A stretch of DNA of 37,934 nucleotides, taken from Planctomycetota bacterium. Its GTDB lineage: Bacteria; Planctomycetota; UBA8742; JACQVU01; JANLHZ01. A program made the translations under genes and the position numbers. The stretch is taken from the NCBI GenBank assembly GCA_024653775.1, contig JANLHZ010000012.1, positions 1-37,934 on the forward strand, written 5' to 3'. This document shows, one piece after another, positions 1 to 37,934 of this stretch (position 1 is its first letter; the number at the start of each line of letters is the position of its first letter). Below the pieces are notes generated by a model. That model worked only from the letters and a program-made list of their open reading frames with translations. It did no database searches and had not been told where the DNA came from.

Positions 1-1
1 T

Positions 2-100
2 ATTGAAGCGTCTACCTGGATTTCTGGGTGTGGCACGGGCATCTTGCCCGTGGAAACACGGACGAGACGTCCGTGCCACGTGGTTCACCGAACGTTCACG
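2..100. repeat. Palindromic double-hairpin repeat, family 1, copy 1
   Basis: Bases 30-79 form an outer stem (GTGGCAC at one end, GTGCCAC at the other) that encloses two hairpins, one built on CACGGGC/GCCCGTG and one on CACGGAC/GTCCGTG. The flanks out to bases 2 and 100 are shared with an inverted copy at 4728-4828. Short reading frames across it are artefacts of the repeat. Repeats of this kind are commonly mistranslated as small proteins in planctomycete-like genomes. Confidence 0.85.
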
Positions 101-139
101 AAACCGCCCTGCTCAATCAATCCTGGCTTGCGCGAGGCT

Positions 140-224
140 GTGACTCCGGTTTGACGTGGTCGTGCGAATCGAACTTGACGCAAATCCGAGCGCGATTTTC
201 GGCGATTTATTATTTTACGCCTCC
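140..224 (-). repeat. Truncated copy (E) of the ~190-bp palindromic element
   Basis: Read on the minus strand, this stretch has the same order of blocks as the left half of the full copies at 10549, 15880 and 34625: an AAAATAATAA-type arm, then AAAATCGCGCTC, then a GATTTGCGTCA-like block, then CCGGAGTC. The right half and right arm are missing. It lies just downstream of glmU. Confidence 0.7.
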
Positions 225-239
225 CCCCTGAATCAAACT

Positions 240-1493
240 TTATCCCTTCCGCTTCGCCGGGACGCCATAGACTACCGCGCCGGGGTCGACGTCTTTCGTT
301 ACGACGCTGCCCGCGCCGGTGGACGCGCCGTCGCCGATGTTTCTGGGCGCGACGATCATCGAGCCTGAGCCGATGAAGACGTTCGAGCCGATATTCGTCT
401 GATGCTTGTGCACGCCGTCGTAGTTGCAGATGACGGTGCCCGCGCCTATGTTTGTCTTTTCGCCGATGACGACGTCGCCAAGGTACGTGAGGTGTTTCGC
501 CTTTACGTGCGGATGCAGGTGCGCCTTCTTCGCCTCGACGAAGTTCCCGAGTTCCGCGGTGTTCTCGAGCACCGTCCCTGGCCTTACGTGCGTGAACGGA
601 CCGACCTCGCAGTGCTCGCCTATGACGACGTCCGCGCGGATCACCGTGAACGGATGGACCACGGTGTCGCGACCGATGACCGCGCCGATTTCGATATAAG
701 TCGTCGATGGATCGACGATGGTGACTCCCTCGCTCATCCAGTGCTGGAGGACCTTGTTCTTGATGATCGCGTTCATTTCCGCGAGTTGCGCGCGATCGTT
801 GATGCCCATGATCTCGATCTGATCTTCGACGACGTGTGCCTTCACCTTCTTGCCCTTTTTCTGAATGTACTCTACGACGTCTGTGAAATAGATCTCCCCC
901 GCGGCGTTATTCGCGGACAGCGAGCCGAGCGCTTCCTTCAAAAGCGGATAATTGAGCGCGTAGACTCCCGAGTTGATCTCGGTGATCATGAGTTCATCGG
1001 AGCTTGCGTCCTTCGCCTCGACGATCTTCATTATGTTGTGGGTGCCATTTTCGCGCACGATGCGTCCGTACTCGGCGGGATTCTCGAAATGCGCCGTAAG
1101 CACCACGCACGCGACGTCGTCCGTGAGTTCGTCCGCGATCTCCTCGATGGTGTTCGCATCGAGCATCGGAACGTCCCCGGCCATTATGATGACGTCTCCC
1201 GTGAAACCCTCCTCGAAGCGATGGCAGGCGGTCTGAACCGCGTGGCCGGTTCCGAGCTGCTCCTCCTGCGTAACCCATTCGAGCGGCCAGCCGTCGAACT
1301 CCTTCCGCACGGCTTCGCCGCCGAAGCCGACGACCACGGTGACTTCGTGGATGTCGGTCTCCTCGAGCAGCATGCGCAGCGCATAGCTGAGGATCGTGTG
1401 GCCGCAGAGTTCGTGCAGAACCTTCGGCTTGTCGGACTTCATTCTCGTGCCCTTGCCCGCGGCAAGGACGATGGCTTTTGTTTCAGGCTTCAT
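240..1493 (-). CDS. glmU: Bifunctional UDP-GlcNAc pyrophosphorylase / glucosamine-1-phosphate acetyltransferase
   Basis: This enzyme makes UDP-N-acetylglucosamine, the precursor of peptidoglycan, by acetylating glucosamine-1-phosphate and then uridylylating it in the cytoplasm. The N-terminal half (about residues 5-230) is a nucleotidyltransferase with the signature LAAGKGTRMKSDKPKVL at residues 10-26. The C-terminal half is a left-handed beta-helix of hexapeptide repeats. The segment KAKHLTYLGD (331-340) contains the conserved acetyltransferase histidine, and the NIGAGT and NYDG motifs follow. At 417 residues it is shorter than the E. coli protein (456), and it ends soon after the last helix coil. 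The upstream ribosome site is weak. A heptanucleotide array and a tRNA gene lie upstream. Confidence 0.95.
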   Translation of the reverse strand: MKPETKAIVLAAGKGTRMKSDKPKVLHELCGHTILSYALRMLLEETDIHEVTVVVGFGGEAVRKEFDGWPLEWVTQEEQLGTGHAVQTACHRFEEGFTGDVIIMAGDVPMLDANTIEEIADELTDDVACVVLTAHFENPAEYGRIVRENGTHNIMKIVEAKDASSDELMITEINSGVYALNYPLLKEALGSLSANNAAGEIYFTDVVEYIQKKGKKVKAHVVEDQIEIMGINDRAQLAEMNAIIKNKVLQHWMSEGVTIVDPSTTYIEIGAVIGRDTVVHPFTVIRADVVIGEHCEVGPFTHVRPGTVLENTAELGNFVEAKKAHLHPHVKAKHLTYLGDVVIGEKTNIGAGTVICNYDGVHKHQTNIGSNVFIGSGSMIVAPRNIGDGASTGAGSVVTKDVDPGAVVYGVPAKRKG

Positions 1494-1527
1494 GGCAATT
1501 TTCGATTTTTAATTTTTGAATTTTACT

Positions 1528-1660
1528 ACTCCCTGCTCCCTACTCCCTACTCCCTACTCCCTGCTCCCTGCTCCCTGCTCCCTACTCCCTGCTCCCTGCT
1601 CCCTACTCCCTACTCCCTGCTCCCTACTCCCTGCTCCCTACTCCCTGCTCCCTACTCCCT
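1528..1660. repeat. Heptanucleotide tandem array (CTCCCTR)n
   Basis: About 19 tandem copies of the 7-base unit CTCCCTR fill the gap between the glmU start and the tRNA gene. The only variation is A or G at the seventh base. Heptamer arrays like this are known in cyanobacteria as STRR sequences. Related degenerate CTCCCTG-type text sits just before dnaJ near 33321-33354. Confidence 0.95.
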
Positions 1661-1669
1661 AAATACAAG

Positions 1670-1741
1670 CTACCCGGCCGGGACTCGAACCTGGAATGAG
1701 TGGACCAAAACCACTTGTGTTACCAATTACACCACCGGGTA
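1670..1741 (-). tRNA. tRNA-Gln (anticodon TTG)
   Basis: The minus strand folds as a 72-nt cloverleaf. The acceptor stem is TACCCGG paired with CCGGGTA. The anticodon stem AGTGG/CCACT encloses the loop TTTTGGT, giving anticodon TTG. The T loop is TTCGAGT, and the T stem has one A-C mismatch. The U1-A72 pair and discriminator G73 match glutamine tRNA identity. CCA is not encoded. Confidence 0.95.
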
Positions 1742-1869
1742 TGGGATTGAGCCAAAAATGGTAATCGAACCTTTTGCTTATACAAGCTCTTTAAGCGAAA
1801 GCCGGGTAACTGACGAACCTACAGAAGATTCCGAGCGTAATAGTTTCAGAAACAGAAAGAAGACTCGCA

Positions 1870-2118
1870 ATGAAGTGGTTCAAGAAACTGGACAACGACA
1901 GCTACATCGAGCGTGTAAGGAGCCACGTTAAATGGCAGCCCGCGCTCCGCGTCCTGGTTATTCTTATGTCGATCGCGTCCGTGGGTGCGTTTGCAATTGG
2001 CGCTTTAATTATGATTCACACCACCGATCAATCTCTCTATCCGAACACGACTTTTGTAGCGGCTGTCGCCGGATTCTTAAAATCCGCCGGTTTTATGATG
2101 GTGTTCGTGGCCATTTGA
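1870..2118 (+). CDS. Small two-span membrane protein, unknown function
   Basis: The 82-residue product has a charged N-terminus (MKWFKKLDNDSYIERVRSHVKW) followed by two hydrophobic segments at about residues 26-48 and 58-82, separated by a short polar loop. That suggests a helical hairpin in the inner membrane. A purine-rich stretch (AGAAAGAAGA) precedes the ATG. I recognise no family. The gene is divergent from the tRNA gene and convergent with the rsmE operon, and its 3' end overlaps the candidate small gene on the other strand. Confidence 0.6.
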   Translation: MKWFKKLDNDSYIERVRSHVKWQPALRVLVILMSIASVGAFAIGALIMIHTTDQSLYPNTTFVAAVAGFLKSAGFMMVFVAI

Positions 2119-2322
2119 AATGTGCGCTCGAGACTTGAACGCGAAACTCTTCAGCGGCCTGATTTTCGAAAGCTGCTTCAGCGCGGTAAGCTGGCTGATG
2201 GTGCTGATTTCGCCGTATTCCACGGGGAATTTTCGGTGAAGGATCAAATCGCCGTCTTTCCGAACCGATACCTTGTAACTCTCCGCATCGGTCCGATTTT
2301 GTTCCGATGCCTTAGGGCGCAC
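2077..2322 (-). CDS. Possible small protein translationally coupled to rsmE
   Basis: An in-frame GTG lies inside the last codons of rsmE (11-base overlap), and an open frame of 81 codons follows. Its middle part (SYKVSVRKDGDLILHRKFP and onward) has the codon bias of neighbouring genes, with many G/C third positions, and a normal protein composition. The C-terminus is histidine-rich and overlaps the convergent small membrane gene by about 40 bases. I recognise no family. It may instead be a decayed gene fragment or a chance frame. Confidence 0.35.
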   Translation of the reverse strand: MRPKASEQNRTDAESYKVSVRKDGDLILHRKFPVEYGEISTISQLTALKQLSKIRPLKSFAFKSRAHISNGHEHHHKTGGF

Positions 2323-3043
2323 AAAATTTTGCCGCCGCTGAGATGCAGGCAAGCTCGATGCGCAGAACGAACCTTCCAAGATTGACTGGTTGAAACTCCC
2401 GGGACGAGAGAAGTTCGCGTTCCTGATCCGAAAATCCGCCTTCCGGGCCGATAACGATCAATATGCCTGCCTCCGCCGAATCCGATCTTGAATTCGATCT
2501 CTCCCCGCCTATGTCGGCAAACAGTTGTAAGCCAGCAAAGCCCGAGTTTGCGACGTCCTGAATCCTCGCCGGGGGATCGATTTCGAGCGGAGTCGTCCTT
2601 CCGCACTGTTTGCAGGTCTCGTCGACGATCGCGGACCATTTTTCGCCGGAGGCGCGTTCCTCCCGCGGGATTACCACGCTTCGCTCGAAAATCGTCGGAA
2701 TAAAACGCTTCACGCCCAGCGCAGTGATTCCGGAAATCAACTGGTTCACGCGCTTGCCCTTCGGAATCGCGCTCGCGATCGTGATTTCCGGCCACTCTGC
2801 CGTTTCGTCCGTTTTGAGGAGTTCGATAACTTCCGCGAGCACTTTTCCAGGCTCGATTCCCACTATTCTGGCTTTCGCGGAGGCGCCGGACGAGTCAAAA
2901 AGCCGAATTTCAGCGCCGATTCCCAGGCGGAGCACGTTTACGAGGTGGTTCACGTCCCTGGAATCGACTTCGACGATGCTTTCACCCAGATTTCCGGCTG
3001 CGCGAACCATGCGAATTTTTGAAGATTTTTTCAATTTTGCCAT
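2312..3043 (-). CDS. rsmE: 16S rRNA (uracil-1498-N3)-methyltransferase
   Basis: This SAM-dependent SPOUT-class enzyme methylates U1498 of 16S rRNA in the small subunit. The N-terminal part is the PUA-like RNA-binding domain (HLVNVLRLGIG). The C-terminal part carries the SAM-binding knot motif IGPEGGFSDQE and the closing VNLGRFVLRIELA, which is the family's LG.RILR.ETA signature. The ATG at 3043 is preferred over an in-frame TTG four codons upstream. Length (243 residues) is normal for RsmE. A small open frame overlaps its 3' end and may be co-translated. Confidence 0.93.
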   Translation of the reverse strand: MAKLKKSSKIRMVRAAGNLGESIVEVDSRDVNHLVNVLRLGIGAEIRLFDSSGASAKARIVGIEPGKVLAEVIELLKTDETAEWPEITIASAIPKGKRVNQLISGITALGVKRFIPTIFERSVVIPREERASGEKWSAIVDETCKQCGRTTPLEIDPPARIQDVANSGFAGLQLFADIGGERSNSRSDSAEAGILIVIGPEGGFSDQERELLSSREFQPVNLGRFVLRIELACISAAAKFCAP

Positions 3044-3153
3044 AAGTAACCGCAAAGCAAGGACTTGCGGGAAGCAAGTCGATACGGATTGATTAAAGTA
3101 ATTTTTGAAAACTGCCGAAACTAATGATGAGTTCGTTTTCTCGATAAAACAAT

Positions 3154-3474
3154 ATGGATATAGCTAAAGTCACAAGTCCCACGCAGTACGAAGCTCCCCA
3201 GCCCAGCCTGGAGGCGCCTCCGCCCGAGCAGCCTGCGCAGGAGTCGACGCCGGATTACGAAGTCGATCTGTCCTTCGATAGCGACGAGTTGACTTCGAGT
3301 TATCAGAACCGTTCGATCGAGTTCGAATACGTGAAGGACCTCGGACGCATTGCGATCAGCGTGTCCGACAAGGAGACGGGCGAAGTCATCCGGCAGATTC
3401 CTAACCCGGAGGCGCTCGATTTCGCGGTGAATTTCCAGCGCGTCGTCGGCACGATCTTCGACAAACTGGCGTAA
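3154..3474 (+). CDS. flaG: FlaG family flagellar protein
   Basis: The 106-residue product has a proline- and glutamate-rich N-terminus and a C-terminal FlaG domain (about residues 48-106). It carries the family signature of a beta segment followed by DKETGEVIRQIPNPEALDF and a final helix. FlaG proteins affect flagellar filament length or assembly. It is the only flagellar gene in the window. Its stop codon directly abuts the ATG of the next gene, so the two are almost certainly co-translated. No clear Shine-Dalgarno sequence precedes its ATG. Confidence 0.85.
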   Translation: MDIAKVTSPTQYEAPQPSLEAPPPEQPAQESTPDYEVDLSFDSDELTSSYQNRSIEFEYVKDLGRIAISVSDKETGEVIRQIPNPEALDFAVNFQRVVGTIFDKLA

Positions 3475-4335
3475 ATGGATCTTCGGGACCGCTCGAATCT
3501 AAGTTCGCTGTCCGCAGAGACGCAGAGGCGGATTCTCAGGCGGAACTGGATTCGCGCAAGGCTGTCCATACTCTTCGGCGCGCGCTGCACCGCGTGCGGC
3601 GTGAAGCTCTCGAAGCTGCTCTTTGTCGGACTAAGCGCCTACCACCTCGGATGCCCGCGGTGCGGAACGAGTGTCGCGGGTCCGCGGGCTAAAACTCTAT
3701 TAGGCGCGAATTCGCCTCGCGATTTCAGTCTCGATGACCGCGCGCTCGACATGACTTTTGGCGACCCGCGGGAAGTCCGCGATTTCGTGGACTTCCATCG
3801 TTCGCTTCTTCGCGAGACTTTCGACAGCCTCGAATCGGGCGCGCAAGGCTGCGTTGTCGAGGTCGGCGCGGCGGAAGGACTTGTCACGGGCATTCTTCGC
3901 GAGATGTTTTCCGAGGTCATCGTCGTCGAGCCGTCTTCGGAGCTGTTCGCGCTGTCTGGAAGAATCGCGGACGACGGATTTCGCGCACCGCTCGAAAGCG
4001 CACTGTACTCGATCGACGCGCACTCCGCGGACGCGGTTATCGCGCTGTCGGTGATCGAGCACCTCTGGAATCCGTCCGCGGCGCTTCGGGCGCTTCACCG
4101 CGTGTGCAAAAGCCGCGCGATCCTCGTTACGCTCGTTCCGACGAAAGCGAAACTCCTCGACGGAACGGGCCACGTCAGCGGCTTCACGATCCGCGGATAC
4201 TGGAAACTGCTCGAGCGCACGGGCTGGAGGATTCTCCGCACGCGGACTCTGCCCGATGAACATCCAGGCCACGAAATCGTTGAGGAGAACACGCTTTTCG
4301 TGGCGACGAGAACCGCGGCGGCGATGGGGAACTGA
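3475..4335 (+). CDS. Class I SAM-dependent methyltransferase with N-terminal zinc ribbon
   Basis: Residues 38-65 contain two CxxC pairs (CTACG and CPRCG) consistent with a zinc ribbon. A Rossmann methyltransferase fold follows. VVEVGAAEGLVTGIL is motif I, IVVEPS is motif II, and ADAVIALSVIEHLWNP is the acidic post-I loop typical of Methyltransf_11/23 proteins. The substrate is unknown. The ATG immediately follows the flaG stop codon with no intervening base, so a flagellin or glycan-modifying role is possible. That is only an inference from position. Confidence 0.8.
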   Translation: MDLRDRSNLSSLSAETQRRILRRNWIRARLSILFGARCTACGVKLSKLLFVGLSAYHLGCPRCGTSVAGPRAKTLLGANSPRDFSLDDRALDMTFGDPREVRDFVDFHRSLLRETFDSLESGAQGCVVEVGAAEGLVTGILREMFSEVIVVEPSSELFALSGRIADDGFRAPLESALYSIDAHSADAVIALSVIEHLWNPSAALRALHRVCKSRAILVTLVPTKAKLLDGTGHVSGFTIRGYWKLLERTGWRILRTRTLPDEHPGHEIVEENTLFVATRTAAAMGN

Positions 4336-4369
4336 AGCGGCGAAGTTTTGCAGAGCTATCATGGCACTG

Positions 4370-4432
4370 CCCGCGCGGGTGAATTCCCTCACCCGGCGCT
4401 TCGCGCCACCCTCTCCCCGAGGGTAATGCCAC
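4370..4432 (+). repeat. CCCTCACCC-type intergenic palindromic repeat
   Basis: The stretch reads CCCTCACCCGGCGCTTCGCG, then CACCCTCTCC, then GAGGGTAATGCCAC, with short internal dyads. A related diverged block occurs near 23728-23775. The right part (CCCTCTCC to TAATGCCAC) recurs inverted at 4693-4719. Confidence 0.7.
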
Positions 4433-4692
4433 TTATTTAAACCCTCGCTATCATACGTTATTGAAAACACTTTCATTGCTCCCAAGCTGTTCTAAAATTG
4501 ATTATAAATTTAGACTTAGCCTTAGTCGTAATCTTTTAAGGCGATAAAACAATATATTTTATACTTATTACATAATTAATAGCTTACCAGTTATCGTTTT
4601 TTACTCGAAAATAAACTGCTGGAGAAAATGAACATCGTGGTCTGTAAACCCGAAAAGAGCTATCATATGATATACTTACTATTTGACATAAA
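4433..4692. other. AT-rich 260-bp segment bounded by inverted repeats
   Basis: No convincing gene is present. The segment is far more AT-rich than its surroundings and lies between inverted copies of a TAATGCCAC-containing block (4406-4432 and 4693-4719). It could be a small insertion within a repeat, a matrix of promoters, or a remnant. No open frame in it has normal codon use. Confidence 0.5.
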
Positions 4693-4719
4693 CATGTGGC
4701 ATTACCCCGATGGAGAGGG
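4693..4719 (-). repeat. Inverted partner of the 4406-4432 repeat block
   Basis: Read on the minus strand this is CCCTCTCCATCGGGGTAATG followed by CCAC, matching 4408-4432 with a few changes. Together they bracket the AT-rich 260-bp segment. Confidence 0.65.
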
Positions 4720-4727
4720 AAACTTCC

Positions 4728-4855
4728 GTGAACGTTCGGTGAACCACGTGGCACGGACGTCTCGTCCGTGTTTCCACGGGCAAGATGCCCGTGCCACACC
4801 CGGAAATCCAGGTAGACGCTTCACAATAAGGCGTGGTTCACCGAACGTTCACCAC
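4728..4855 (-). repeat. Palindromic double-hairpin repeat, family 1, copy 2 (inverted)
   Basis: Bases 4728-4828 are the reverse complement of bases 2-100, with a two-base insertion at the outer end. They include the double hairpin at 4748-4797. An extra half-unit (CGTGGTTCACCGAACGTTCA) follows directly at 4832-4852. The two copies lie in opposite orientation about 4.7 kb apart, so recombination between them could invert the glmU-rsmE-flaG block. Confidence 0.85.
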
Positions 4856-4903
4856 TTTCCCTGTCTGCACGAACGCACGTTTCCGTAGCGCCCGGGAAAA
4901 CGA

Positions 4904-5785
4904 TCACAGCGCGAGTTCTTCCTTCATGTACTCCGCGAGTCCTTCGCGCCAATGAGGGATGTCGTCGCAGCCTGCGTCGCGGAGGCGCGCGTTGTCGAGA
5001 ACGCTGTAAACGGGCCTGCGAGCCTTTGTCGGGAACTCCGCGGTCGTACACGGTTCGTGCCAGGGTTTAAGACCCGCAAGCTCGAATATCGCCTTCGAGA
5101 ACTCGAACCAGGTGCAATCGCCAGAGGCCTGTAGATGGAAAAGTCCACAGGCGTCCTTTTCGAGCAGGTCGAGAATGCCCTTCGAAACGTGCCGGGTGAA
5201 GGTCGGCGCGAGGCGCTGATCGCTGACGACCTTGATCGGCTTTTCCGGATTCGGACCCTGCGAACGCGCAAGGCGCAGCATCGTCTTGACGAAGTTCCCA
5301 CCCTTGCCCGACGCGCCGCAGACAGCGTAGAGTCCGCACAGCCTAACAGTCATTCCGCGGGGATGATATTCGCGGACGATTTCTTCCCCCGCAAACTTCG
5401 ACAGCCCGTAAATGTTCGGCGGACACACCTTGTCGTCCTCCGTGAACGGTTCTACCTGCTGGGCGCCGTCGAAGACGTAATCCGTCGAGCAGTGGACGAG
5501 TTTCATTCCGCGCTTCTCGCAGGCTACCGCGAGGAGCTTCACCGCAACCGCGTTGACCTCGAACGCCCGCGCGACCTCGTCCTCCGCCTTCTCGACGTTG
5601 TGATACGCGCTCGTGTTCAGAACGACCTCGGGCCTGTACTTCTCTAGCGCGGCGTCGATGCTGCCTCCGTCGCAAACTTCGATGTCCGCGTGCGACAGCG
5701 GGATGACCTCCGCGCGACGCTCGGAGGCGAGTTTGCAGAATTCGGAGCCGAGCTGACCGGACGCGCCGATGACGAGTATTTTCAT
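4904..5785 (-). CDS. rfbD: dTDP-4-dehydrorhamnose reductase
   Basis: This NAD(P)H-dependent short-chain reductase makes dTDP-L-rhamnose for surface polysaccharides. It has the nucleotide-binding motif GASGQLG (residues 7-13), the substrate-pocket motif STDYVFDG (100-107) and the catalytic YxxxK in IYGLSK (Y126, K130), followed by RLCGLY. The C-terminal part has the family's small substrate-binding region, and length (293) is typical. It stands alone here; the rfbA/B/C partners are not in the window. Annotation as RmlD follows from the motifs. The substrate sugar could be another dTDP-4-keto-hexose. Confidence 0.9.
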   Translation of the reverse strand: MKILVIGASGQLGSEFCKLASERRAEVIPLSHADIEVCDGGSIDAALEKYRPEVVLNTSAYHNVEKAEDEVARAFEVNAVAVKLLAVACEKRGMKLVHCSTDYVFDGAQQVEPFTEDDKVCPPNIYGLSKFAGEEIVREYHPRGMTVRLCGLYAVCGASGKGGNFVKTMLRLARSQGPNPEKPIKVVSDQRLAPTFTRHVSKGILDLLEKDACGLFHLQASGDCTWFEFSKAIFELAGLKPWHEPCTTAEFPTKARRPVYSVLDNARLRDAGCDDIPHWREGLAEYMKEELAL

Positions 5786-5839
5786 ATCGATAAGGTATAA
5801 AGTAGTGACTGTTCCCGAAAAATGAAGTCGTGCGAGCGA

Positions 5840-8317
5840 TCACCTGCCGGAGGGCGTCGAAGGCGTCGGCGCCACAGGATTATCCGGCCTCGACGACGCT
5901 CCGTAAATTCCGAAAAGAACCTCGACGAGTCGGGTGGCGTAAACCTCCGCGTCCGCGGGAACGATTCCGACGCAGCCGGGCGAAGGATGACCTTCGAGCG
6001 CGCGGGCGAGATCGAACTCGCAGAACACTATTGCAAGCTTTCCATCGACTTCGAGACCGCGTGGGTAGAACCCGCGCAGCCTGCTGTCGCGGCTGTCGAT
6101 TCCGCGGAACTCGAGCGTAGGAACGAGCGCGCGCAGATCGCCTTCGCGTTCGATGTTCCTCCACGACGTGCCCGCGATGCGCGGAAGGATCGCCTGCGCG
6201 CTGCGCTGGAACTCCCAGGAGCCGCCGCTACCGAAGACGATGAGCTTTCCGCCGGCGCGGACGTATCGCGTCAGATTTTCCGTTTCTTCGGGAGTCAGTT
6301 GCAGCTCGTCGTTCGAGGCGAGATAGAGCGCGTCGAACTCGCCGACGCGGGGACTCGACGCTGCGACGTTCTCTTTCGCTACGCCGAACGAATGCCCGCT
6401 CGCATTAAGCAGCGTCACAAGATGCTCGAGATCGCGATGGTTCGTTTCCGCGTGGTTCGCGAGATCGAGCCGCGCGACGTTCTTCGAGTTTCCGCTTGCG
6501 ACAGGCGCGTCGATTGGCATAGGCGGAGCAAGCCTGTGCCAGACGCCGCCGCTCTTTGCGACGTAGCTTATCGCGTTCGTCAGGATTGCGCGTCCGATGG
6601 GACTCTTGCTTTCGTCGCTCGAAAGCGACGTCCGGCTCATGACGATCAGCGGGCGGAATTCGTCGGAGATTCCGACGAGAGTTCCCCGCGCGTCGCCGCG
6701 CAGCGCAGACGGTCCTTCGTAGATCGGGTCGGAGCTTTCGAAGGCGCGCATCCTTCGCTCCGGGAACATGTGCGCGGCGAGGGCGCGGAAATTCCGCACG
6801 AATTCGACGCTGTCGTCCTGCGGCTCCGCAAGTATCGTTCCGCCGTTTTCGACGTATGCGCGCATCAGTTCGATCTGTGTCTCGCTGAACACCGGGCCGT
6901 TATGTCCGGTGACGTAGCACACGGGAGCTTCGAGAAGTTCGCGCAGGTTCGCTTCACTCGCGTTCGCGTACTGGAAGTGCGCGTCCGGGACGATACCCGC
7001 CTCTTCGAGTTCCGCGATCACGGGCACGATCGTCGACGGCCCGGGGTTCCACCAGTCGTTCTCCCAGCGGAGTTCCTTCACGAGCACCGGAGCGTTCGCT
7101 CGTCCGAGGAACAAAAGCGCAAAGCTGGTGTCGTGGGTCTTAGCGAAGTCCGTCCCAGCGTCCGCCGTCGAACACCAGAAACCCTGTGGGTCCTGCTTTT
7201 CGAGGATGTATCCCGCGCCTTCGAAATACCACTCGTGGTCACCGAAGCTGCGGAGTCCTGAAAGTATGCCCACGCGCTCCATGCTGTAGAGGTAGTAGTA
7301 GTTCCAGTTGGCGCTGACGTTCGCGCCGCGCTCGACCTCGAAATGTTCCGCGAGCCAGCCGAGGCCAAGGTCGGCCTGCGTCCCCGCGAACGGATTCGGG
7401 CCGAGCACCGGTCCCGCGCCAGCCGCCTGATTCGCGCCGCCGAGGACGAAAAGACTCGAAAGTCCCGCGCAGGTCATGCTTCCGGTGCCGCGGCTGCTTC
7501 GCTGACGATAACCCCAGCTTCCATCGCGAACCTGAGTCGAATAGAAGTGAGCCAGCGCGCGGTTTTGAACCTCCTGATCGACTGCGACCCCCGCCTCGAT
7601 TCCAGCCTGTAGCCCGAGAACGGCGAACTGCGTGTTCGAGTTGTCGCCCGGAAGGTCGGCCTGCTGCGTGGGCTGCGCGCGCTCGCCTTCACGATTCCCG
7701 CGCCCTTCCCGCTGGCCTTCGCGGGCCGTCTCGGGCGCGTTCTGCCCGCCTGCGAGCGCTTCGCGAAGCTGTTCTTCGCTGTAGGGACCGTAGCTCCACA
7801 TTCCGTGGGGATACTGGTTCGCCTCGAGCTGTCGCACGGAAGCCTCGATCGCGGCGCGGTATGCTACTGGGTCGAGTTCGTTCAGCGCCTGCGCTCTGAG
7901 CGAGGCGTCGTAAGTCTGGGTCGAAGGATTCGCCACGAGGTACTGCGCGGCGAGGTCCATCGCGGTCTTCGCCTGCGTCGCGATGGCCATCGAATCGTCT
8001 ACCGCGTAGGCGAGCGCAAAAGTCGCAAGCGCGGTGAGTCCGACTTTGTGCTGCGTGCCGAAGCTTCCGTCCTCGAGCTGCTGGGACAGAAGAAAAGCGA
8101 CTCCTCGTTCGATCGCGCCTTCGACCGCCTCTACCGTGATTCCCGGATTGTCGTCCGCGAAGATGTCCTGCCCGTCATCCTCCGCTGCCGGCGGAGCGTC
8201 GTCGTCCTTCGCTGCAAGCGGCGCGCCCAAATCATTGTCGCGCCCAACGGCCATCGAGGTCGCGAAAACGGAAATCGAGAACAGACAGACGCTAAGCAGA
8301 ATCAACTTCTTGTTCAT
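5840..8317 (-). CDS. Secreted alpha/alpha-toroid plus DUF4159 domain protein
   Basis: The ATG at 8317 follows a strong GGAGG and begins a signal peptide (MNKKLILLSVCLFSISVFA). An in-frame start 18 codons upstream is less likely. Residues about 50-410 form a squalene-cyclase/prenyltransferase-like toroid with repeated motifs (LEDGSFGTQHKVGLTALATF, DGSWGYRQRSSRGTGSMTCA, DPQGFWCSTADAGTDFAKTH). About residues 430-600 resemble DUF4159 (YVTGHNGPVFSETQIELMRA, YVENGGTILAE). A second related Rossmann-like segment, about 620-790, has FDALYLASNDELQLTPEE and a glycine-rich AGGKLIVFGSGGSW. A serine/proline tail ends the protein. Such proteins are common in planctomycetes and relatives. The function is unknown and probably periplasmic. 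Confidence 0.85.
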   Translation of the reverse strand: MNKKLILLSVCLFSISVFATSMAVGRDNDLGAPLAAKDDDAPPAAEDDGQDIFADDNPGITVEAVEGAIERGVAFLLSQQLEDGSFGTQHKVGLTALATFALAYAVDDSMAIATQAKTAMDLAAQYLVANPSTQTYDASLRAQALNELDPVAYRAAIEASVRQLEANQYPHGMWSYGPYSEEQLREALAGGQNAPETAREGQREGRGNREGERAQPTQQADLPGDNSNTQFAVLGLQAGIEAGVAVDQEVQNRALAHFYSTQVRDGSWGYRQRSSRGTGSMTCAGLSSLFVLGGANQAAGAGPVLGPNPFAGTQADLGLGWLAEHFEVERGANVSANWNYYYLYSMERVGILSGLRSFGDHEWYFEGAGYILEKQDPQGFWCSTADAGTDFAKTHDTSFALLFLGRANAPVLVKELRWENDWWNPGPSTIVPVIAELEEAGIVPDAHFQYANASEANLRELLEAPVCYVTGHNGPVFSETQIELMRAYVENGGTILAEPQDDSVEFVRNFRALAAHMFPERRMRAFESSDPIYEGPSALRGDARGTLVGISDEFRPLIVMSRTSLSSDESKSPIGRAILTNAISYVAKSGGVWHRLAPPMPIDAPVASGNSKNVARLDLANHAETNHRDLEHLVTLLNASGHSFGVAKENVAASSPRVGEFDALYLASNDELQLTPEETENLTRYVRAGGKLIVFGSGGSWEFQRSAQAILPRIAGTSWRNIEREGDLRALVPTLEFRGIDSRDSRLRGFYPRGLEVDGKLAIVFCEFDLARALEGHPSPGCVGIVPADAEVYATRLVEVLFGIYGASSRPDNPVAPTPSTPSGR

Positions 8318-8486
8318 TGCATCCTCCCTGGAGCGAACTCGCCTTTTCAGATTTAGTATCGCCTCCCGCACCGGCGACCAAATTATAGAGCCGAAAATGC
8401 GAATCCGGCCCCATAATATCGAATATGATTGATTTTATTAGATCATGTCGCGCGCGTAAAAACGAATTCCTAACATTTTGATGAAA

Positions 8487-8536
8487 GTGGCACAGTCATC
8501 CTGACCGTGAAAACACTGCCGAAGCATCGGTGCCAT
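8487..8536. repeat. Diverged double-hairpin repeat, family 1, copy 3
   Basis: It begins GTGGCAC and ends GTGCCAT, with the same internal spacing as bases 30-79 but several substitutions that weaken both hairpins. It looks like an old, decaying copy. A further fragment sits at 9227-9263. Confidence 0.7.
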
Positions 8537-8646
8537 ATGGATCACAGCCAGGCGCAGCCTGAACCAAAATCTATCCGCGGATTATGGGAGTGCGGATGTC
8601 CCATCTCATCATACTACACATCTTTCCACCGCCGCCCACACTCTTT

Positions 8647-8756
8647 GGAAACTATCGTGGGCACATGGTACCGCGGATGTCCTCGTCTGCAAAAGCCGTC
8701 AAACGTCTCGTTTGACGGCTCCGAATTATCGATGTCGCTTGCTCGAGATAGTTTCT
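8647..8756. repeat. Hairpin repeat with GGAAACTATCG/CGAGATAGTTTC ends and a nested hairpin
   Basis: The outer arms GGAAACTATCG and CGAGATAGTTTC pair with each other. Inside is a second perfect hairpin, CCGTCAAACG/CGTTTGACGG. A compact version of the outer hairpin, lacking the nested part, occurs at 37794-37830 and shares the left arm plus TGGGCACATGG. Confidence 0.7.
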
Positions 8757-8787
8757 AAGTGCACCACGTGCCAGGCACTCTGAGTTC

Positions 8788-8832
8788 GTAGTGACGCCGT
8801 CAGGCGTTTATATGCCCTCACGGGCACACTAC
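8788..8832. repeat. Double-hairpin repeat with GTAGTG/CACTAC outer stem
   Basis: The outer stem GTAGTG/CACTAC encloses two hairpins, one around GCC-GTCA-GGC and one around GCCC-TCAC-GGGC. The layout is the same as family 1 but the sequence differs. Confidence 0.75.
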
Positions 8833-9226
8833 AAACCTGGGAGTGCGCATGTCCTCGTCCGAGCAAAAAAATATAAAAATCCGCGCTTAGTAAATGTCTC
8901 ACCAAATTTTCCTGCAGGAGAAAGAGACAGAGATTGGAGGTTCGAGATCGCGCAAAAGTGGATAAGTCCGGATGGCGTTTAACGAATGTCGGCGCTGCTG
9001 TTGCGAGTAACGATTTCGAACCACCCGGGGATGTAGCGAAGCCGTCGAGTTTCTCCGGCGGAGCGATGTCCCTGGGTCCACCGAGGGCGCCCTCGATCCT
9101 TTCTCGCCGCGAGCGAGAAGGGCAAAAAAGAAAGAAAGGCGGATCGAAGCGGTTGATAAAACGGTGAACGTTACTATTTGCTTAGTCTAATTTGGAGTCC
9201 AAATTAGACACGACAAAACGATATAT

Positions 9227-9263
9227 TGCCCGTGTCTTTACGGACGAAACGGCTGTGCTACAA
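9227..9263. repeat. Fragment of family 1 double-hairpin repeat
   Basis: The text TTGCCCGTG, then ACGGACGAAACG, then GTGCTAC aligns with the right two thirds of the family 1 consensus. The left hairpin is incomplete. Confidence 0.5.
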
Positions 9264-9295
9264 GTGACCTGCACGTTTCATCTGGCACGTTCAGT

Positions 9296-10426
9296 TCACT
9301 CGTTTTTCGTAACAACGCGGAACGGGATTTCTTCGCCTTCGATAAGCGCCTTGAAATCTGCGCCGAAAACGAACGCTCCGTCTACAGTCCGAAGCGTGTA
9401 GTTCGAAAACTGCACTTCGCCCTTCACCTCGAAAAGATCGAATGGCAATGCTACGGGCGGAATCTGCCAGCTTCTGAAACTCGCCGCGCCGAATGCAGTG
9501 CTGACTTCGTTTCCGACCCGCTCGAATGGAACGCTCTCGCTGAAAGTTTCGAGGCGCTCCACTTCGAGGTCTACGAGAGTCAAAACGCCTTCTGCGAGAG
9601 CGAGATCGAGCGCTGCGTTCATCGACGCGTAGTCGCCGATGGTTCCCGCGACGCGGACTCTCGCGCTCTCCGGATTTTCGCCGGCGATCGGATCGAGTTC
9701 GAGCGAGTCGATCGCGAAGTTCTCGCGGAGGTCCCCGATCCACAGCGGCACCGACGAATCGACGAAGCTCTCCTTCACGAGCAGGCAGACGTCGCGCTCC
9801 GGCATCGCGTCCGTCAGGGGCTGGACGTCGTCGCTTATGAAGACGCCGATCGTCATCACGTTGTCCTTCGTATCGATCGAAATCACCTCGGGCGAAAGAT
9901 TCATCGGAATGTCCTCCGGGATTTGCTCGCTCAGGTCCGCGGGGAAAATGAGATTCTTCGTGTACGCTTCCGCGTAGCGATTCAGCGCAATCCGCAGCGG
10001 CTCCTCCGCGAGTCCGGGGACGGTGCGGAAATCGAGCCTGGAAATCCATAGCCTCGGGACGATCTGCCCATTTTCGATCCGCAGCCCGAGCCTGCCGCGG
10101 CCATTCGCTTCGATCTTGTCGATCTTCGGACCTTCGATGGTTCTGCCGAAAACCTGCATCCCGGTGCGGACTCCATGGAGGATCATTTTTGCGTCGAAGC
10201 GGAAACTCTCGGCCATCCCGATGGTTATCGACTCGAACTCGAAGTCGACCTTCTCGGGTTCGTAGAGTCCCGCGCCCGGCGCCTCGTACGTGAACGATTC
10301 GCCTTTGAACGCCTTCGACAGCGCTTCGCTTTCGACTTCGATGAAAATCTGCGCGGTCTTCTCGCCGGCGAGCGCATTGCCCTGCGCGAGCGTCAGAATT
10401 GCGAACACGAATGAAATCAACCTCAT
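9296..10426 (-). CDS. Secreted protein of unknown function
   Basis: The ATG at 10426 has GGAG five bases upstream and starts a signal peptide (MRLISFVFAILTLAQGNALA, cleavage near residue 20). The mature part (about 356 residues) is rich in alternating beta-strand patterns and acidic residues, with no cysteine motif beyond a single Cys (DVCLLVKE) and no membrane span. The middle (VRVAGTIGDYASMNAALDLA) and the C-terminal part read like a lipid-binding or porin-associated beta protein, but I recognise no family. It is separated by the repeat-rich region from the DUF4159 gene and is divergent from the amidase gene. Export to the periplasm is the only firm inference. Confidence 0.7.
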   Translation of the reverse strand: MRLISFVFAILTLAQGNALAGEKTAQIFIEVESEALSKAFKGESFTYEAPGAGLYEPEKVDFEFESITIGMAESFRFDAKMILHGVRTGMQVFGRTIEGPKIDKIEANGRGRLGLRIENGQIVPRLWISRLDFRTVPGLAEEPLRIALNRYAEAYTKNLIFPADLSEQIPEDIPMNLSPEVISIDTKDNVMTIGVFISDDVQPLTDAMPERDVCLLVKESFVDSSVPLWIGDLRENFAIDSLELDPIAGENPESARVRVAGTIGDYASMNAALDLALAEGVLTLVDLEVERLETFSESVPFERVGNEVSTAFGAASFRSWQIPPVALPFDLFEVKGEVQFSNYTLRTVDGAFVFGADFKALIEGEEIPFRVVTKNE

Positions 10427-10548
10427 TGTCACTCCGTTTTGCGTGGGCGAACTGTGTAATTTCAGATCTCAGATTGAACTTCTGCATTTTCTCACCACTC
10501 GCCACTCGCCACTATTCCGCCTCCTAAATACGATTAGTCGCGGCGAGC

Positions 10549-10737
10549 GTTAGGGCCTGTAAAATAATAAGTTGCCTAAAATCGCGCTCAGATTTATGTC
10601 GGGTTCGCTGCGCGCAAGGAAGCAAAACCGGAGGCGTATCTGTTGCTACGGCGAGGATTTTGCGACTGAGCGCGAAGTGAAAATGGCGTGAAGATGGGAT
10701 GCGAGATAGGTAAGTTATTGTTTTACAGGGCCTTAGC
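10549..10737 (+). repeat. ~190-bp palindromic element, copy A
   Basis: The left arm (TTAGGGCCTGTAAAATAATA) and right arm (ending ATTGTTTTACAGGGCCTTAG) are complementary over about 25 bases. The core carries conserved blocks: AAAATCGCGCTCAGATTT, then ACCGGAGGCG, then GGCGTGAAGATG, then ATGCGAGATAGG. It has no coding capacity and sits between two divergent genes. The outer arm sequence differs from the other copies but remains self-complementary. Confidence 0.85.
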
Positions 10738-10795
10738 CGGCGAATATTTCCGAACGCGATTCCTTCCCGCGCCGGATCACATTAGATTATCGGTT

Positions 10796-11497
10796 ATGAA
10801 CCCGAAAATCCTTTTGCTTCTTGTCTTGATTGCGTTCGCCGGCGCGTGCCTGACTCCGCCGCAGCCGAAGTCATCGGGACGAGGCGACTCCGAGGAATCC
10901 GGAGCGAAAGTGCAATTCCCGTCGCCTGTGCGCCTGAAAGACACCCGCGGCGCGGACTTCAAACTCTTCGCGAACGACTCCGAGTTCGTAAGCGTCGTAG
11001 GCCGGAGAACCTCGGGACTCGGCCCGCCGAATCCGGATGCCGGTCTGAACCCGTACGAGTTCGAGACCCTCGCGCAGCTCCGGAACGTTTATGACACGCT
11101 GACGATCCATCATTCCGCGGGTCCGGGGGACGAGGACGTCCGTCAGATTCAGCGGTTCCACATGGACACCCGCGGCTGGGCCGACGTCGGCTATCATTTT
11201 CTGATCGCGTCGGACGGAACTACCTACGAGGGCCGGCCAGTGGGGTTCCAGGGCGCGCACGTCGAGAACAACAACCGCGGCAATCTCGGAATCTGCGTGC
11301 AGGGAAATTTCGCCTTCGCCGAGCGGGTTCCGGAGGCGCAGCTTGCGTCGCTCTGGCAACTTGCGCGTGCGCTTAACCTGATGCTCCGCTTCGAGCATGT
11401 CCGCGGGCACAAGGAATTCAAGGATACCGAGTGTCCGTCGGAACTTCTGATGGACGAGGTCGAAGCAATGCGCGCGGAGTTCCACCTGCCGGACTGA
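10796..11497 (+). CDS. Lipoprotein N-acetylmuramoyl-L-alanine amidase, PGRP type
   Basis: The product is a zinc amidase of the Amidase_2/PGRP family that cleaves the bond between N-acetylmuramic acid and L-alanine in peptidoglycan. The ATG at 10796 is chosen because it begins a lipoprotein signal (MNPKILLLLVLIAFAGAC) with a lipobox cysteine at residue 18. An in-frame upstream ATG reads through repeat A. The domain has TIHHSAGPG with the first zinc histidine, GYHFLIASDGTTYEGRP, GAHVENNNRGNLGIC, and the C-terminal VRGHKEFKDTECPS with the second histidine and the cysteine ligand. All three ligands are present, so catalysis is plausible. It probably acts at the cell envelope. Confidence 0.9.
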   Translation: MNPKILLLLVLIAFAGACLTPPQPKSSGRGDSEESGAKVQFPSPVRLKDTRGADFKLFANDSEFVSVVGRRTSGLGPPNPDAGLNPYEFETLAQLRNVYDTLTIHHSAGPGDEDVRQIQRFHMDTRGWADVGYHFLIASDGTTYEGRPVGFQGAHVENNNRGNLGICVQGNFAFAERVPEAQLASLWQLARALNLMLRFEHVRGHKEFKDTECPSELLMDEVEAMRAEFHLPD

Positions 11498-11510
11498 TTA
11501 TGAGCGCGCT

Positions 11511-12545
11511 TTATTCATTAAAAATTGGTATCTGTCTCATCCGAATTTCTTTGGGTTCGACAGGTTCAATATCCCGGTTTTGGGGATGCAAAAATGCAAC
11601 GGCGCTGCCAGATTCGGAGGTTTGAAGACCGCATATTATCGATCTCGCTTCGTCAACTTTCCGACCGCCGAGAAACCTGAGTACGGACGAGACAAGATAT
11701 TTTCTTTCAGTTTCAAAAGTCAGCCAGTTACGGCGTAACGTTTCGGCGGCAAACCCCGTCGCGTTGGAACCGCCAAAAATGTCGAGAACTACATCGCCTT
11801 CGTCGGTCAGCATCTTGATAAAAAACGCGGGTAGCTCCAAAGGGAATCGTGCCGGATGGCGCTCAAGTCCGAGTTCCTTACATAGCCGAAGATAGCTTGA
11901 ATTGCTGTCGGTGTTCGGTATGGAAAGAAGGTTGGATGGAATTGCTCCCCCATTGTCCTTGCCAAACTCAGCGCTTATGTCATGACCTGAAGGGCGCTTT
12001 TTAGGTGTATAGAACTTCTCGGGGTCCTTGATTAACTTTTTCATTCGATCGGAATAAGGAGCCAGCACTTTCCGAACGTCGGCTTTCGGAAAGTCGGTCT
12101 TACTGAACCACCACACGGTGTTGACGGAATCCTTTGCCCTGATTTTCCGTTTGTTTACCCATTCGATCGGCGATGGTAGCTTAGCCGGATTGAACCAGTA
12201 GAAATCTTCGGCTAAGTGAAACCCGATCTCATCGCAAAAAGCCAAGAGTACTCGGAAGTTATAAAGAGAACGGGATGGCATCCCAGAACGGTATGCTCCG
12301 CCTAAGTCGAGAACGAAGCTCCCGCTTTCTTTTAGTACCCGAAAAACTTCTAGGCCGAATGGCATAATCCATTGTACGTATTCCGTTTCCTCGACATTGC
12401 CATAGGTCTTTTGGCGCTGAAGCGCGAATGGCGGCGATGTCAGAACTAGATCGATGCTGTTGTCCGGTAATTCCAAGAGAAGCTCAAGAGAATCGCCAAC
12501 ATAGGCATGGCCACTGGCGGTGCGGTAAAGCGGTTTGCTCTGCAT
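11511..12545 (-). CDS. Site-specific DNA methyltransferase, probably cytosine-N4
   Basis: This is an amino-methyltransferase with motifs in the beta-class order. Catalytic motif IV is TSPPF (residues 36-40), the form usual for N4-cytosine enzymes, and motif X/I comes late as VVLDIFGGSNATGFAA (about residue 270). GDSLELLLELPDNSIDLVL and the late ERHPARFPLELPAFFIKML match the PvuII-methylase-like group. Length is 344. Its ATG lies one base after the stop codon of the upstream 504-residue gene (TGA-C-ATG), so the two are translationally coupled. The likely role is self-protection in a restriction-modification pair. N6-adenine specificity cannot be excluded from sequence alone. Confidence 0.88.
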   Translation of the reverse strand: MQSKPLYRTASGHAYVGDSLELLLELPDNSIDLVLTSPPFALQRQKTYGNVEETEYVQWIMPFGLEVFRVLKESGSFVLDLGGAYRSGMPSRSLYNFRVLLAFCDEIGFHLAEDFYWFNPAKLPSPIEWVNKRKIRAKDSVNTVWWFSKTDFPKADVRKVLAPYSDRMKKLIKDPEKFYTPKKRPSGHDISAEFGKDNGGAIPSNLLSIPNTDSNSSYLRLCKELGLERHPARFPLELPAFFIKMLTDEGDVVLDIFGGSNATGFAAETLRRNWLTFETERKYLVSSVLRFLGGRKVDEARSIICGLQTSESGSAVAFLHPQNRDIEPVEPKEIRMRQIPIFNE

Positions 12546-12546
12546 G

Positions 12547-14061
12547 TCAGTATTCCCTCAGGTCGTTGACCCAGCTTGCCACAATTTGCCACAACACACT
12601 GGCGGCGAAATAGACTTCCGGGTCCGCCTTGCAGATGGCTTCAACATCGCCCTGAACAAATTTATCTTTGCCATAGCCGACGATGTAGCTCATCCATTTT
12701 CTAAGGTTCTCATCGGCCCCGAGGATCATGTCTGATGGATTGAATTGGCCAGTTCGAGCAAGTACCCATGACAGGCCGTCGCGCTTAGCGGAGTCACCGT
12801 TCTTCAGGAGATTAATCAAGTGAGGGATTTGCGGCTCGGCAATCCGCAGAAGCGCGCGTGCAGCTTCAACCTTGATCTCCAAAGGGCTTGAGTTGAATGT
12901 ATCGACAAGTGCCGTCGCGGAAGTGATGGTGGCGAATTGGCCAAGTGCCCATGCTGCTCCAGCGCGCAGTTCGTCGTCACGTTGCGAGTCCTGCAAGACT
13001 TGGATCAGTAGCTGTTCACTCCGGCTCTTGGGTATTTCGGACGCGACTATGACCGTTTCAAGCTGCGTCTCGAGGGGAACCGTCATGACCGGACTGCGCA
13101 GCTTGTTTTCCATGAACTCCCAGCCGCTCGGCTCGCTATATGCTGCAAGGGCAGCCGCAGCCTCAAGCTGGACATAAATATCCTCGTCGGCATCGGTCAT
13201 TCTTGCTACGAGTAGTGGCTTGGCCGTGGTGTAGCCTCTGTACCGCAACGCTTTTGCGGCAGCGTACCGCTCGCTTAAGTTGACGCTTGCGAGCTTGTCT
13301 ATGAAATAGGCTTCGGTAACTGACTTGGGGCACTGGAGATTTGTGTTGACCGGAACAACTGACGCCACAATCTGATTGGCCTCGACGGTATCACCAGCGC
13401 AGACCTGTGACAGCAAGGTAATCTTGCCTTTGCTCCGGCTCAACTGGATCGATTGACGCCGTGCCTCCGGAATAGGAGTCAGGGTGATCCTCCCAGATTC
13501 CACGGCGAAAACAACTGACCGCTGATTCGCGGCAGCACATGTCCACATCACCCGAATTTCGGAGCCTTCCTCTACCCCTTTTGGTTGAGTGATGGATACC
13601 TGTCCGGCGGCAAACGCCTTCCGCATGTCCTTCACGCTGACGAAGTGAATAGGCGAGATTCGTTTCAAATCTACTGGGGAATCGTCGTTTTGCTCGAAGA
13701 CGACGATTGAAACAAGGTCGTCGTCCCGCATACCAGCATCCCAAGCCCGCTTCGGGTCATTAAGGGAATGTGACATTGATATCTCAAGCTTTGTTTTGCC
13801 ACGGGACTCAAACCGTATGCCTGTGTTCAGACACAGAATGTCGGGAACCCGCACTCGCTTGATCTTGATCTTCTTCCAGATTTTGAAACCTGTGGAACCG
13901 CGCTCGAGTTCTATAGGATTAAATCCCATCGCCTTCAATCGGTTGATCGTTGCATTCGTGCCAGCGGCACCGACGGCGAGTTTTCTCAGGAAACTATCGT
14001 CGCTCTTGAAGTTTTTTGCCACCGGATTTTTGATGAATGTGGGAGATGGTAGTCGATTCAA
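12547..14061 (-). CDS. Candidate restriction endonuclease with HEAT repeats
   Basis: The 504-residue product is the upstream partner of the methyltransferase. Residues about 25-160 resemble a PD-(D/E)XK nuclease. VPDILCL supplies the acidic residue, and IRFESRGKTKLEISM supplies a glutamate and lysines, although the spacing (ExRxK) departs from the classic ExK. From about residue 230 onward there are HEAT-like helical repeats (ERYAAAKALRYRG, ELRAGAAWALGQFA, EIKVEAARALLRIA). The start is a TTG at 14061 with no clear Shine-Dalgarno; the first in-frame ATG (about codon 45) would delete part of the nuclease domain. Endonuclease activity is inferred from the pairing and the motif. It could be a regulatory or targeting subunit. 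Confidence 0.65.
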   Translation of the reverse strand: MNRLPSPTFIKNPVAKNFKSDDSFLRKLAVGAAGTNATINRLKAMGFNPIELERGSTGFKIWKKIKIKRVRVPDILCLNTGIRFESRGKTKLEISMSHSLNDPKRAWDAGMRDDDLVSIVVFEQNDDSPVDLKRISPIHFVSVKDMRKAFAAGQVSITQPKGVEEGSEIRVMWTCAAANQRSVVFAVESGRITLTPIPEARRQSIQLSRSKGKITLLSQVCAGDTVEANQIVASVVPVNTNLQCPKSVTEAYFIDKLASVNLSERYAAAKALRYRGYTTAKPLLVARMTDADEDIYVQLEAAAALAAYSEPSGWEFMENKLRSPVMTVPLETQLETVIVASEIPKSRSEQLLIQVLQDSQRDDELRAGAAWALGQFATITSATALVDTFNSSPLEIKVEAARALLRIAEPQIPHLINLLKNGDSAKRDGLSWVLARTGQFNPSDMILGADENLRKWMSYIVGYGKDKFVQGDVEAICKADPEVYFAASVLWQIVASWVNDLREY

Positions 14062-14205
14062 ATTTGTTGGTGGAATTCTACCGCGCTATGAAGTCAGATA
14101 CAATCCGTTGGTCGATAGATGCGACTATGCACCGATGCGCCGATGCCATTGTGCCCGCCTGACGTTGTTAGATTCTAATTCTTTCATTCGAGAAATGCGC
14201 CTTAT

Positions 14206-15849
14206 ATGTCACGATACACCAAACCTCCCGCGAGCGTCGACGTGCTGATCATCGGCGGCGGCGTCAACGGCTGCGGACTCGCGCGTGACCTCGCGCTACG
14301 CGGGATCAAATGCGCGGTTCTCGAAAAGCGCGACATCAGCACAGGAGCCACGGGAGGCTGCTCCGGCATGATCCACGGCGGGCCGCGATACCTGATAAGC
14401 GATCGCAACACCACCTTCCATAGCTGCGTCGATGCGGGGCACATTAAAAGAATCGCGTCGTATATGATTTTCCGAATTCCGTTCATCGTGCCCGTGCTGA
14501 AAACCGAGAAGCGCGCGAAATCGCGGCTCGAGCAGTTTGAAACCTTCTTCGCGGAATACGACAAGTTCTCGCATCTGAAGGACGGAAAGGAGCACCGCAG
14601 GCTCACAGGCGACGAAGTACGCGCCGCGATGCCAGGCGCATCGGACGACATCATCGGCGGCGTAACCTTCGACGAGTGGGGTATCGATCCTTTCAGGCTT
14701 TGCGTGCAGAACGCGGTCGACGCTTCAAGGCACGCAGCAACCATCCACACGTACACCGAGGTCACGGACTTCGTCGTCGAAGCCGGAGTCGTCAAAGGCG
14801 CGGCGTGGCGCGACACCATCACCGGAGAGCGCGGCCTCGCGTTGGCGCGCGTCATCGTCAACCTCACTGGGCCGTGGTCGCCGACGCTTCTACGGAAGCT
14901 CGGAATCGAGATGAAAATGCGGCCTGGCAAGGGCATCCATCTGATCCTCGATCGCAGGCTCTCGAATTACGCGATGCACGCGAACGCTCTCGACGGACGC
15001 TCTATTTTCATTATGCCGCACGAGAATTCGTCGCTGATCGGGACCACCGACGACGACTACTTCGGCGATCCGGACGACATTCCAGTCACGCGCGACGAGG
15101 TCGAGTATCTTTTCGCGGGAATCGAGAGCGTGCTGCCGAAGGTGCGCGAGAACCGCGTGATGCGGATTATGAAAGCCGTCCGGCCAACGATCTACGCCTA
15201 CGGGAAGCTCGAGGACGATTTAAGCCGCGATTACGACGTCATCGATCATGAGCGGGACGGCGCGAAGAATTTGATCTCGATGATCGGCGGGAAGCTCGCG
15301 GCGTACAGACTTATGTGCGAAGACCTCGGAAATCGCGTCGCGGATATGCTCGGCGTGCAGACGAAGTCGACCACCCACGAACGCGTACTCCCCGGCGCTG
15401 AGTCGGAGTCGAGCGCGGATGACGTTGCGCGCGAGTTCGGGATTTCGTTTCACGCGGCGTCGCGGATCGTCGCGCGGCATGGATCGAACGCGCGTAATAT
15501 CCTCGGCGCGGCGAAGGACGATGACCGCAAGCTGATGGAAATCTGCGGCTGCGAGCCGGTTACGTGGGCTGAGCTTGAATACTGCATCAAAAACGAATTC
15601 GTGCGCCACCCGAGCGACCTGCGGAGGCGCTGCACCGCGGGCACGGGTCCGGATCAGGGTCGAAACTGCGCGTTTAACATCGCGGCGCTGTTCGCGGAAC
15701 ACTCGGGCGCGCAAGGATCGACAACGGACCACCTGATTGCGTTTCTGAACTCACGGTTCCGCAGCTCGAAATTCATCGCGAGCACTTCCGCGGCGGCGGA
15801 AACCGAGATCACGCGGATGGCATACCTCGTGTCCGGAAATATCGTTTGA
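14206..15849 (+). CDS. glpA: FAD-dependent glycerol-3-phosphate dehydrogenase (GlpA/GlpD family)
   Basis: The enzyme oxidises glycerol-3-phosphate to dihydroxyacetone phosphate and passes electrons to the quinone pool at the membrane. The N-terminal Rossmann FAD motif is VLIIGGGVNGCGLARDLALRG. The family motif with ATGGCSGMIHGGPRYL follows, and later IGTTDDDY and ISMIGGKLAAYR. At 547 residues it matches GlpA better than GlpD, and it has the GlpA-like C-terminal Bfd-type segment (ICGCEPVT, RRRCTAGTGPDQGRNC). There the usual GPCQG cysteine is replaced by aspartate, so the iron-sulfur site may be altered. GlpB and GlpC are not adjacent. Confidence 0.88.
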   Translation: MSRYTKPPASVDVLIIGGGVNGCGLARDLALRGIKCAVLEKRDISTGATGGCSGMIHGGPRYLISDRNTTFHSCVDAGHIKRIASYMIFRIPFIVPVLKTEKRAKSRLEQFETFFAEYDKFSHLKDGKEHRRLTGDEVRAAMPGASDDIIGGVTFDEWGIDPFRLCVQNAVDASRHAATIHTYTEVTDFVVEAGVVKGAAWRDTITGERGLALARVIVNLTGPWSPTLLRKLGIEMKMRPGKGIHLILDRRLSNYAMHANALDGRSIFIMPHENSSLIGTTDDDYFGDPDDIPVTRDEVEYLFAGIESVLPKVRENRVMRIMKAVRPTIYAYGKLEDDLSRDYDVIDHERDGAKNLISMIGGKLAAYRLMCEDLGNRVADMLGVQTKSTTHERVLPGAESESSADDVAREFGISFHAASRIVARHGSNARNILGAAKDDDRKLMEICGCEPVTWAELEYCIKNEFVRHPSDLRRRCTAGTGPDQGRNCAFNIAALFAEHSGAQGSTTDHLIAFLNSRFRSSKFIASTSAAAETEITRMAYLVSGNIV

Positions 15850-15879
15850 CACGGTAGCTTCGATCTGCGACCGATCGAA

Positions 15880-16067
15880 CCTAAGGACGCGCAATGAAAT
15901 AAGTCGTACAAAATCGCGCTCAGATTTGCGTCAGGTTCGATTTGATCGAGGAAGTCAAAACGGAGTCGTAGCCGTAGTTCCGATGAGTATTTGACGACCG
16001 AGAGCAAAGTGAAAGTGGCGTGAAGATGTGATGCGAGATGTATTAGTTATTTCCTTGCGCGTCCTAA
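15880..16067 (+). repeat. ~190-bp palindromic element, copy B
   Basis: The left arm TAAGGACGCGCAATGAAATA and the right arm (reverse complement TTAGGACGCGCAAGGAAATA) pair with each other but differ from the arms of copies A, C and D. The core blocks AAAATCGCGCTCAGATTTGC, GGAGTCGTAGC, GGCGTGAAGATGTGATGCG are conserved. It fills the gap between two convergent genes. Confidence 0.85.
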
Positions 16068-16073
16068 CATGGT

Positions 16074-17285
16074 TCATTCTTCATCCACGGTCGAGGATTG
16101 ATCGATGGCTTCGTCCGGTTCCTTGAATATGCGAATGTAGGGATCGTATTGGAAAAGTCGATTCCGACGATTGCCGGTGATTTCCGATATGATCTCGAAG
16201 TCCGTCAGTTTGACAACCAGGTCGTTCGCTGCGCTGTAAGTCGTACCGGTTAACGTCTGAACGTCCTTTACAGACAGGATCGGACGACTAAATAGATGAT
16301 CGAGCACTTTGTACCCGTTCGCTGCGCCTCGACCCATGGAAAGGGTAACCAGGTTTCGGTGTTCTTCGCGCATAAGCAGGATTCTTCTTGCGGTTTCGGT
16401 TGCCTGTCTGCTGACCTCCGCGACTCCATCCAGGAAGAACAGCGCCCAGTCTTCGAAGTCTCCTCGATCTCGTATCGACTGAAGTTTATCGTAGTATTCG
16501 GATCGTTTGCGTTTGAAGTAATGGGAGAGATACAGCACAGGTTTTAGCAATACTTTTCGCTCGCAAAGGAGAAATGTGATCAGCAATCTTCCGACTCGTC
16601 CGTTTCCGTCCAGAAACGGATGAATGGTCTCGAATTGCGCGTGTATCAGCGCAATTTGGATCAGCAGTGGAAGGTCGCTGTTCGAATGAATGAATTTTTC
16701 AAGGTCGACCAGGGCGTTACTGATCTCGTCCGGTGGAGGCGGGACAAAAATCGCTTCGTTCAGCGCGCATCCAGGTGGACCGATCCAGTTTTGCGACCTC
16801 CGAAATTCTCCCGGCGTCAAATGCGATCCTCGGACGTTCTCCAGGAGTTTCCCGTGAATTTCTTTGATCAGCCTTTGCGAGACAGGGAGCGCTTCCAATC
16901 GTTTCAAGCCGTGATTCATCGCGCTGACATAATTTATAACTTCAGAAATATCCCGCGGATGCCTGGCGGAGAGTATCTCGGCTTCTGCTTCGAGCAAGTC
17001 CTGAAGCGAACTTTGAGTGCCTTCGATCTGACTTGAAAGCACAGCCTCTTTTCGAACGTACATAAAAACGAAGAGATCGGGGCTGGGGAGTGTCTGAATC
17101 GAACCATCCAGCCTGCCAAGCGCTCGATCCGCCCGTGAAAGCGCGCTATACATATCGTTCGTTATCTCAAGCGGTGGGTCCGGAGGTAGCGGAGCTGGAA
17201 TAAACGCCTTATACCCGGTAGGCTGTCTGATATATCGTCCAGCTCGATTTTGTCTTAAGTCGTCAAATGTTTGTTGTATTTCCAT
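16074..17285 (-). CDS. Fic family protein with inhibitory motif and C-terminal winged helix
   Basis: Fic enzymes usually transfer AMP from ATP to hydroxyl side chains of target proteins. The catalytic motif HPFLDGNGRVGR spans residues 222-233 and is complete. The N-terminal Fic_N-type region contains SSQIEG (84-89), matching the inhibitory helix motif (S/T)xxxE(G/N), so the enzyme is expected to be self-inhibited. The C-terminal part (SRPILSVKDVQTLTGTTYSA and onward) looks like a winged helix-turn-helix. Length is 403. Just upstream are two dyad-containing direct repeats that could be its own operator. Stand-alone Fic proteins of this type have been listed as antiphage candidates; here that is only an inference. 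Confidence 0.9.
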   Translation of the reverse strand: MEIQQTFDDLRQNRAGRYIRQPTGYKAFIPAPLPPDPPLEITNDMYSALSRADRALGRLDGSIQTLPSPDLFVFMYVRKEAVLSSQIEGTQSSLQDLLEAEAEILSARHPRDISEVINYVSAMNHGLKRLEALPVSQRLIKEIHGKLLENVRGSHLTPGEFRRSQNWIGPPGCALNEAIFVPPPPDEISNALVDLEKFIHSNSDLPLLIQIALIHAQFETIHPFLDGNGRVGRLLITFLLCERKVLLKPVLYLSHYFKRKRSEYYDKLQSIRDRGDFEDWALFFLDGVAEVSRQATETARRILLMREEHRNLVTLSMGRGAANGYKVLDHLFSRPILSVKDVQTLTGTTYSAANDLVVKLTDFEIISEITGNRRNRLFQYDPYIRIFKEPDEAIDQSSTVDEE

Positions 17286-17291
17286 TTTGCG

Positions 17292-17353
17292 GTGTCACCG
17301 TAATATGGAATCGTTTCAATGTCCATAGTCAAGTGTTACCATAATATGGAATC
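17292..17353 (-). promoter_or_regulatory. Two direct repeats upstream of fic, likely operator/promoter
   Basis: A 21-base motif occurs twice with only two internal differences, at 17292-17312 and 17333-17353, 41 bases apart. Each contains the dyad CCATA-A-TATGG (one arm mismatch in the copy nearest the gene). On the coding strand, TTGACT lies between them and an AT-rich CATATT falls inside the gene-proximal repeat, a plausible promoter overlapped by the operator. The spacing of about four helical turns would suit cooperative binding. The binding protein is unknown; the winged helix of the Fic protein is a candidate. Confidence 0.55.
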
Positions 17354-17470
17354 CGACCCGAAGCCTTATTATAGGTTACACCAAATATAAATTCAAAAAC
17401 TCGCGATAATTATCAATGTAATCAGACTATTTATTAATTAGTATTGATTTACGTCATGTCATGCCGGTAG

Positions 17471-18574
17471 TCAGTTGATCGTGAGGTTGTACGTCACTGT
17501 GCAGTTCGCGCCGTCGACGGAGGACTTGCGCTCGCTTTCCGCGAAGCTCGCCTTCAGCGCGTCGGTCTGCGAAAGCAGGATCGCGCGGCCTTCGATTCCC
17601 GACGAGTGCTGCGCTATCGAAAGGGCTTCGAGGCATTTTTTCGCACTCGACTCGCTCGGGAAGAAGAAGGTTTCCGATGCGACGTACGAACTGCCCTTGA
17701 CGTTCGCGAGATCCACGTAGTAGGAGTTGAATTGCAGGGTATCGTTTTCCACCGACAGTTCGTCGAAATCGATCGGAGACATGGTCAGACTGAACGCGAG
17801 CGCACCTTCGTTTATATGCTCGCGAAGCTGCTGGAACCGCTCGTCGTCCGCGACGCTCCGGTCAGCGCCTTCGCCGCGGACGAGGTCGACGCAGTTCGTG
17901 GCGAAGTCGCCGCCGTGGCTTACGTCGCTTTCGACGATGAGGATCCAGTTTTCGTAGTGAAACGCGCCTACCTTCGAGGAGAAGTGCGCGCCGGTGGTGT
18001 CGCGTTCGCTGACGGTCTGCTCGACGAGGTTCCGCTGGCGTGCGTTTTCGCGGACCTTAGCGAGCACGCTTTCGAACTCGTCCTTCGAAAAATCGCGGAC
18101 GCCCTCGAAAAGCCTCGTCGTCTGTCCCGACCGGCTTTCAGAGATGGTCGCGCTGGAAATGCCTCCGAGCGGAAGCGTTTCGTCGAATGTCACCAGTTTC
18201 GACGTTCCGCCTGAAAGCAGCCCGCCTCCGAGCTTGCCGAGCGCTTCGACGTCGAAATGGCTTACCCGATCCGCTCCTTTCGGAATTCTCGAAAACGCGT
18301 CGTCGGCGCTGCTCATCCATAGTGCGAACCATATTCCGCATGCGACAAGCGCGACTGAGGCAAGCGCGACCAGGATTTTCATCCAAAGAGGCTTTCCCGC
18401 GGCGATTTCACTCAGCGCCGCGATGGTCCCGGAAGACGTCGAGGAGCCGTAAGTGGCGTCGATCACGAATTGCCTTCTGCACTTCGGACAGCGCACCGCG
18501 TGCCCGATTCGTTTCGACTTCACTTTCGAAGCGTGCCCGCAGCCCGGACACGATATGGGAACGTAAATCTCCAT
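17471..18574 (-). CDS. Zinc-ribbon membrane-anchored protein, unknown function
   Basis: Residues 9-33 hold two CxxC pairs (CPGCG, CPKCR), a zinc ribbon of the MJ0042 type often found at the N-terminus of planctomycete-like proteins. One membrane span follows at about residues 65-88 (MKILVALASVALVACGIWFA), then a roughly 275-residue domain that would be outside the membrane. That domain has no recognised family. It contains regular alternation of strands and helices and few cysteines. A charged and serine-rich composition suggests a soluble periplasmic domain. The gene is isolated, transcribed toward fic, and divergent from the toxin-antitoxin pair. Confidence 0.7.
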   Translation of the reverse strand: MEIYVPISCPGCGHASKVKSKRIGHAVRCPKCRRQFVIDATYGSSTSSGTIAALSEIAAGKPLWMKILVALASVALVACGIWFALWMSSADDAFSRIPKGADRVSHFDVEALGKLGGGLLSGGTSKLVTFDETLPLGGISSATISESRSGQTTRLFEGVRDFSKDEFESVLAKVRENARQRNLVEQTVSERDTTGAHFSSKVGAFHYENWILIVESDVSHGGDFATNCVDLVRGEGADRSVADDERFQQLREHINEGALAFSLTMSPIDFDELSVENDTLQFNSYYVDLANVKGSSYVASETFFFPSESSAKKCLEALSIAQHSSGIEGRAILLSQTDALKASFAESERKSSVDGANCTVTYNLTIN

Positions 18575-18702
18575 GATGGCTTCCGTCTATAGCCTCGCGC
18601 AGTAAAGTAATTGTACGGTATACTCGCTCCATTGCAAGGACAGTCACTGTGCGGCAATCGAAATTCGTTGACGGAATCGAACTTCGATAGAAAAATGGAC
18701 CC

Positions 18703-18921
18703 ATGAAAACCATTCACACGAGAATGACTCTCGACGCCGATGGCCACCTCCGCCTCGACATCCCCGTCGGCGGCGCTGGTGAGGAGATCGAATTCACGCT
18801 GGTCGTCCAACCAGTGGCGCCTGGAACATCCCGTAGGAAACCCGGGTCGGCCAAGGGCGTTCTCGAAATGCGTTCGGAAGACGACGAGCACGTCGAAGAT
18901 TTTAAAGAGTACATGTCGTGA
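18703..18921 (+). CDS. Putative antitoxin of the VapBC-like pair
   Basis: The 72-residue product starts with a strand-rich segment (TRMTLDADGHLRLDIPVGGAGEE) typical of small antitoxins paired with PIN toxins, and ends in an acidic tail (EDDEHVEDFKEYMS) that could bind the toxin. No helix-turn-helix is obvious. It overlaps the toxin start by four bases (the GTG of the toxin lies in the TCGTGA end), which is the usual arrangement for co-translated toxin-antitoxin pairs. Function is inferred from gene order and size. Confidence 0.75.
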   Translation: MKTIHTRMTLDADGHLRLDIPVGGAGEEIEFTLVVQPVAPGTSRRKPGSAKGVLEMRSEDDEHVEDFKEYMS

Positions 18922-19304
18922 GCATAATTATAGATACGCAGGCACTGCTCTGGTTTTTGCTCGACGATCCGAGATTGAGCGAGAAAGCAAGAATTCGCAT
19001 AGAAACCGAGAGCGATCAGGTTTTTGTCAGTCCCGCCAGCCTTTGGGAGGTCGCAATAAAGGTCAGTCTCGGAAAGTATTATCTTCCGATAGCTTTCGAG
19101 GAGTTCTGGCAAAGCCAGCTTTTCATAAATTCGTTCGCGATTCTTCAAATATCGATCGATCACACGGGCAAAGTCGCCATTCTTCCATTTCATCATCGAG
19201 ATCCATTCGATAGATTGATCATTGCACAAGCGCTTGTGGAAGACTTTCCTGTGGTAAGCATCGACGAAATGTTCGACAAATACGATGTAAGCAGAATATG
19301 GTAA
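18918..19304 (+). CDS. vapC: PIN domain ribonuclease toxin, VapC type
   Basis: The product is a 128-residue PIN domain. Acidic metal-binding residues are seen as D6 (IIIDTQALLW), E44 (SPASLWEVAIK), D95/D98 (HHRDPFDRLIIAQA) and D116 (VVSIDEMFD), the complete set for this subgroup (COG3744-like). Such toxins cleave tRNA or other RNA when freed from their antitoxin. Translation starts at a GTG overlapping the antitoxin stop. The TGG-TAA end contains the ATG of ligA, so the pair and ligA may be co-transcribed, an unusual linkage of a toxin to an essential gene. Confidence 0.88.
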   Translation: MSIIIDTQALLWFLLDDPRLSEKARIRIETESDQVFVSPASLWEVAIKVSLGKYYLPIAFEEFWQSQLFINSFAILQISIDHTGKVAILPFHHRDPFDRLIIAQALVEDFPVVSIDEMFDKYDVSRIW

Positions 19305-21367
19305 ACCACGCCCCGAAAATAAACTCCTGGAAAGACGAGCGCGATCCCGCGAAAGCCGCGGAACTGCTGCGCGAGTTCATCGGGTTTCATAACGAGCGCT
19401 ACTACGTCGATTCCGCGCCGCTGATAACAGACTTCGAGTTCGACGCGGCGCTACGGGACTTGCAGGCTATCGAGAAGGCGCATCCTGAGCTTATCAGCGC
19501 CGATTCGCCGACGATGAAGGTCGGTAGCGATCTGCGCAAGGGATTCGAGACCTTCGCGCACAAACTCCCGATGATGAGCATCGACAACGGATACAATCGC
19601 GAGGACATCGAGAGCTTCCTCGGGCGGGTCTACAAAGAGCTTGGAACCAAAGACGTCACATTTACCTGCGAGCCGAAGATCGACGGCGTCGCGATCAGCC
19701 TCTGGTACGAAAATGGAGAACTCGTCCGCGCAGTCACACGAGGCGACGGCACCGTAGGCGACGTCGTCACCGCGGGCATCCGCGAAATCGGACCGATCCC
19801 GCACGCGCTCAAAAAGCCGCAGGGCGCGCAGCTCCCGAAGGTGCTCGAGGTCCGCGGCGAGATATATTTCCCGCTACCGAGTTTCCGCCGGGTGAACGCG
19901 CGCCGCGAGGAGGAGGGCTTGCAGCCTTTCATGAATCCGCGCAACGCGTGCTCGGGGACTCTCAAGACACTCGACGTAAGCGTCGTCCGCGAACGCGAAC
20001 TCGGCGCCATCATCCACGGCGTAGGCGTCACGGAAGGATTCACCGCCAGCGATTTCAGCCTTGCGCTCGAGCTGTTCGCCAGGATGGGCCTGCCAATAAC
20101 GAAAGAAATCGACAAGCGAAAAACGCTCGACGAAATCTGGGACTACATCGAATCATTCGACAAGAAACGCGAAAAGCTCGAGTACGAAACCGACGGCGTC
20201 GTCATCAAGGTCGACAGCCTGAAGCAGCGCGACACCCTCGGCATGCGCTCGAAGTCGCCACGGTCGATGATGGCGTTCAAATATCCGCCGCCGGAGGTGG
20301 AGACGGTGCTTCTCGATATCGAAATCCAGGTCGGGAGGACGGGAAGGCTGACGCCGCGGGCGGTGTTCGAACCCGTGATCGTCAGCGGTACGAAAGTCAC
20401 CCACGCGAGCCTGCACAACAAGGATTACATCGAAGAGAAGGACATCCGCGTTAATGACCACGTTCTGATCGCGAAGGCGGGTGAGATCATTCCGCAGGTG
20501 ATCCGCTCGCTACCGGAAAAGCGCACGGGAGAGGAGCGTGTTTTCAAATATCCGGAGACCTGCCCTTCCTGCGGCGGTCCGGCGGTGAAGGACGCGGGCG
20601 AACTCGTCGCGATCCGCTGCGTTAACCCGAAGTGCCCCGCGATAGTCCGCGAAAAAATCATCCACTTCGTTTCGCGGGACGCAATGGACATATCGGGTGC
20701 GGGGGAGAAACTCGTCGACGCACTCGTGGAATCCGGGCTTGTGACGGAGGTTTGCGATCTTTACGATCTGACGGAGGAGCAGGTTGCAGAGCTTCCGCGG
20801 ATGGGCGCGAAGAGCGCGAAAAACCTCATCGATGGAATCGCGGCGAGCAGGAAGAAATCGCTCGCGGAATTGCTCGTCGCGCTCGGGATTCCGTACGTCG
20901 GCGAAAAAGCCGCGGAAATTATCGAGGCGCAGTACGAGGACATCGACAAGATACGCGCCGCGACCGCGGACGAGATCGCGGAGATCGAACAGATGGGGCC
21001 GATAATAGCGGAGTCGGTTCATAAGTTCTTCGCGGACGACGGCAACTGGGCACTCGTAGAAAAACTTCGCGCGCGCGGAGTCAGCGTGACGCGCAGCGCG
21101 GAGAAATACGCGACTGTCGCGGTCGAAGGCGTGGCTGGAAAATCATTCGTGCTGACGGGCACCCTCGCGAACCGCGGACGGAAGGAGATGGAGGACCTGA
21201 TAAAGAAGGCGGGCGGCAAATGCTCGTCGAGCGTTTCGAAAAAGACCGATTACGTCATCGCGGGCGAAAACGCGGGCTCGAAGCTCGAAAAGGCCGAAAA
21301 ACTCGGCGTGCAGGTCCTCACGGAGGAGCAGGCGGTCGCGATGCTTGGAATCACGGGCGTTCCTTGA
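19298..21367 (+). CDS. ligA: NAD-dependent DNA ligase
   Basis: LigA seals nicks in DNA during replication and repair using NAD. It has the N-terminal Ia region (HNERYYVDSAPLITDFEFDA), the adenylated lysine in CEPKIDG (K127), the oligonucleotide-binding fold, a four-cysteine zinc finger (CPSCGG, CVNPKCPA), helix-hairpin-helix repeats and a C-terminal BRCT domain. At 689 residues it is full length. The ATG overlaps the end of vapC. The final 118 bases exist a second time at 23336-23452, beyond the three-gene minus-strand module. The two copies differ at about eight positions plus one deletion, so the present 3' end may be a replacement. Confidence 0.97.
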   Translation: MVNHAPKINSWKDERDPAKAAELLREFIGFHNERYYVDSAPLITDFEFDAALRDLQAIEKAHPELISADSPTMKVGSDLRKGFETFAHKLPMMSIDNGYNREDIESFLGRVYKELGTKDVTFTCEPKIDGVAISLWYENGELVRAVTRGDGTVGDVVTAGIREIGPIPHALKKPQGAQLPKVLEVRGEIYFPLPSFRRVNARREEEGLQPFMNPRNACSGTLKTLDVSVVRERELGAIIHGVGVTEGFTASDFSLALELFARMGLPITKEIDKRKTLDEIWDYIESFDKKREKLEYETDGVVIKVDSLKQRDTLGMRSKSPRSMMAFKYPPPEVETVLLDIEIQVGRTGRLTPRAVFEPVIVSGTKVTHASLHNKDYIEEKDIRVNDHVLIAKAGEIIPQVIRSLPEKRTGEERVFKYPETCPSCGGPAVKDAGELVAIRCVNPKCPAIVREKIIHFVSRDAMDISGAGEKLVDALVESGLVTEVCDLYDLTEEQVAELPRMGAKSAKNLIDGIAASRKKSLAELLVALGIPYVGEKAAEIIEAQYEDIDKIRAATADEIAEIEQMGPIIAESVHKFFADDGNWALVEKLRARGVSVTRSAEKYATVAVEGVAGKSFVLTGTLANRGRKEMEDLIKKAGGKCSSSVSKKTDYVIAGENAGSKLEKAEKLGVQVLTEEQAVAMLGITGVP

Positions 21368-21821
21368 CGGATTCGTACGGTGGGAAAATAACCCAGTTGC
21401 ACCGTTCCTTCATAGCTTGCTTAACCTTGACTTTCTTTCCGTCAATGCCGACTTTCTTATTCTTGTCGCCGTAAACGTTGCCGTGATCGTCCCGAAGTTC
21501 TCCCTTCGTTGGACCGTCGTGAATGACTTGCTGTTCCAGTTGTCGACAGAGTCCAAATGACAGAGAAACAAGACCAACATGGTCCTGAAGCATCGCATGC
21601 TCTGTTTTGAGTTTCATCGCTATCAATGCCCGCTCTATCGAAACAGACATATCTATCAGACCAAATGTGTAAGACGCTGGTTTAATTGGAACTCCGCGCG
21701 CTTCTTCGTAGTTTCCCATGTTTGAAGAATTGTAAGTGTCTATGAACATTTTTCGATGGACTGACCGAAAGAGCCGATCATCCTGGTCGAAGTCTTTGAT
21801 AACGTCGATTTTGGAAGTCAT
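21351..21821 (-). CDS. Third gene of the TIGR04255-type module, unknown function
   Basis: The 156-residue product has no signal peptide or membrane span and matches no family I know. It contains SYTFGLIDMSVSIERALIAM in the middle and a lysine-rich stretch (GDKNKKVGIDGKKVKVKQAM). Its ATG directly abuts the stop codon of the preceding gene, so the two are co-translated. Its stop codon lies just inside the end of ligA, on the opposite strand, exactly where the duplicated ligA sequence ends. It may be the effector or an accessory of the module. Confidence 0.65.
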   Translation of the reverse strand: MTSKIDVIKDFDQDDRLFRSVHRKMFIDTYNSSNMGNYEEARGVPIKPASYTFGLIDMSVSIERALIAMKLKTEHAMLQDHVGLVSLSFGLCRQLEQQVIHDGPTKGELRDDHGNVYGDKNKKVGIDGKKVKVKQAMKERCNWVIFPPYESVKERP

Positions 21822-22442
21822 TTACTTTTTTCGTCTGTGGTTCAGCCACTTTTGAGAACGTCTACGCTCGCGGAACTTCGAGAGATATCGCTTGTTCAGT
21901 TCTTCAAAACTCGATACATCTTCGCTTTCCGAATGTCCGGTTTCTTCGTCGTGGAAATAAACGTCGAACGCATCGTCGCCTACGACTTCGACTTCCAGTT
22001 CCACGCCGTACAGACTCCAGCAAAAGCCGATTGTTCCGCTTCCGGTCGGGACAGGCTTGGGCAAAGGAACATTCGCCTCCAGCAGCTTCACAGTAAAGGC
22101 TTTCGCGGGTCCGATGCTCACGGGATTGGTGCCCCTTCCTCCATACCCATCCCACCCGTCTTCTAGACCCTCGATTTCCGCAAGTGTACGTTTCATTTCT
22201 TCTTGTGACTTATACTCTGGGACGTCATTCATTGATAGCGAAGGACAATAGTCGCTGAAATTCATTAGTGTCGCGCCGCTGGCGATGTATCCAGCAGTCC
22301 AATCTTCCCTTCCCAAGTCGCGTACAATAGGCGCGCCGGGAATAAAATCGCCCACGCTGAAAGCGTAGGCATTGCTCTCGTTTTCTGTCGGCTGAAGAAT
22401 GATAAAAACTTCGGGTCGCTGCACTTGTAGAGCTACTCCCAT
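21822..22442 (-). CDS. Module protein with GWDGYGG motif, unknown function
   Basis: The 206-residue product contains LAEIEGLEDGWDGYGGRGTN (about residues 98-117), a motif of the type LxxGWDGxGA that I know from many small uncharacterised accessory proteins. The C-terminus is basic (KFRERRRSQKWLNHRRKK). The ATG at 22442 overlaps the stop of the upstream TIGR04255-type gene by ten bases. An ATG 17 codons earlier would lie deeper inside that gene and is less likely. The gene is the middle one of three, with overlap or zero spacing on both sides. Confidence 0.65.
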   Translation of the reverse strand: MGVALQVQRPEVFIILQPTENESNAYAFSVGDFIPGAPIVRDLGREDWTAGYIASGATLMNFSDYCPSLSMNDVPEYKSQEEMKRTLAEIEGLEDGWDGYGGRGTNPVSIGPAKAFTVKLLEANVPLPKPVPTGSGTIGFCWSLYGVELEVEVVGDDAFDVYFHDEETGHSESEDVSSFEELNKRYLSKFRERRRSQKWLNHRRKK

Positions 22443-23260
22443 AGGTTGTGTGCCTCCTCGGTAATAGATTCGCGAAAAACTCTTCCAAGCCACTTATTTG
22501 CGCGTCTGAAAAAAGAAACCGCTCCGTCTATCGGATGGTCGCTTAAAGGCGCTCCTCTCGCTACATTGTTGACGATCAGAGCTTGTTCCCGCGAAGAAGC
22601 AAGTATCGCCGGATTTATTTGCGTTGTTATCCGCGCTATCGGCTTAGATTCGGAATCCCGCACCAGAAACGAGAAATTCGTCTGTAAAACCTCGAAACAT
22701 ATACTGTCGGCAAAATGATCGGTATCCACTTGCATTTCATTGTCGAAAACGGCTGCGATTTTGAACACGCTTTTCGCGTCGCTGAATTCCTTGAAAATGT
22801 TCTTTTCCAGAATGCGACTTACATACTCAGTTTCACACTGAATCGTTCGGATATCTCCGATACCGTTTGTCTTCACGAATTCCCTGAACTTGACGAGCAG
22901 ATCTTTAAAGCTCTCAAGCATCGGCTCGAACCTGGGATACATTTCATCCCCCTGATCGTTTCTCATCCAATTAATGGCGAAGCCGTCGCCTTGCACCTGG
23001 ATTACCCGCGTTTTCGACTCGTTCATTAACCAAAATCTACAGGGACTCGCTGGCTGCAGAATCTTCTGCGGCTCGATAACGTTGTCGAAACTTTCAACAA
23101 TGAAAGCTCTAGGATTCTTGATCGAAGTGACTGGATAATCACCACGAACTATGTCCCAAAACTTTGGGAGCAAGATTTCTTTGGATGGGTCGAGACGCTC
23201 GAAGTACACCGACAGCACAAGCTCCTGTACCGGAGGATGAGTTAGATGGTGCTCGCCCAC
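22433..23260 (-). CDS. TIGR04255 family protein
   Basis: The 275-residue product begins LTHPPVQELVLSVYFERLDP, the PPVxEVVL-type start of the TIGR04255 family. It ends with PIDGAVSFFRRANKWLGRVF, then EAHNLWE, matching the family's closing helix. Members are sporadically distributed in bacteria and their function is not established. It is the first gene of a tightly packed three-gene operon inserted between ligA and a duplicate of the ligA 3' end. Codon use is more AT-rich than in ligA, consistent with transfer. A defence or toxin-antitoxin role is possible but only inferred. Confidence 0.8.
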   Translation of the reverse strand: MGEHHLTHPPVQELVLSVYFERLDPSKEILLPKFWDIVRGDYPVTSIKNPRAFIVESFDNVIEPQKILQPASPCRFWLMNESKTRVIQVQGDGFAINWMRNDQGDEMYPRFEPMLESFKDLLVKFREFVKTNGIGDIRTIQCETEYVSRILEKNIFKEFSDAKSVFKIAAVFDNEMQVDTDHFADSICFEVLQTNFSFLVRDSESKPIARITTQINPAILASSREQALIVNNVARGAPLSDHPIDGAVSFFRRANKWLGRVFRESITEEAHNLWE

Positions 23261-23335
23261 GATTGTTCCCCTGCGACTTTGTTTACCCCGCTTGAACTTT
23301 AGCTTCCGACATCATGTGTGTCAACTCTCCTCATC

Positions 23336-23452
23336 TCGAAAAAGATCGATAACGTCATCGCGGGCGAAAACGCGGGGTCGAAGCTCGAAAAGGCCGAAAA
23401 ACTCGGCGTGACGATCCTCGCGGAGGAACAGGCGGTCGCGATGCTTGAATCA
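23336..23452 (+). pseudogene. ligA: Duplicated 3' end of ligA
   Basis: This fragment matches 21236-21353 with about eight substitutions and a one-base deletion near its end. Translated in the ligA frame it keeps [20 protein letters not shown], but the highly conserved KKTDYV has become KKIDNV. It has no start and is too short for a domain. Together with the ligA end it brackets the three-gene module. It is probably the displaced original end of ligA. Confidence 0.9.
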
Positions 23453-23509
23453 AAATCCACTCTCCATCCGGGAGAGGGTTAACTCTCGGACGATCGCGAG
23501 TATTGTCGG

Positions 23510-23711
23510 TTAGGCTTCGAAACAAAATAACCTATCGTTTCTTCATCACATCTTCACGCCATCTTCACTACGCGCTCAGTCGCGCCATGACATCGAGGTA
23601 ATTGCTCGACGTAACGATAGCTACGACTGCGGATTCGCTCTTTCGCGCAAAGCGAACCTGACGCAAATTTGAGCGGAGAATTCGATACTTTATTTTGTTT
23701 CGAAGCCTTAC
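23510..23711 (-). repeat. ~190-bp palindromic element, copy C (inverted)
   Basis: The ends TTAGGCTTCGAAACAAAATA and its partner (reverse complement TAAGGCTTCGAAACAAAATA) are almost perfectly complementary, and they differ from the arms of the other copies. The core, read on the minus strand, keeps the GACGCAAATTTGAGC-type, GACTCCG/GACTGCG-type and CATCTTCACGCC blocks. It lies between the ligA tail fragment and the kinase gene. Confidence 0.85.
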
Positions 23712-23724
23712 ATCAAATTTGAAT

Positions 23725-23780
23725 CATCCCTCACCCAGCATTTCGCGCCACCCTCCCCCAATGGAGAGGGAACTTCCGAC
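23725..23780 (+). repeat. Diverged CCCTCACCC-type palindromic repeat
   Basis: The text TCCCTCACCCAGCATTTCGC, then CACCCTCCCCC and GGAGAGGGAACTTCC, is a diverged copy of the block at 4383-4432. The rest of the gap up to 23898 is AT-rich (TATTATTATATACC near 23838) and probably holds the kinase promoter. Confidence 0.6.
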
Positions 23781-23898
23781 TTCTGTGTTTTGACTTCCCA
23801 CTTCAACAGAGTCGTTGACCTTTTTGGGCTGACCCTATTATTATATACCCTGATTCCGTATTTACTTATATCGGGGCACATCTCGAGGACGTAGATCA

Positions 23899-25893
23899 TT
23901 GCACGAGCACGAACTTGACCATGAAGAGATAACCATCGGTCAGCTTGCCGTCAGGCTCAAGTACTTGACGAGGCAGCAGCTCGACGTCGTGCTCGAAGAC
24001 CAGAAAGGCCGCGCCGCGCAGGGGCAGCCCGCGGAGAAGTTCGGCGAGGTCTGCAAGCGCCTCGGCTTCCTGCGCGACAAGGACATCGATCAGCTCCTTT
24101 CCACTCAGGTCAAGAAGTCGAAGGCTGCGGACGTTCAGGGCTATCAGATTCTCGACAAGCTCGGCCAGGGCGCGATGGGAAGCGTCTACAAGTGCCTCCA
24201 CGTCGATTCCGGCGAGATCCGCGCAATGAAAGTTCTTACGCCGAATCTCGCGAAAAACGAAAAGCTCGTCGCGCGTTTCCACCGCGAAGCGCGGATCACG
24301 ATCGCGATCGACCATCCGAACATCGTAAAAGGCTACGAGGAAGGCACTTACCACGGCACCCACTACTTCGTGATGGAGTACATCGCTGGGATGACAGTGA
24401 AGGACAAGCTGAAGGACATCGGCACATTCAGCGAGGACGAGACCTGCGCCATCGGCATCCAGATCGCTCACGCGCTGCACCACGCGTACCAGCAGGATCT
24501 GATCCACCGCGACATCAAGCCCGACAACATAATGATCCTAGGCGACGGGCGCGTGAAACTGCTCGACCTCGGCCTTGCGAAGGAAACGAACGTCGACAGC
24601 ACGCTCACGATCGCAGGCGCGACCATGGGCACGCCTTACTATCTTTCGCCCGAGCAAGCCCGCGGCGTCGCGGATATCGACATCCGTACCGACATCTACA
24701 GCCTCGGCGCGACGCTGTTCCACATGGCCTGTGGCGAGGTCCCTTTCGGCGGCAAGAATGCGATTCTCGTCGTCCAGAAACATCTGCACGAGCCGGTGCC
24801 AGACCCGCGCATTTTGAATCCGGACCTTAGCGACGCGTTCTGCGAAATCATTTTCACCTCGATGGAGAAAGAGCGCGAAAAGCGATACCAGACTCCACGG
24901 GAGATGCTTAAAGCGCTCGAAGCGCCGTTCGTCAAGGAGGAAGGACCGGAACTCCTTTCGCCCGAGGAGGCGGACCAGCTCTTTGGTAGAATGTCGGGCG
25001 CGGGGAAAAACACTGAAAGCAAGGGAAGCGCTGTGCTGCTTTCACCGCTCGAGGCGATTGCGCTGCTCGAACAGCGCGGCGACGCGCTCGCATCGGGCGT
25101 TTTCGATCTCGACACGATAATGAAGACTCCCGCGAGGAAGGCTCCGGAACCACGGAGTGGGTTCGATGGAGACGAGGAAGATCTTTTTGACGACGGCCCG
25201 AAAAAGCCGTCAGCGAAGAAATCCCGCGAAAAAAAGACTCTCAAGAAGTCCCGCGGCGGGCCGCCTCAGCCGGAAGCTCCGAAATCCTCGTCGCGGGCGG
25301 CTTCTGAAAAGCCGAAGAGTTCGGGCGACCCGATGCGCGACAGGGTGGAGCGGATGCGCGAACGCAGCCAACGCAGAAGCAGGATTTCGAGCAGAGCGGA
25401 CCAAAACGGCGATCAGACAACCTGGAGAGAGACAAAACAGAGTTTTCGGGAAGCCTGGGAACTGATCACTTCCCCGTTCAAGAAGAAATCAGGGAAAAAG
25501 AAGACGTTTCAGTCGAAATCGCAACGCATCGTGAACTCCCTCGACTCGGACAGCATCTACGAAATGCTTGATAGTGACGAAGCAATCGATCGCGAGGACG
25601 CGGCGTTCCTGATCGCGGAGAAAGGCGACAAAAAGGCGCTTCCGGAAATGACCCGGCTGCTTTCGGACGAGGACAAAGACGTCCGCCTCTGGGCGCTTTA
25701 CGCGGCGGGAAAACTTGCCGACTACACCGCGATACCAGAAATAGTGCCTTCGCTCTACGATGACGATGTCTTCCTGCGCTACGTGGCGCATAAAACTCTT
25801 TGCGAAATAACCGGCAAAAGCCTCGGACGCAACCACCTGAGCTGGATGAACCTTTACAACAGGTTGAAGAAGAACGATTTATCTGACAAGTAG
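23899..25893 (+). CDS. Ser/Thr protein kinase with T2SS-ATPase-like N-terminus and HEAT repeats
   Basis: The 664-residue protein starts with TTG at 23899; no in-frame ATG lies before the N-terminal domain. Residues 10-75 hold two short repeats like the N-terminus of type II secretion ATPases (LAVRLKYLTRQQLDVVLEDQ, FGEVCKRLGFLRDKDIDQLL). The kinase domain runs from about 81 to 345: GQGAMGSV (89-96), K111, HRDIKPDN (203-210), DLG (223-225), GTPYYLSPEQ. A charged, low-complexity linker follows, then HEAT-like repeats from about 550 to the end. There is no membrane span, so it is cytoplasmic. Its last 55 codons or so are duplicated twice downstream, behind each cargo gene. Confidence 0.93.
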   Translation: MHEHELDHEEITIGQLAVRLKYLTRQQLDVVLEDQKGRAAQGQPAEKFGEVCKRLGFLRDKDIDQLLSTQVKKSKAADVQGYQILDKLGQGAMGSVYKCLHVDSGEIRAMKVLTPNLAKNEKLVARFHREARITIAIDHPNIVKGYEEGTYHGTHYFVMEYIAGMTVKDKLKDIGTFSEDETCAIGIQIAHALHHAYQQDLIHRDIKPDNIMILGDGRVKLLDLGLAKETNVDSTLTIAGATMGTPYYLSPEQARGVADIDIRTDIYSLGATLFHMACGEVPFGGKNAILVVQKHLHEPVPDPRILNPDLSDAFCEIIFTSMEKEREKRYQTPREMLKALEAPFVKEEGPELLSPEEADQLFGRMSGAGKNTESKGSAVLLSPLEAIALLEQRGDALASGVFDLDTIMKTPARKAPEPRSGFDGDEEDLFDDGPKKPSAKKSREKKTLKKSRGGPPQPEAPKSSSRAASEKPKSSGDPMRDRVERMRERSQRRSRISSRADQNGDQTTWRETKQSFREAWELITSPFKKKSGKKKTFQSKSQRIVNSLDSDSIYEMLDSDEAIDREDAAFLIAEKGDKKALPEMTRLLSDEDKDVRLWALYAAGKLADYTAIPEIVPSLYDDDVFLRYVAHKTLCEITGKSLGRNHLSWMNLYNRLKKNDLSDK

Positions 25894-25936
25894 GCTCTTT
25901 GCCTTTCTACGCATGCGAAATTTTTACAAAATTATC

Positions 25937-25968
25937 TTGTGTGTGTGTGTGTGTGTGTGTGTTAGAAT
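25937..25968 (+). promoter_or_regulatory. Candidate promoter with (TG)12 spacer, upstream of cargo A
   Basis: TTGTGT (25937-25942) and TAGAAT (25963-25968) could serve as -35 and -10 boxes. The 20 bases between them are almost wholly TG repeat, in total 12 units at 25938-25961. The paralogous promoter at 27354 has ten units and 16-base spacing. Change in repeat number would shift the spacing around the optimum of 17. Confidence 0.45.
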
Positions 25969-26024
25969 TTTCTCCGTAACAAAAACAATCAGTTCTTGAA
26001 GTCTTGTTCGCGGGAGAATTCGAC

Positions 26025-27071
26025 ATGAAAATTGAAGCTCTATCATTGACCTTACTCGTGGCAATCCTGCATTTCGGAGTCATTCAAGTCGCGAACGCGC
26101 AATCCTCACTTCCACCTGGCGGTGTGCAGGGTATTCCCATTAACCCTGGGGATGGAGGTCCTGCTAACGGGATCGCTATCCAGTTTCGAAATGACACTGG
26201 TCAGGATATTTCCGACATCACAATTACGATTGCGACAAGGGTGAACCCGACTAGTATGAATCCCATTGTGTTTGAAGTGAACACTGCTGGCGATTTTCAG
26301 TTCGTCCTACCTGATAAATCTAGAGGTACCGTCGCCGGAAACGGAACGACGAGGTTAAAAGTCAAAATCGGTAACTCTAGCGAAGTCGTGGCTCCCGGAG
26401 ATACATTTGGCATTTTATTTCATTTCAACGAGGATGTCGAGCTTGGAACGGAACCGTTGCCGATCCGATACGCGGCCACAAATCGAAATGGAAATACAAT
26501 CTATGCTGCCGTTGGTATTTTTGGTCCTGTTTCAGAATTCGTACTTCCACAAGACGAAACTAGCCCGCAAGTCAAGTTTATTAACAACACGTCGCAGCAA
26601 ATAAGGGGTGTTGAAATCAGAACCGATCCGTCGCAAACACTTCTGACCGACTTTCTCTATGCGGGGCCTTTTTCCACAATTGTTCAGGAGAATTGGGGTA
26701 GCGTGATTCTGGAAATTCCAGAAGGTGCGCCATTTGTCAACCCTGGGCAGGAGTTCAGCTTCGATCTATTTCTTCCGGATGAGTCTAGGTTGCCGGGAGA
26801 TCAACAGAAGTTCGTCTTCATCTGGAATTTTGTAGATAAGGATGATGATGGAGAAGACACAGAAGAGATAGAATGTCATACGGTTTTCGATTTTTTACTG
26901 TTCGTATTTATCGTACTTGTTATCGGTTTGATCATTCTGTTGATTTTATGGATCGCCGGAGTTAACCCTCAAGCAGTCAGAGTCGCCGCGCTCGTTCTTC
27001 TTTCGCAACTTCTCGTCGTTGGCGTAATTCTGCTGATAATAGGGATTTCCTGCGGGATTCTCGTTACGTGA
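26025..27071 (+). CDS. Exported membrane-anchored protein, cargo paralogue A
   Basis: The ATG at 26025 has GGGAGA upstream. The product (348 residues) begins with a signal peptide (ALSLTLLVAILHFGVIQVAN, cleavage after ANA). Two similar beta-rich domains follow, each ending in a PGxxFxxxxxF pattern (APGDTFGILFHF, NPGQEFSFDLFL). An acidic linker (DKDDDGEDTEEIECHT) leads to two membrane helices joined by the loop WIAGVNPQAVRVAAL. The C-terminal helices are nearly identical to those of paralogue B, while the beta domains have diverged strongly. It lies behind the kinase gene. The function is unknown; surface display is plausible. Confidence 0.75.
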   Translation: MKIEALSLTLLVAILHFGVIQVANAQSSLPPGGVQGIPINPGDGGPANGIAIQFRNDTGQDISDITITIATRVNPTSMNPIVFEVNTAGDFQFVLPDKSRGTVAGNGTTRLKVKIGNSSEVVAPGDTFGILFHFNEDVELGTEPLPIRYAATNRNGNTIYAAVGIFGPVSEFVLPQDETSPQVKFINNTSQQIRGVEIRTDPSQTLLTDFLYAGPFSTIVQENWGSVILEIPEGAPFVNPGQEFSFDLFLPDESRLPGDQQKFVFIWNFVDKDDDGEDTEEIECHTVFDFLLFVFIVLVIGLIILLILWIAGVNPQAVRVAALVLLSQLLVVGVILLIIGISCGILVT

Positions 27072-27097
27072 CGACACTGACCTAAATATATTCTTCA

Positions 27098-27132
27098 ACG
27101 GTCGAACAGTGATGTTCGACCGTCTCTTTTTT
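27098..27132 (+). terminator. Rho-independent terminator after cargo A
   Basis: A perfect 11-bp stem (ACGGTCGAACA/TGTTCGACCGT) with a GTGA loop is followed by CTCTTTTTTT. It closes transcription of cargo A just before the second kinase-tail copy. Confidence 0.9.
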
Positions 27133-27149
27133 TACTTACTAAGCCGCCA

Positions 27150-27310
27150 CCCCGGAAATAGTGCCTTCGCTCTACGATGACGATGTCTTCCTGCGCTACG
27201 TCGCGCACAAAACACTCTGTCAGATTACTGGTAAGAGCCTTGGCAGGAACCATCTAAGCTGGATGAATCTTTACTCAAGGCTGAAGAAGAACGATTTATC
27301 TGACAAGTAG
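27150..27310 (+). pseudogene. Second copy of the kinase 3' end (mosaic)
   Basis: In frame, this fragment reads PEIVPSLYDDDVFLRYVAHK and on to SRLKKNDLSDK and stop, matching the kinase C-terminus with only two changes. Many silent differences from the kinase cluster in the middle of the fragment, where it equals the third copy. Its end and the following 3' region, up to and past the TG repeat, equal the kinase copy. It has no start and no upstream kinase sequence. Confidence 0.9.
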
Positions 27311-27353
27311 GCTTTTTGCCTTTCTACACATGCGAAATTTTTACAAAATTAAC

Positions 27354-27381
27354 TTGTGTGTGTGTGTGTGTGTGTTAGAAT
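27354..27381 (+). promoter_or_regulatory. Candidate promoter with (TG)10 spacer, upstream of cargo B
   Basis: TTGTGT (27354-27359) and TAGAAT (27376-27381) are separated by 16 bases of TG repeat, ten units in all at 27355-27374. The surrounding sequence is nearly identical to that before cargo A, apart from the repeat count. Confidence 0.45.
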
Positions 27382-27436
27382 TTTCTCCGTAATCAAAGCA
27401 ATCAATTTTTGAATTCTTGTTCGCGGGAGATTCGAA

Positions 27437-28444
27437 ATGAAATTCAAAGTTCCTGTCGTGATTCTGTCGTTCTTGGTGACATTTCTGGGCTTGACGCAGT
27501 CCGTGATTGCCCAGGCTACACCTGTTCCGCGCGGCGGCGCTCCGTTCACTTTCGGCTCCGGAACAGGTGCCGCGCCGGGAGTAAATTTTCTCTTTCGAAA
27601 TGCCTCTGGCAGAAGATTCGCCGACATTTTTATCGTGATTTTATTGCACCCCAATCCCACGTTGCGAATGGTGGACTTTGAAATGGTAGGCGTCGAAACC
27701 GAAATCGACGGTTCAGATTTTCCGAATCAAGAAGTACACATCAATATTAAAGACGTAAACGGGTACATTGACGATGGGTCTGAATTCGAAATCGTCCTTA
27801 CCTTGAACGCCGATGTTCCCGTGCCGAATTCGCTGCCGATGTGGATATACGGCACTAACGATAAAAACCAGGTATTGGGAAAACTGATCGCTCTCGATAG
27901 CGAACAAAAGGTCCATGAGGTCGCGCCGTACGTCACGAGTGGTGACCACCCAATTCTTAACGGCACCGGACACCCAATTAAGGCACTTGAAATTGAAGTT
28001 CCCAATCAGTTAGTTGATCCGAATTCAATTTATAGCGGTCCATTTCAAAGACTTGAAATCATAACTTTGAGCAGATTCAGGCTCGAAATGGCTCCTGGTC
28101 AATTTATATTGCCAGGGCAGGAGTTTGGAGTAGGCTTTTCCTGGAGTACCATGGGAGGATATGGGCTGGGAAGTCCACCGCAGCAGATTAACTTCAATTC
28201 TGAGTTTGGGGATGAAGATAACGGTGATGACGGCGAGGAAGTTGAATGTCGAACCACCTTTGATGTCTTTTTATTCATATTTGTTGCAATATTTTTCGGA
28301 CTGATCGTTTTACTGATACTATGGATCGCCGGAGTCAACCCTCAAGCAGTCAGAGTCGCAGCGCTTGTTCTCCTGTCACAGCTTCTTATCGTTGGCGTCG
28401 TCCTGCTTATTATAGGAATTTCATGTGGAATAATCTTCACATGA
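27437..28444 (+). CDS. Exported membrane-anchored protein, cargo paralogue B
   Basis: The 335-residue product has the same design as paralogue A: a signal peptide (VPVVILSFLVTFLGLTQSVI, cleavage after AQA or nearby), two beta-rich domains (DDGSEFEIVLTLN, LPGQEFGVGFSW), an acidic linker with one cysteine (DEDNGDDGEEVECRT) and a two-helix C-terminal membrane hairpin. The loop WIAGVNPQAVRVAALVLLSQ is identical to A. The N-terminal domains have diverged so far that only spacing and a few motifs remain. GGGAGA precedes the ATG. It is enclosed between the second and third kinase-tail copies, which points to duplication of a tail-plus-cargo unit. Confidence 0.75.
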   Translation: MKFKVPVVILSFLVTFLGLTQSVIAQATPVPRGGAPFTFGSGTGAAPGVNFLFRNASGRRFADIFIVILLHPNPTLRMVDFEMVGVETEIDGSDFPNQEVHINIKDVNGYIDDGSEFEIVLTLNADVPVPNSLPMWIYGTNDKNQVLGKLIALDSEQKVHEVAPYVTSGDHPILNGTGHPIKALEIEVPNQLVDPNSIYSGPFQRLEIITLSRFRLEMAPGQFILPGQEFGVGFSWSTMGGYGLGSPPQQINFNSEFGDEDNGDDGEEVECRTTFDVFLFIFVAIFFGLIVLLILWIAGVNPQAVRVAALVLLSQLLIVGVVLLIIGISCGIIFT

Positions 28445-28472
28445 AGGTGACTGCTCGTTCAATGTCTTTCAG

Positions 28473-28505
28473 AAGGTCGGACAGGATTGTTCGACCTTTT
28501 CTTAT
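28473..28505 (+). terminator. Rho-independent terminator after cargo B
   Basis: AAGGTCGGACA pairs with TGTTCGACCTT around a GGAT loop, with one G-T wobble, followed by TTCTTATTT. The stem is related to the terminator after cargo A, as expected for paralogous units. Confidence 0.8.
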
Positions 28506-28509
28506 TTAC

Positions 28510-28676
28510 GCGCGATACCAGAAATAGTGCCCTCGCTGTACGATGACGATGTTTTCCTGCGTTACGTCGCGCACAGGACACTCTGTCAGATTACTGGTAA
28601 GAGCCTTGGCAGGAACCATCTAAGCTGGATGAATCTTTACAATCGGCTTAGAAAGACCGCCGACGGTTCGAATTAG
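28510..28676 (+). pseudogene. Third copy of the kinase 3' end, probably the original tail
   Basis: In frame it encodes PEIVPSLYDDDVFLRYVAHR and on to NLYNRLRKTADGSN and stop. The body matches the kinase C-terminus, but the last residues and the 3' flank differ from copies one and two. Differences from the kinase gene are mostly silent. It lies next to the long AT-rich region before groEL, and is best read as the kinase end that existed before the cargo arrived. Confidence 0.85.
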
Positions 28677-29127
28677 AATTCATAGTTCGAATCAGACTTC
28701 TGCGGTTCAAAATAGATTCTATCGACGATCGCTCCAAAGTCCTCCCGAGGCTTCTAAACACCTGCAGAGCCAGTATTGAAGAAATTTGTAATATTACTAC
28801 TATAATCACATGTTATTAAGGCCATAAATTATTACAACTTATTATTAGTTGAAATGATTCAAGCCAAATCCAATTCCGATCAATCAAAGCTGCGCTCTTA
28901 CTGCCATGTAGTCAGATTGATGACGTTGTTAGAACCTCAACTGTCTGTTTGTCACCACTTTTGTGGATTCAGAAGAGGGCTGCCGATTGCTAAGTCGTTG
29001 GTACATAGATAGTTATGTGAAATTGCAGTCGATCCAGTTGTGTGGAACGGATATTGTAAACGCTAACCCAAGAAGAAATTCCATCAACAGGGTAACCAAC
29101 ACTCGAAAATAAACTTCGGAGGAATCC
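28677..29127 (+). promoter_or_regulatory. AT-rich region before the chaperone cluster
   Basis: The 450-base gap has no convincing gene and is AT-rich (for example TAATATTACTACTATAATCA near 28792). It must hold the groEL promoter. I searched by eye for a CIRCE element (TTAGCACTC-N9-GAGTGCTAA) and found none, so HrcA-type control is not supported here. GGAGG lies seven bases before the groEL ATG. Confidence 0.5.
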
Positions 29128-30831
29128 ATGGCGAAACAACTGGCTTTCGAACACGACGCGCAGGAGCAACTAAAGGCGGGAGTGACCAAACTCGCCCGCG
29201 CGGTAAAGGCGACACTCGGTCCGAAAGGACGTAACGCGGTACTCGACAAGGGCTGGGGATCGCCTACCGTCACGAAGGACGGCGTCACCGTCGCGGAGGA
29301 CATCGATCTGATCAATCCGTTCGAAAACGTCGCCGCGCAGCTTGTAAAGCAGGTCGCGAGCAAGACGAGCGACATCGCTGGCGACGGCACCACAACCGCG
29401 ACTCTTCTTGCCGAGGCGATTTTTGTCGAGGGTCTGCGCCACGTCACCGCCGGTGCGGCGTCGATGGCGATCGTAAGTGGTCTCAAGAAGGCGGCGGCGA
29501 AAGTCGTCGACGAACTCCGCAAAATGAGCACTCCTGTAGACGACAAGCAGGTCGCAGCGGTGGCGACGATCGCCGCGAACGGTGATAAAGAGGTCGGCAA
29601 GAACATCGCCGACGCGCTGCACAAGGTCGGCAAGGACGGAGTCATCACGGTTGACGAGGCGAAGGGTTTCGTGACGGAGATCGACATCGTCGAGGGAATG
29701 CAGTTCGATCGCGGCTACCTGAGTCCGTATTTCGTGACGAACCAGGATTCGATGAAGGTCGTGCTCGAAAATCCCTACATCCTGATCCACGAGGACAAGA
29801 TTTCGACAGTGGTCAAGATCCTCCCGATCCTCGAGGCGGTGAAGAAGGCGAATCGCAGCCTCCTGATTATCGCGGAAGATATTGAAGGCGAGGCGCTTGC
29901 AACGCTCGTCGTGAACAAGCTCAACGGCAACCTCAAGATCGCCGCTGTGAAGGCGCCAGGCTACGGCGATCGCAGGAAGGCGATGCTCGGCGACATCGCG
30001 TCGCTGACGGGCGCGACCGCGATTATGAAGGACCTCGGCGTCGACGTCGAGACCATCAGCGTCAAGGAACTCGGCAACGCGAAAAAGATCGAGATCGACG
30101 CGGACAACACGACGATCATCGACGGTAAGGGAGAGCTGAGCGACATCAGCGGACGCATCGCGCAGATCCGTCGAGAGCTTGAGACGACGACGAGCGAGTA
30201 CGATCGCGAGAAGTTGCAGGAGCGGCTCGCGAAGCTCGCGGGAGGCGTCGCGAAGATCAACGTCGGCGCGGCGACCGAGAGCGATATGAAGGAGAAGAAG
30301 GCGAGAGTCGAAGACGCTTTGCACGCCACCCGCGCGGCGGCCACCGAAGGCATCCTCCCCGGCGGCGGAGTCGCGCTGGTTCGCGCGCGGAAGGTTCTCG
30401 CGAAAGTCGAACTCGCGGATAACGACGAGCAGTTCGCAAAGGACGTGCTCCGGAAAGCTCTTCTCGTCCCGATAATGACCATCGCGGAAAACGCAGGTGT
30501 CGAGGGCAGCGTCGTCGCGCGCAAGGTCGAAAACGAAAAGGGCAGCTTCGGCTACGATGCCTCAGCGGACAAATATGGCGACATGTTCGAGTTCGGCATC
30601 ATCGATCCGACGAAGGTCACGGTGAGCGCGCTTCAAAACGCGGTCAGCGTCGCGTGCCTGCTGCTTTCCACAAGCTGCACCGTCACCGACATTCCGAAGA
30701 AGGAAAAGCCCGGCGCCGGCGCACCCGGAATGGGTGGTATGGGCGGAATGGGAGGCATGGGTGGAATGGGCGGTATGGGAGGAATGGGTGGCATGGGAGG
30801 TATGGGCGGAATGGGAGATATGGACTTCTGA
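29128..30831 (+). CDS. groEL: Chaperonin GroEL 1
   Basis: This is the 60-kDa chaperonin that folds proteins inside a double-ring cavity with GroES. The 567-residue product has [20 protein letters not shown], the ATP-site DGTTT, and a long C-terminal GGM repeat tail ending in GDMDF, longer than that of E. coli. The ATG is preceded by GGAGG. It is the first gene of a cluster that continues with groES, a second groEL, dnaJ and grpE. The order groEL before groES is the reverse of the usual operon. A palindromic repeat lies between groEL and groES. Confidence 0.97.
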
Positions 30832-30872
30832 GGAGGATACAGGATTCAGGATCGAGGATTGAGGGAAATGAC

Positions 30873-30962
30873 TTTGGAGTGCTGAGCGCAAGCTCGGCTT
30901 TGGAATGTGCCGCGCGAGCGGTGCGAAATATGCACGCGACGCTCGCGCGTCGCACTCCAAAA
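30873..30962. repeat. TTTGGAGTGC/GCACTCCAAA palindromic repeat
   Basis: The outer ends TTTGGAGTGC and GCACTCCAAA are perfectly complementary and enclose GC-rich hairpins (GAGCGCAAGCTC and CGACGCTCGCGCGTCG). It sits between groEL1 and groES and could act on mRNA stability or attenuate read-through. Confidence 0.8.
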
Positions 30963-31000
30963 ATCGAAATCAGGCAACCATTTAAAACGGGAGATCAGAT

Positions 31001-31318
31001 ATGGGTAAGGCAAAACAGGAAAAGAAGGCAGGAATCAGGCCGCTTGGAGATCGCGTGCTCGTGGAGCCGCATGAGGCGGATGAAGTTTCCGCGGGCGGGA
31101 TCGTCCTTCCGGACAGCGCGAAGGAGAAGCCGCAGAAGGGAACCATCGTCGCGGTAGGCGAAGGCAGGCTGCTCGATAACGGCGAGCGCGTCGCGCCCAA
31201 CGTCGCGGTCGGCGACACGGTGTACTTCGGAAAATACAGCGGCACCGAGGTGAAGGTCGCGGGCACCGAGTTCAAGATCATGCGCGAGGGCGAGATCCTG
31301 GCGAAGGAAAGCAAATAG
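31001..31318 (+). CDS. groES: Co-chaperonin GroES
   Basis: GroES forms the heptameric lid of the GroEL chamber. The 105-residue product has [20 protein letters not shown], the mobile loop with [16 protein letters not shown], and [15 protein letters not shown] near the C-terminus. It has an eight-residue lysine-rich N-terminal extension ([11 protein letters not shown]). GGGAG precedes the ATG. It lies between two different GroEL genes, each separated from it by a palindromic repeat, and may serve both. Confidence 0.97.
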
Positions 31319-31327
31319 GGAGGATAC

Positions 31328-31528
31328 GTAGGGGCGGGTTTAACGCCAGAGGTGAATGGTTAGCAGCGGTAATCGAATGTCGTTCGACCAAAGTCACATC
31401 TCGAATTATAACCCGCCCGCGAACAAAATTAGAAAAAGGGCGGGTTATCGTTCGCAACAACTCGAAGTTTGAAATGTGAGTGAATAACCCGGGACAAGCA
31501 ACGCATCTGATTTTAAACCCGCCCCTAC
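31328..31528. repeat. Inverted-repeat element with GTAGGGGCGGGTTTAA ends
   Basis: The 16-base ends GTAGGGGCGGGTTTAA and its complement TTAAACCCGCCCCTAC are perfect. Inside, a second inverted pair (ATAACCCGCCC/GGGCGGGTTAT) makes a nested hairpin. The 200-bp element fills the groES to groEL2 gap and has no gene. It is MITE-like in form. Confidence 0.85.
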
Positions 31529-31556
31529 GAAGACTACTGACAACTGGAGAATAAAT

Positions 31557-33170
31557 ATGGCGAAACAGATTTTTCACAGCGACGACGCAAGGCACAAGAT
31601 CCTCGAAGGACTCGAGCAGCACGCCCACGCGGTACGGGTCACGCTCGGTCCGTCGGGCAAGAACGTGGTCCTCGAAAAGAGCTGGGGCAGCCCGGTCATT
31701 ACGAAGGACGGCGTGACCGTGTCGAAAGAGGTCGAGCTTGCGGATCCCTTCGAGAACATGGGCGCAAAGCTCATCGCCGAGGTGGCGCAGAAGATTTCGG
31801 ACGAGGTGGGCGACGGCACCACCACGGGCACGGTGCTTGCGGAAGCGATCTACCGCCAGGGACTGCGTTATCTTCGAACGGGCGTCAACCCCGCGGCGAT
31901 CAAGCGCGGACTCGACGCGAGCGTCGAAGCGGCCGTCGAGGCGATCAAGGGATATTCCCGCGAAGTCAAGAAAAGCGATGAAATCCGCCAGGTCGCGACG
32001 ATCAGCTCGAACCAGGACAAGAGCATCGGCGCGTTCATCGCAGACGCGATGGACAAGGTCGGAAGGAAGGGCGTGATCACCGTCGAGGAAGGCAAGGGCA
32101 CCGAGACCACGCTCGACGTCGTCGAGGGAATGCAGTTCGACAAGGGATTCCTCAGCCCGTACTTCATCACGAACACGAAGGAGATGAAGGCGGAGTTCGA
32201 GGACGCATACATCCTGCTCCACGAGAAGAAAATCGGCAGCATCCGCGACATCGTTCCCGTGCTCGAAAAAATCGTCGTGACGCGGAAGCCGCTCGTGATC
32301 ATCGCGGAGGACGTCGAGGGCGATGCGCTCGTCGGACTCGTCGTGAACCGCCTGCAAGGGATTCTCAACGTCTGCGCGGTGAAGGCGCCCGGCTTCGGCG
32401 ATCGCAGGAAGGCGATGATGGAAGACATCGCGGCGCTCACGGGCGGAAAGCTCATCAGCGAAGACCTCGGGATGGACCTCAAGACCGTCGGCGTCGAGGT
32501 CTTCGGCACCGCGGACAAGATCACCATCACGAAGGACCGCACGACCATCGTCGGCGGCAAGGGTTCGAAGAAGGAGTTGAACGCTCGCGTAGAGCAGATC
32601 AAATCGAGGATCGAGACGACCACGTCGAACTACGACCGCGAAAAGCTCGAGGAGCGCCTCGCGAAGCTCACGAGCGGCGTCGCGGTCATCAAGGTCGGCG
32701 GATCGACCGAGACCGAGATGAAGGAACGCAAGGCCCGCGTCGACGACGCGCTCGCCGCGACGAAGGCCGCCGCGGAAGAGGGGATCGTCCCCGGAGGCGG
32801 CGTGACGCTGGTCCGCGCGATCGAAGCGGTCGAGGCGAAGCGTTCGAAGCTCAGGGACGACGAGAGATTCGGCGCGGACATTCTCGCGAAAGCGCTCAGC
32901 GCCCCGCTGCGTCAGATCGCGGAGAACGCCGGCGACGACGGCGGCGTCGTTATCGATGAGGTCCGTGCGAACCAGAAGGACACCTGGGGCTACAACGCGG
33001 TCACGGGCAAGGTCGAGGATCTCGCGAAGGCGGGCGTGTTCGATCCGACCAAGGTCGTCCGCGTCGCGCTCCAGAGCGCCGCGTCCATCGCGGGGCTGAT
33101 GCTCACGACGGAAGTCCTCGTCACCGACCTGAAGGAGAAGGAAGACCTCGTCGCGGGAGCGGTGTCGTAA
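31557..33170 (+). CDS. groEL: Chaperonin GroEL 2, without GGM tail
   Basis: The 537-residue product is a complete chaperonin with RVTLGPSGKNVVLEKSWGSP, VGDGTTTGTVLAEAIYRQG and GIVPGGGVTLVRA, but it ends in VTDLKEKEDLVAGAVS, lacking the GGM tail of GroEL 1. It differs from GroEL 1 throughout, so the two are old paralogues and not a recent copy. Loss of the tail is expected to change cavity volume and ATPase behaviour. GGAGA precedes the ATG. A heptamer array follows its stop codon. It may be specialised for a subset of clients or for stress. Confidence 0.95.
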   Translation: MAKQIFHSDDARHKILEGLEQHAHAVRVTLGPSGKNVVLEKSWGSPVITKDGVTVSKEVELADPFENMGAKLIAEVAQKISDEVGDGTTTGTVLAEAIYRQGLRYLRTGVNPAAIKRGLDASVEAAVEAIKGYSREVKKSDEIRQVATISSNQDKSIGAFIADAMDKVGRKGVITVEEGKGTETTLDVVEGMQFDKGFLSPYFITNTKEMKAEFEDAYILLHEKKIGSIRDIVPVLEKIVVTRKPLVIIAEDVEGDALVGLVVNRLQGILNVCAVKAPGFGDRRKAMMEDIAALTGGKLISEDLGMDLKTVGVEVFGTADKITITKDRTTIVGGKGSKKELNARVEQIKSRIETTTSNYDREKLEERLAKLTSGVAVIKVGGSTETEMKERKARVDDALAATKAAAEEGIVPGGGVTLVRAIEAVEAKRSKLRDDERFGADILAKALSAPLRQIAENAGDDGGVVIDEVRANQKDTWGYNAVTGKVEDLAKAGVFDPTKVVRVALQSAASIAGLMLTTEVLVTDLKEKEDLVAGAVS

Positions 33171-33209
33171 TTAAGAGTTAAGAGTTAAGAATTAAGAATT
33201 AAGAATTAG
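33171..33209. repeat. Heptanucleotide tandem array (TTAAGAR)n
   Basis: Five copies of TTAAGAR (two TTAAGAG, three TTAAGAA) start directly after the groEL2 stop. Further on are AATCTGAAATC repeats (33283-33315) and CTCCCTG-like text (33321-33354) running up to the dnaJ ATG. Confidence 0.9.
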
Positions 33210-33354
33210 GGTGGTGACAGGGGTTGGTCCCGGGGAAGAGGAACGTAGCGCTGATTTCAGGAAACAATTCGAAGAGAATTCAAATCTGAAATCTGAAATC
33301 ACAAATCTGAAATCGGACTGCTCCCTGTCCCCTGTCTCCTAACCCCTGATCCCT

Positions 33355-34506
33355 ATGGCCAAGAGAGACTACTACGAAATCCTCGGACTCGAGAAGAACG
33401 CTTCCGACGATGAAATCAAGAAGGCGTATCGCAAGCTCGCGCTGAAGTACCATCCGGATCGAAATCCGGACGACAAGGATGCCGAGACGAAGTTCAAGGA
33501 AGCCGCGGAAGCGTACGAGATCCTGAGCGATAGGGAGAAGCGCGCGCGCTACGATCAGTACGGCCACGCCGGGGTCGAGGGGATGGTGCACCAGTATCGA
33601 AGCGCCGAGGACGTCTTCAGCGCGTTCGGCGATCTTTTCGGAGATTCGATCTTCGGCGACATCTTCGGTTTCGGTAGAGGCCGTGGCGGGCCGGCGCGGG
33701 GCGCGAGCCTTCGCTGCAAGATTCGCATCACCTTCGACGAAGCCGCGCGGGGCGTGAAGAAGACCATCGATCTGAAGCGAAGCGAGATCTGCGAGACGTG
33801 CTCGGGTTCAGGGTGCAAGGAAGGCTCGAAGCCACAGAAGTGCGCTACCTGCGGCGGGAACGGTCAGGTCATCCAGCAGGCGGGATTCTTCCAGATGCGG
33901 ACCACGTGCCCTCACTGCCACGGAAAAGGCACGCAGATCAAGGACCCGTGCGGAGACTGCTTCGGGCAGGGTCGCAAGCCGAAGGTGAAGGAGATCGAGA
34001 TCACGGTGCCCGCGGGCGTCGACGACGGGATGACGCTGCGTCTTACCGGGCAGGGCGAACCCGGCGAAGGCGGCGGTCCACGAGGCGATCTGCACTGCAT
34101 CATCGAGGTCGAGCCGCACCCGATTTTCGAACGGCACGAGGCGGACGTCTACGTCGCGGTTCCCGTGAGCTACAGCCAGCTCGTGCTCGGCGCGGAGGTC
34201 GAGGTGCCGACGGTGCTCGACGGCAAGGAGAATCTGAAGGTTCCGCGGGGCGCCGCTCCCGGACTGCAAATAAAGATTCGTGGCAAGGGCCTACCGCGGC
34301 TGAACTACCGCGGGCGCGGGGATCTCATCTGCGAGCTTCAGCTAGACGTTCCGAAGAAGGTTTCGACCGAGCAGGAGTCGCTGCTGCGCGAGCTTGCGGA
34401 GATGGAACAGAAAGAGGTTTCGCCGAGGCGCAAAAGCTGGCTCGACGCGATAAAGGATTACTTCACGCCGACGATCGCGGGCATCGCGGCGTTTTTTGGA
34501 TTTTGA
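33355..34506 (+). CDS. dnaJ: Chaperone protein DnaJ
   Basis: DnaJ delivers clients to DnaK and stimulates its ATPase. The 383-residue product has a J domain with the HPD motif ([10 protein letters not shown]), a short glycine/phenylalanine region (FGFGRGRGG), four CxxCxGxG zinc repeats ([32 protein letters not shown]) and the C-terminal substrate domain. No Shine-Dalgarno is present; the ATG is preceded directly by a degenerate CTCCCTG-type repeat, so translation may rely on a leader or coupling. dnaK is not in the window. Confidence 0.97.
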
Positions 34507-34624
34507 CTTGGAGCGTTACTGAGTGCGAAGCGAGTTACAGCGATTAACCACAGAGGACACAGCCAAGCGAAGCCTTAACCAAAAACTATCCGCAGATTAC
34601 GCGGATTCATTTTTTTGTCCACAG

Positions 34625-34813
34625 ATTAGGAGGCACAAAATAGTAAGTTACCTAAAATCGCGCACAGATTTACGCCAGGTTCGTTTTGCACGAGGAAGCC
34701 AAACCGGAGTCGTAGCTATAGTTCCGGTGAGGATTTGGCGACCGAGAGCGGAACGAAGATGACGTGAAGATGTGATGCGAGATAGGTAAGTTATTGTTTT
34801 GCGCCTCCTTAAC
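34625..34813 (+). repeat. ~190-bp palindromic element, copy D
   Basis: The left arm TTAGGAGGCACAAAATAGTA and the right arm (reverse complement TAAGGAGGCGCAAAACAATA) pair over about 28 bases. The core has AAAATCGCGCACAGATTTAC, ACCGGAGTCGTAGC and GACGTGAAGATGTGATGCG. It lies between dnaJ and grpE, flanked by short 'ACCACAGATGGACAC'-type repeats. Confidence 0.85.
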
Positions 34814-34859
34814 ACCGATGAACACAGATTTTTTCACAATCGCAGCATCGATAAAATTA

Positions 34860-34985
34860 ACCCCGTCAGGGGTGAAATGTTTGTAGCAAACAGTGCGGAT
34901 GAATGAGTAAAGCCCCGGAGGAGCGATATGTTTGTAGACGAGAACCAAAACTCCGCAAAAGCCCCGTAGGGGCGATATGTTTGTA
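34860..34985. repeat. Three spaced GCCCCGTAGGGGCGATATGT-type repeats
   Basis: Three related units start near 34861, 34912 and 34961, about 50 bases apart. Each has a short CCCC-GG dyad followed by ATGTTTGTA. The minus strand gives 'YKHIAP' peptides, a common spurious translation. Unit divergence and unequal partial matches argue against CRISPR. Confidence 0.75.
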
Positions 34986-35073
34986 AGCGCTTTTCAAAAA
35001 TCTTTGCAGGAAGCAAAGAAACGAGAAGTTAGTAATACAGAGGATTTGAACCACAGATGGACACGTATGAATT

Positions 35074-35125
35074 GTAGGGGCGCACCACGTGCGCCCGATG
35101 CGGACGGGGACGTCCGCGGTCCCAC
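35074..35125. repeat. Double-hairpin repeat directly before grpE
   Basis: An outer GTAGGG/TCCCAC stem encloses GGGCGCAC/GTGCGCCC and GCGGACG/CGTCCGC hairpins. It ends ten bases before the grpE ATG and covers the place where a ribosome site would be, so it may influence grpE translation. Confidence 0.75.
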
Positions 35126-35134
35126 TAAAAAGCG

Positions 35135-35758
35135 ATGGAAAACTCACAGGAACATAGCGAAAACGTCGAGCAGACTCCGGAGGAGACTTCCGCGGAAGAG
35201 CCGCAGGAATCTCCGGAGGAGAAGACGCGCCGGGAGCGAGAGGAGCTTCTTTCGAGTCTTCGCGCACTTGACGATGGCGCGCTGCTCGCGCTTTACCGAG
35301 AGGCGCATGAAGCCGCCTCGATGAAGGACCTCGCGCAGCGAACGAAGGCGGAGCACGAGAACTATAAGCGCAGATCGCAGACGGAACGCGAGAGCTGGTC
35401 GTTCATCTATCGAAAGGACGCGGTGCTCGCGCTGCTTCCCGTGTTCGACAATTTCGAGCGCGCGCTTTCGCATCACGCCGAGACGAAGACCGACGAGGAG
35501 CGTGAATTCCTCGCTGGACTCGAAGCTCTGGCTGACCTCTGGAAAGCCGCGTTCAAGAACCTTGGCGTAACGGAAATCGACACGGATTGTCTCTTCGATC
35601 CGAACCTTCACGAAGCCGTGACAAGTCTTGATGTCGCGAATGTTCCGCCGGGGACCATTGTATCCGTGTTCGAAAAAGGGTATAAACTGAAGGACAAGGT
35701 GATTCGCGCCGCCAAAGTCCAGGTGGCGAAGGCTCCGGAGGAAAAGCCGGAAGAATAG
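35135..35758 (+). CDS. grpE: Nucleotide exchange factor GrpE
   Basis: GrpE releases ADP from DnaK. The 207-residue product has an acidic N-terminus, a long helix (about residues 28-90) and the C-terminal beta domain, with LLPVFDNFERAL, FDPNLHEAV and the closing signature PGTIVSVFEKGYKLKDKVIR. The final KVIRAAKVQVAK departs from the family's RPAKV at one residue; the duplicated tail at 37454-37517 has the conserved proline. This suggests the present end was acquired with the PRTase/DprA insert. No Shine-Dalgarno is visible. Confidence 0.95.
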   Translation: MENSQEHSENVEQTPEETSAEEPQESPEEKTRREREELLSSLRALDDGALLALYREAHEAASMKDLAQRTKAEHENYKRRSQTERESWSFIYRKDAVLALLPVFDNFERALSHHAETKTDEEREFLAGLEALADLWKAAFKNLGVTEIDTDCLFDPNLHEAVTSLDVANVPPGTIVSVFEKGYKLKDKVIRAAKVQVAKAPEEKPEE

Positions 35759-35802
35759 CTAGGCAGAGTAATCATTTAGCTTCAATAATTGAGGTTTAAG
35801 AC

Positions 35803-36426
35803 ATGCAGAAGTTTAAAATTAAATCAAATTGCTATTTAAACAGAGACATTCAGGCCTATTATAATACAGATTATGTCGGTTTTCGTGAACCTGGGAATCC
35901 CGACTATATCAACACGCTAAAGAATATTCTTAACGACTGCGCACAAAATAAACTGAAATCAGCAGTTCAAGAATTGACAAACGTGCTGTTATCTGATATG
36001 AAGGCTTTAAGCGCGTCGTCACACTCAAATTCACTAATCGTTTGTGTTGTCCCGCGGGCAAAAGCGGAAAGTAATTATCATGCAGACCAGCTATTGTTCA
36101 AGTCAACCGTTCAAAAGGTTGTAAATCGCCTCGATAGTTTAGTAGACGGCACAAGCTATATCTGTCGTCATACGGACACAAAAACAACCCATATTAATAA
36201 GCCTCTCCGGGGTTTTTGTAACGAAGGGCGGAAGCCGTACCCTGGCATTACTGCCGATACCTGTACGATTATTTCGGATCGTTTGAACTCCGCTGATATT
36301 TTATTAATCGATGATATTTACACGAAAACAGTTAATATTGATGAAGATGCAATCCAAGCTTTGCTCGACATAGGAGCGCGTTCTGTCGTCTTTTATTCCG
36401 TTGGGCTAACGAAGAGAGATCGCTGA
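35803..36426 (+). CDS. Phosphoribosyltransferase-like protein, partner of DprA-like protein
   Basis: The 207-residue product has the PRPP-binding loop motif ADILLIDDIYTKTVNIDEDA near residues 165-184, in which two acidic residues follow a hydrophobic strand as in ComF and other type I phosphoribosyltransferases. The N-terminal part (about residues 1-110) is unfamiliar, with one strand-like segment (NSLIVCVVPRAKAE). TTGAGG lies 12 bases before the ATG. Codon use is AT-rich compared with grpE. It is followed after nine bases by the DprA-like gene, and the pair is bracketed by the grpE end and its duplicate. A nucleotide-signalling or DNA-uptake-related role is possible. Confidence 0.75.
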   Translation: MQKFKIKSNCYLNRDIQAYYNTDYVGFREPGNPDYINTLKNILNDCAQNKLKSAVQELTNVLLSDMKALSASSHSNSLIVCVVPRAKAESNYHADQLLFKSTVQKVVNRLDSLVDGTSYICRHTDTKTTHINKPLRGFCNEGRKPYPGITADTCTIISDRLNSADILLIDDIYTKTVNIDEDAIQALLDIGARSVVFYSVGLTKRDR

Positions 36427-36435
36427 AACTCTGCA

Positions 36436-37443
36436 ATGTATGGACGACTTATGAAGTATTTGGAGAAAGCAATCAATGTTTTAGCGGCTAAAACCTACAA
36501 GGGCATAGGCAGGGCGTGGATTGTTAAAAACATGAGGGGCAACGAATCGGTGGATGTCATCGTTTCTTTGCTGAACAAAAGTTTAGGGATGGATAACCAA
36601 ATAGCGCGGGATGATTTTGAAATGAAAAGAGAAATCATTAGGCAAGAAATTCAAAAATTAAGAGGGTTCGCGGATGGAGTTGTTGCGATAGGCGATGAAG
36701 ATTTTCCACGCTACAGAGGGAATGTAAAAAACAGCGATCAGCCAATCGCCATTTTCTACCGTGGCGAATTGGATTTATTGAAAATCGGGAATAAAAATAT
36801 TGCTGTTATTGGTTTGCTTGATCCAGGCTGCGACACCGAAACGATAGAAAAAGAAGTTGTCGCCGAATTTATAAAGAGAGGTGTTACTATTGTTGGTGGC
36901 TTGGCTTTAGGGTGCGATTCCATCGCGCACCGTCAGGCGCTGCTTTCGAGTGGAAAGACAATTGCCGTTCTTCCCGGTCCATTGAATAATATTCTGCCGA
37001 AGGCAAATGTGAATCTTGCAAACGAAATTGTGGAGAAAGGAGGTTTATTGATTTCTGAGTATTATCGGGATGCCATATCTAAAATGGAATTAAGAGGCAG
37101 ATATCAGGAGCGGGACAGACTGCAAGCTTTGTTTAGCGACTGTGTTGTATTGTCGGCAAGCTATGCAAAGAACGATCATGGACTCGATAGCGGATCGAGA
37201 CTTGCGATGGAGTTCGCCATGAAGTATTCTATACATAGAGCCGTTCTTTATGATCCGATCGCAAACGCTAACAGCCCAGAGCATGAGTTGAACAGGCAAA
37301 TAATAAAGGATGACGAAGATGTGATTACCGTTAACCGAAACAATTTACACCATAGTATAAGTAAAGTAGTCGCGTCGCACTTCGCTGCGAGTAAAAGTCT
37401 GAAATACCAAAAAGAGTTATTCGATATAGTTCAACCTATCTGA
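36436..37443 (+). CDS. DprA/Smf-like Rossmann protein
   Basis: The 335-residue product carries the DprA signature in order: NKNIAVIGLLDPG, GVTIVGGLALGCDSIAHRQA, GKTIAVLPGPLNNILPKANV and KGGLLISEYYRD. Classic DprA has SGxARGID at the second site, so the GLALGCD variant has lost the arginine. DprA proteins load RecA on incoming single-stranded DNA, while related SLOG-fold proteins bind nucleotides in conflict systems. Here the pairing with a phosphoribosyltransferase, the AT-rich codon use and the location in an insert favour an accessory function over competence. An in-frame ATG five codons later is an equally possible start. Confidence 0.85.
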   Translation: MYGRLMKYLEKAINVLAAKTYKGIGRAWIVKNMRGNESVDVIVSLLNKSLGMDNQIARDDFEMKREIIRQEIQKLRGFADGVVAIGDEDFPRYRGNVKNSDQPIAIFYRGELDLLKIGNKNIAVIGLLDPGCDTETIEKEVVAEFIKRGVTIVGGLALGCDSIAHRQALLSSGKTIAVLPGPLNNILPKANVNLANEIVEKGGLLISEYYRDAISKMELRGRYQERDRLQALFSDCVVLSASYAKNDHGLDSGSRLAMEFAMKYSIHRAVLYDPIANANSPEHELNRQIIKDDEDVITVNRNNLHHSISKVVASHFAASKSLKYQKELFDIVQPI

Positions 37444-37453
37444 TTATTAGGGG

Positions 37454-37517
37454 CAAGGTGATTCGCCCGGCGAAGGTGCAGGTGGCGAGGGAGCCTACGG
37501 AGAAGCAGGAAGAATAG
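37454..37517 (+). pseudogene. grpE: Duplicated 3' end of grpE, probably the original tail
   Basis: In frame it encodes KVIRPAKVQVAREPTEKQEE and stop, compared with KVIRAAKVQVAKAPEEKPEE at the end of grpE. Thirteen of 63 bases differ, about half of them silent. The stop codon lies one base before the fmdB ATG, an operon-like spacing, and it keeps the conserved proline of GrpE. It is therefore read as the native grpE end that was cut off by the insert. Confidence 0.88.
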
Positions 37518-37518
37518 T

Positions 37519-37794
37519 ATGCCGACGTACGATTATCAATGCCAGCAGTGCGGACACGCGTTCGAGAAGTTCCAGAAGATGTCGGAATCCGTGCTGAAGA
37601 AATGCCCCGAGTGCGGCGAACGCGCGCTCAAAAGACTCATGGGCACTGGCGCGGGAGTGATCTTCAAGGGCAAGGGTTTCTGGCAGACGGATTCGAAAAC
37701 GAAAAAGGCCGCGCCTCCCGCGAAATGCGACGCGATCACGGACGGAAGCGCCCCCGCGACACCATGCGCGTCCTGCCCCGCGGCTAAGGAATAG
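37519..37794 (+). CDS. FmdB family zinc-ribbon protein
   Basis: The 91-residue product begins MPTYDYQCQQCGHAFEKFQK and has a second pair CPECGE, the CxxC...CxxC ribbon of the FmdB putative regulator family. GTGAGVIFKGKGFWQTD follows, as usual. The C-terminus is alanine- and cysteine-rich (CDAITDG, CASCPAAKE). The molecular role of the family is not well established. Its ATG is one base after the duplicated grpE tail, so it was probably in one operon with grpE before the PRTase/DprA insertion. Confidence 0.9.
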   Translation: MPTYDYQCQQCGHAFEKFQKMSESVLKKCPECGERALKRLMGTGAGVIFKGKGFWQTDSKTKKAAPPAKCDAITDGSAPATPCASCPAAKE

Positions 37795-37830
37795 GAAACT
37801 ATCGTGGGCACATGGGACCGCGATAGTTTC
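37794..37830. repeat. GGAAACTATCG/CGATAGTTTC hairpin repeat
   Basis: A hairpin with ten-base arms starts just behind the fmdB stop and may serve as its terminator, although no T-run follows. The left arm and the next 11 bases are identical to 8647-8668. The remaining bases to the window end contain TTCGTGCAGATTCGTGTAAT-type degenerate repeats. Confidence 0.75.
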
Positions 37831-37934
37831 TTAATAATTATTCGTGCAGATTCGTGTAATTCGTGAACGAAAAACGACACTGTTCACTACAAATCAGCGT
37901 GAGCGTCAGAACAAAAAAGTTAAAAACGTCGGTT

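Follow-up and report, generated by a model that had tools for sequence, protein, structure and literature searches.

Accessory genes flanked by repeated core-gene 3' ends in a Planctomycetota genome suggest capture through one-sided homology

It is an open question by what route toxin-antitoxin and defence genes travel if neither an integrase nor a transposase nor a phage lies next to them. We examined three loci of a Planctomycetota bacterium (GCA_024653775.1, contig JANLHZ010000012.1, positions 1–37,934, forward strand; this whole stretch of 37,934 nt is referred to as the window). At ligA, at a Ser/Thr kinase gene and at grpE, the first-pass annotation had described one common layout, in which a gene with its 3' end is followed by cargo genes and then by a second copy of that end (the copies are called tails here). 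All three duplications were confirmed, with similarities well beyond what chance would give, and the divergence of approximately 8 to 20% given for the copies was in the right range, while their length is 67 to 310 bases and not 64 to about 165.

The NAD-dependent DNA ligase gene ligA (host gene 1; 19298–21367, plus strand; NF005932, E=3e-235) carries its gene-attached tail T1 at 21236–21353 (plus). The homology of T1 to the distal tail T2 stops 14 bp ahead of the ligA stop codon, and its end coincides with the stop codon of a minus-strand cargo ORF of 156 aa without family match (21351–21821). Two further cargo ORFs lie on the minus strand, one of 223 aa (21822–22493), with a partial match to the PADLOC candidate PDC-M32A (E=1e-8), and one of 275 aa (22433–23260) of the TIGR04255 family (E=8e-16, above the curated cut-off). 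T2 (23336–23452, plus) is 92% identical to T1 over 118 columns (E=2e-42). Only two of their eight differences are silent, so that ligA shows no silent excess; the same is observed for the radical-SAM gene of locus L201 (1/5 differences silent), and both could be old local duplications.

The second host gene codes for a Ser/Thr kinase with HEAT repeats (23899–25893, plus; PF00069, E=9e-49; PF13646). Its attached tail T1, as delimited by repeat comparison, covers 25721–26030 (plus), including 137 bp past the stop codon, and is followed by cargo gene A (26025–27071, plus), which we read as coding for a membrane protein and which has no family match. The second tail T2 (27138–27442, plus; 86% identical to T1 over 310 columns) precedes cargo gene B (27437–28444, plus), and protein comparison identifies A and B as paralogues with 39% amino acid identity. 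A third tail T3 (28511–28642, plus; 132 columns, 82% identical to T1), which is probably the native one, was missed by the first-pass annotation, whose count of two tails is correct for ligA and grpE but not for this locus. T1 and T2 have the 137 bp past the stop codon in common, including a (TG)n stretch preceding each cargo gene. T2 is a mosaic, with a start and a downstream part that are T1-like and a middle part formed by a 63-bp run identical to T3; read from the sequence, this alternation of T1 and T3 types is a direct trace of recombination between tails. Silent differences amount to 21/28 between tails 1 and 2 and to 22/24 between tails 1 and 3.

At grpE (host gene 3; 35135–35758, plus; PF01025, E=2e-37), the attached tail T1 (35692–35758, plus) ends exactly at the stop codon. 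The cargo consists of a ShosT-like ORF of 207 aa (35803–36426, plus; PDLC03962, E=6e-6) and a ShosA (DprA-like) ORF of 335 aa (36436–37443, plus; PDLC03961, E=1e-44), whose top match in a plasmid collection has 55% amino acid identity (Synechocystis). The distal tail T2 (37451–37517, plus; 67 bp, 79% identical to T1, E=2.5e-9) ends 1 bp ahead of the start codon of a zinc-ribbon gene (37519–37794, plus), which we take to be of FmdB type. The N-terminal motif of its product is common to the gene found directly behind grpE in 26 of 29 loci of relatives; in two of these loci (L065 and L083) the upstream ORF is not clearly grpE, but no more than about 300 bp separate the GrpE match from the fmdB-type start. 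Since this grpE-fmdB neighbourhood, common among relatives, is kept on the distal side, it is supported that the distal tail is the native one. Half of the differences between the two tails (7/14) are silent. The claim that many differences at the kinase and grpE loci are silent thus stands for the kinase and is half true for grpE; extended to ligA, it fails.

Is this layout a general feature of the genome? In a sample of 1.51 Mb out of 5.4 Mb, we identified an orphan copy of the gene 3' end downstream of 16 of 878 genes, while controls on the same sample gave two orphans for 5' heads, two for mid-gene segments downstream and one for mid-gene segments upstream, and control loci from other bacteria gave none (0/554 genes). 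With distances matched and the window excluded, the contrast with control loci fails at 1.2 kb (4/728 vs 0/518, p=0.12) and is seen at 2.5 kb (7/647 vs 0/488, p=0.019) and at 6.5 kb (9/425 vs 0/405, p=0.002); of the nine tails counted at 6.5 kb, two sit in an apparent paralogue array (L206). The contrast between heads and tails also depends on distance, being weak when this is short (p=0.5 at 1.2 kb; p=0.18 at 2.5 kb; p=0.014 at 6.5 kb). Stacks of tails were observed at the kinase gene (three), a D12 methylase gene (three) and a carboxyltransferase gene (four). The recurring mode that had been proposed from three loci is therefore borne out, also in relatives, since the same layout is present in three genomes of the same order or class (G001, G013 and G018). 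Their rates of 1/244 and 2/96 do not differ from that of the studied genome, those three genes being in loci picked via PIN genes, while 87 short loci of relatives (344 kb in total) gave 0/235 orphan tails, a sample of low power.

Sixteen cases (A–P) were listed, and the later tests used 14 of them, without N (L247) and P (L253, 41 bp); case N was set aside as it involves small tandem genes and a repeat that also extends into an integrase ORF. Counted from the 16 survey genes, removal of L237 and of two L206 rows, which look like paralogue arrays, gives 13, and case E (L245, plus strand), in which the distal copy lies inside a doubtful called ORF, brings the number to 14. Cases were picked when the attached copy ends at most 15 bp before the stop codon, ends past the stop being accepted without limit; case O (-52) and, from PIN loci, Q and R1–R3 were added outside this rule.

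In 22 tail pairs at 18 loci, direct repeats of 42–310 bp directly flank the inserted genes, with tail identities of 79–100%; a single pair, in L212, is fully identical, which calls for a very recent donor or gene conversion. Relative to the stop codon, the homology ends between -3 and +6 bp in 12 of the 22 pairs (10/18 loci), which is what a donor and a recipient with the gene in common, but with different sequence behind it, should give. Six of these 12 pairs have tails that are 94–100% identical, while immediately past the end none of the 12 shows more identity than random 30-mers do with one another. For the silent test we used one pair per locus (T1–T3 for the kinase, T1–T4 for L212 and T1–T2 for the methylase gene) and excluded L278, where the locus ends within the gene, L282, to which no gene was assigned, and L295, which is of the 5'-end type. 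Summed over 18 loci, 127 of 203 differences are silent, against a neutral expectation of 27%; an earlier count with several pairs per locus (18 pairs) gave 113/171. A model of a local copy, with a selected attached tail and a drifting orphan, predicts 43% silent differences (P=2e-8 for the observed value), and the excess over this model persists without the kinase (105/179, P=1e-5). Taken over all loci together, the divergence of the tails has the appearance of changes that accumulated when each copy still served as the end of a functional gene. Part of it is later decay, to judge from the sequences, since several orphan tails hold frameshifts or gaps. The attached tails may be foreign, as suggested by the silent divergence and, at grpE, by the native neighbourhood of the distal tail. 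The proposal of the first-pass annotation that the attached tail came from a relative and that the distal tail is native gains support from the pooled silent excess and, for the distal side, from grpE; that the donors were related bacteria is an inference.

No 6- or 7-mer motif shared by the junctions was found above shuffles. The 5-mer TCGAA occurs ahead of the distal tail in 7/22 pairs, whereas genomic 40-mers would lead one to expect 2.7 (a count this high came up in 34 of 2000 draws), and, being a post hoc observation, it was not used. Terminal inverted ends above shuffles were found in isolated pairs, 3/22, with scores that few shuffles reached (1/200 for F12, 4/200 for F13 and 1/200 for G), F12 and F13 having nearly the same left end.

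Toxin-antitoxin or defence-type cargo is present at nine of the 14 surveyed loci, and the cargo families are unrelated between loci. The character of the cargo, the end of the homology at the stop codon and the precedents for similar patterns had all escaped the first-pass annotation, which had also reported no integrase or transposase. This holds for the tested loci, as we found no integrase match (PF00589) on their contigs or in the family scans of the cargo. The whole genome has four such matches (contigs C58, C308, C45 and C26); the absence of transposases refers to the family scans of cargo proteins. On C58 lies the set-aside case N, in which the repeat extends into the beginning of the integrase ORF of this contig. 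Among the scanned cargo no homing endonuclease was named, with weak matches to Exo_endo_phos and HSDR_N only. ComEC is present in the genome. Non-homologous end joining of the Ku type was set aside, given that Ku has no match in the genome, with the reserve that this is 96% complete.

We consider it reasonably probable that the loci arose by one-sided homologous capture of a relative's gene end together with the genes behind it, without a dedicated recombinase or integrase. DNA of a related bacterium, bearing a core-gene 3' end plus the accessory genes located behind it there, would pair with the gene end of the recipient, presumably by RecA. Its second end would be joined inside the recipient's own gene end or slightly ahead of it, through a single crossover if the donor was a circle, or through illegitimate joining of a linear fragment. 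The Campbell-like circular donor favoured in the first-pass annotation becomes one of several one-sided routes, nothing in the data singling out a circle. The product would be a gene with a donor-type or hybrid end, followed by the cargo, the displaced recipient end and the native downstream genes, and the core protein would stay whole. The order of attached 3' end, cargo and distal 3' end was found, and the junction pattern is compatible with one homologous side and one non-homologous join. Toxin-antitoxin and defence modules are frequent as cargo, probably since they are resistant to loss, and the flanking tails would then permit later exchange, gene conversion and stacking of more cargoes. 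A bolder form of this idea seems to us rather doubtful: lineage-wide mobile units without integrase would each consist of a "homology address" (the last 40–300 bp of a core gene, up to the stop codon) and often a defence or toxin-antitoxin module, would excise and insert via this address, and would make every core gene end a potential landing pad, with the joint at the stop codon set by the mechanism and not by chance.

Comparable long and variable target duplications were described around restriction-modification genes of Helicobacter pylori (Nobusato et al., 2000, according to the parts seen of papers citing it: PMC1643837, PMC3031569, PMC2749054, PMC3154945), and these repeats could likewise permit later amplification. 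A strict insertion with long target duplication, in which a transposition-like or break-repair event copies the recipient's target so that the tails start identical and then drift, would also suit ligA and L201, with their lack of silent excess. For the loci as a whole we regard it as unlikely, as the silent fraction exceeds what one selected and one drifting copy should give, repeats would have no reason to end at the stop codon, as 12/22 pairs do, the cargo scans hold no transposase, and inverted ends above shuffles are confined to F12, F13 and G. As far as the citing papers describe it, the H. pylori insertion also differs from the present loci, with their mostly silent differences, frequent stop-codon ends, toxin-antitoxin cargo and stacks of three or four tails. 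If the cargo genes were old neighbours, a tandem duplication in place with subsequent decay might explain the paralogous kinase cargoes and the survey rows that resemble tandem or paralogous arrays (L247, L206 and L237), but the unrelated cargo families across loci, the interruption of the widely shared grpE-fmdB neighbourhood and the silent excess make it very improbable.

Integrative elements classically attach at the 3' ends of genes, where they can leave a donor-type tail, e.g., e14 in icd. Elements of this kind that have decayed and lost their integrase, or that are mobilised in trans by one encoded elsewhere, could therefore be invoked, the more so with four PF00589 matches in the genome, one of them where the repeat of case N runs in. 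However, case N consists of small genes repeated in tandem, the contigs of the tested loci lack PF00589, the units (approximately 0.5 to 7 kb) revealed no integrase in the scans, and no end motif rises above shuffles save the post hoc TCGAA. Furthermore, instead of a short identical att core there are tails that differ at every locus, are stacked and mosaic, and are 79–100% identical, with one fully identical pair in 22, so that we hold this origin to be quite improbable. An assembly artefact, in which strain variants were stitched serially, would have to be considered in a fragmented assembly of 331 contigs, available as assembly sequence without reads; yet cargo-tail joins at 14 surveyed loci in one genome, the layout in G001, G013 and G018, and its lack in control loci leave it very little credit.

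The relatives available for these comparisons are distant. Among 60 genomes searched (the studied one included), we found a single relative of the same order and nothing closer, no genome of the same genus or family being among the 59 relatives. A LigA-based scan across genome contigs matched 50 loci, with a top identity of 44% and no close relative, and scans of viral contigs with ShosA and with the kinase also found no relative. The comparison for empty sites covered distant relatives at the grpE-fmdB sites (26/29 loci).

Besides the long target duplications, similar patterns are already described, in the parts of the literature seen, as hybrid genes of fungal mitochondria and as immunity gene arrays of Vibrio. 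In Allomyces (atp6) and Glomus (atp6, atp9, cox2 and nad3), mobile ORFs generated hybrid genes which, as here, combine a gene with a foreign C-terminal coding end, the mobile ORF and the displaced native end; according to the same source, an endonuclease drives their mobility and trees show the foreign end, whereas our loci lie in a bacterial chromosome, with varied cargo and no homing endonuclease in the scans (PMC3630166). The Vibrio T6SS immunity gene arrays and orphan Rhs 3' regions, ascribed to homology-facilitated illegitimate recombination, share with our loci the one-sided homologous anchor, the added module, the old part displaced downstream and the serial stacking, but what is displaced in those arrays, as described, is an effector or immunity gene of variable type, at few loci, while in our case many unrelated core genes are involved, each with its constant end (PMC5361080). 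Transforming DNA can also create duplications, as in Streptococcus pneumoniae merodiploids obtained via natural transformation, which arise from pairing at two places; these are laboratory events with large duplications between repeats, and the text seen describes no cargo behind gene ends (PMC3784515). In titles and abstract openings, with subscription journals mostly outside this coverage, we found no account of such gene-end capture of toxin-antitoxin modules.

The sequences analysed here suggest that foreign genes were acquired through short shared sequence, with no enzyme dedicated to their insertion. Each insertion, and its place in a stack, can be read from the displaced tails, as can, if our reading is right, how far donor and recipient had diverged. 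A simple script suffices to look in any genome for the pattern, a gene 3' end repeated downstream past accessory genes. Trees based on core marker genes such as ligA, groEL and grpE would be affected if the 3' ends of these genes are foreign, as they may be.

The first-pass annotation had described duplicated 3' ends (tails) at ligA, the Ser/Thr kinase and grpE, and alignment recovered all three at the positions claimed. The source genome is a fragmented assembly (5.42 Mb, 331 contigs, 96% complete), in which the window is contig C258. The tail attached to the host gene and the distal tail, beyond the accessory genes (cargo), are 92% identical over 118 columns at ligA and 79% over 67 bases at grpE; kinase tails 1 and 2 are 86% identical over 310 columns, and the kinase has an additional third tail (82% over 132 columns). 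A whole-genome search found no further full copies of the ligA or kinase tails, its sole additional match being 40 bases of a (TG)n region on contig C308, upstream of a third member of the kinase-cargo family. This family comprises four related secreted or membrane proteins, all linked by BLASTP: the two kinase cargoes (26025–28444) and - strand genes on C308 (L249, about 8340–9302) and C173 (L278, 2062–3048), the latter two being 44–52% alike in amino acids. A (TG)n run lies upstream of every one of the four genes, and the upstream regions of the two kinase cargoes resemble each other more than the genes do.

The window also holds a heptamer array (1526–1660, CTACTCC/CTGCTCC type) adjoining a tRNA-Gln gene, and a largely non-coding 182-base repeat family, 73–79% alike (10552–10733, 15884–16065 and 34628–34809), the last copy lying between dnaJ and grpE.

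To survey recurrence, we took the genes of at least 150 aa that a home-made caller predicted in 120 stretches of the same genome (1,508,158 bases including the window, 28% of the genome) and looked for a second copy of their final 150 bp within the next 10 kb downstream, counting orphan copies that lay outside called genes. Further gene-3'-end repeats, which the first-pass annotation had anticipated beyond the window, were present: orphan tails were found for 16 of 878 genes, window included, 3 of which resemble paralogue arrays (one in L237, two in L206). As controls, the initial 150 bp were compared with the preceding 10 kb, which gave 2 orphan heads, and a mid-gene segment with both flanks, which gave 2 copies downstream and 1 upstream. 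No orphan tail was found among 235 genes in relatives' loci, nor among 554 genes in fifty loci of other bacteria (centred on ligA, mostly proteobacterial MAGs). With distances matched and the window removed, tails numbered 4/728 vs 0/518 in other bacteria within 1.2 kb (p=0.12), 7/647 vs 0/488 within 2.5 kb (p=0.019) and 9/425 vs 0/405 within 6.5 kb (p=0.002), these nine including both L206 genes. Within the genome, tails against heads gave p=0.5, 0.18 and 0.014 at the same distances.

The further host genes encode diverse proteins: a carboxyltransferase (L212, four tails), GroEL (L245), a D12 methylase (three tails, nested inside the GroEL case), a type IIG RM protein (L267), a GlgC-type nucleotidyltransferase (L158), an HNH protein (L170), two molybdopterin-binding oxidoreductases (L178, L180), a GFO/IDH protein (L190), a radical-SAM protein (L201) and an unknown gene (L151). 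The tail-bearing GroEL gene (L245, 10927–12645) was confirmed by Pfam; two further tandem, diverged GroEL-type genes, named by reading, lie in the window (29128–30831 and 31557–33170), one with a long GGM tail.

Family scans identified toxin-antitoxin or defence-type cargo at 9 of the 14 loci (survey cases A–M and O): ShosT/ShosA behind grpE, DUF4258 with a weak PIN match (L212), PemK/MazF with a weak ParE-like match (L245), DUF2283 with DUF4258 (L267), HEC-02A/B (L158), ParE-like with HSDR_N (L178), type I RM with a nucleotidyltransferase pair (L190), DUF433 with DUF5615 (L201) and Fic/Doc (L180). We take the DUF2283/DUF4258 and DUF433/DUF5615 pairs to function as toxin-antitoxin pairs. The ligA cargo comprises a TIGR04255 protein and a partial match to a candidate defence family; no such family was found at the remaining four loci (kinase, GroEL apart from the nested case, L151 and L170). 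Scans of the cargo proteins found no integrase or transposase, as the first reading had noted, and none of the 14 loci lies on the contigs with the genome's four PF00589 matches (C58, C308, C45 and C26). Case N (L247), set aside and excluded from the tests, does sit on C58; there, a 284-bp repeat (88%; 3591–3874 and 4358–4641) flanks small tandem genes, and its second copy reaches the beginning of a tyrosine-recombinase ORF (4550–5500), which it overlaps.

Direct repeats flank 3 of 14 PIN loci in this genome and are present in 4 of 27 in relatives, 3 of the 27 being from a genome related at phylum level only. In three of these four (L300 of G001, same order; L293 of G013 and L297 of G018, same class), the repeats lie on both sides of the PIN gene and correspond to the 3' portion of an upstream gene. 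The fourth, L295 (G017), has repeats on one side only, of 5'-end type: the start of a presumably creatininase-like gene is duplicated (1922–2164 and 3239–3375) with another gene between the copies, a 5'-end counterpart. In the window, a PIN-domain gene (18924–19286) lies immediately upstream of ligA, in a 3.4 kb locus (L271) without flanking repeats.

A gene with an FmdB-type N-terminal motif closely follows grpE in 26 of the 29 relatives with a grpE locus cut out (gaps of -14 to 59 bp, median 14, the upstream ORF not being clearly grpE at two loci). In the window this gene begins 1 bp past the distal grpE tail, ShosT/ShosA standing between it and grpE; therefore, at grpE the arrangement with the insertion is the derived one, and it is the distal tail that keeps the native place. 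At ligA and L267, the host gene's final 14–15 bp are absent from the distal tail and overlap a cargo ORF's end or start, so the attached end is joined to the cargo.

Coding differences, taken from one tail pair per locus, were silent in 127 of 203 cases (18 loci), against 27% expected if the same changes were placed neutrally and 43% if the attached tail were selected and the orphan drifting (P=2e-8). The excess persisted without the kinase (105/179, P=1e-5) and in this genome alone (94/147, 15 loci, P=2e-6), these P values being optimistic since changes within one locus are not independent; it was absent at ligA (2/8) and L201 (1/5). Homology ends at -3 to +6 bp from the stop codon for 12 of the 22 pairs, at 10 of the 18 loci, and the following 30 bp of these pairs are no more similar than random 30-mers, even in the six pairs with 94–100% identical tails. 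Such an end point is expected if donor and recipient had the gene in common but different genes following it; nothing would make a local duplication end at a stop codon. Kinase tail 2 starts with a 47-bp run identical to tail 1 and is tail-1-like downstream, its middle sharing 63 identical bp with tail 3; this alternation shows that the tails have exchanged sequence by recombination or gene conversion. Short palindromes of the GTGGCACGG...CCGTG kind, in places located at gene ends, occur in the window (30–79, 4748–4797, 8487–8536 and 9212–9261) and also within the duplicated tails at L245 and L201.

Three published patterns come close: insertion with long target duplication, as described for H. 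pylori (PMC1643837, PMC3031569, PMC2749054, PMC3154945); hybrid genes of fungal mitochondria, in which an endonuclease ORF is flanked by a foreign end and the displaced native one (PMC3630166); and the immunity arrays of Vibrio, attributed to homology-facilitated illegitimate recombination (PMC5361080). Unlike these three patterns, as far as the accessible parts of those reports describe them, many unrelated core genes serve here as hosts, the cargo includes toxin-antitoxin modules, the joint often lies at the stop codon and there are stacks with a mosaic tail.

One-sided homologous capture is the best-supported reading. The donor's gene end would act as anchor, the accessory genes behind it would enter with it and the second join would land inside the gene end that the recipient already had. 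A single crossover with a circular donor would yield such a product, and so would a linear fragment whose second join was illegitimate. ComEC is present and no Ku was found in a search of the 96% complete genome, which makes uptake with homologous recombination plausible and Ku end joining less so; we infer the role of RecA, the source of the incoming DNA and the way in which the second join formed. The best match of ShosA in a plasmid collection, from Synechocystis, is 55% identical, and we know of no nearer match. If this figure is typical, the cargo is more remotely related than the grpE tail, and perhaps it already stood behind grpE in some relative before arriving here.

What the first reader, a model, noticed from the sequence alone, without database searches (positions are those of the whole stretch)
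25729..28676. Three kinase-tail copies separate two paralogous cargo genes
Order: kinase with tail 1, (TG)n, cargo A, terminator, tail 2, (TG)n, cargo B, terminator, tail 3. Tail 3 has a different C-terminus (RKTADGSN) and different flank, so it is the likely original end. The unit of tail plus cargo appears to have been duplicated, as unequal crossing-over between flanking tails would do. The cargo N-terminal domains then diverged while their membrane hairpins stayed almost identical, which hints at diversifying selection on the exposed part or at conversion of the C-terminal part.
Basis: partly seen in the sequence, partly recalled or inferred. Interest (0 to 1): 0.83.

Follow-up and report, generated by a model that had tools for sequence, protein, structure and literature searches.

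The report
Gene cassettes stacked behind gene ends
Two related surface-protein genes seem to have been slipped one after the other behind the end of a kinase gene, each bringing a new copy of that end and pushing the old one downstream, and similar scars lie behind other genes of this bacterium, several of them around defence or toxin genes.

Summary
In detail: kinase with tail 1, (TG)n, cargo A, terminator, tail 2, (TG)n, cargo B, terminator, tail 3. A single duplicated unit is not the best cause. Tails 1 and 3 differ at about 25 of 29 synonymous sites but hardly in protein, so they diverged as working gene ends; tail 2 is a mosaic. In 1.61 Mb of this genome I count 13 displaced 3' ends downstream of 12 intact genes (kinase twice, ligA, grpE, mnmA, ruvB, hsdM and others) and none upstream at the same threshold. 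Behind hsdM the displaced tail still overlaps the start of hsdS, so there the displaced copy is the old end. Inserts of 0.5-5.3 kb hold, in about half the cases, toxin or defence genes; no recombinase was found in 27 insert ORFs searched. The anatomy resembles e14 in icd. The cargo genes belong to a set with repeat tracts at their 5' ends that looks phase-variable. Best reading: serial cassette insertion behind gene 3' ends, enzyme unknown. Sampling was partly biased and the outside control is weak. New variant of a known kind; interest 0.77.

The parts
23899..25893 (+). Serine/threonine kinase gene with C-terminal HEAT repeats; target of the insertions
   Evidence: ORF; Pfam
25721..25893 (+). 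Tail 1: present kinase 3' end (newest, inferred)
25937..25968 (+). TTGTGT - TG tract (25 nt) - TAGAAT, possible promoter of cargo A, spacer 20 nt
   Evidence: consensus resemblance only, not found by the promoter scan
26025..27071 (+). Cargo A: signal peptide, beta-rich part, acidic linker, two-helix hairpin
   Evidence: low-confidence model
27098..27133 (+). Terminator-like hairpin and T run of cargo A
27138..27310 (+). Tail 2: displaced kinase 3' end, mosaic of tail-3-like middle and tail-1-like 3' end
27354..27381 (+). TTGTGT - TG tract (21 nt) - TAGAAT, possible promoter of cargo B, spacer 16 nt
27437..28444 (+). Cargo B, paralogue of cargo A
28471..28507 (+). Terminator-like hairpin of cargo B
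28504..28676 (+). Tail 3: displaced kinase 3' end with other C-terminus; likely the original end
21236..21353 (+). 3' end of ligA (gene 19298-21367)
21368..23335 (.). Insert behind ligA: three ORFs on the - strand, one with a PDC-M32A-like stretch
23336..23452 (+). Displaced ligA 3' end, 92% identical over 118 nt
35692..35767 (+). 3' end of grpE (gene 35135-35758)
35803..37443 (+). Insert behind grpE: ShosT-like (35803-36426) and ShosA-like (36436-37443) genes
   Evidence: PADLOC (E 5.9e-6 and 1.1e-44); DNA_processg_A
37451..37525 (+). Displaced grpE 3' end, 79% identical over 67 nt

Best explanation
The locus records two successive insertions of small gene cassettes behind the 3' end of a kinase gene. 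Each incoming piece carried its own version of the last kinase codons followed by a TG-tract promoter, a secreted membrane-hairpin cargo gene and a terminator; it replaced the kinase end in frame and pushed the previous end downstream as a fragment. Inferred order: tail 3 is the original end, cargo B came first and left a tail-2-type kinase end, cargo A came second and gave tail 1. The same kind of event has happened behind other genes of this genome. Shown: three tails, mosaic tail 2, synonymous divergence of tails 1 and 3, 13 displaced 3' ends at 12 genes in the part scanned, none upstream, displaced tail joined to the native neighbour at hsdM/hsdS, insert contents, no recombinase in the insert ORFs searched. 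Inferred: stepwise insertion, foreign origin of the new ends, and the joining mechanism. Two mechanisms remain: targeted recombination by an enzyme acting in trans or since lost (slightly favoured, because tails are all 52-173 nt), or homologous recombination anchored in the gene with an illegitimate second join. Slippage of the TG tract probably changes promoter spacing and so switches each cargo gene on and off (inferred).
For: Tails 1 and 3: about 25 of 29 synonymous sites differ, pN 0.05; tails 2 and 3: pS 0.30. Tail 2 matches tail 3 in the middle and tail 1 at its 3' end and flank. 13 displaced 3' ends downstream of 12 genes, no 3' end upstream at 78% identity or more. In 11 of 13 the aligned copies do not run on more than 9 nt past the stop codon. 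hsdM: insert with nucleotidyltransferase-substrate-binding and Polbeta genes, then the old hsdM tail whose stop overlaps the ATG of hsdS. Inserts have GC 0.41-0.52 against 0.56 for the stretches scanned. e14 in icd shows the same anatomy with 10 synonymous and 2 non-synonymous differences in the 165-nt tail.
Against: At 6 of the 11 non-kinase events the two copies differ more by non-synonymous than by synonymous changes (ligA, grpE, C61, C189, C218, C293), which an in-place duplication with decay of the displaced copy would also give. The near limit of the homology (within 30 nt of the gene end) is set by how tails were picked; only the failure to run on past the stop is a free result, and it fails for cargo A (shared cassette flank) and, by a weak gapped alignment, for C293 (38 nt past; BLAST ends 9 nt before the gene end). 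No shared end motif, junction microhomology or recombinase was seen. Sampling was not blind, and the control genome (0 in 400 kb) is too small to separate rates. Flanks of A and B are 92% identical while the coding parts are saturated, so later exchange between units must be added.
Confidence: 0.65

Rival explanations
1. One reading: one tail-cargo unit was duplicated by unequal crossing-over between flanking tails and the cargo genes diverged afterwards.
For: Units are homologous from tail to terminator; 5' flanks 92% identical; terminator-tail junctions of both units are alike (52 of 72 columns).
Against: Needs two tails around a cargo beforehand; tails 1 and 3 are saturated at synonymous sites with pN 0.05; other genes have the scar around unrelated single inserts.
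Confidence: 0.15
2. Tandem duplication of whole kinase-cargo units followed by loss of the downstream kinase bodies, leaving their tails.
For: Explains why displaced tails evolved as coding sequence; tandem duplicates exist nearby (two groEL genes, 66% identical).
Against: Needs several clean deletions ending at almost the same kinase position (tails 2 and 3 start within a few bases of each other); no cargo follows tail 3; does not fit single inserts at the other genes.
Confidence: 0.1
3. Transposition or other insertion with a long target-site duplication (50-170 nt), kept only where the gene end stays intact.
For: Direct repeats flank every counted insert.
Against: Duplications should run past the stop codon at random; in 11 of 13 they do not run on by more than 9 nt. 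No transposase in 27 insert ORFs and no common end sequence. Kinase copies differ synonymously.
Confidence: 0.06

Closest known systems
Prophage e14 in E. coli icd (integrative element in the 3' end of a protein-coding gene)
   Same: Intact gene with element-side 3' end, insert, displaced old 3' end of 165 nt; differences mostly synonymous (10 to 2); fetched and measured here.
   Different: e14 is 15 kb and carries intE and xisE; here inserts are 0.5-5.3 kb at 12 genes with no integrase found; in icd the homology runs 51 nt past the stop.
Displaced orphan cdiA-CT/cdiI modules of CDI systems (PMC4927057, passages read)
   Same: New modules enter a gene 3' end and push the old end downstream; repetition is proposed to give tandem arrays.
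   Different: There the toxin tail itself is the variable part and integrase or transposase genes are often nearby; here the gene end is conserved and the variable part is a separate gene behind it.
Minimal mobile elements of Neisseria (recalled; search listing only)
   Same: Small gene cassettes between conserved genes, exchanged by homologous recombination.
   Different: As I recall them, exchanged through both flanks without displaced tails; not compared here.
hifA/hifB promoter phase variation of Haemophilus influenzae (PMC2651432, passages read)
   Same: [quoted passage not shown] here a TG tract lies between TTGTGT/TTGTAT and TAGAAT/TATTTT with spacers 20, 16 and 18 nt in cargo A, B, C.
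   Different: TG instead of TA, weak -35, cargo D has a spacer of about 6 nt, and no length variation between cells was tested.
Homology-facilitated illegitimate recombination and transformation merodiploids (PMC3240628 search listing; PMC3784515 abstract)
   Same: One homologous join plus another kind of join can leave partial gene duplications beside new DNA.
   Different: Not known to be confined to the last 170 nt of genes; merodiploids reported there are about 100-900 kb.

Membership tests
Integrase-borne element in a gene 3' end (e14 type) | Gene end duplicated on both sides of the insert, near copy in frame | tested here: met
   13 events at 12 genes; yardstick
Integrase-borne element in a gene 3' end (e14 type) | Insert encodes its own integrase | tested here: not met
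   No recombinase among 27 insert ORFs searched in Pfam; 7 small, antisense or family-2 ORFs listed were not searched
Integrase-borne element in a gene 3' end (e14 type) | Common core and circular form | tested here: inconclusive
   No motif shared between the 5' edges by eye; circular form not testable
CDI/Rhs-type displaced C-terminal modules | Target gene is a large toxin carrier with variable C-terminal toxin and immunity gene | tested here: not met
   Target is a kinase with HEAT repeats; tails conserved in protein
SSR promoter-spacing phase-variable gene (hif type) | Repeat tract between promoter elements | tested here: inconclusive
   Geometry fits A, B, C but -35 is weak and the promoter scan did not report it
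SSR promoter-spacing phase-variable gene (hif type) | Tract length varies between cells and switches expression | not testable with these tools
   No reads or strains; only paralogues differ: 25, 21, 19, 11 nt
Integron gene cassette array | attC sites and an integron integrase | not tested
   No attC search was run; no integrase in the window ORFs of 150 aa or more searched

The most novel reading that the evidence does not exclude
This bacterium has a dedicated system that places small, integrase-free cassettes (toxin-antitoxin, defence and phase-variable surface genes) behind the 3' ends of many unrelated housekeeping genes, each cassette carrying an in-frame replacement of its target's end: an integron-like system whose attachment site is the tail of a gene, run by a trans-acting or retargetable recombinase still to be found.
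Probability: 0.3. Interest if true: 0.92.

Novelty: new variant of a known kind. Interest (0 to 1): 0.77.

Why it matters
How small defence and toxin-antitoxin genes without an integrase enter chromosomes is often unclear. A displaced gene tail is a readable scar with a direction (old end displaced, new end in use), so single insertions can be counted and ordered in any genome. If a dedicated enzyme is behind it, this would be a new route of gene capture; if it is one-sided recombination, the scar still makes such events measurable. The kinase locus adds a case where two apparently phase-variable surface genes were stacked by the same route.

Tried and rejected
Relatives of the cargo: apart from the own genome none in 60 genomes including the own, none in genome contigs, plasmids or viral contigs; a profile of A, B, C hit 2 other genomes of 392 including the own (G189 E 3e-11, G012 E 8e-4) and brought in paralogue D. 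No Pfam family for cargo A, B, C at E 1; one PDB sequence at E 0.14 was ignored. The model of cargo A is poor (mean pLDDT 56), so no fold search was made. The second secreted family: no relative in genome contigs; in 294 genomes of the phylum only the own and G001 (best E 6e-10) matched. A truncated-looking lipoprotein-like ORF in front of cargo C had no other copy in 21 genomes, so it gave no displaced tail.

Rows dropped from the tail count (15 rows): L222 (repeat array, homology goes on beyond the hit) and L152 (repeat runs on into the next gene). Also: 4 head-type rows (L207, L212 twice, L235) and 5 internal rows. One search, with looser limits, has many more tail and head rows at 57-76% identity, mostly in repeat proteins of L160, L206, L234, also upstream ones; they are not counted. 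The vapC-like gene beside cargo D is not counted because the gene-end part of that repeat is weak.

Sampling bias: only C1-C20 and C25-C28 (about 290 kb) were taken blindly, with 1 counted event (C16). The window, C173, C189 and C293 were reached through the cargo or the second family. Without these four, 6 events remain in about 1.49 Mb; against that rate, 0 in 400 kb of the same-class genome G009 is not a significant difference. The 1,614,733 bases include about 36 kb scanned twice (my sum of ranges).

Literature: searches listed no paper that I could see describing integrase-free cassettes with displaced tails at many genes; this covers only the held open-access library and those terms, and mostly titles and abstract beginnings were seen. 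One search (phase variation, simple sequence repeats, Planctomycetes) gave three papers; in the one opened (PMC4060949, passages) phase variation is mentioned only in general.
Full report
What is there. The window is contig C258 of a 5.4 Mb assembly in 331 contigs, 96% complete; one genome of the same order is held. The kinase (23899-25893) has a kinase domain and C-terminal HEAT repeats. Behind it stand tail 1, a TG tract, cargo A, a terminator-like hairpin, tail 2, a TG tract, cargo B, a terminator-like hairpin and tail 3, then groEL. The cargo proteins begin with a signal-peptide-like stretch (my reading) and end in an acidic linker and a two-helix hairpin; a low-confidence model shows strands in between. 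Paralogue C lies on contig C308 and paralogue D on C173, each behind the same kind of TG tract.

What the tails say. In 45 alignable codons tails 1 and 3 differ at about 25 of 29 synonymous sites but at pN 0.05; tails 1 and 2 have pS 0.62, tails 2 and 3 pS 0.30. Copies decaying after an in-place duplication would not look like this. Tail 2 agrees with tail 3 in the middle and with tail 1 at the 3' end and in the following flank; 270 of 100,000 shuffles of the informative sites in the alignable part were as clustered. Unit A against unit B: tail segments 47 of 47, 60 of 82 and 27 of 27 identical, 5' flank 116 of 126, coding part 468 of 733, hairpin 151 of 204. So the flanks exchanged sequence more recently than the rest. 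The cargo N-terminal part is saturated at synonymous sites (pS 0.77, pN 0.49), so dN/dS shows no diversifying selection; the hairpin (pS 0.66, pN 0.12) is under purifying selection.

The same scar elsewhere. Self-comparison showed that ligA and grpE in this window also have a copy of their 3' end about 2 kb downstream. In 1.61 Mb of this genome (968 ORFs of 150 codons or more), 15 rows passed as 3' ends repeated downstream at 78% identity or more; two were dropped, leaving 13 events at 12 genes: kinase (two), ligA, grpE, a GlgC-like nucleotidyl transferase, mnmA, a beta-lactamase-fold gene, an HNH gene, hsdM, ruvB, a TPR gene, a gene of 1516 codons not searched in Pfam, and an FGE-sulfatase-domain gene. 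No row at this threshold was a 3' end upstream of its gene; 4 rows were heads and 5 internal. Tails are 52-173 nt long and inserts 0.5-5.3 kb; insert GC is 0.41-0.52 against 0.56. In 11 of 13 the alignment does not run on more than 9 nt past the stop; the exceptions are cargo A, where the cassette flank itself is shared, and C293, where a weak gapped alignment goes on for 38 nt. That the matches reach the gene end is by selection of the rows.

Results against the reading. At 6 of the 11 non-kinase events non-synonymous differences exceed synonymous ones, as expected if a displaced copy decays; there a foreign origin of the new end is not shown. The control, 400 kb of a genome of the same class, had no such tail, but sampling of the own genome was not blind and the contrast is not significant once the loci reached through cargo hits are left out.

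Polarity. Behind hsdM the insert holds a nucleotidyltransferase-substrate-binding gene and a Polbeta nucleotidyltransferase. Then comes the displaced hsdM tail, whose stop codon overlaps the ATG of hsdS (overlap read by eye). I take this as the native hsdM-hsdS junction (general knowledge of type I restriction operons), so the displaced tail is the old end and the present hsdM end came with the insert. By analogy tail 3 is the oldest kinase end and tail 1 the newest.

What travels. Inserts hold HicA (C218), the nucleotidyltransferase pair (C61), a PIN-domain protein with a TPR protein (C173), ShosT-like and ShosA-like genes (behind grpE), HEC-02A/B (C16), a protein with a PDC-M32A-like stretch (behind ligA), a weak Exo_endo_phos match below its curated cut-off (C21), a DnaJ-zinc-domain protein (C104), unknowns (C244) and secreted proteins (kinase, C189, C293). 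None of 27 insert ORFs searched in Pfam is a recombinase or transposase; 7 further ORFs were not searched.

Phase variation. The seven TG/CA tracts of 15 nt or more found in the assembly all lie at the 5' ends of two families: cargo A, B and C, and a second secreted family of 17 loci. A GA tract of that length was not found. In the second family 14 of 17 loci have a tract after the start codon, at or before the signal peptide (CA, AGTC, poly-C down to six C, TCTA or poly-G), two have a remnant of two AGTC units and one has none. Read by eye, 4 are in frame with the upstream start, 12 are not (one of these has only a TTG start, one an ATG behind its tract), and one is not scored. For the cargo genes the tract lies 51-62 nt before the start codon and could be the spacer between TTGTGT (TTGTAT in C) and TAGAAT (TATTTT in C): 20 nt for A, 16 for B, 18 for C and about 6 for D, the last read by eye because the script misplaced it. 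The promoter scan did not report it. It resembles hifA/hifB of Haemophilus (PMC2651432, passages); no switching was tested.

How it works, and how sure I am. Serial insertion behind the 3' end with displacement of the old end accounts for the tails, the mosaic, the downstream bias and the unrelated inserts. The anatomy is that of e14 in icd, measured as a yardstick: displaced tail of 165 nt, 10 synonymous and 2 non-synonymous differences, homology running 51 nt past the stop. I do not file it as an e14-type element, because the defining integrase was sought and not found. Whether a recombinase acts in trans, was lost, or is not needed stays open; the downstream bias does not decide it, since an insert upstream of a gene would cut it from its promoter and be selected against. 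In logic it is close to displaced CDI modules (PMC4927057, passages).

Taxon. No tool named the organism. Some protein features recall Planctomycetota; that is a recollection and was not tested.

Noticed in passing
L093-L109 (contigs C253, C170, C33, C316, C257, C189, C293, C63, C149, C291, C41, C275, C231, C147, C45, C309, C216): A second secreted-protein family of 17 loci: 14 have a repeat tract (CA, AGTC, poly-C, TCTA or poly-G) just after the start codon and 12 are out of frame with it as assembled; looks like translational phase variation.
   Followed up: partly
L098 and L099 (C189, C293): These two share a nearly identical N-terminal part, while their C-terminal halves look unrelated, which suggests exchange of C-terminal parts.
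   Followed up: no
window 10544-10735, 15876-16069, 34628-34814: A repeat of about 175 nt occurs three times in the window at 74-81% identity.
   Followed up: no
L143 12205-12428 and 17 heptamer arrays listed: Heptamer tandem repeats: 17 arrays of four or more exact copies in the G000 stretches, none in 400 kb of G009.
   Followed up: no
L143 1268-1360 and 5209-5243; L165, L179: A dispersed short repeat with inverted arms (TTCGTAGA-GGCACGAATAAAG), perhaps a small non-autonomous element.
   Followed up: no
L176 6766-10494 and L152 883-3857: Two loci share an unknown gene set, including a 96-residue protein that is nearly the same in both; apart from a weak peptidoglycan-binding or endolysin-like match in one L152 protein, Pfam and PHROGs gave nothing.
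   Followed up: partly
window 29128-30831 and 31557-33170: Two groEL genes in tandem, 66% identical in DNA, directly behind tail 3.
   Followed up: no
L141 2677-2801 and 4054-4178: Cargo paralogue D, in opposite orientation, is flanked by a direct repeat that includes the 3' flank of a PIN-domain gene; spacing 1377 nt, like the kinase units.
   Followed up: partly

Follow-up and report, generated by a model that had tools for sequence, protein, structure and literature searches.

It is not settled how defence and toxin-antitoxin (TA) genes travel from one genome to another when they carry neither a transposase nor an integrase. Integration by a recombinase that targets gene 3' ends normally restores the 3' end of the target gene and leaves repeats of 20-100 nt. 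The original papers on insertion with long target duplication are Nobusato 2000 and Furuta 2010, and the references for ShosTA, the PRTase-DprA anti-phage system, are Kimelman 2012 and Rousset 2022. According to three reports, restriction-modification genes insert with long and variable target duplications of about 100 bp (PMC3874152, PMC3031569, PMC1643837). ShosTA is a described toxin-antitoxin pair, and a PRTase/DprA pair defends E. coli against T7 and lambda (Rousset 2022, PMC9122126).

The window analysed here, a whole stretch of 37,934 nucleotides from a Planctomycetota bacterium (contig JANLHZ010000012.1), carries an insertion behind grpE. The host gene grpE (35135-35758, plus strand; Pfam GrpE 1.6e-37) ends in a 67 nt tail, the proximal copy (copy A, 35692-35758, plus strand), that is repeated directly at 37451-37517 (copy B, the distal copy, plus strand). 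The two copies are identical at 53 of 67 positions (79%), lie in the same frame and end with the same TAG; the proximal tail translates as DKVIRAAKVQVAKAPEEKPEE and the distal tail as GKVIRPAKVQVAREPTEKQEE, each followed by the stop. A search of the bacterium's own genome with the proximal copy found these two places only (distal copy E 1e-9) and no third copy. The duplication proposed in the first-pass annotation is thus real, with each copy beginning 3 nt upstream of the starts given there (35695 and 37454). The insert is flanked by direct repeats of the target-gene end, of the order of 100 bp in length, as in insertion with long target duplication. The fmdB-type zinc-ribbon gene (37519-37794, plus strand; Zn_ribbon_8 2.8e-18) starts one base past the stop of the distal tail at 37517, as had been noticed, and its likely Shine-Dalgarno sequence, AGGAAGA at 37507-37513, lies inside that tail. 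The GC content of the insert is 41%, versus 58% in grpE and 53% downstream, which bears out the AT-richness relative to both flanks.

In most of 29 loci from the same phylum, fmdB follows 1-59 nt past grpE. As members of the phylum usually have these two genes side by side, the distal junction seems to be the native one, and the cargo appears to be a later addition that split an old grpE-fmdB adjacency, as first suspected. The ShosTA-type cassette would have been inserted at the 3' end of grpE as a unit of grpE tail plus cargo, ahead of the tail that still adjoins fmdB; grpE would be left complete, and fmdB would retain its ribosome-binding site inside the grpE tail. The kept junction with the likely fmdB ribosome-binding site agrees with the earlier view that the distal copy is the native one. 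The other argument for that view, that the RPAKV of the distal copy is the conserved form and the RAAKV of the proximal copy is not, fails: about 13 relatives have R-P at this position and 14 have R-A, and because both are about equally common the residue is not diagnostic. The nearest relative, which belongs to the same order and has a grpE about 36-39% identical, reads GYRLGDVLIRPAKVKVAKSKA, mixing features of both copies. Neither of the two collections searched contained a relative from below the rank of order, hence none that could show an empty site or the donor state; no donor tails were found.

Two genes make up the cargo behind grpE. The second (36451-37443, plus strand, start picked from homologues) encodes a DprA-like antitoxin candidate that falls into the ShosA family, matching PADLOC ShosA at 2.2e-44, Pfam DNA_processg_A at 8e-35 and the solved ShosA chain 9vzo at 8e-22; the distal grpE tail begins 7 nt past its stop codon. 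The gene adjoining it on the upstream side (35803-36426, plus strand) encodes a PRTase-like toxin candidate with the motif ILLIDDIYTKTVNIDED. Its match to the PADLOC ShosT profile is weak (5.9e-6), no Pfam family matches above the cut-off (PRPP synthetase appears at E 0.16 only), and its structure model is poor (pLDDT 39); it is 58% and 50% identical to the PRTases of DprA pairs in loci L078 and L077, respectively. Homologues of both genes stand side by side, with the gene order unchanged, in a complete genome from this phylum (G251, 58/62% identity) and on a Synechocystis plasmid (50/55% identity), and so the pair appears to be conserved and mobile. The cargo is predicted to be a ShosTA-type phage-defence toxin-antitoxin pair whose ShosT member matches weakly, and it would probably function as published for ShosTA, with a PRTase toxin held by the DprA-like antitoxin and freed upon infection. 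Like ShosTA, it has a PRTase-like gene followed by a DprA-like gene and a strong ShosA match; unlike ShosTA, its toxin matches the ShosT profile weakly, it sits behind grpE instead of in a P2 hotspot, and its activity is a prediction. The expectation that PRTase/DprA pairs elsewhere also follow grpE is contradicted by the two known close relatives, neither of which lies behind grpE or has a tail repeat: the pair in G251 is behind an IS transposase and that on the Synechocystis plasmid is behind a HAD gene. A ShosTA variant specific to grpE is ruled out by these contexts. The closest plasmid relative (L077 2405-5975, Synechocystis sp. PCC 6714 plasmid pSYLB) is near an Abi-family gene. No ShosA was found in viral contigs.

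The grpE insertion is not the only one of its kind, a recurrence that the first-pass annotation had missed. A scan for local direct repeats showed that many of them end at stop codons. A controlled survey covered 1.5 Mb, about 28% of this one fragmented genome (331 contigs), with a home-made gene caller; for 709 called genes the last 150 nt were compared with the downstream 8 kb. Before curation, 21 of 630 genes had a tail match downstream. The controls gave 9/648 for gene heads matched upstream, about 6-7 for mid-gene segments (6/630), 6 for heads matched downstream and 7 for tails matched upstream, counts that include tandem paralogues such as two groEL genes. In other genomes (a Rhizobium replicon, mixed genomic loci and 50 kb of E. 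coli) 2 of 515 tails matched, versus 21/630 here (Fisher 0.0002). Removal of paralogues, low-complexity cases and two tandem arrays left 15 tail events, so that the surveyed 1.5 Mb holds at least 15 tail-flanked insertions of AT-rich cargo; the whole genome is estimated to hold 50 or so, some of them nested. With at least 15 similar insertions in the examined part, it seems that defence and toxin genes accumulate in this bacterium through such events. Head-type cases number 3 to 6 according to the way of counting, which puts p for the preference of tails over heads between 0.004 and 0.05. Examples of these counterparts, in which a gene start is repeated upstream of the insert, are L083 2702-2798 / 7246-7342 and L140 3783-3874 / 4560-4651. 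A scan of 221 kb of short loci from relatives, too short for a fair test, gave no clear tail case. The signature, a gene end repeated past a foreign insert, lends itself to scans of any genome and points to the entry route of the cargo.

The repeated tails are 24-132 nt long, 12 of the 15 end at most 15 nt from the stop codon, and the members of a pair are 79-97% identical (3-21% divergence) with no core common to the events. The host genes include ligA, grpE, groEL, lepA, ruvB, hsdM, a radical SAM gene and a molybdopterin dehydrogenase gene. The cargos, 0.4-7 kb in size, are lower in GC than their host genes in all 15 events (mean 0.48 versus 0.60). They include ShosTA, HEC-02, HEPN/MNT, a full type I restriction-modification system, Fic, PIN and DUF5615 proteins, a ParE-like gene with HSDR_N, and PemK with a D12 methyltransferase; as a raw count, 9 of the 15 contain TA, restriction or defence genes. 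One case is nested (L143 6675-15056, minus strand): hsdM and hsdS are separated by a HEPN/MNT pair. The overlap of the distal hsdM tail with the start of hsdS has been kept, and the reading frame of MNT continues across this tail into hsdS. An upstream oxidoreductase gene has in turn lent its tail as the flank of the entire 7.2 kb type I restriction-modification system that contains this pair. Behind lepA (L177 8057-10411) is an AT-rich three-gene cargo with no Pfam match, the third gene of which has a weak PADLOC match of the LmuA / metallo-beta-lactamase type; this cargo is possibly an undescribed defence system.

A joining of two strain variants of one locus end to end during assembly could imitate such loci, given the 331 contigs and tail pairs that resemble alleles. 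This reading is scarcely credible, as there is no N at any junction and most tail pairs have no long exact block at the would-be joining edge; such an artefact would, moreover, show no preference for stop codons or for AT-rich defence cargo.

The window itself contains further repeated tails. The NAD-dependent DNA ligase gene ligA (19298-21367, plus strand; Pfam DNA_ligase_aden 5e-78) is the host of a second tail-duplicating insertion: its proximal tail (21236-21347, plus strand) is 92.9% identical to the distal tail (23336-23447, plus strand), and between them lies a 2 kb AT-rich cargo (21368-23335, 48% GC) with three minus-strand ORFs and no Pfam match. A tandem array follows. The tail of a Ser/Thr kinase gene (23899-25893) together with 147 nt downstream (25721-26040) recurs at 27138-27452 and, after the second paralogous cargo gene (27437-28444), at 28511-28659, all on the plus strand. 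The three copies set apart two paralogous membrane-protein genes, and copies 1 and 2 differ by 16 synonymous versus 2 nonsynonymous codons (16/18 synonymous). Real arrays of this kind, here with repeats starting at 25721, 27138 and 28511 and paralogous cargo genes between them, and another at L091, are what would remain if gene and cargo had been duplicated in tandem and the second copy of the gene then mostly lost; both copies would in that case have diverged while coding. If the loss were random, however, remnants of every size would be expected, and none of 200-600 nt was seen among the 15 non-array tails. In about half of the 15 events, the distal tail begins at most 8 nt past the stop codon of the last cargo gene, which also argues against such a history; for the non-array insertions it is very unlikely.

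An element integrated by a tyrosine or serine recombinase that targets gene 3' ends, its enzyme gene lost or acting in trans, would have the tails as attL and attR. The restored gene end with a tail copy on the other side is the usual product of such integration and is what these loci share with tyrosine-recombinase elements. The differences are that the inserts are cargos of 0.4-7 kb with at least 15 different target genes, that the repeats are imperfect and without a common core, and that the cargo genes scanned yielded no integrase; the whole genome has four tyrosine recombinases (PF00589), none of them in an insert. Nor does the folding of the tails support a recombinase site: the distal grpE tail folds no better than its shuffles (z -0.1), as do most other tails, the ligA and L138 tails folding somewhat in the same comparison. 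An integrative element is thus an unlikely explanation. Integron gene cassettes offer a partial parallel, being short genes with a repeated site of 40-140 nt at the 3' end that sometimes stand in series. Here, unlike in integrons, the site is the tail of the host gene and differs from locus to locus, and no palindromic attC folding is seen at grpE.

Whether the tails had diverged before the insertion can be judged from the kinds of difference between them. In the coding tails of the 15 non-array events, 48 codons differ synonymously and 43 nonsynonymously; 62 of the 108 differences are at third positions, and no stop is introduced. Local duplication was simulated with the proximal copy constrained and the distal copy drifting freely, which led to an expectation of about 38 synonymous versus 59 nonsynonymous codons; none of 300 runs reached the observed value. 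Constraint on both copies at w 0.2-0.3 fits the counts. Single loci are weak in this respect: grpE alone gives p 0.05, and the ligA pair alone (2 synonymous, 5 nonsynonymous) fits drift. The pooled synonymous excess in both copies suggests that the tails had diverged before insertion, two diverged alleles being brought together, and hence that one tail probably came with the cargo. The first-pass annotation had proposed that the end of grpE was replaced by the insert; an imported tail is indeed favoured by the counts pooled over the 15 loci. It had also used the tail pair to date the insert, which does not hold. Across the 15 events tail divergence is unrelated to the GC content of the cargo (rho 0.11, p 0.69), and so it is not an age scale of the insertions; grpE has the most diverged tails of all and yet the most AT-rich cargo.

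The same data bear on a possible, if doubtful, alternative in which the act of inserting duplicated some 40-130 nt from the end of the recipient's gene, after which the copies drifted apart; gene tails would be seen most because only such insertions are harmless. The anatomy and the length of the order of 100 bp match the Helicobacter restriction-modification cases described in those reports (PMC3874152, PMC3031569, PMC1643837). Among the cargos is one complete type I restriction-modification system, duplications of the head type occur in a few places, and the ligA pair taken singly behaves as drift predicts. Against this stand the pooled differences, with more synonymous changes than a distal copy under free drift should show, the lack of relation between tail divergence and cargo amelioration, and the grpE pair, only 79% identical though its cargo is still the most AT-rich.

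The best explanation of the whole, to which we assign a probability of roughly 0.5, is import of a diverged tail together with its cargo, integration by homology within the tail, and a ShosTA-type function of the grpE cargo. The repeats and their recurrence, the preference for gene tails, the low GC of the cargos and the excess of synonymous differences are observations, from which these three points are inferred. The cargo would come from a related strain whose sequence had diverged and would bring that strain's version of the gene tail along; incoming or circular DNA would then recombine within the tail by a RecA-type process, so that the cargo would enter with no integrase of its own. ComEC is present in the genome, which makes DNA uptake conceivable. 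RecA-driven integration leaves unexplained the origin of the first tail-flanked copy and the clustering of tails at 40-130 nt. More tentatively, these could be integrase-free mobile cassettes in which the end of the host gene serves as the recombination site; a unit of cargo and host-gene tail might pass from one related strain to another through homologous recombination, restoring the gene on entry, and be kept by TA addiction.

Within the open-access literature, insertion with long target duplication is the closest precedent for these loci. In both, defence-type genes that lack a transposase lie between direct repeats, roughly 100 bp in size, of target sequence. The insertions described here differ in carrying mostly TA, defence and unknown genes (a full restriction-modification system is present in 1 of the 15 events only, and the grpE cargo is ShosTA-like, not restriction-modification), in being anchored at gene 3' ends, in their frequency of about ten per Mb in one genome, and in copies that look diverged before insertion.

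Two other kinds of repeat were observed. A 176 nt direct repeat in the window (10544-10719 / 15876-16051; 74% identity, 5.3 kb apart) is accounted for by no gene tail. The dnaJ-grpE intergenic region (34859-34986) has three spaced copies of AAxCCCCGtAGGGGcGAtATGTTTGTAG, and similar palindromic GC repeats also follow stop codons in loci L138, L154 and L177.
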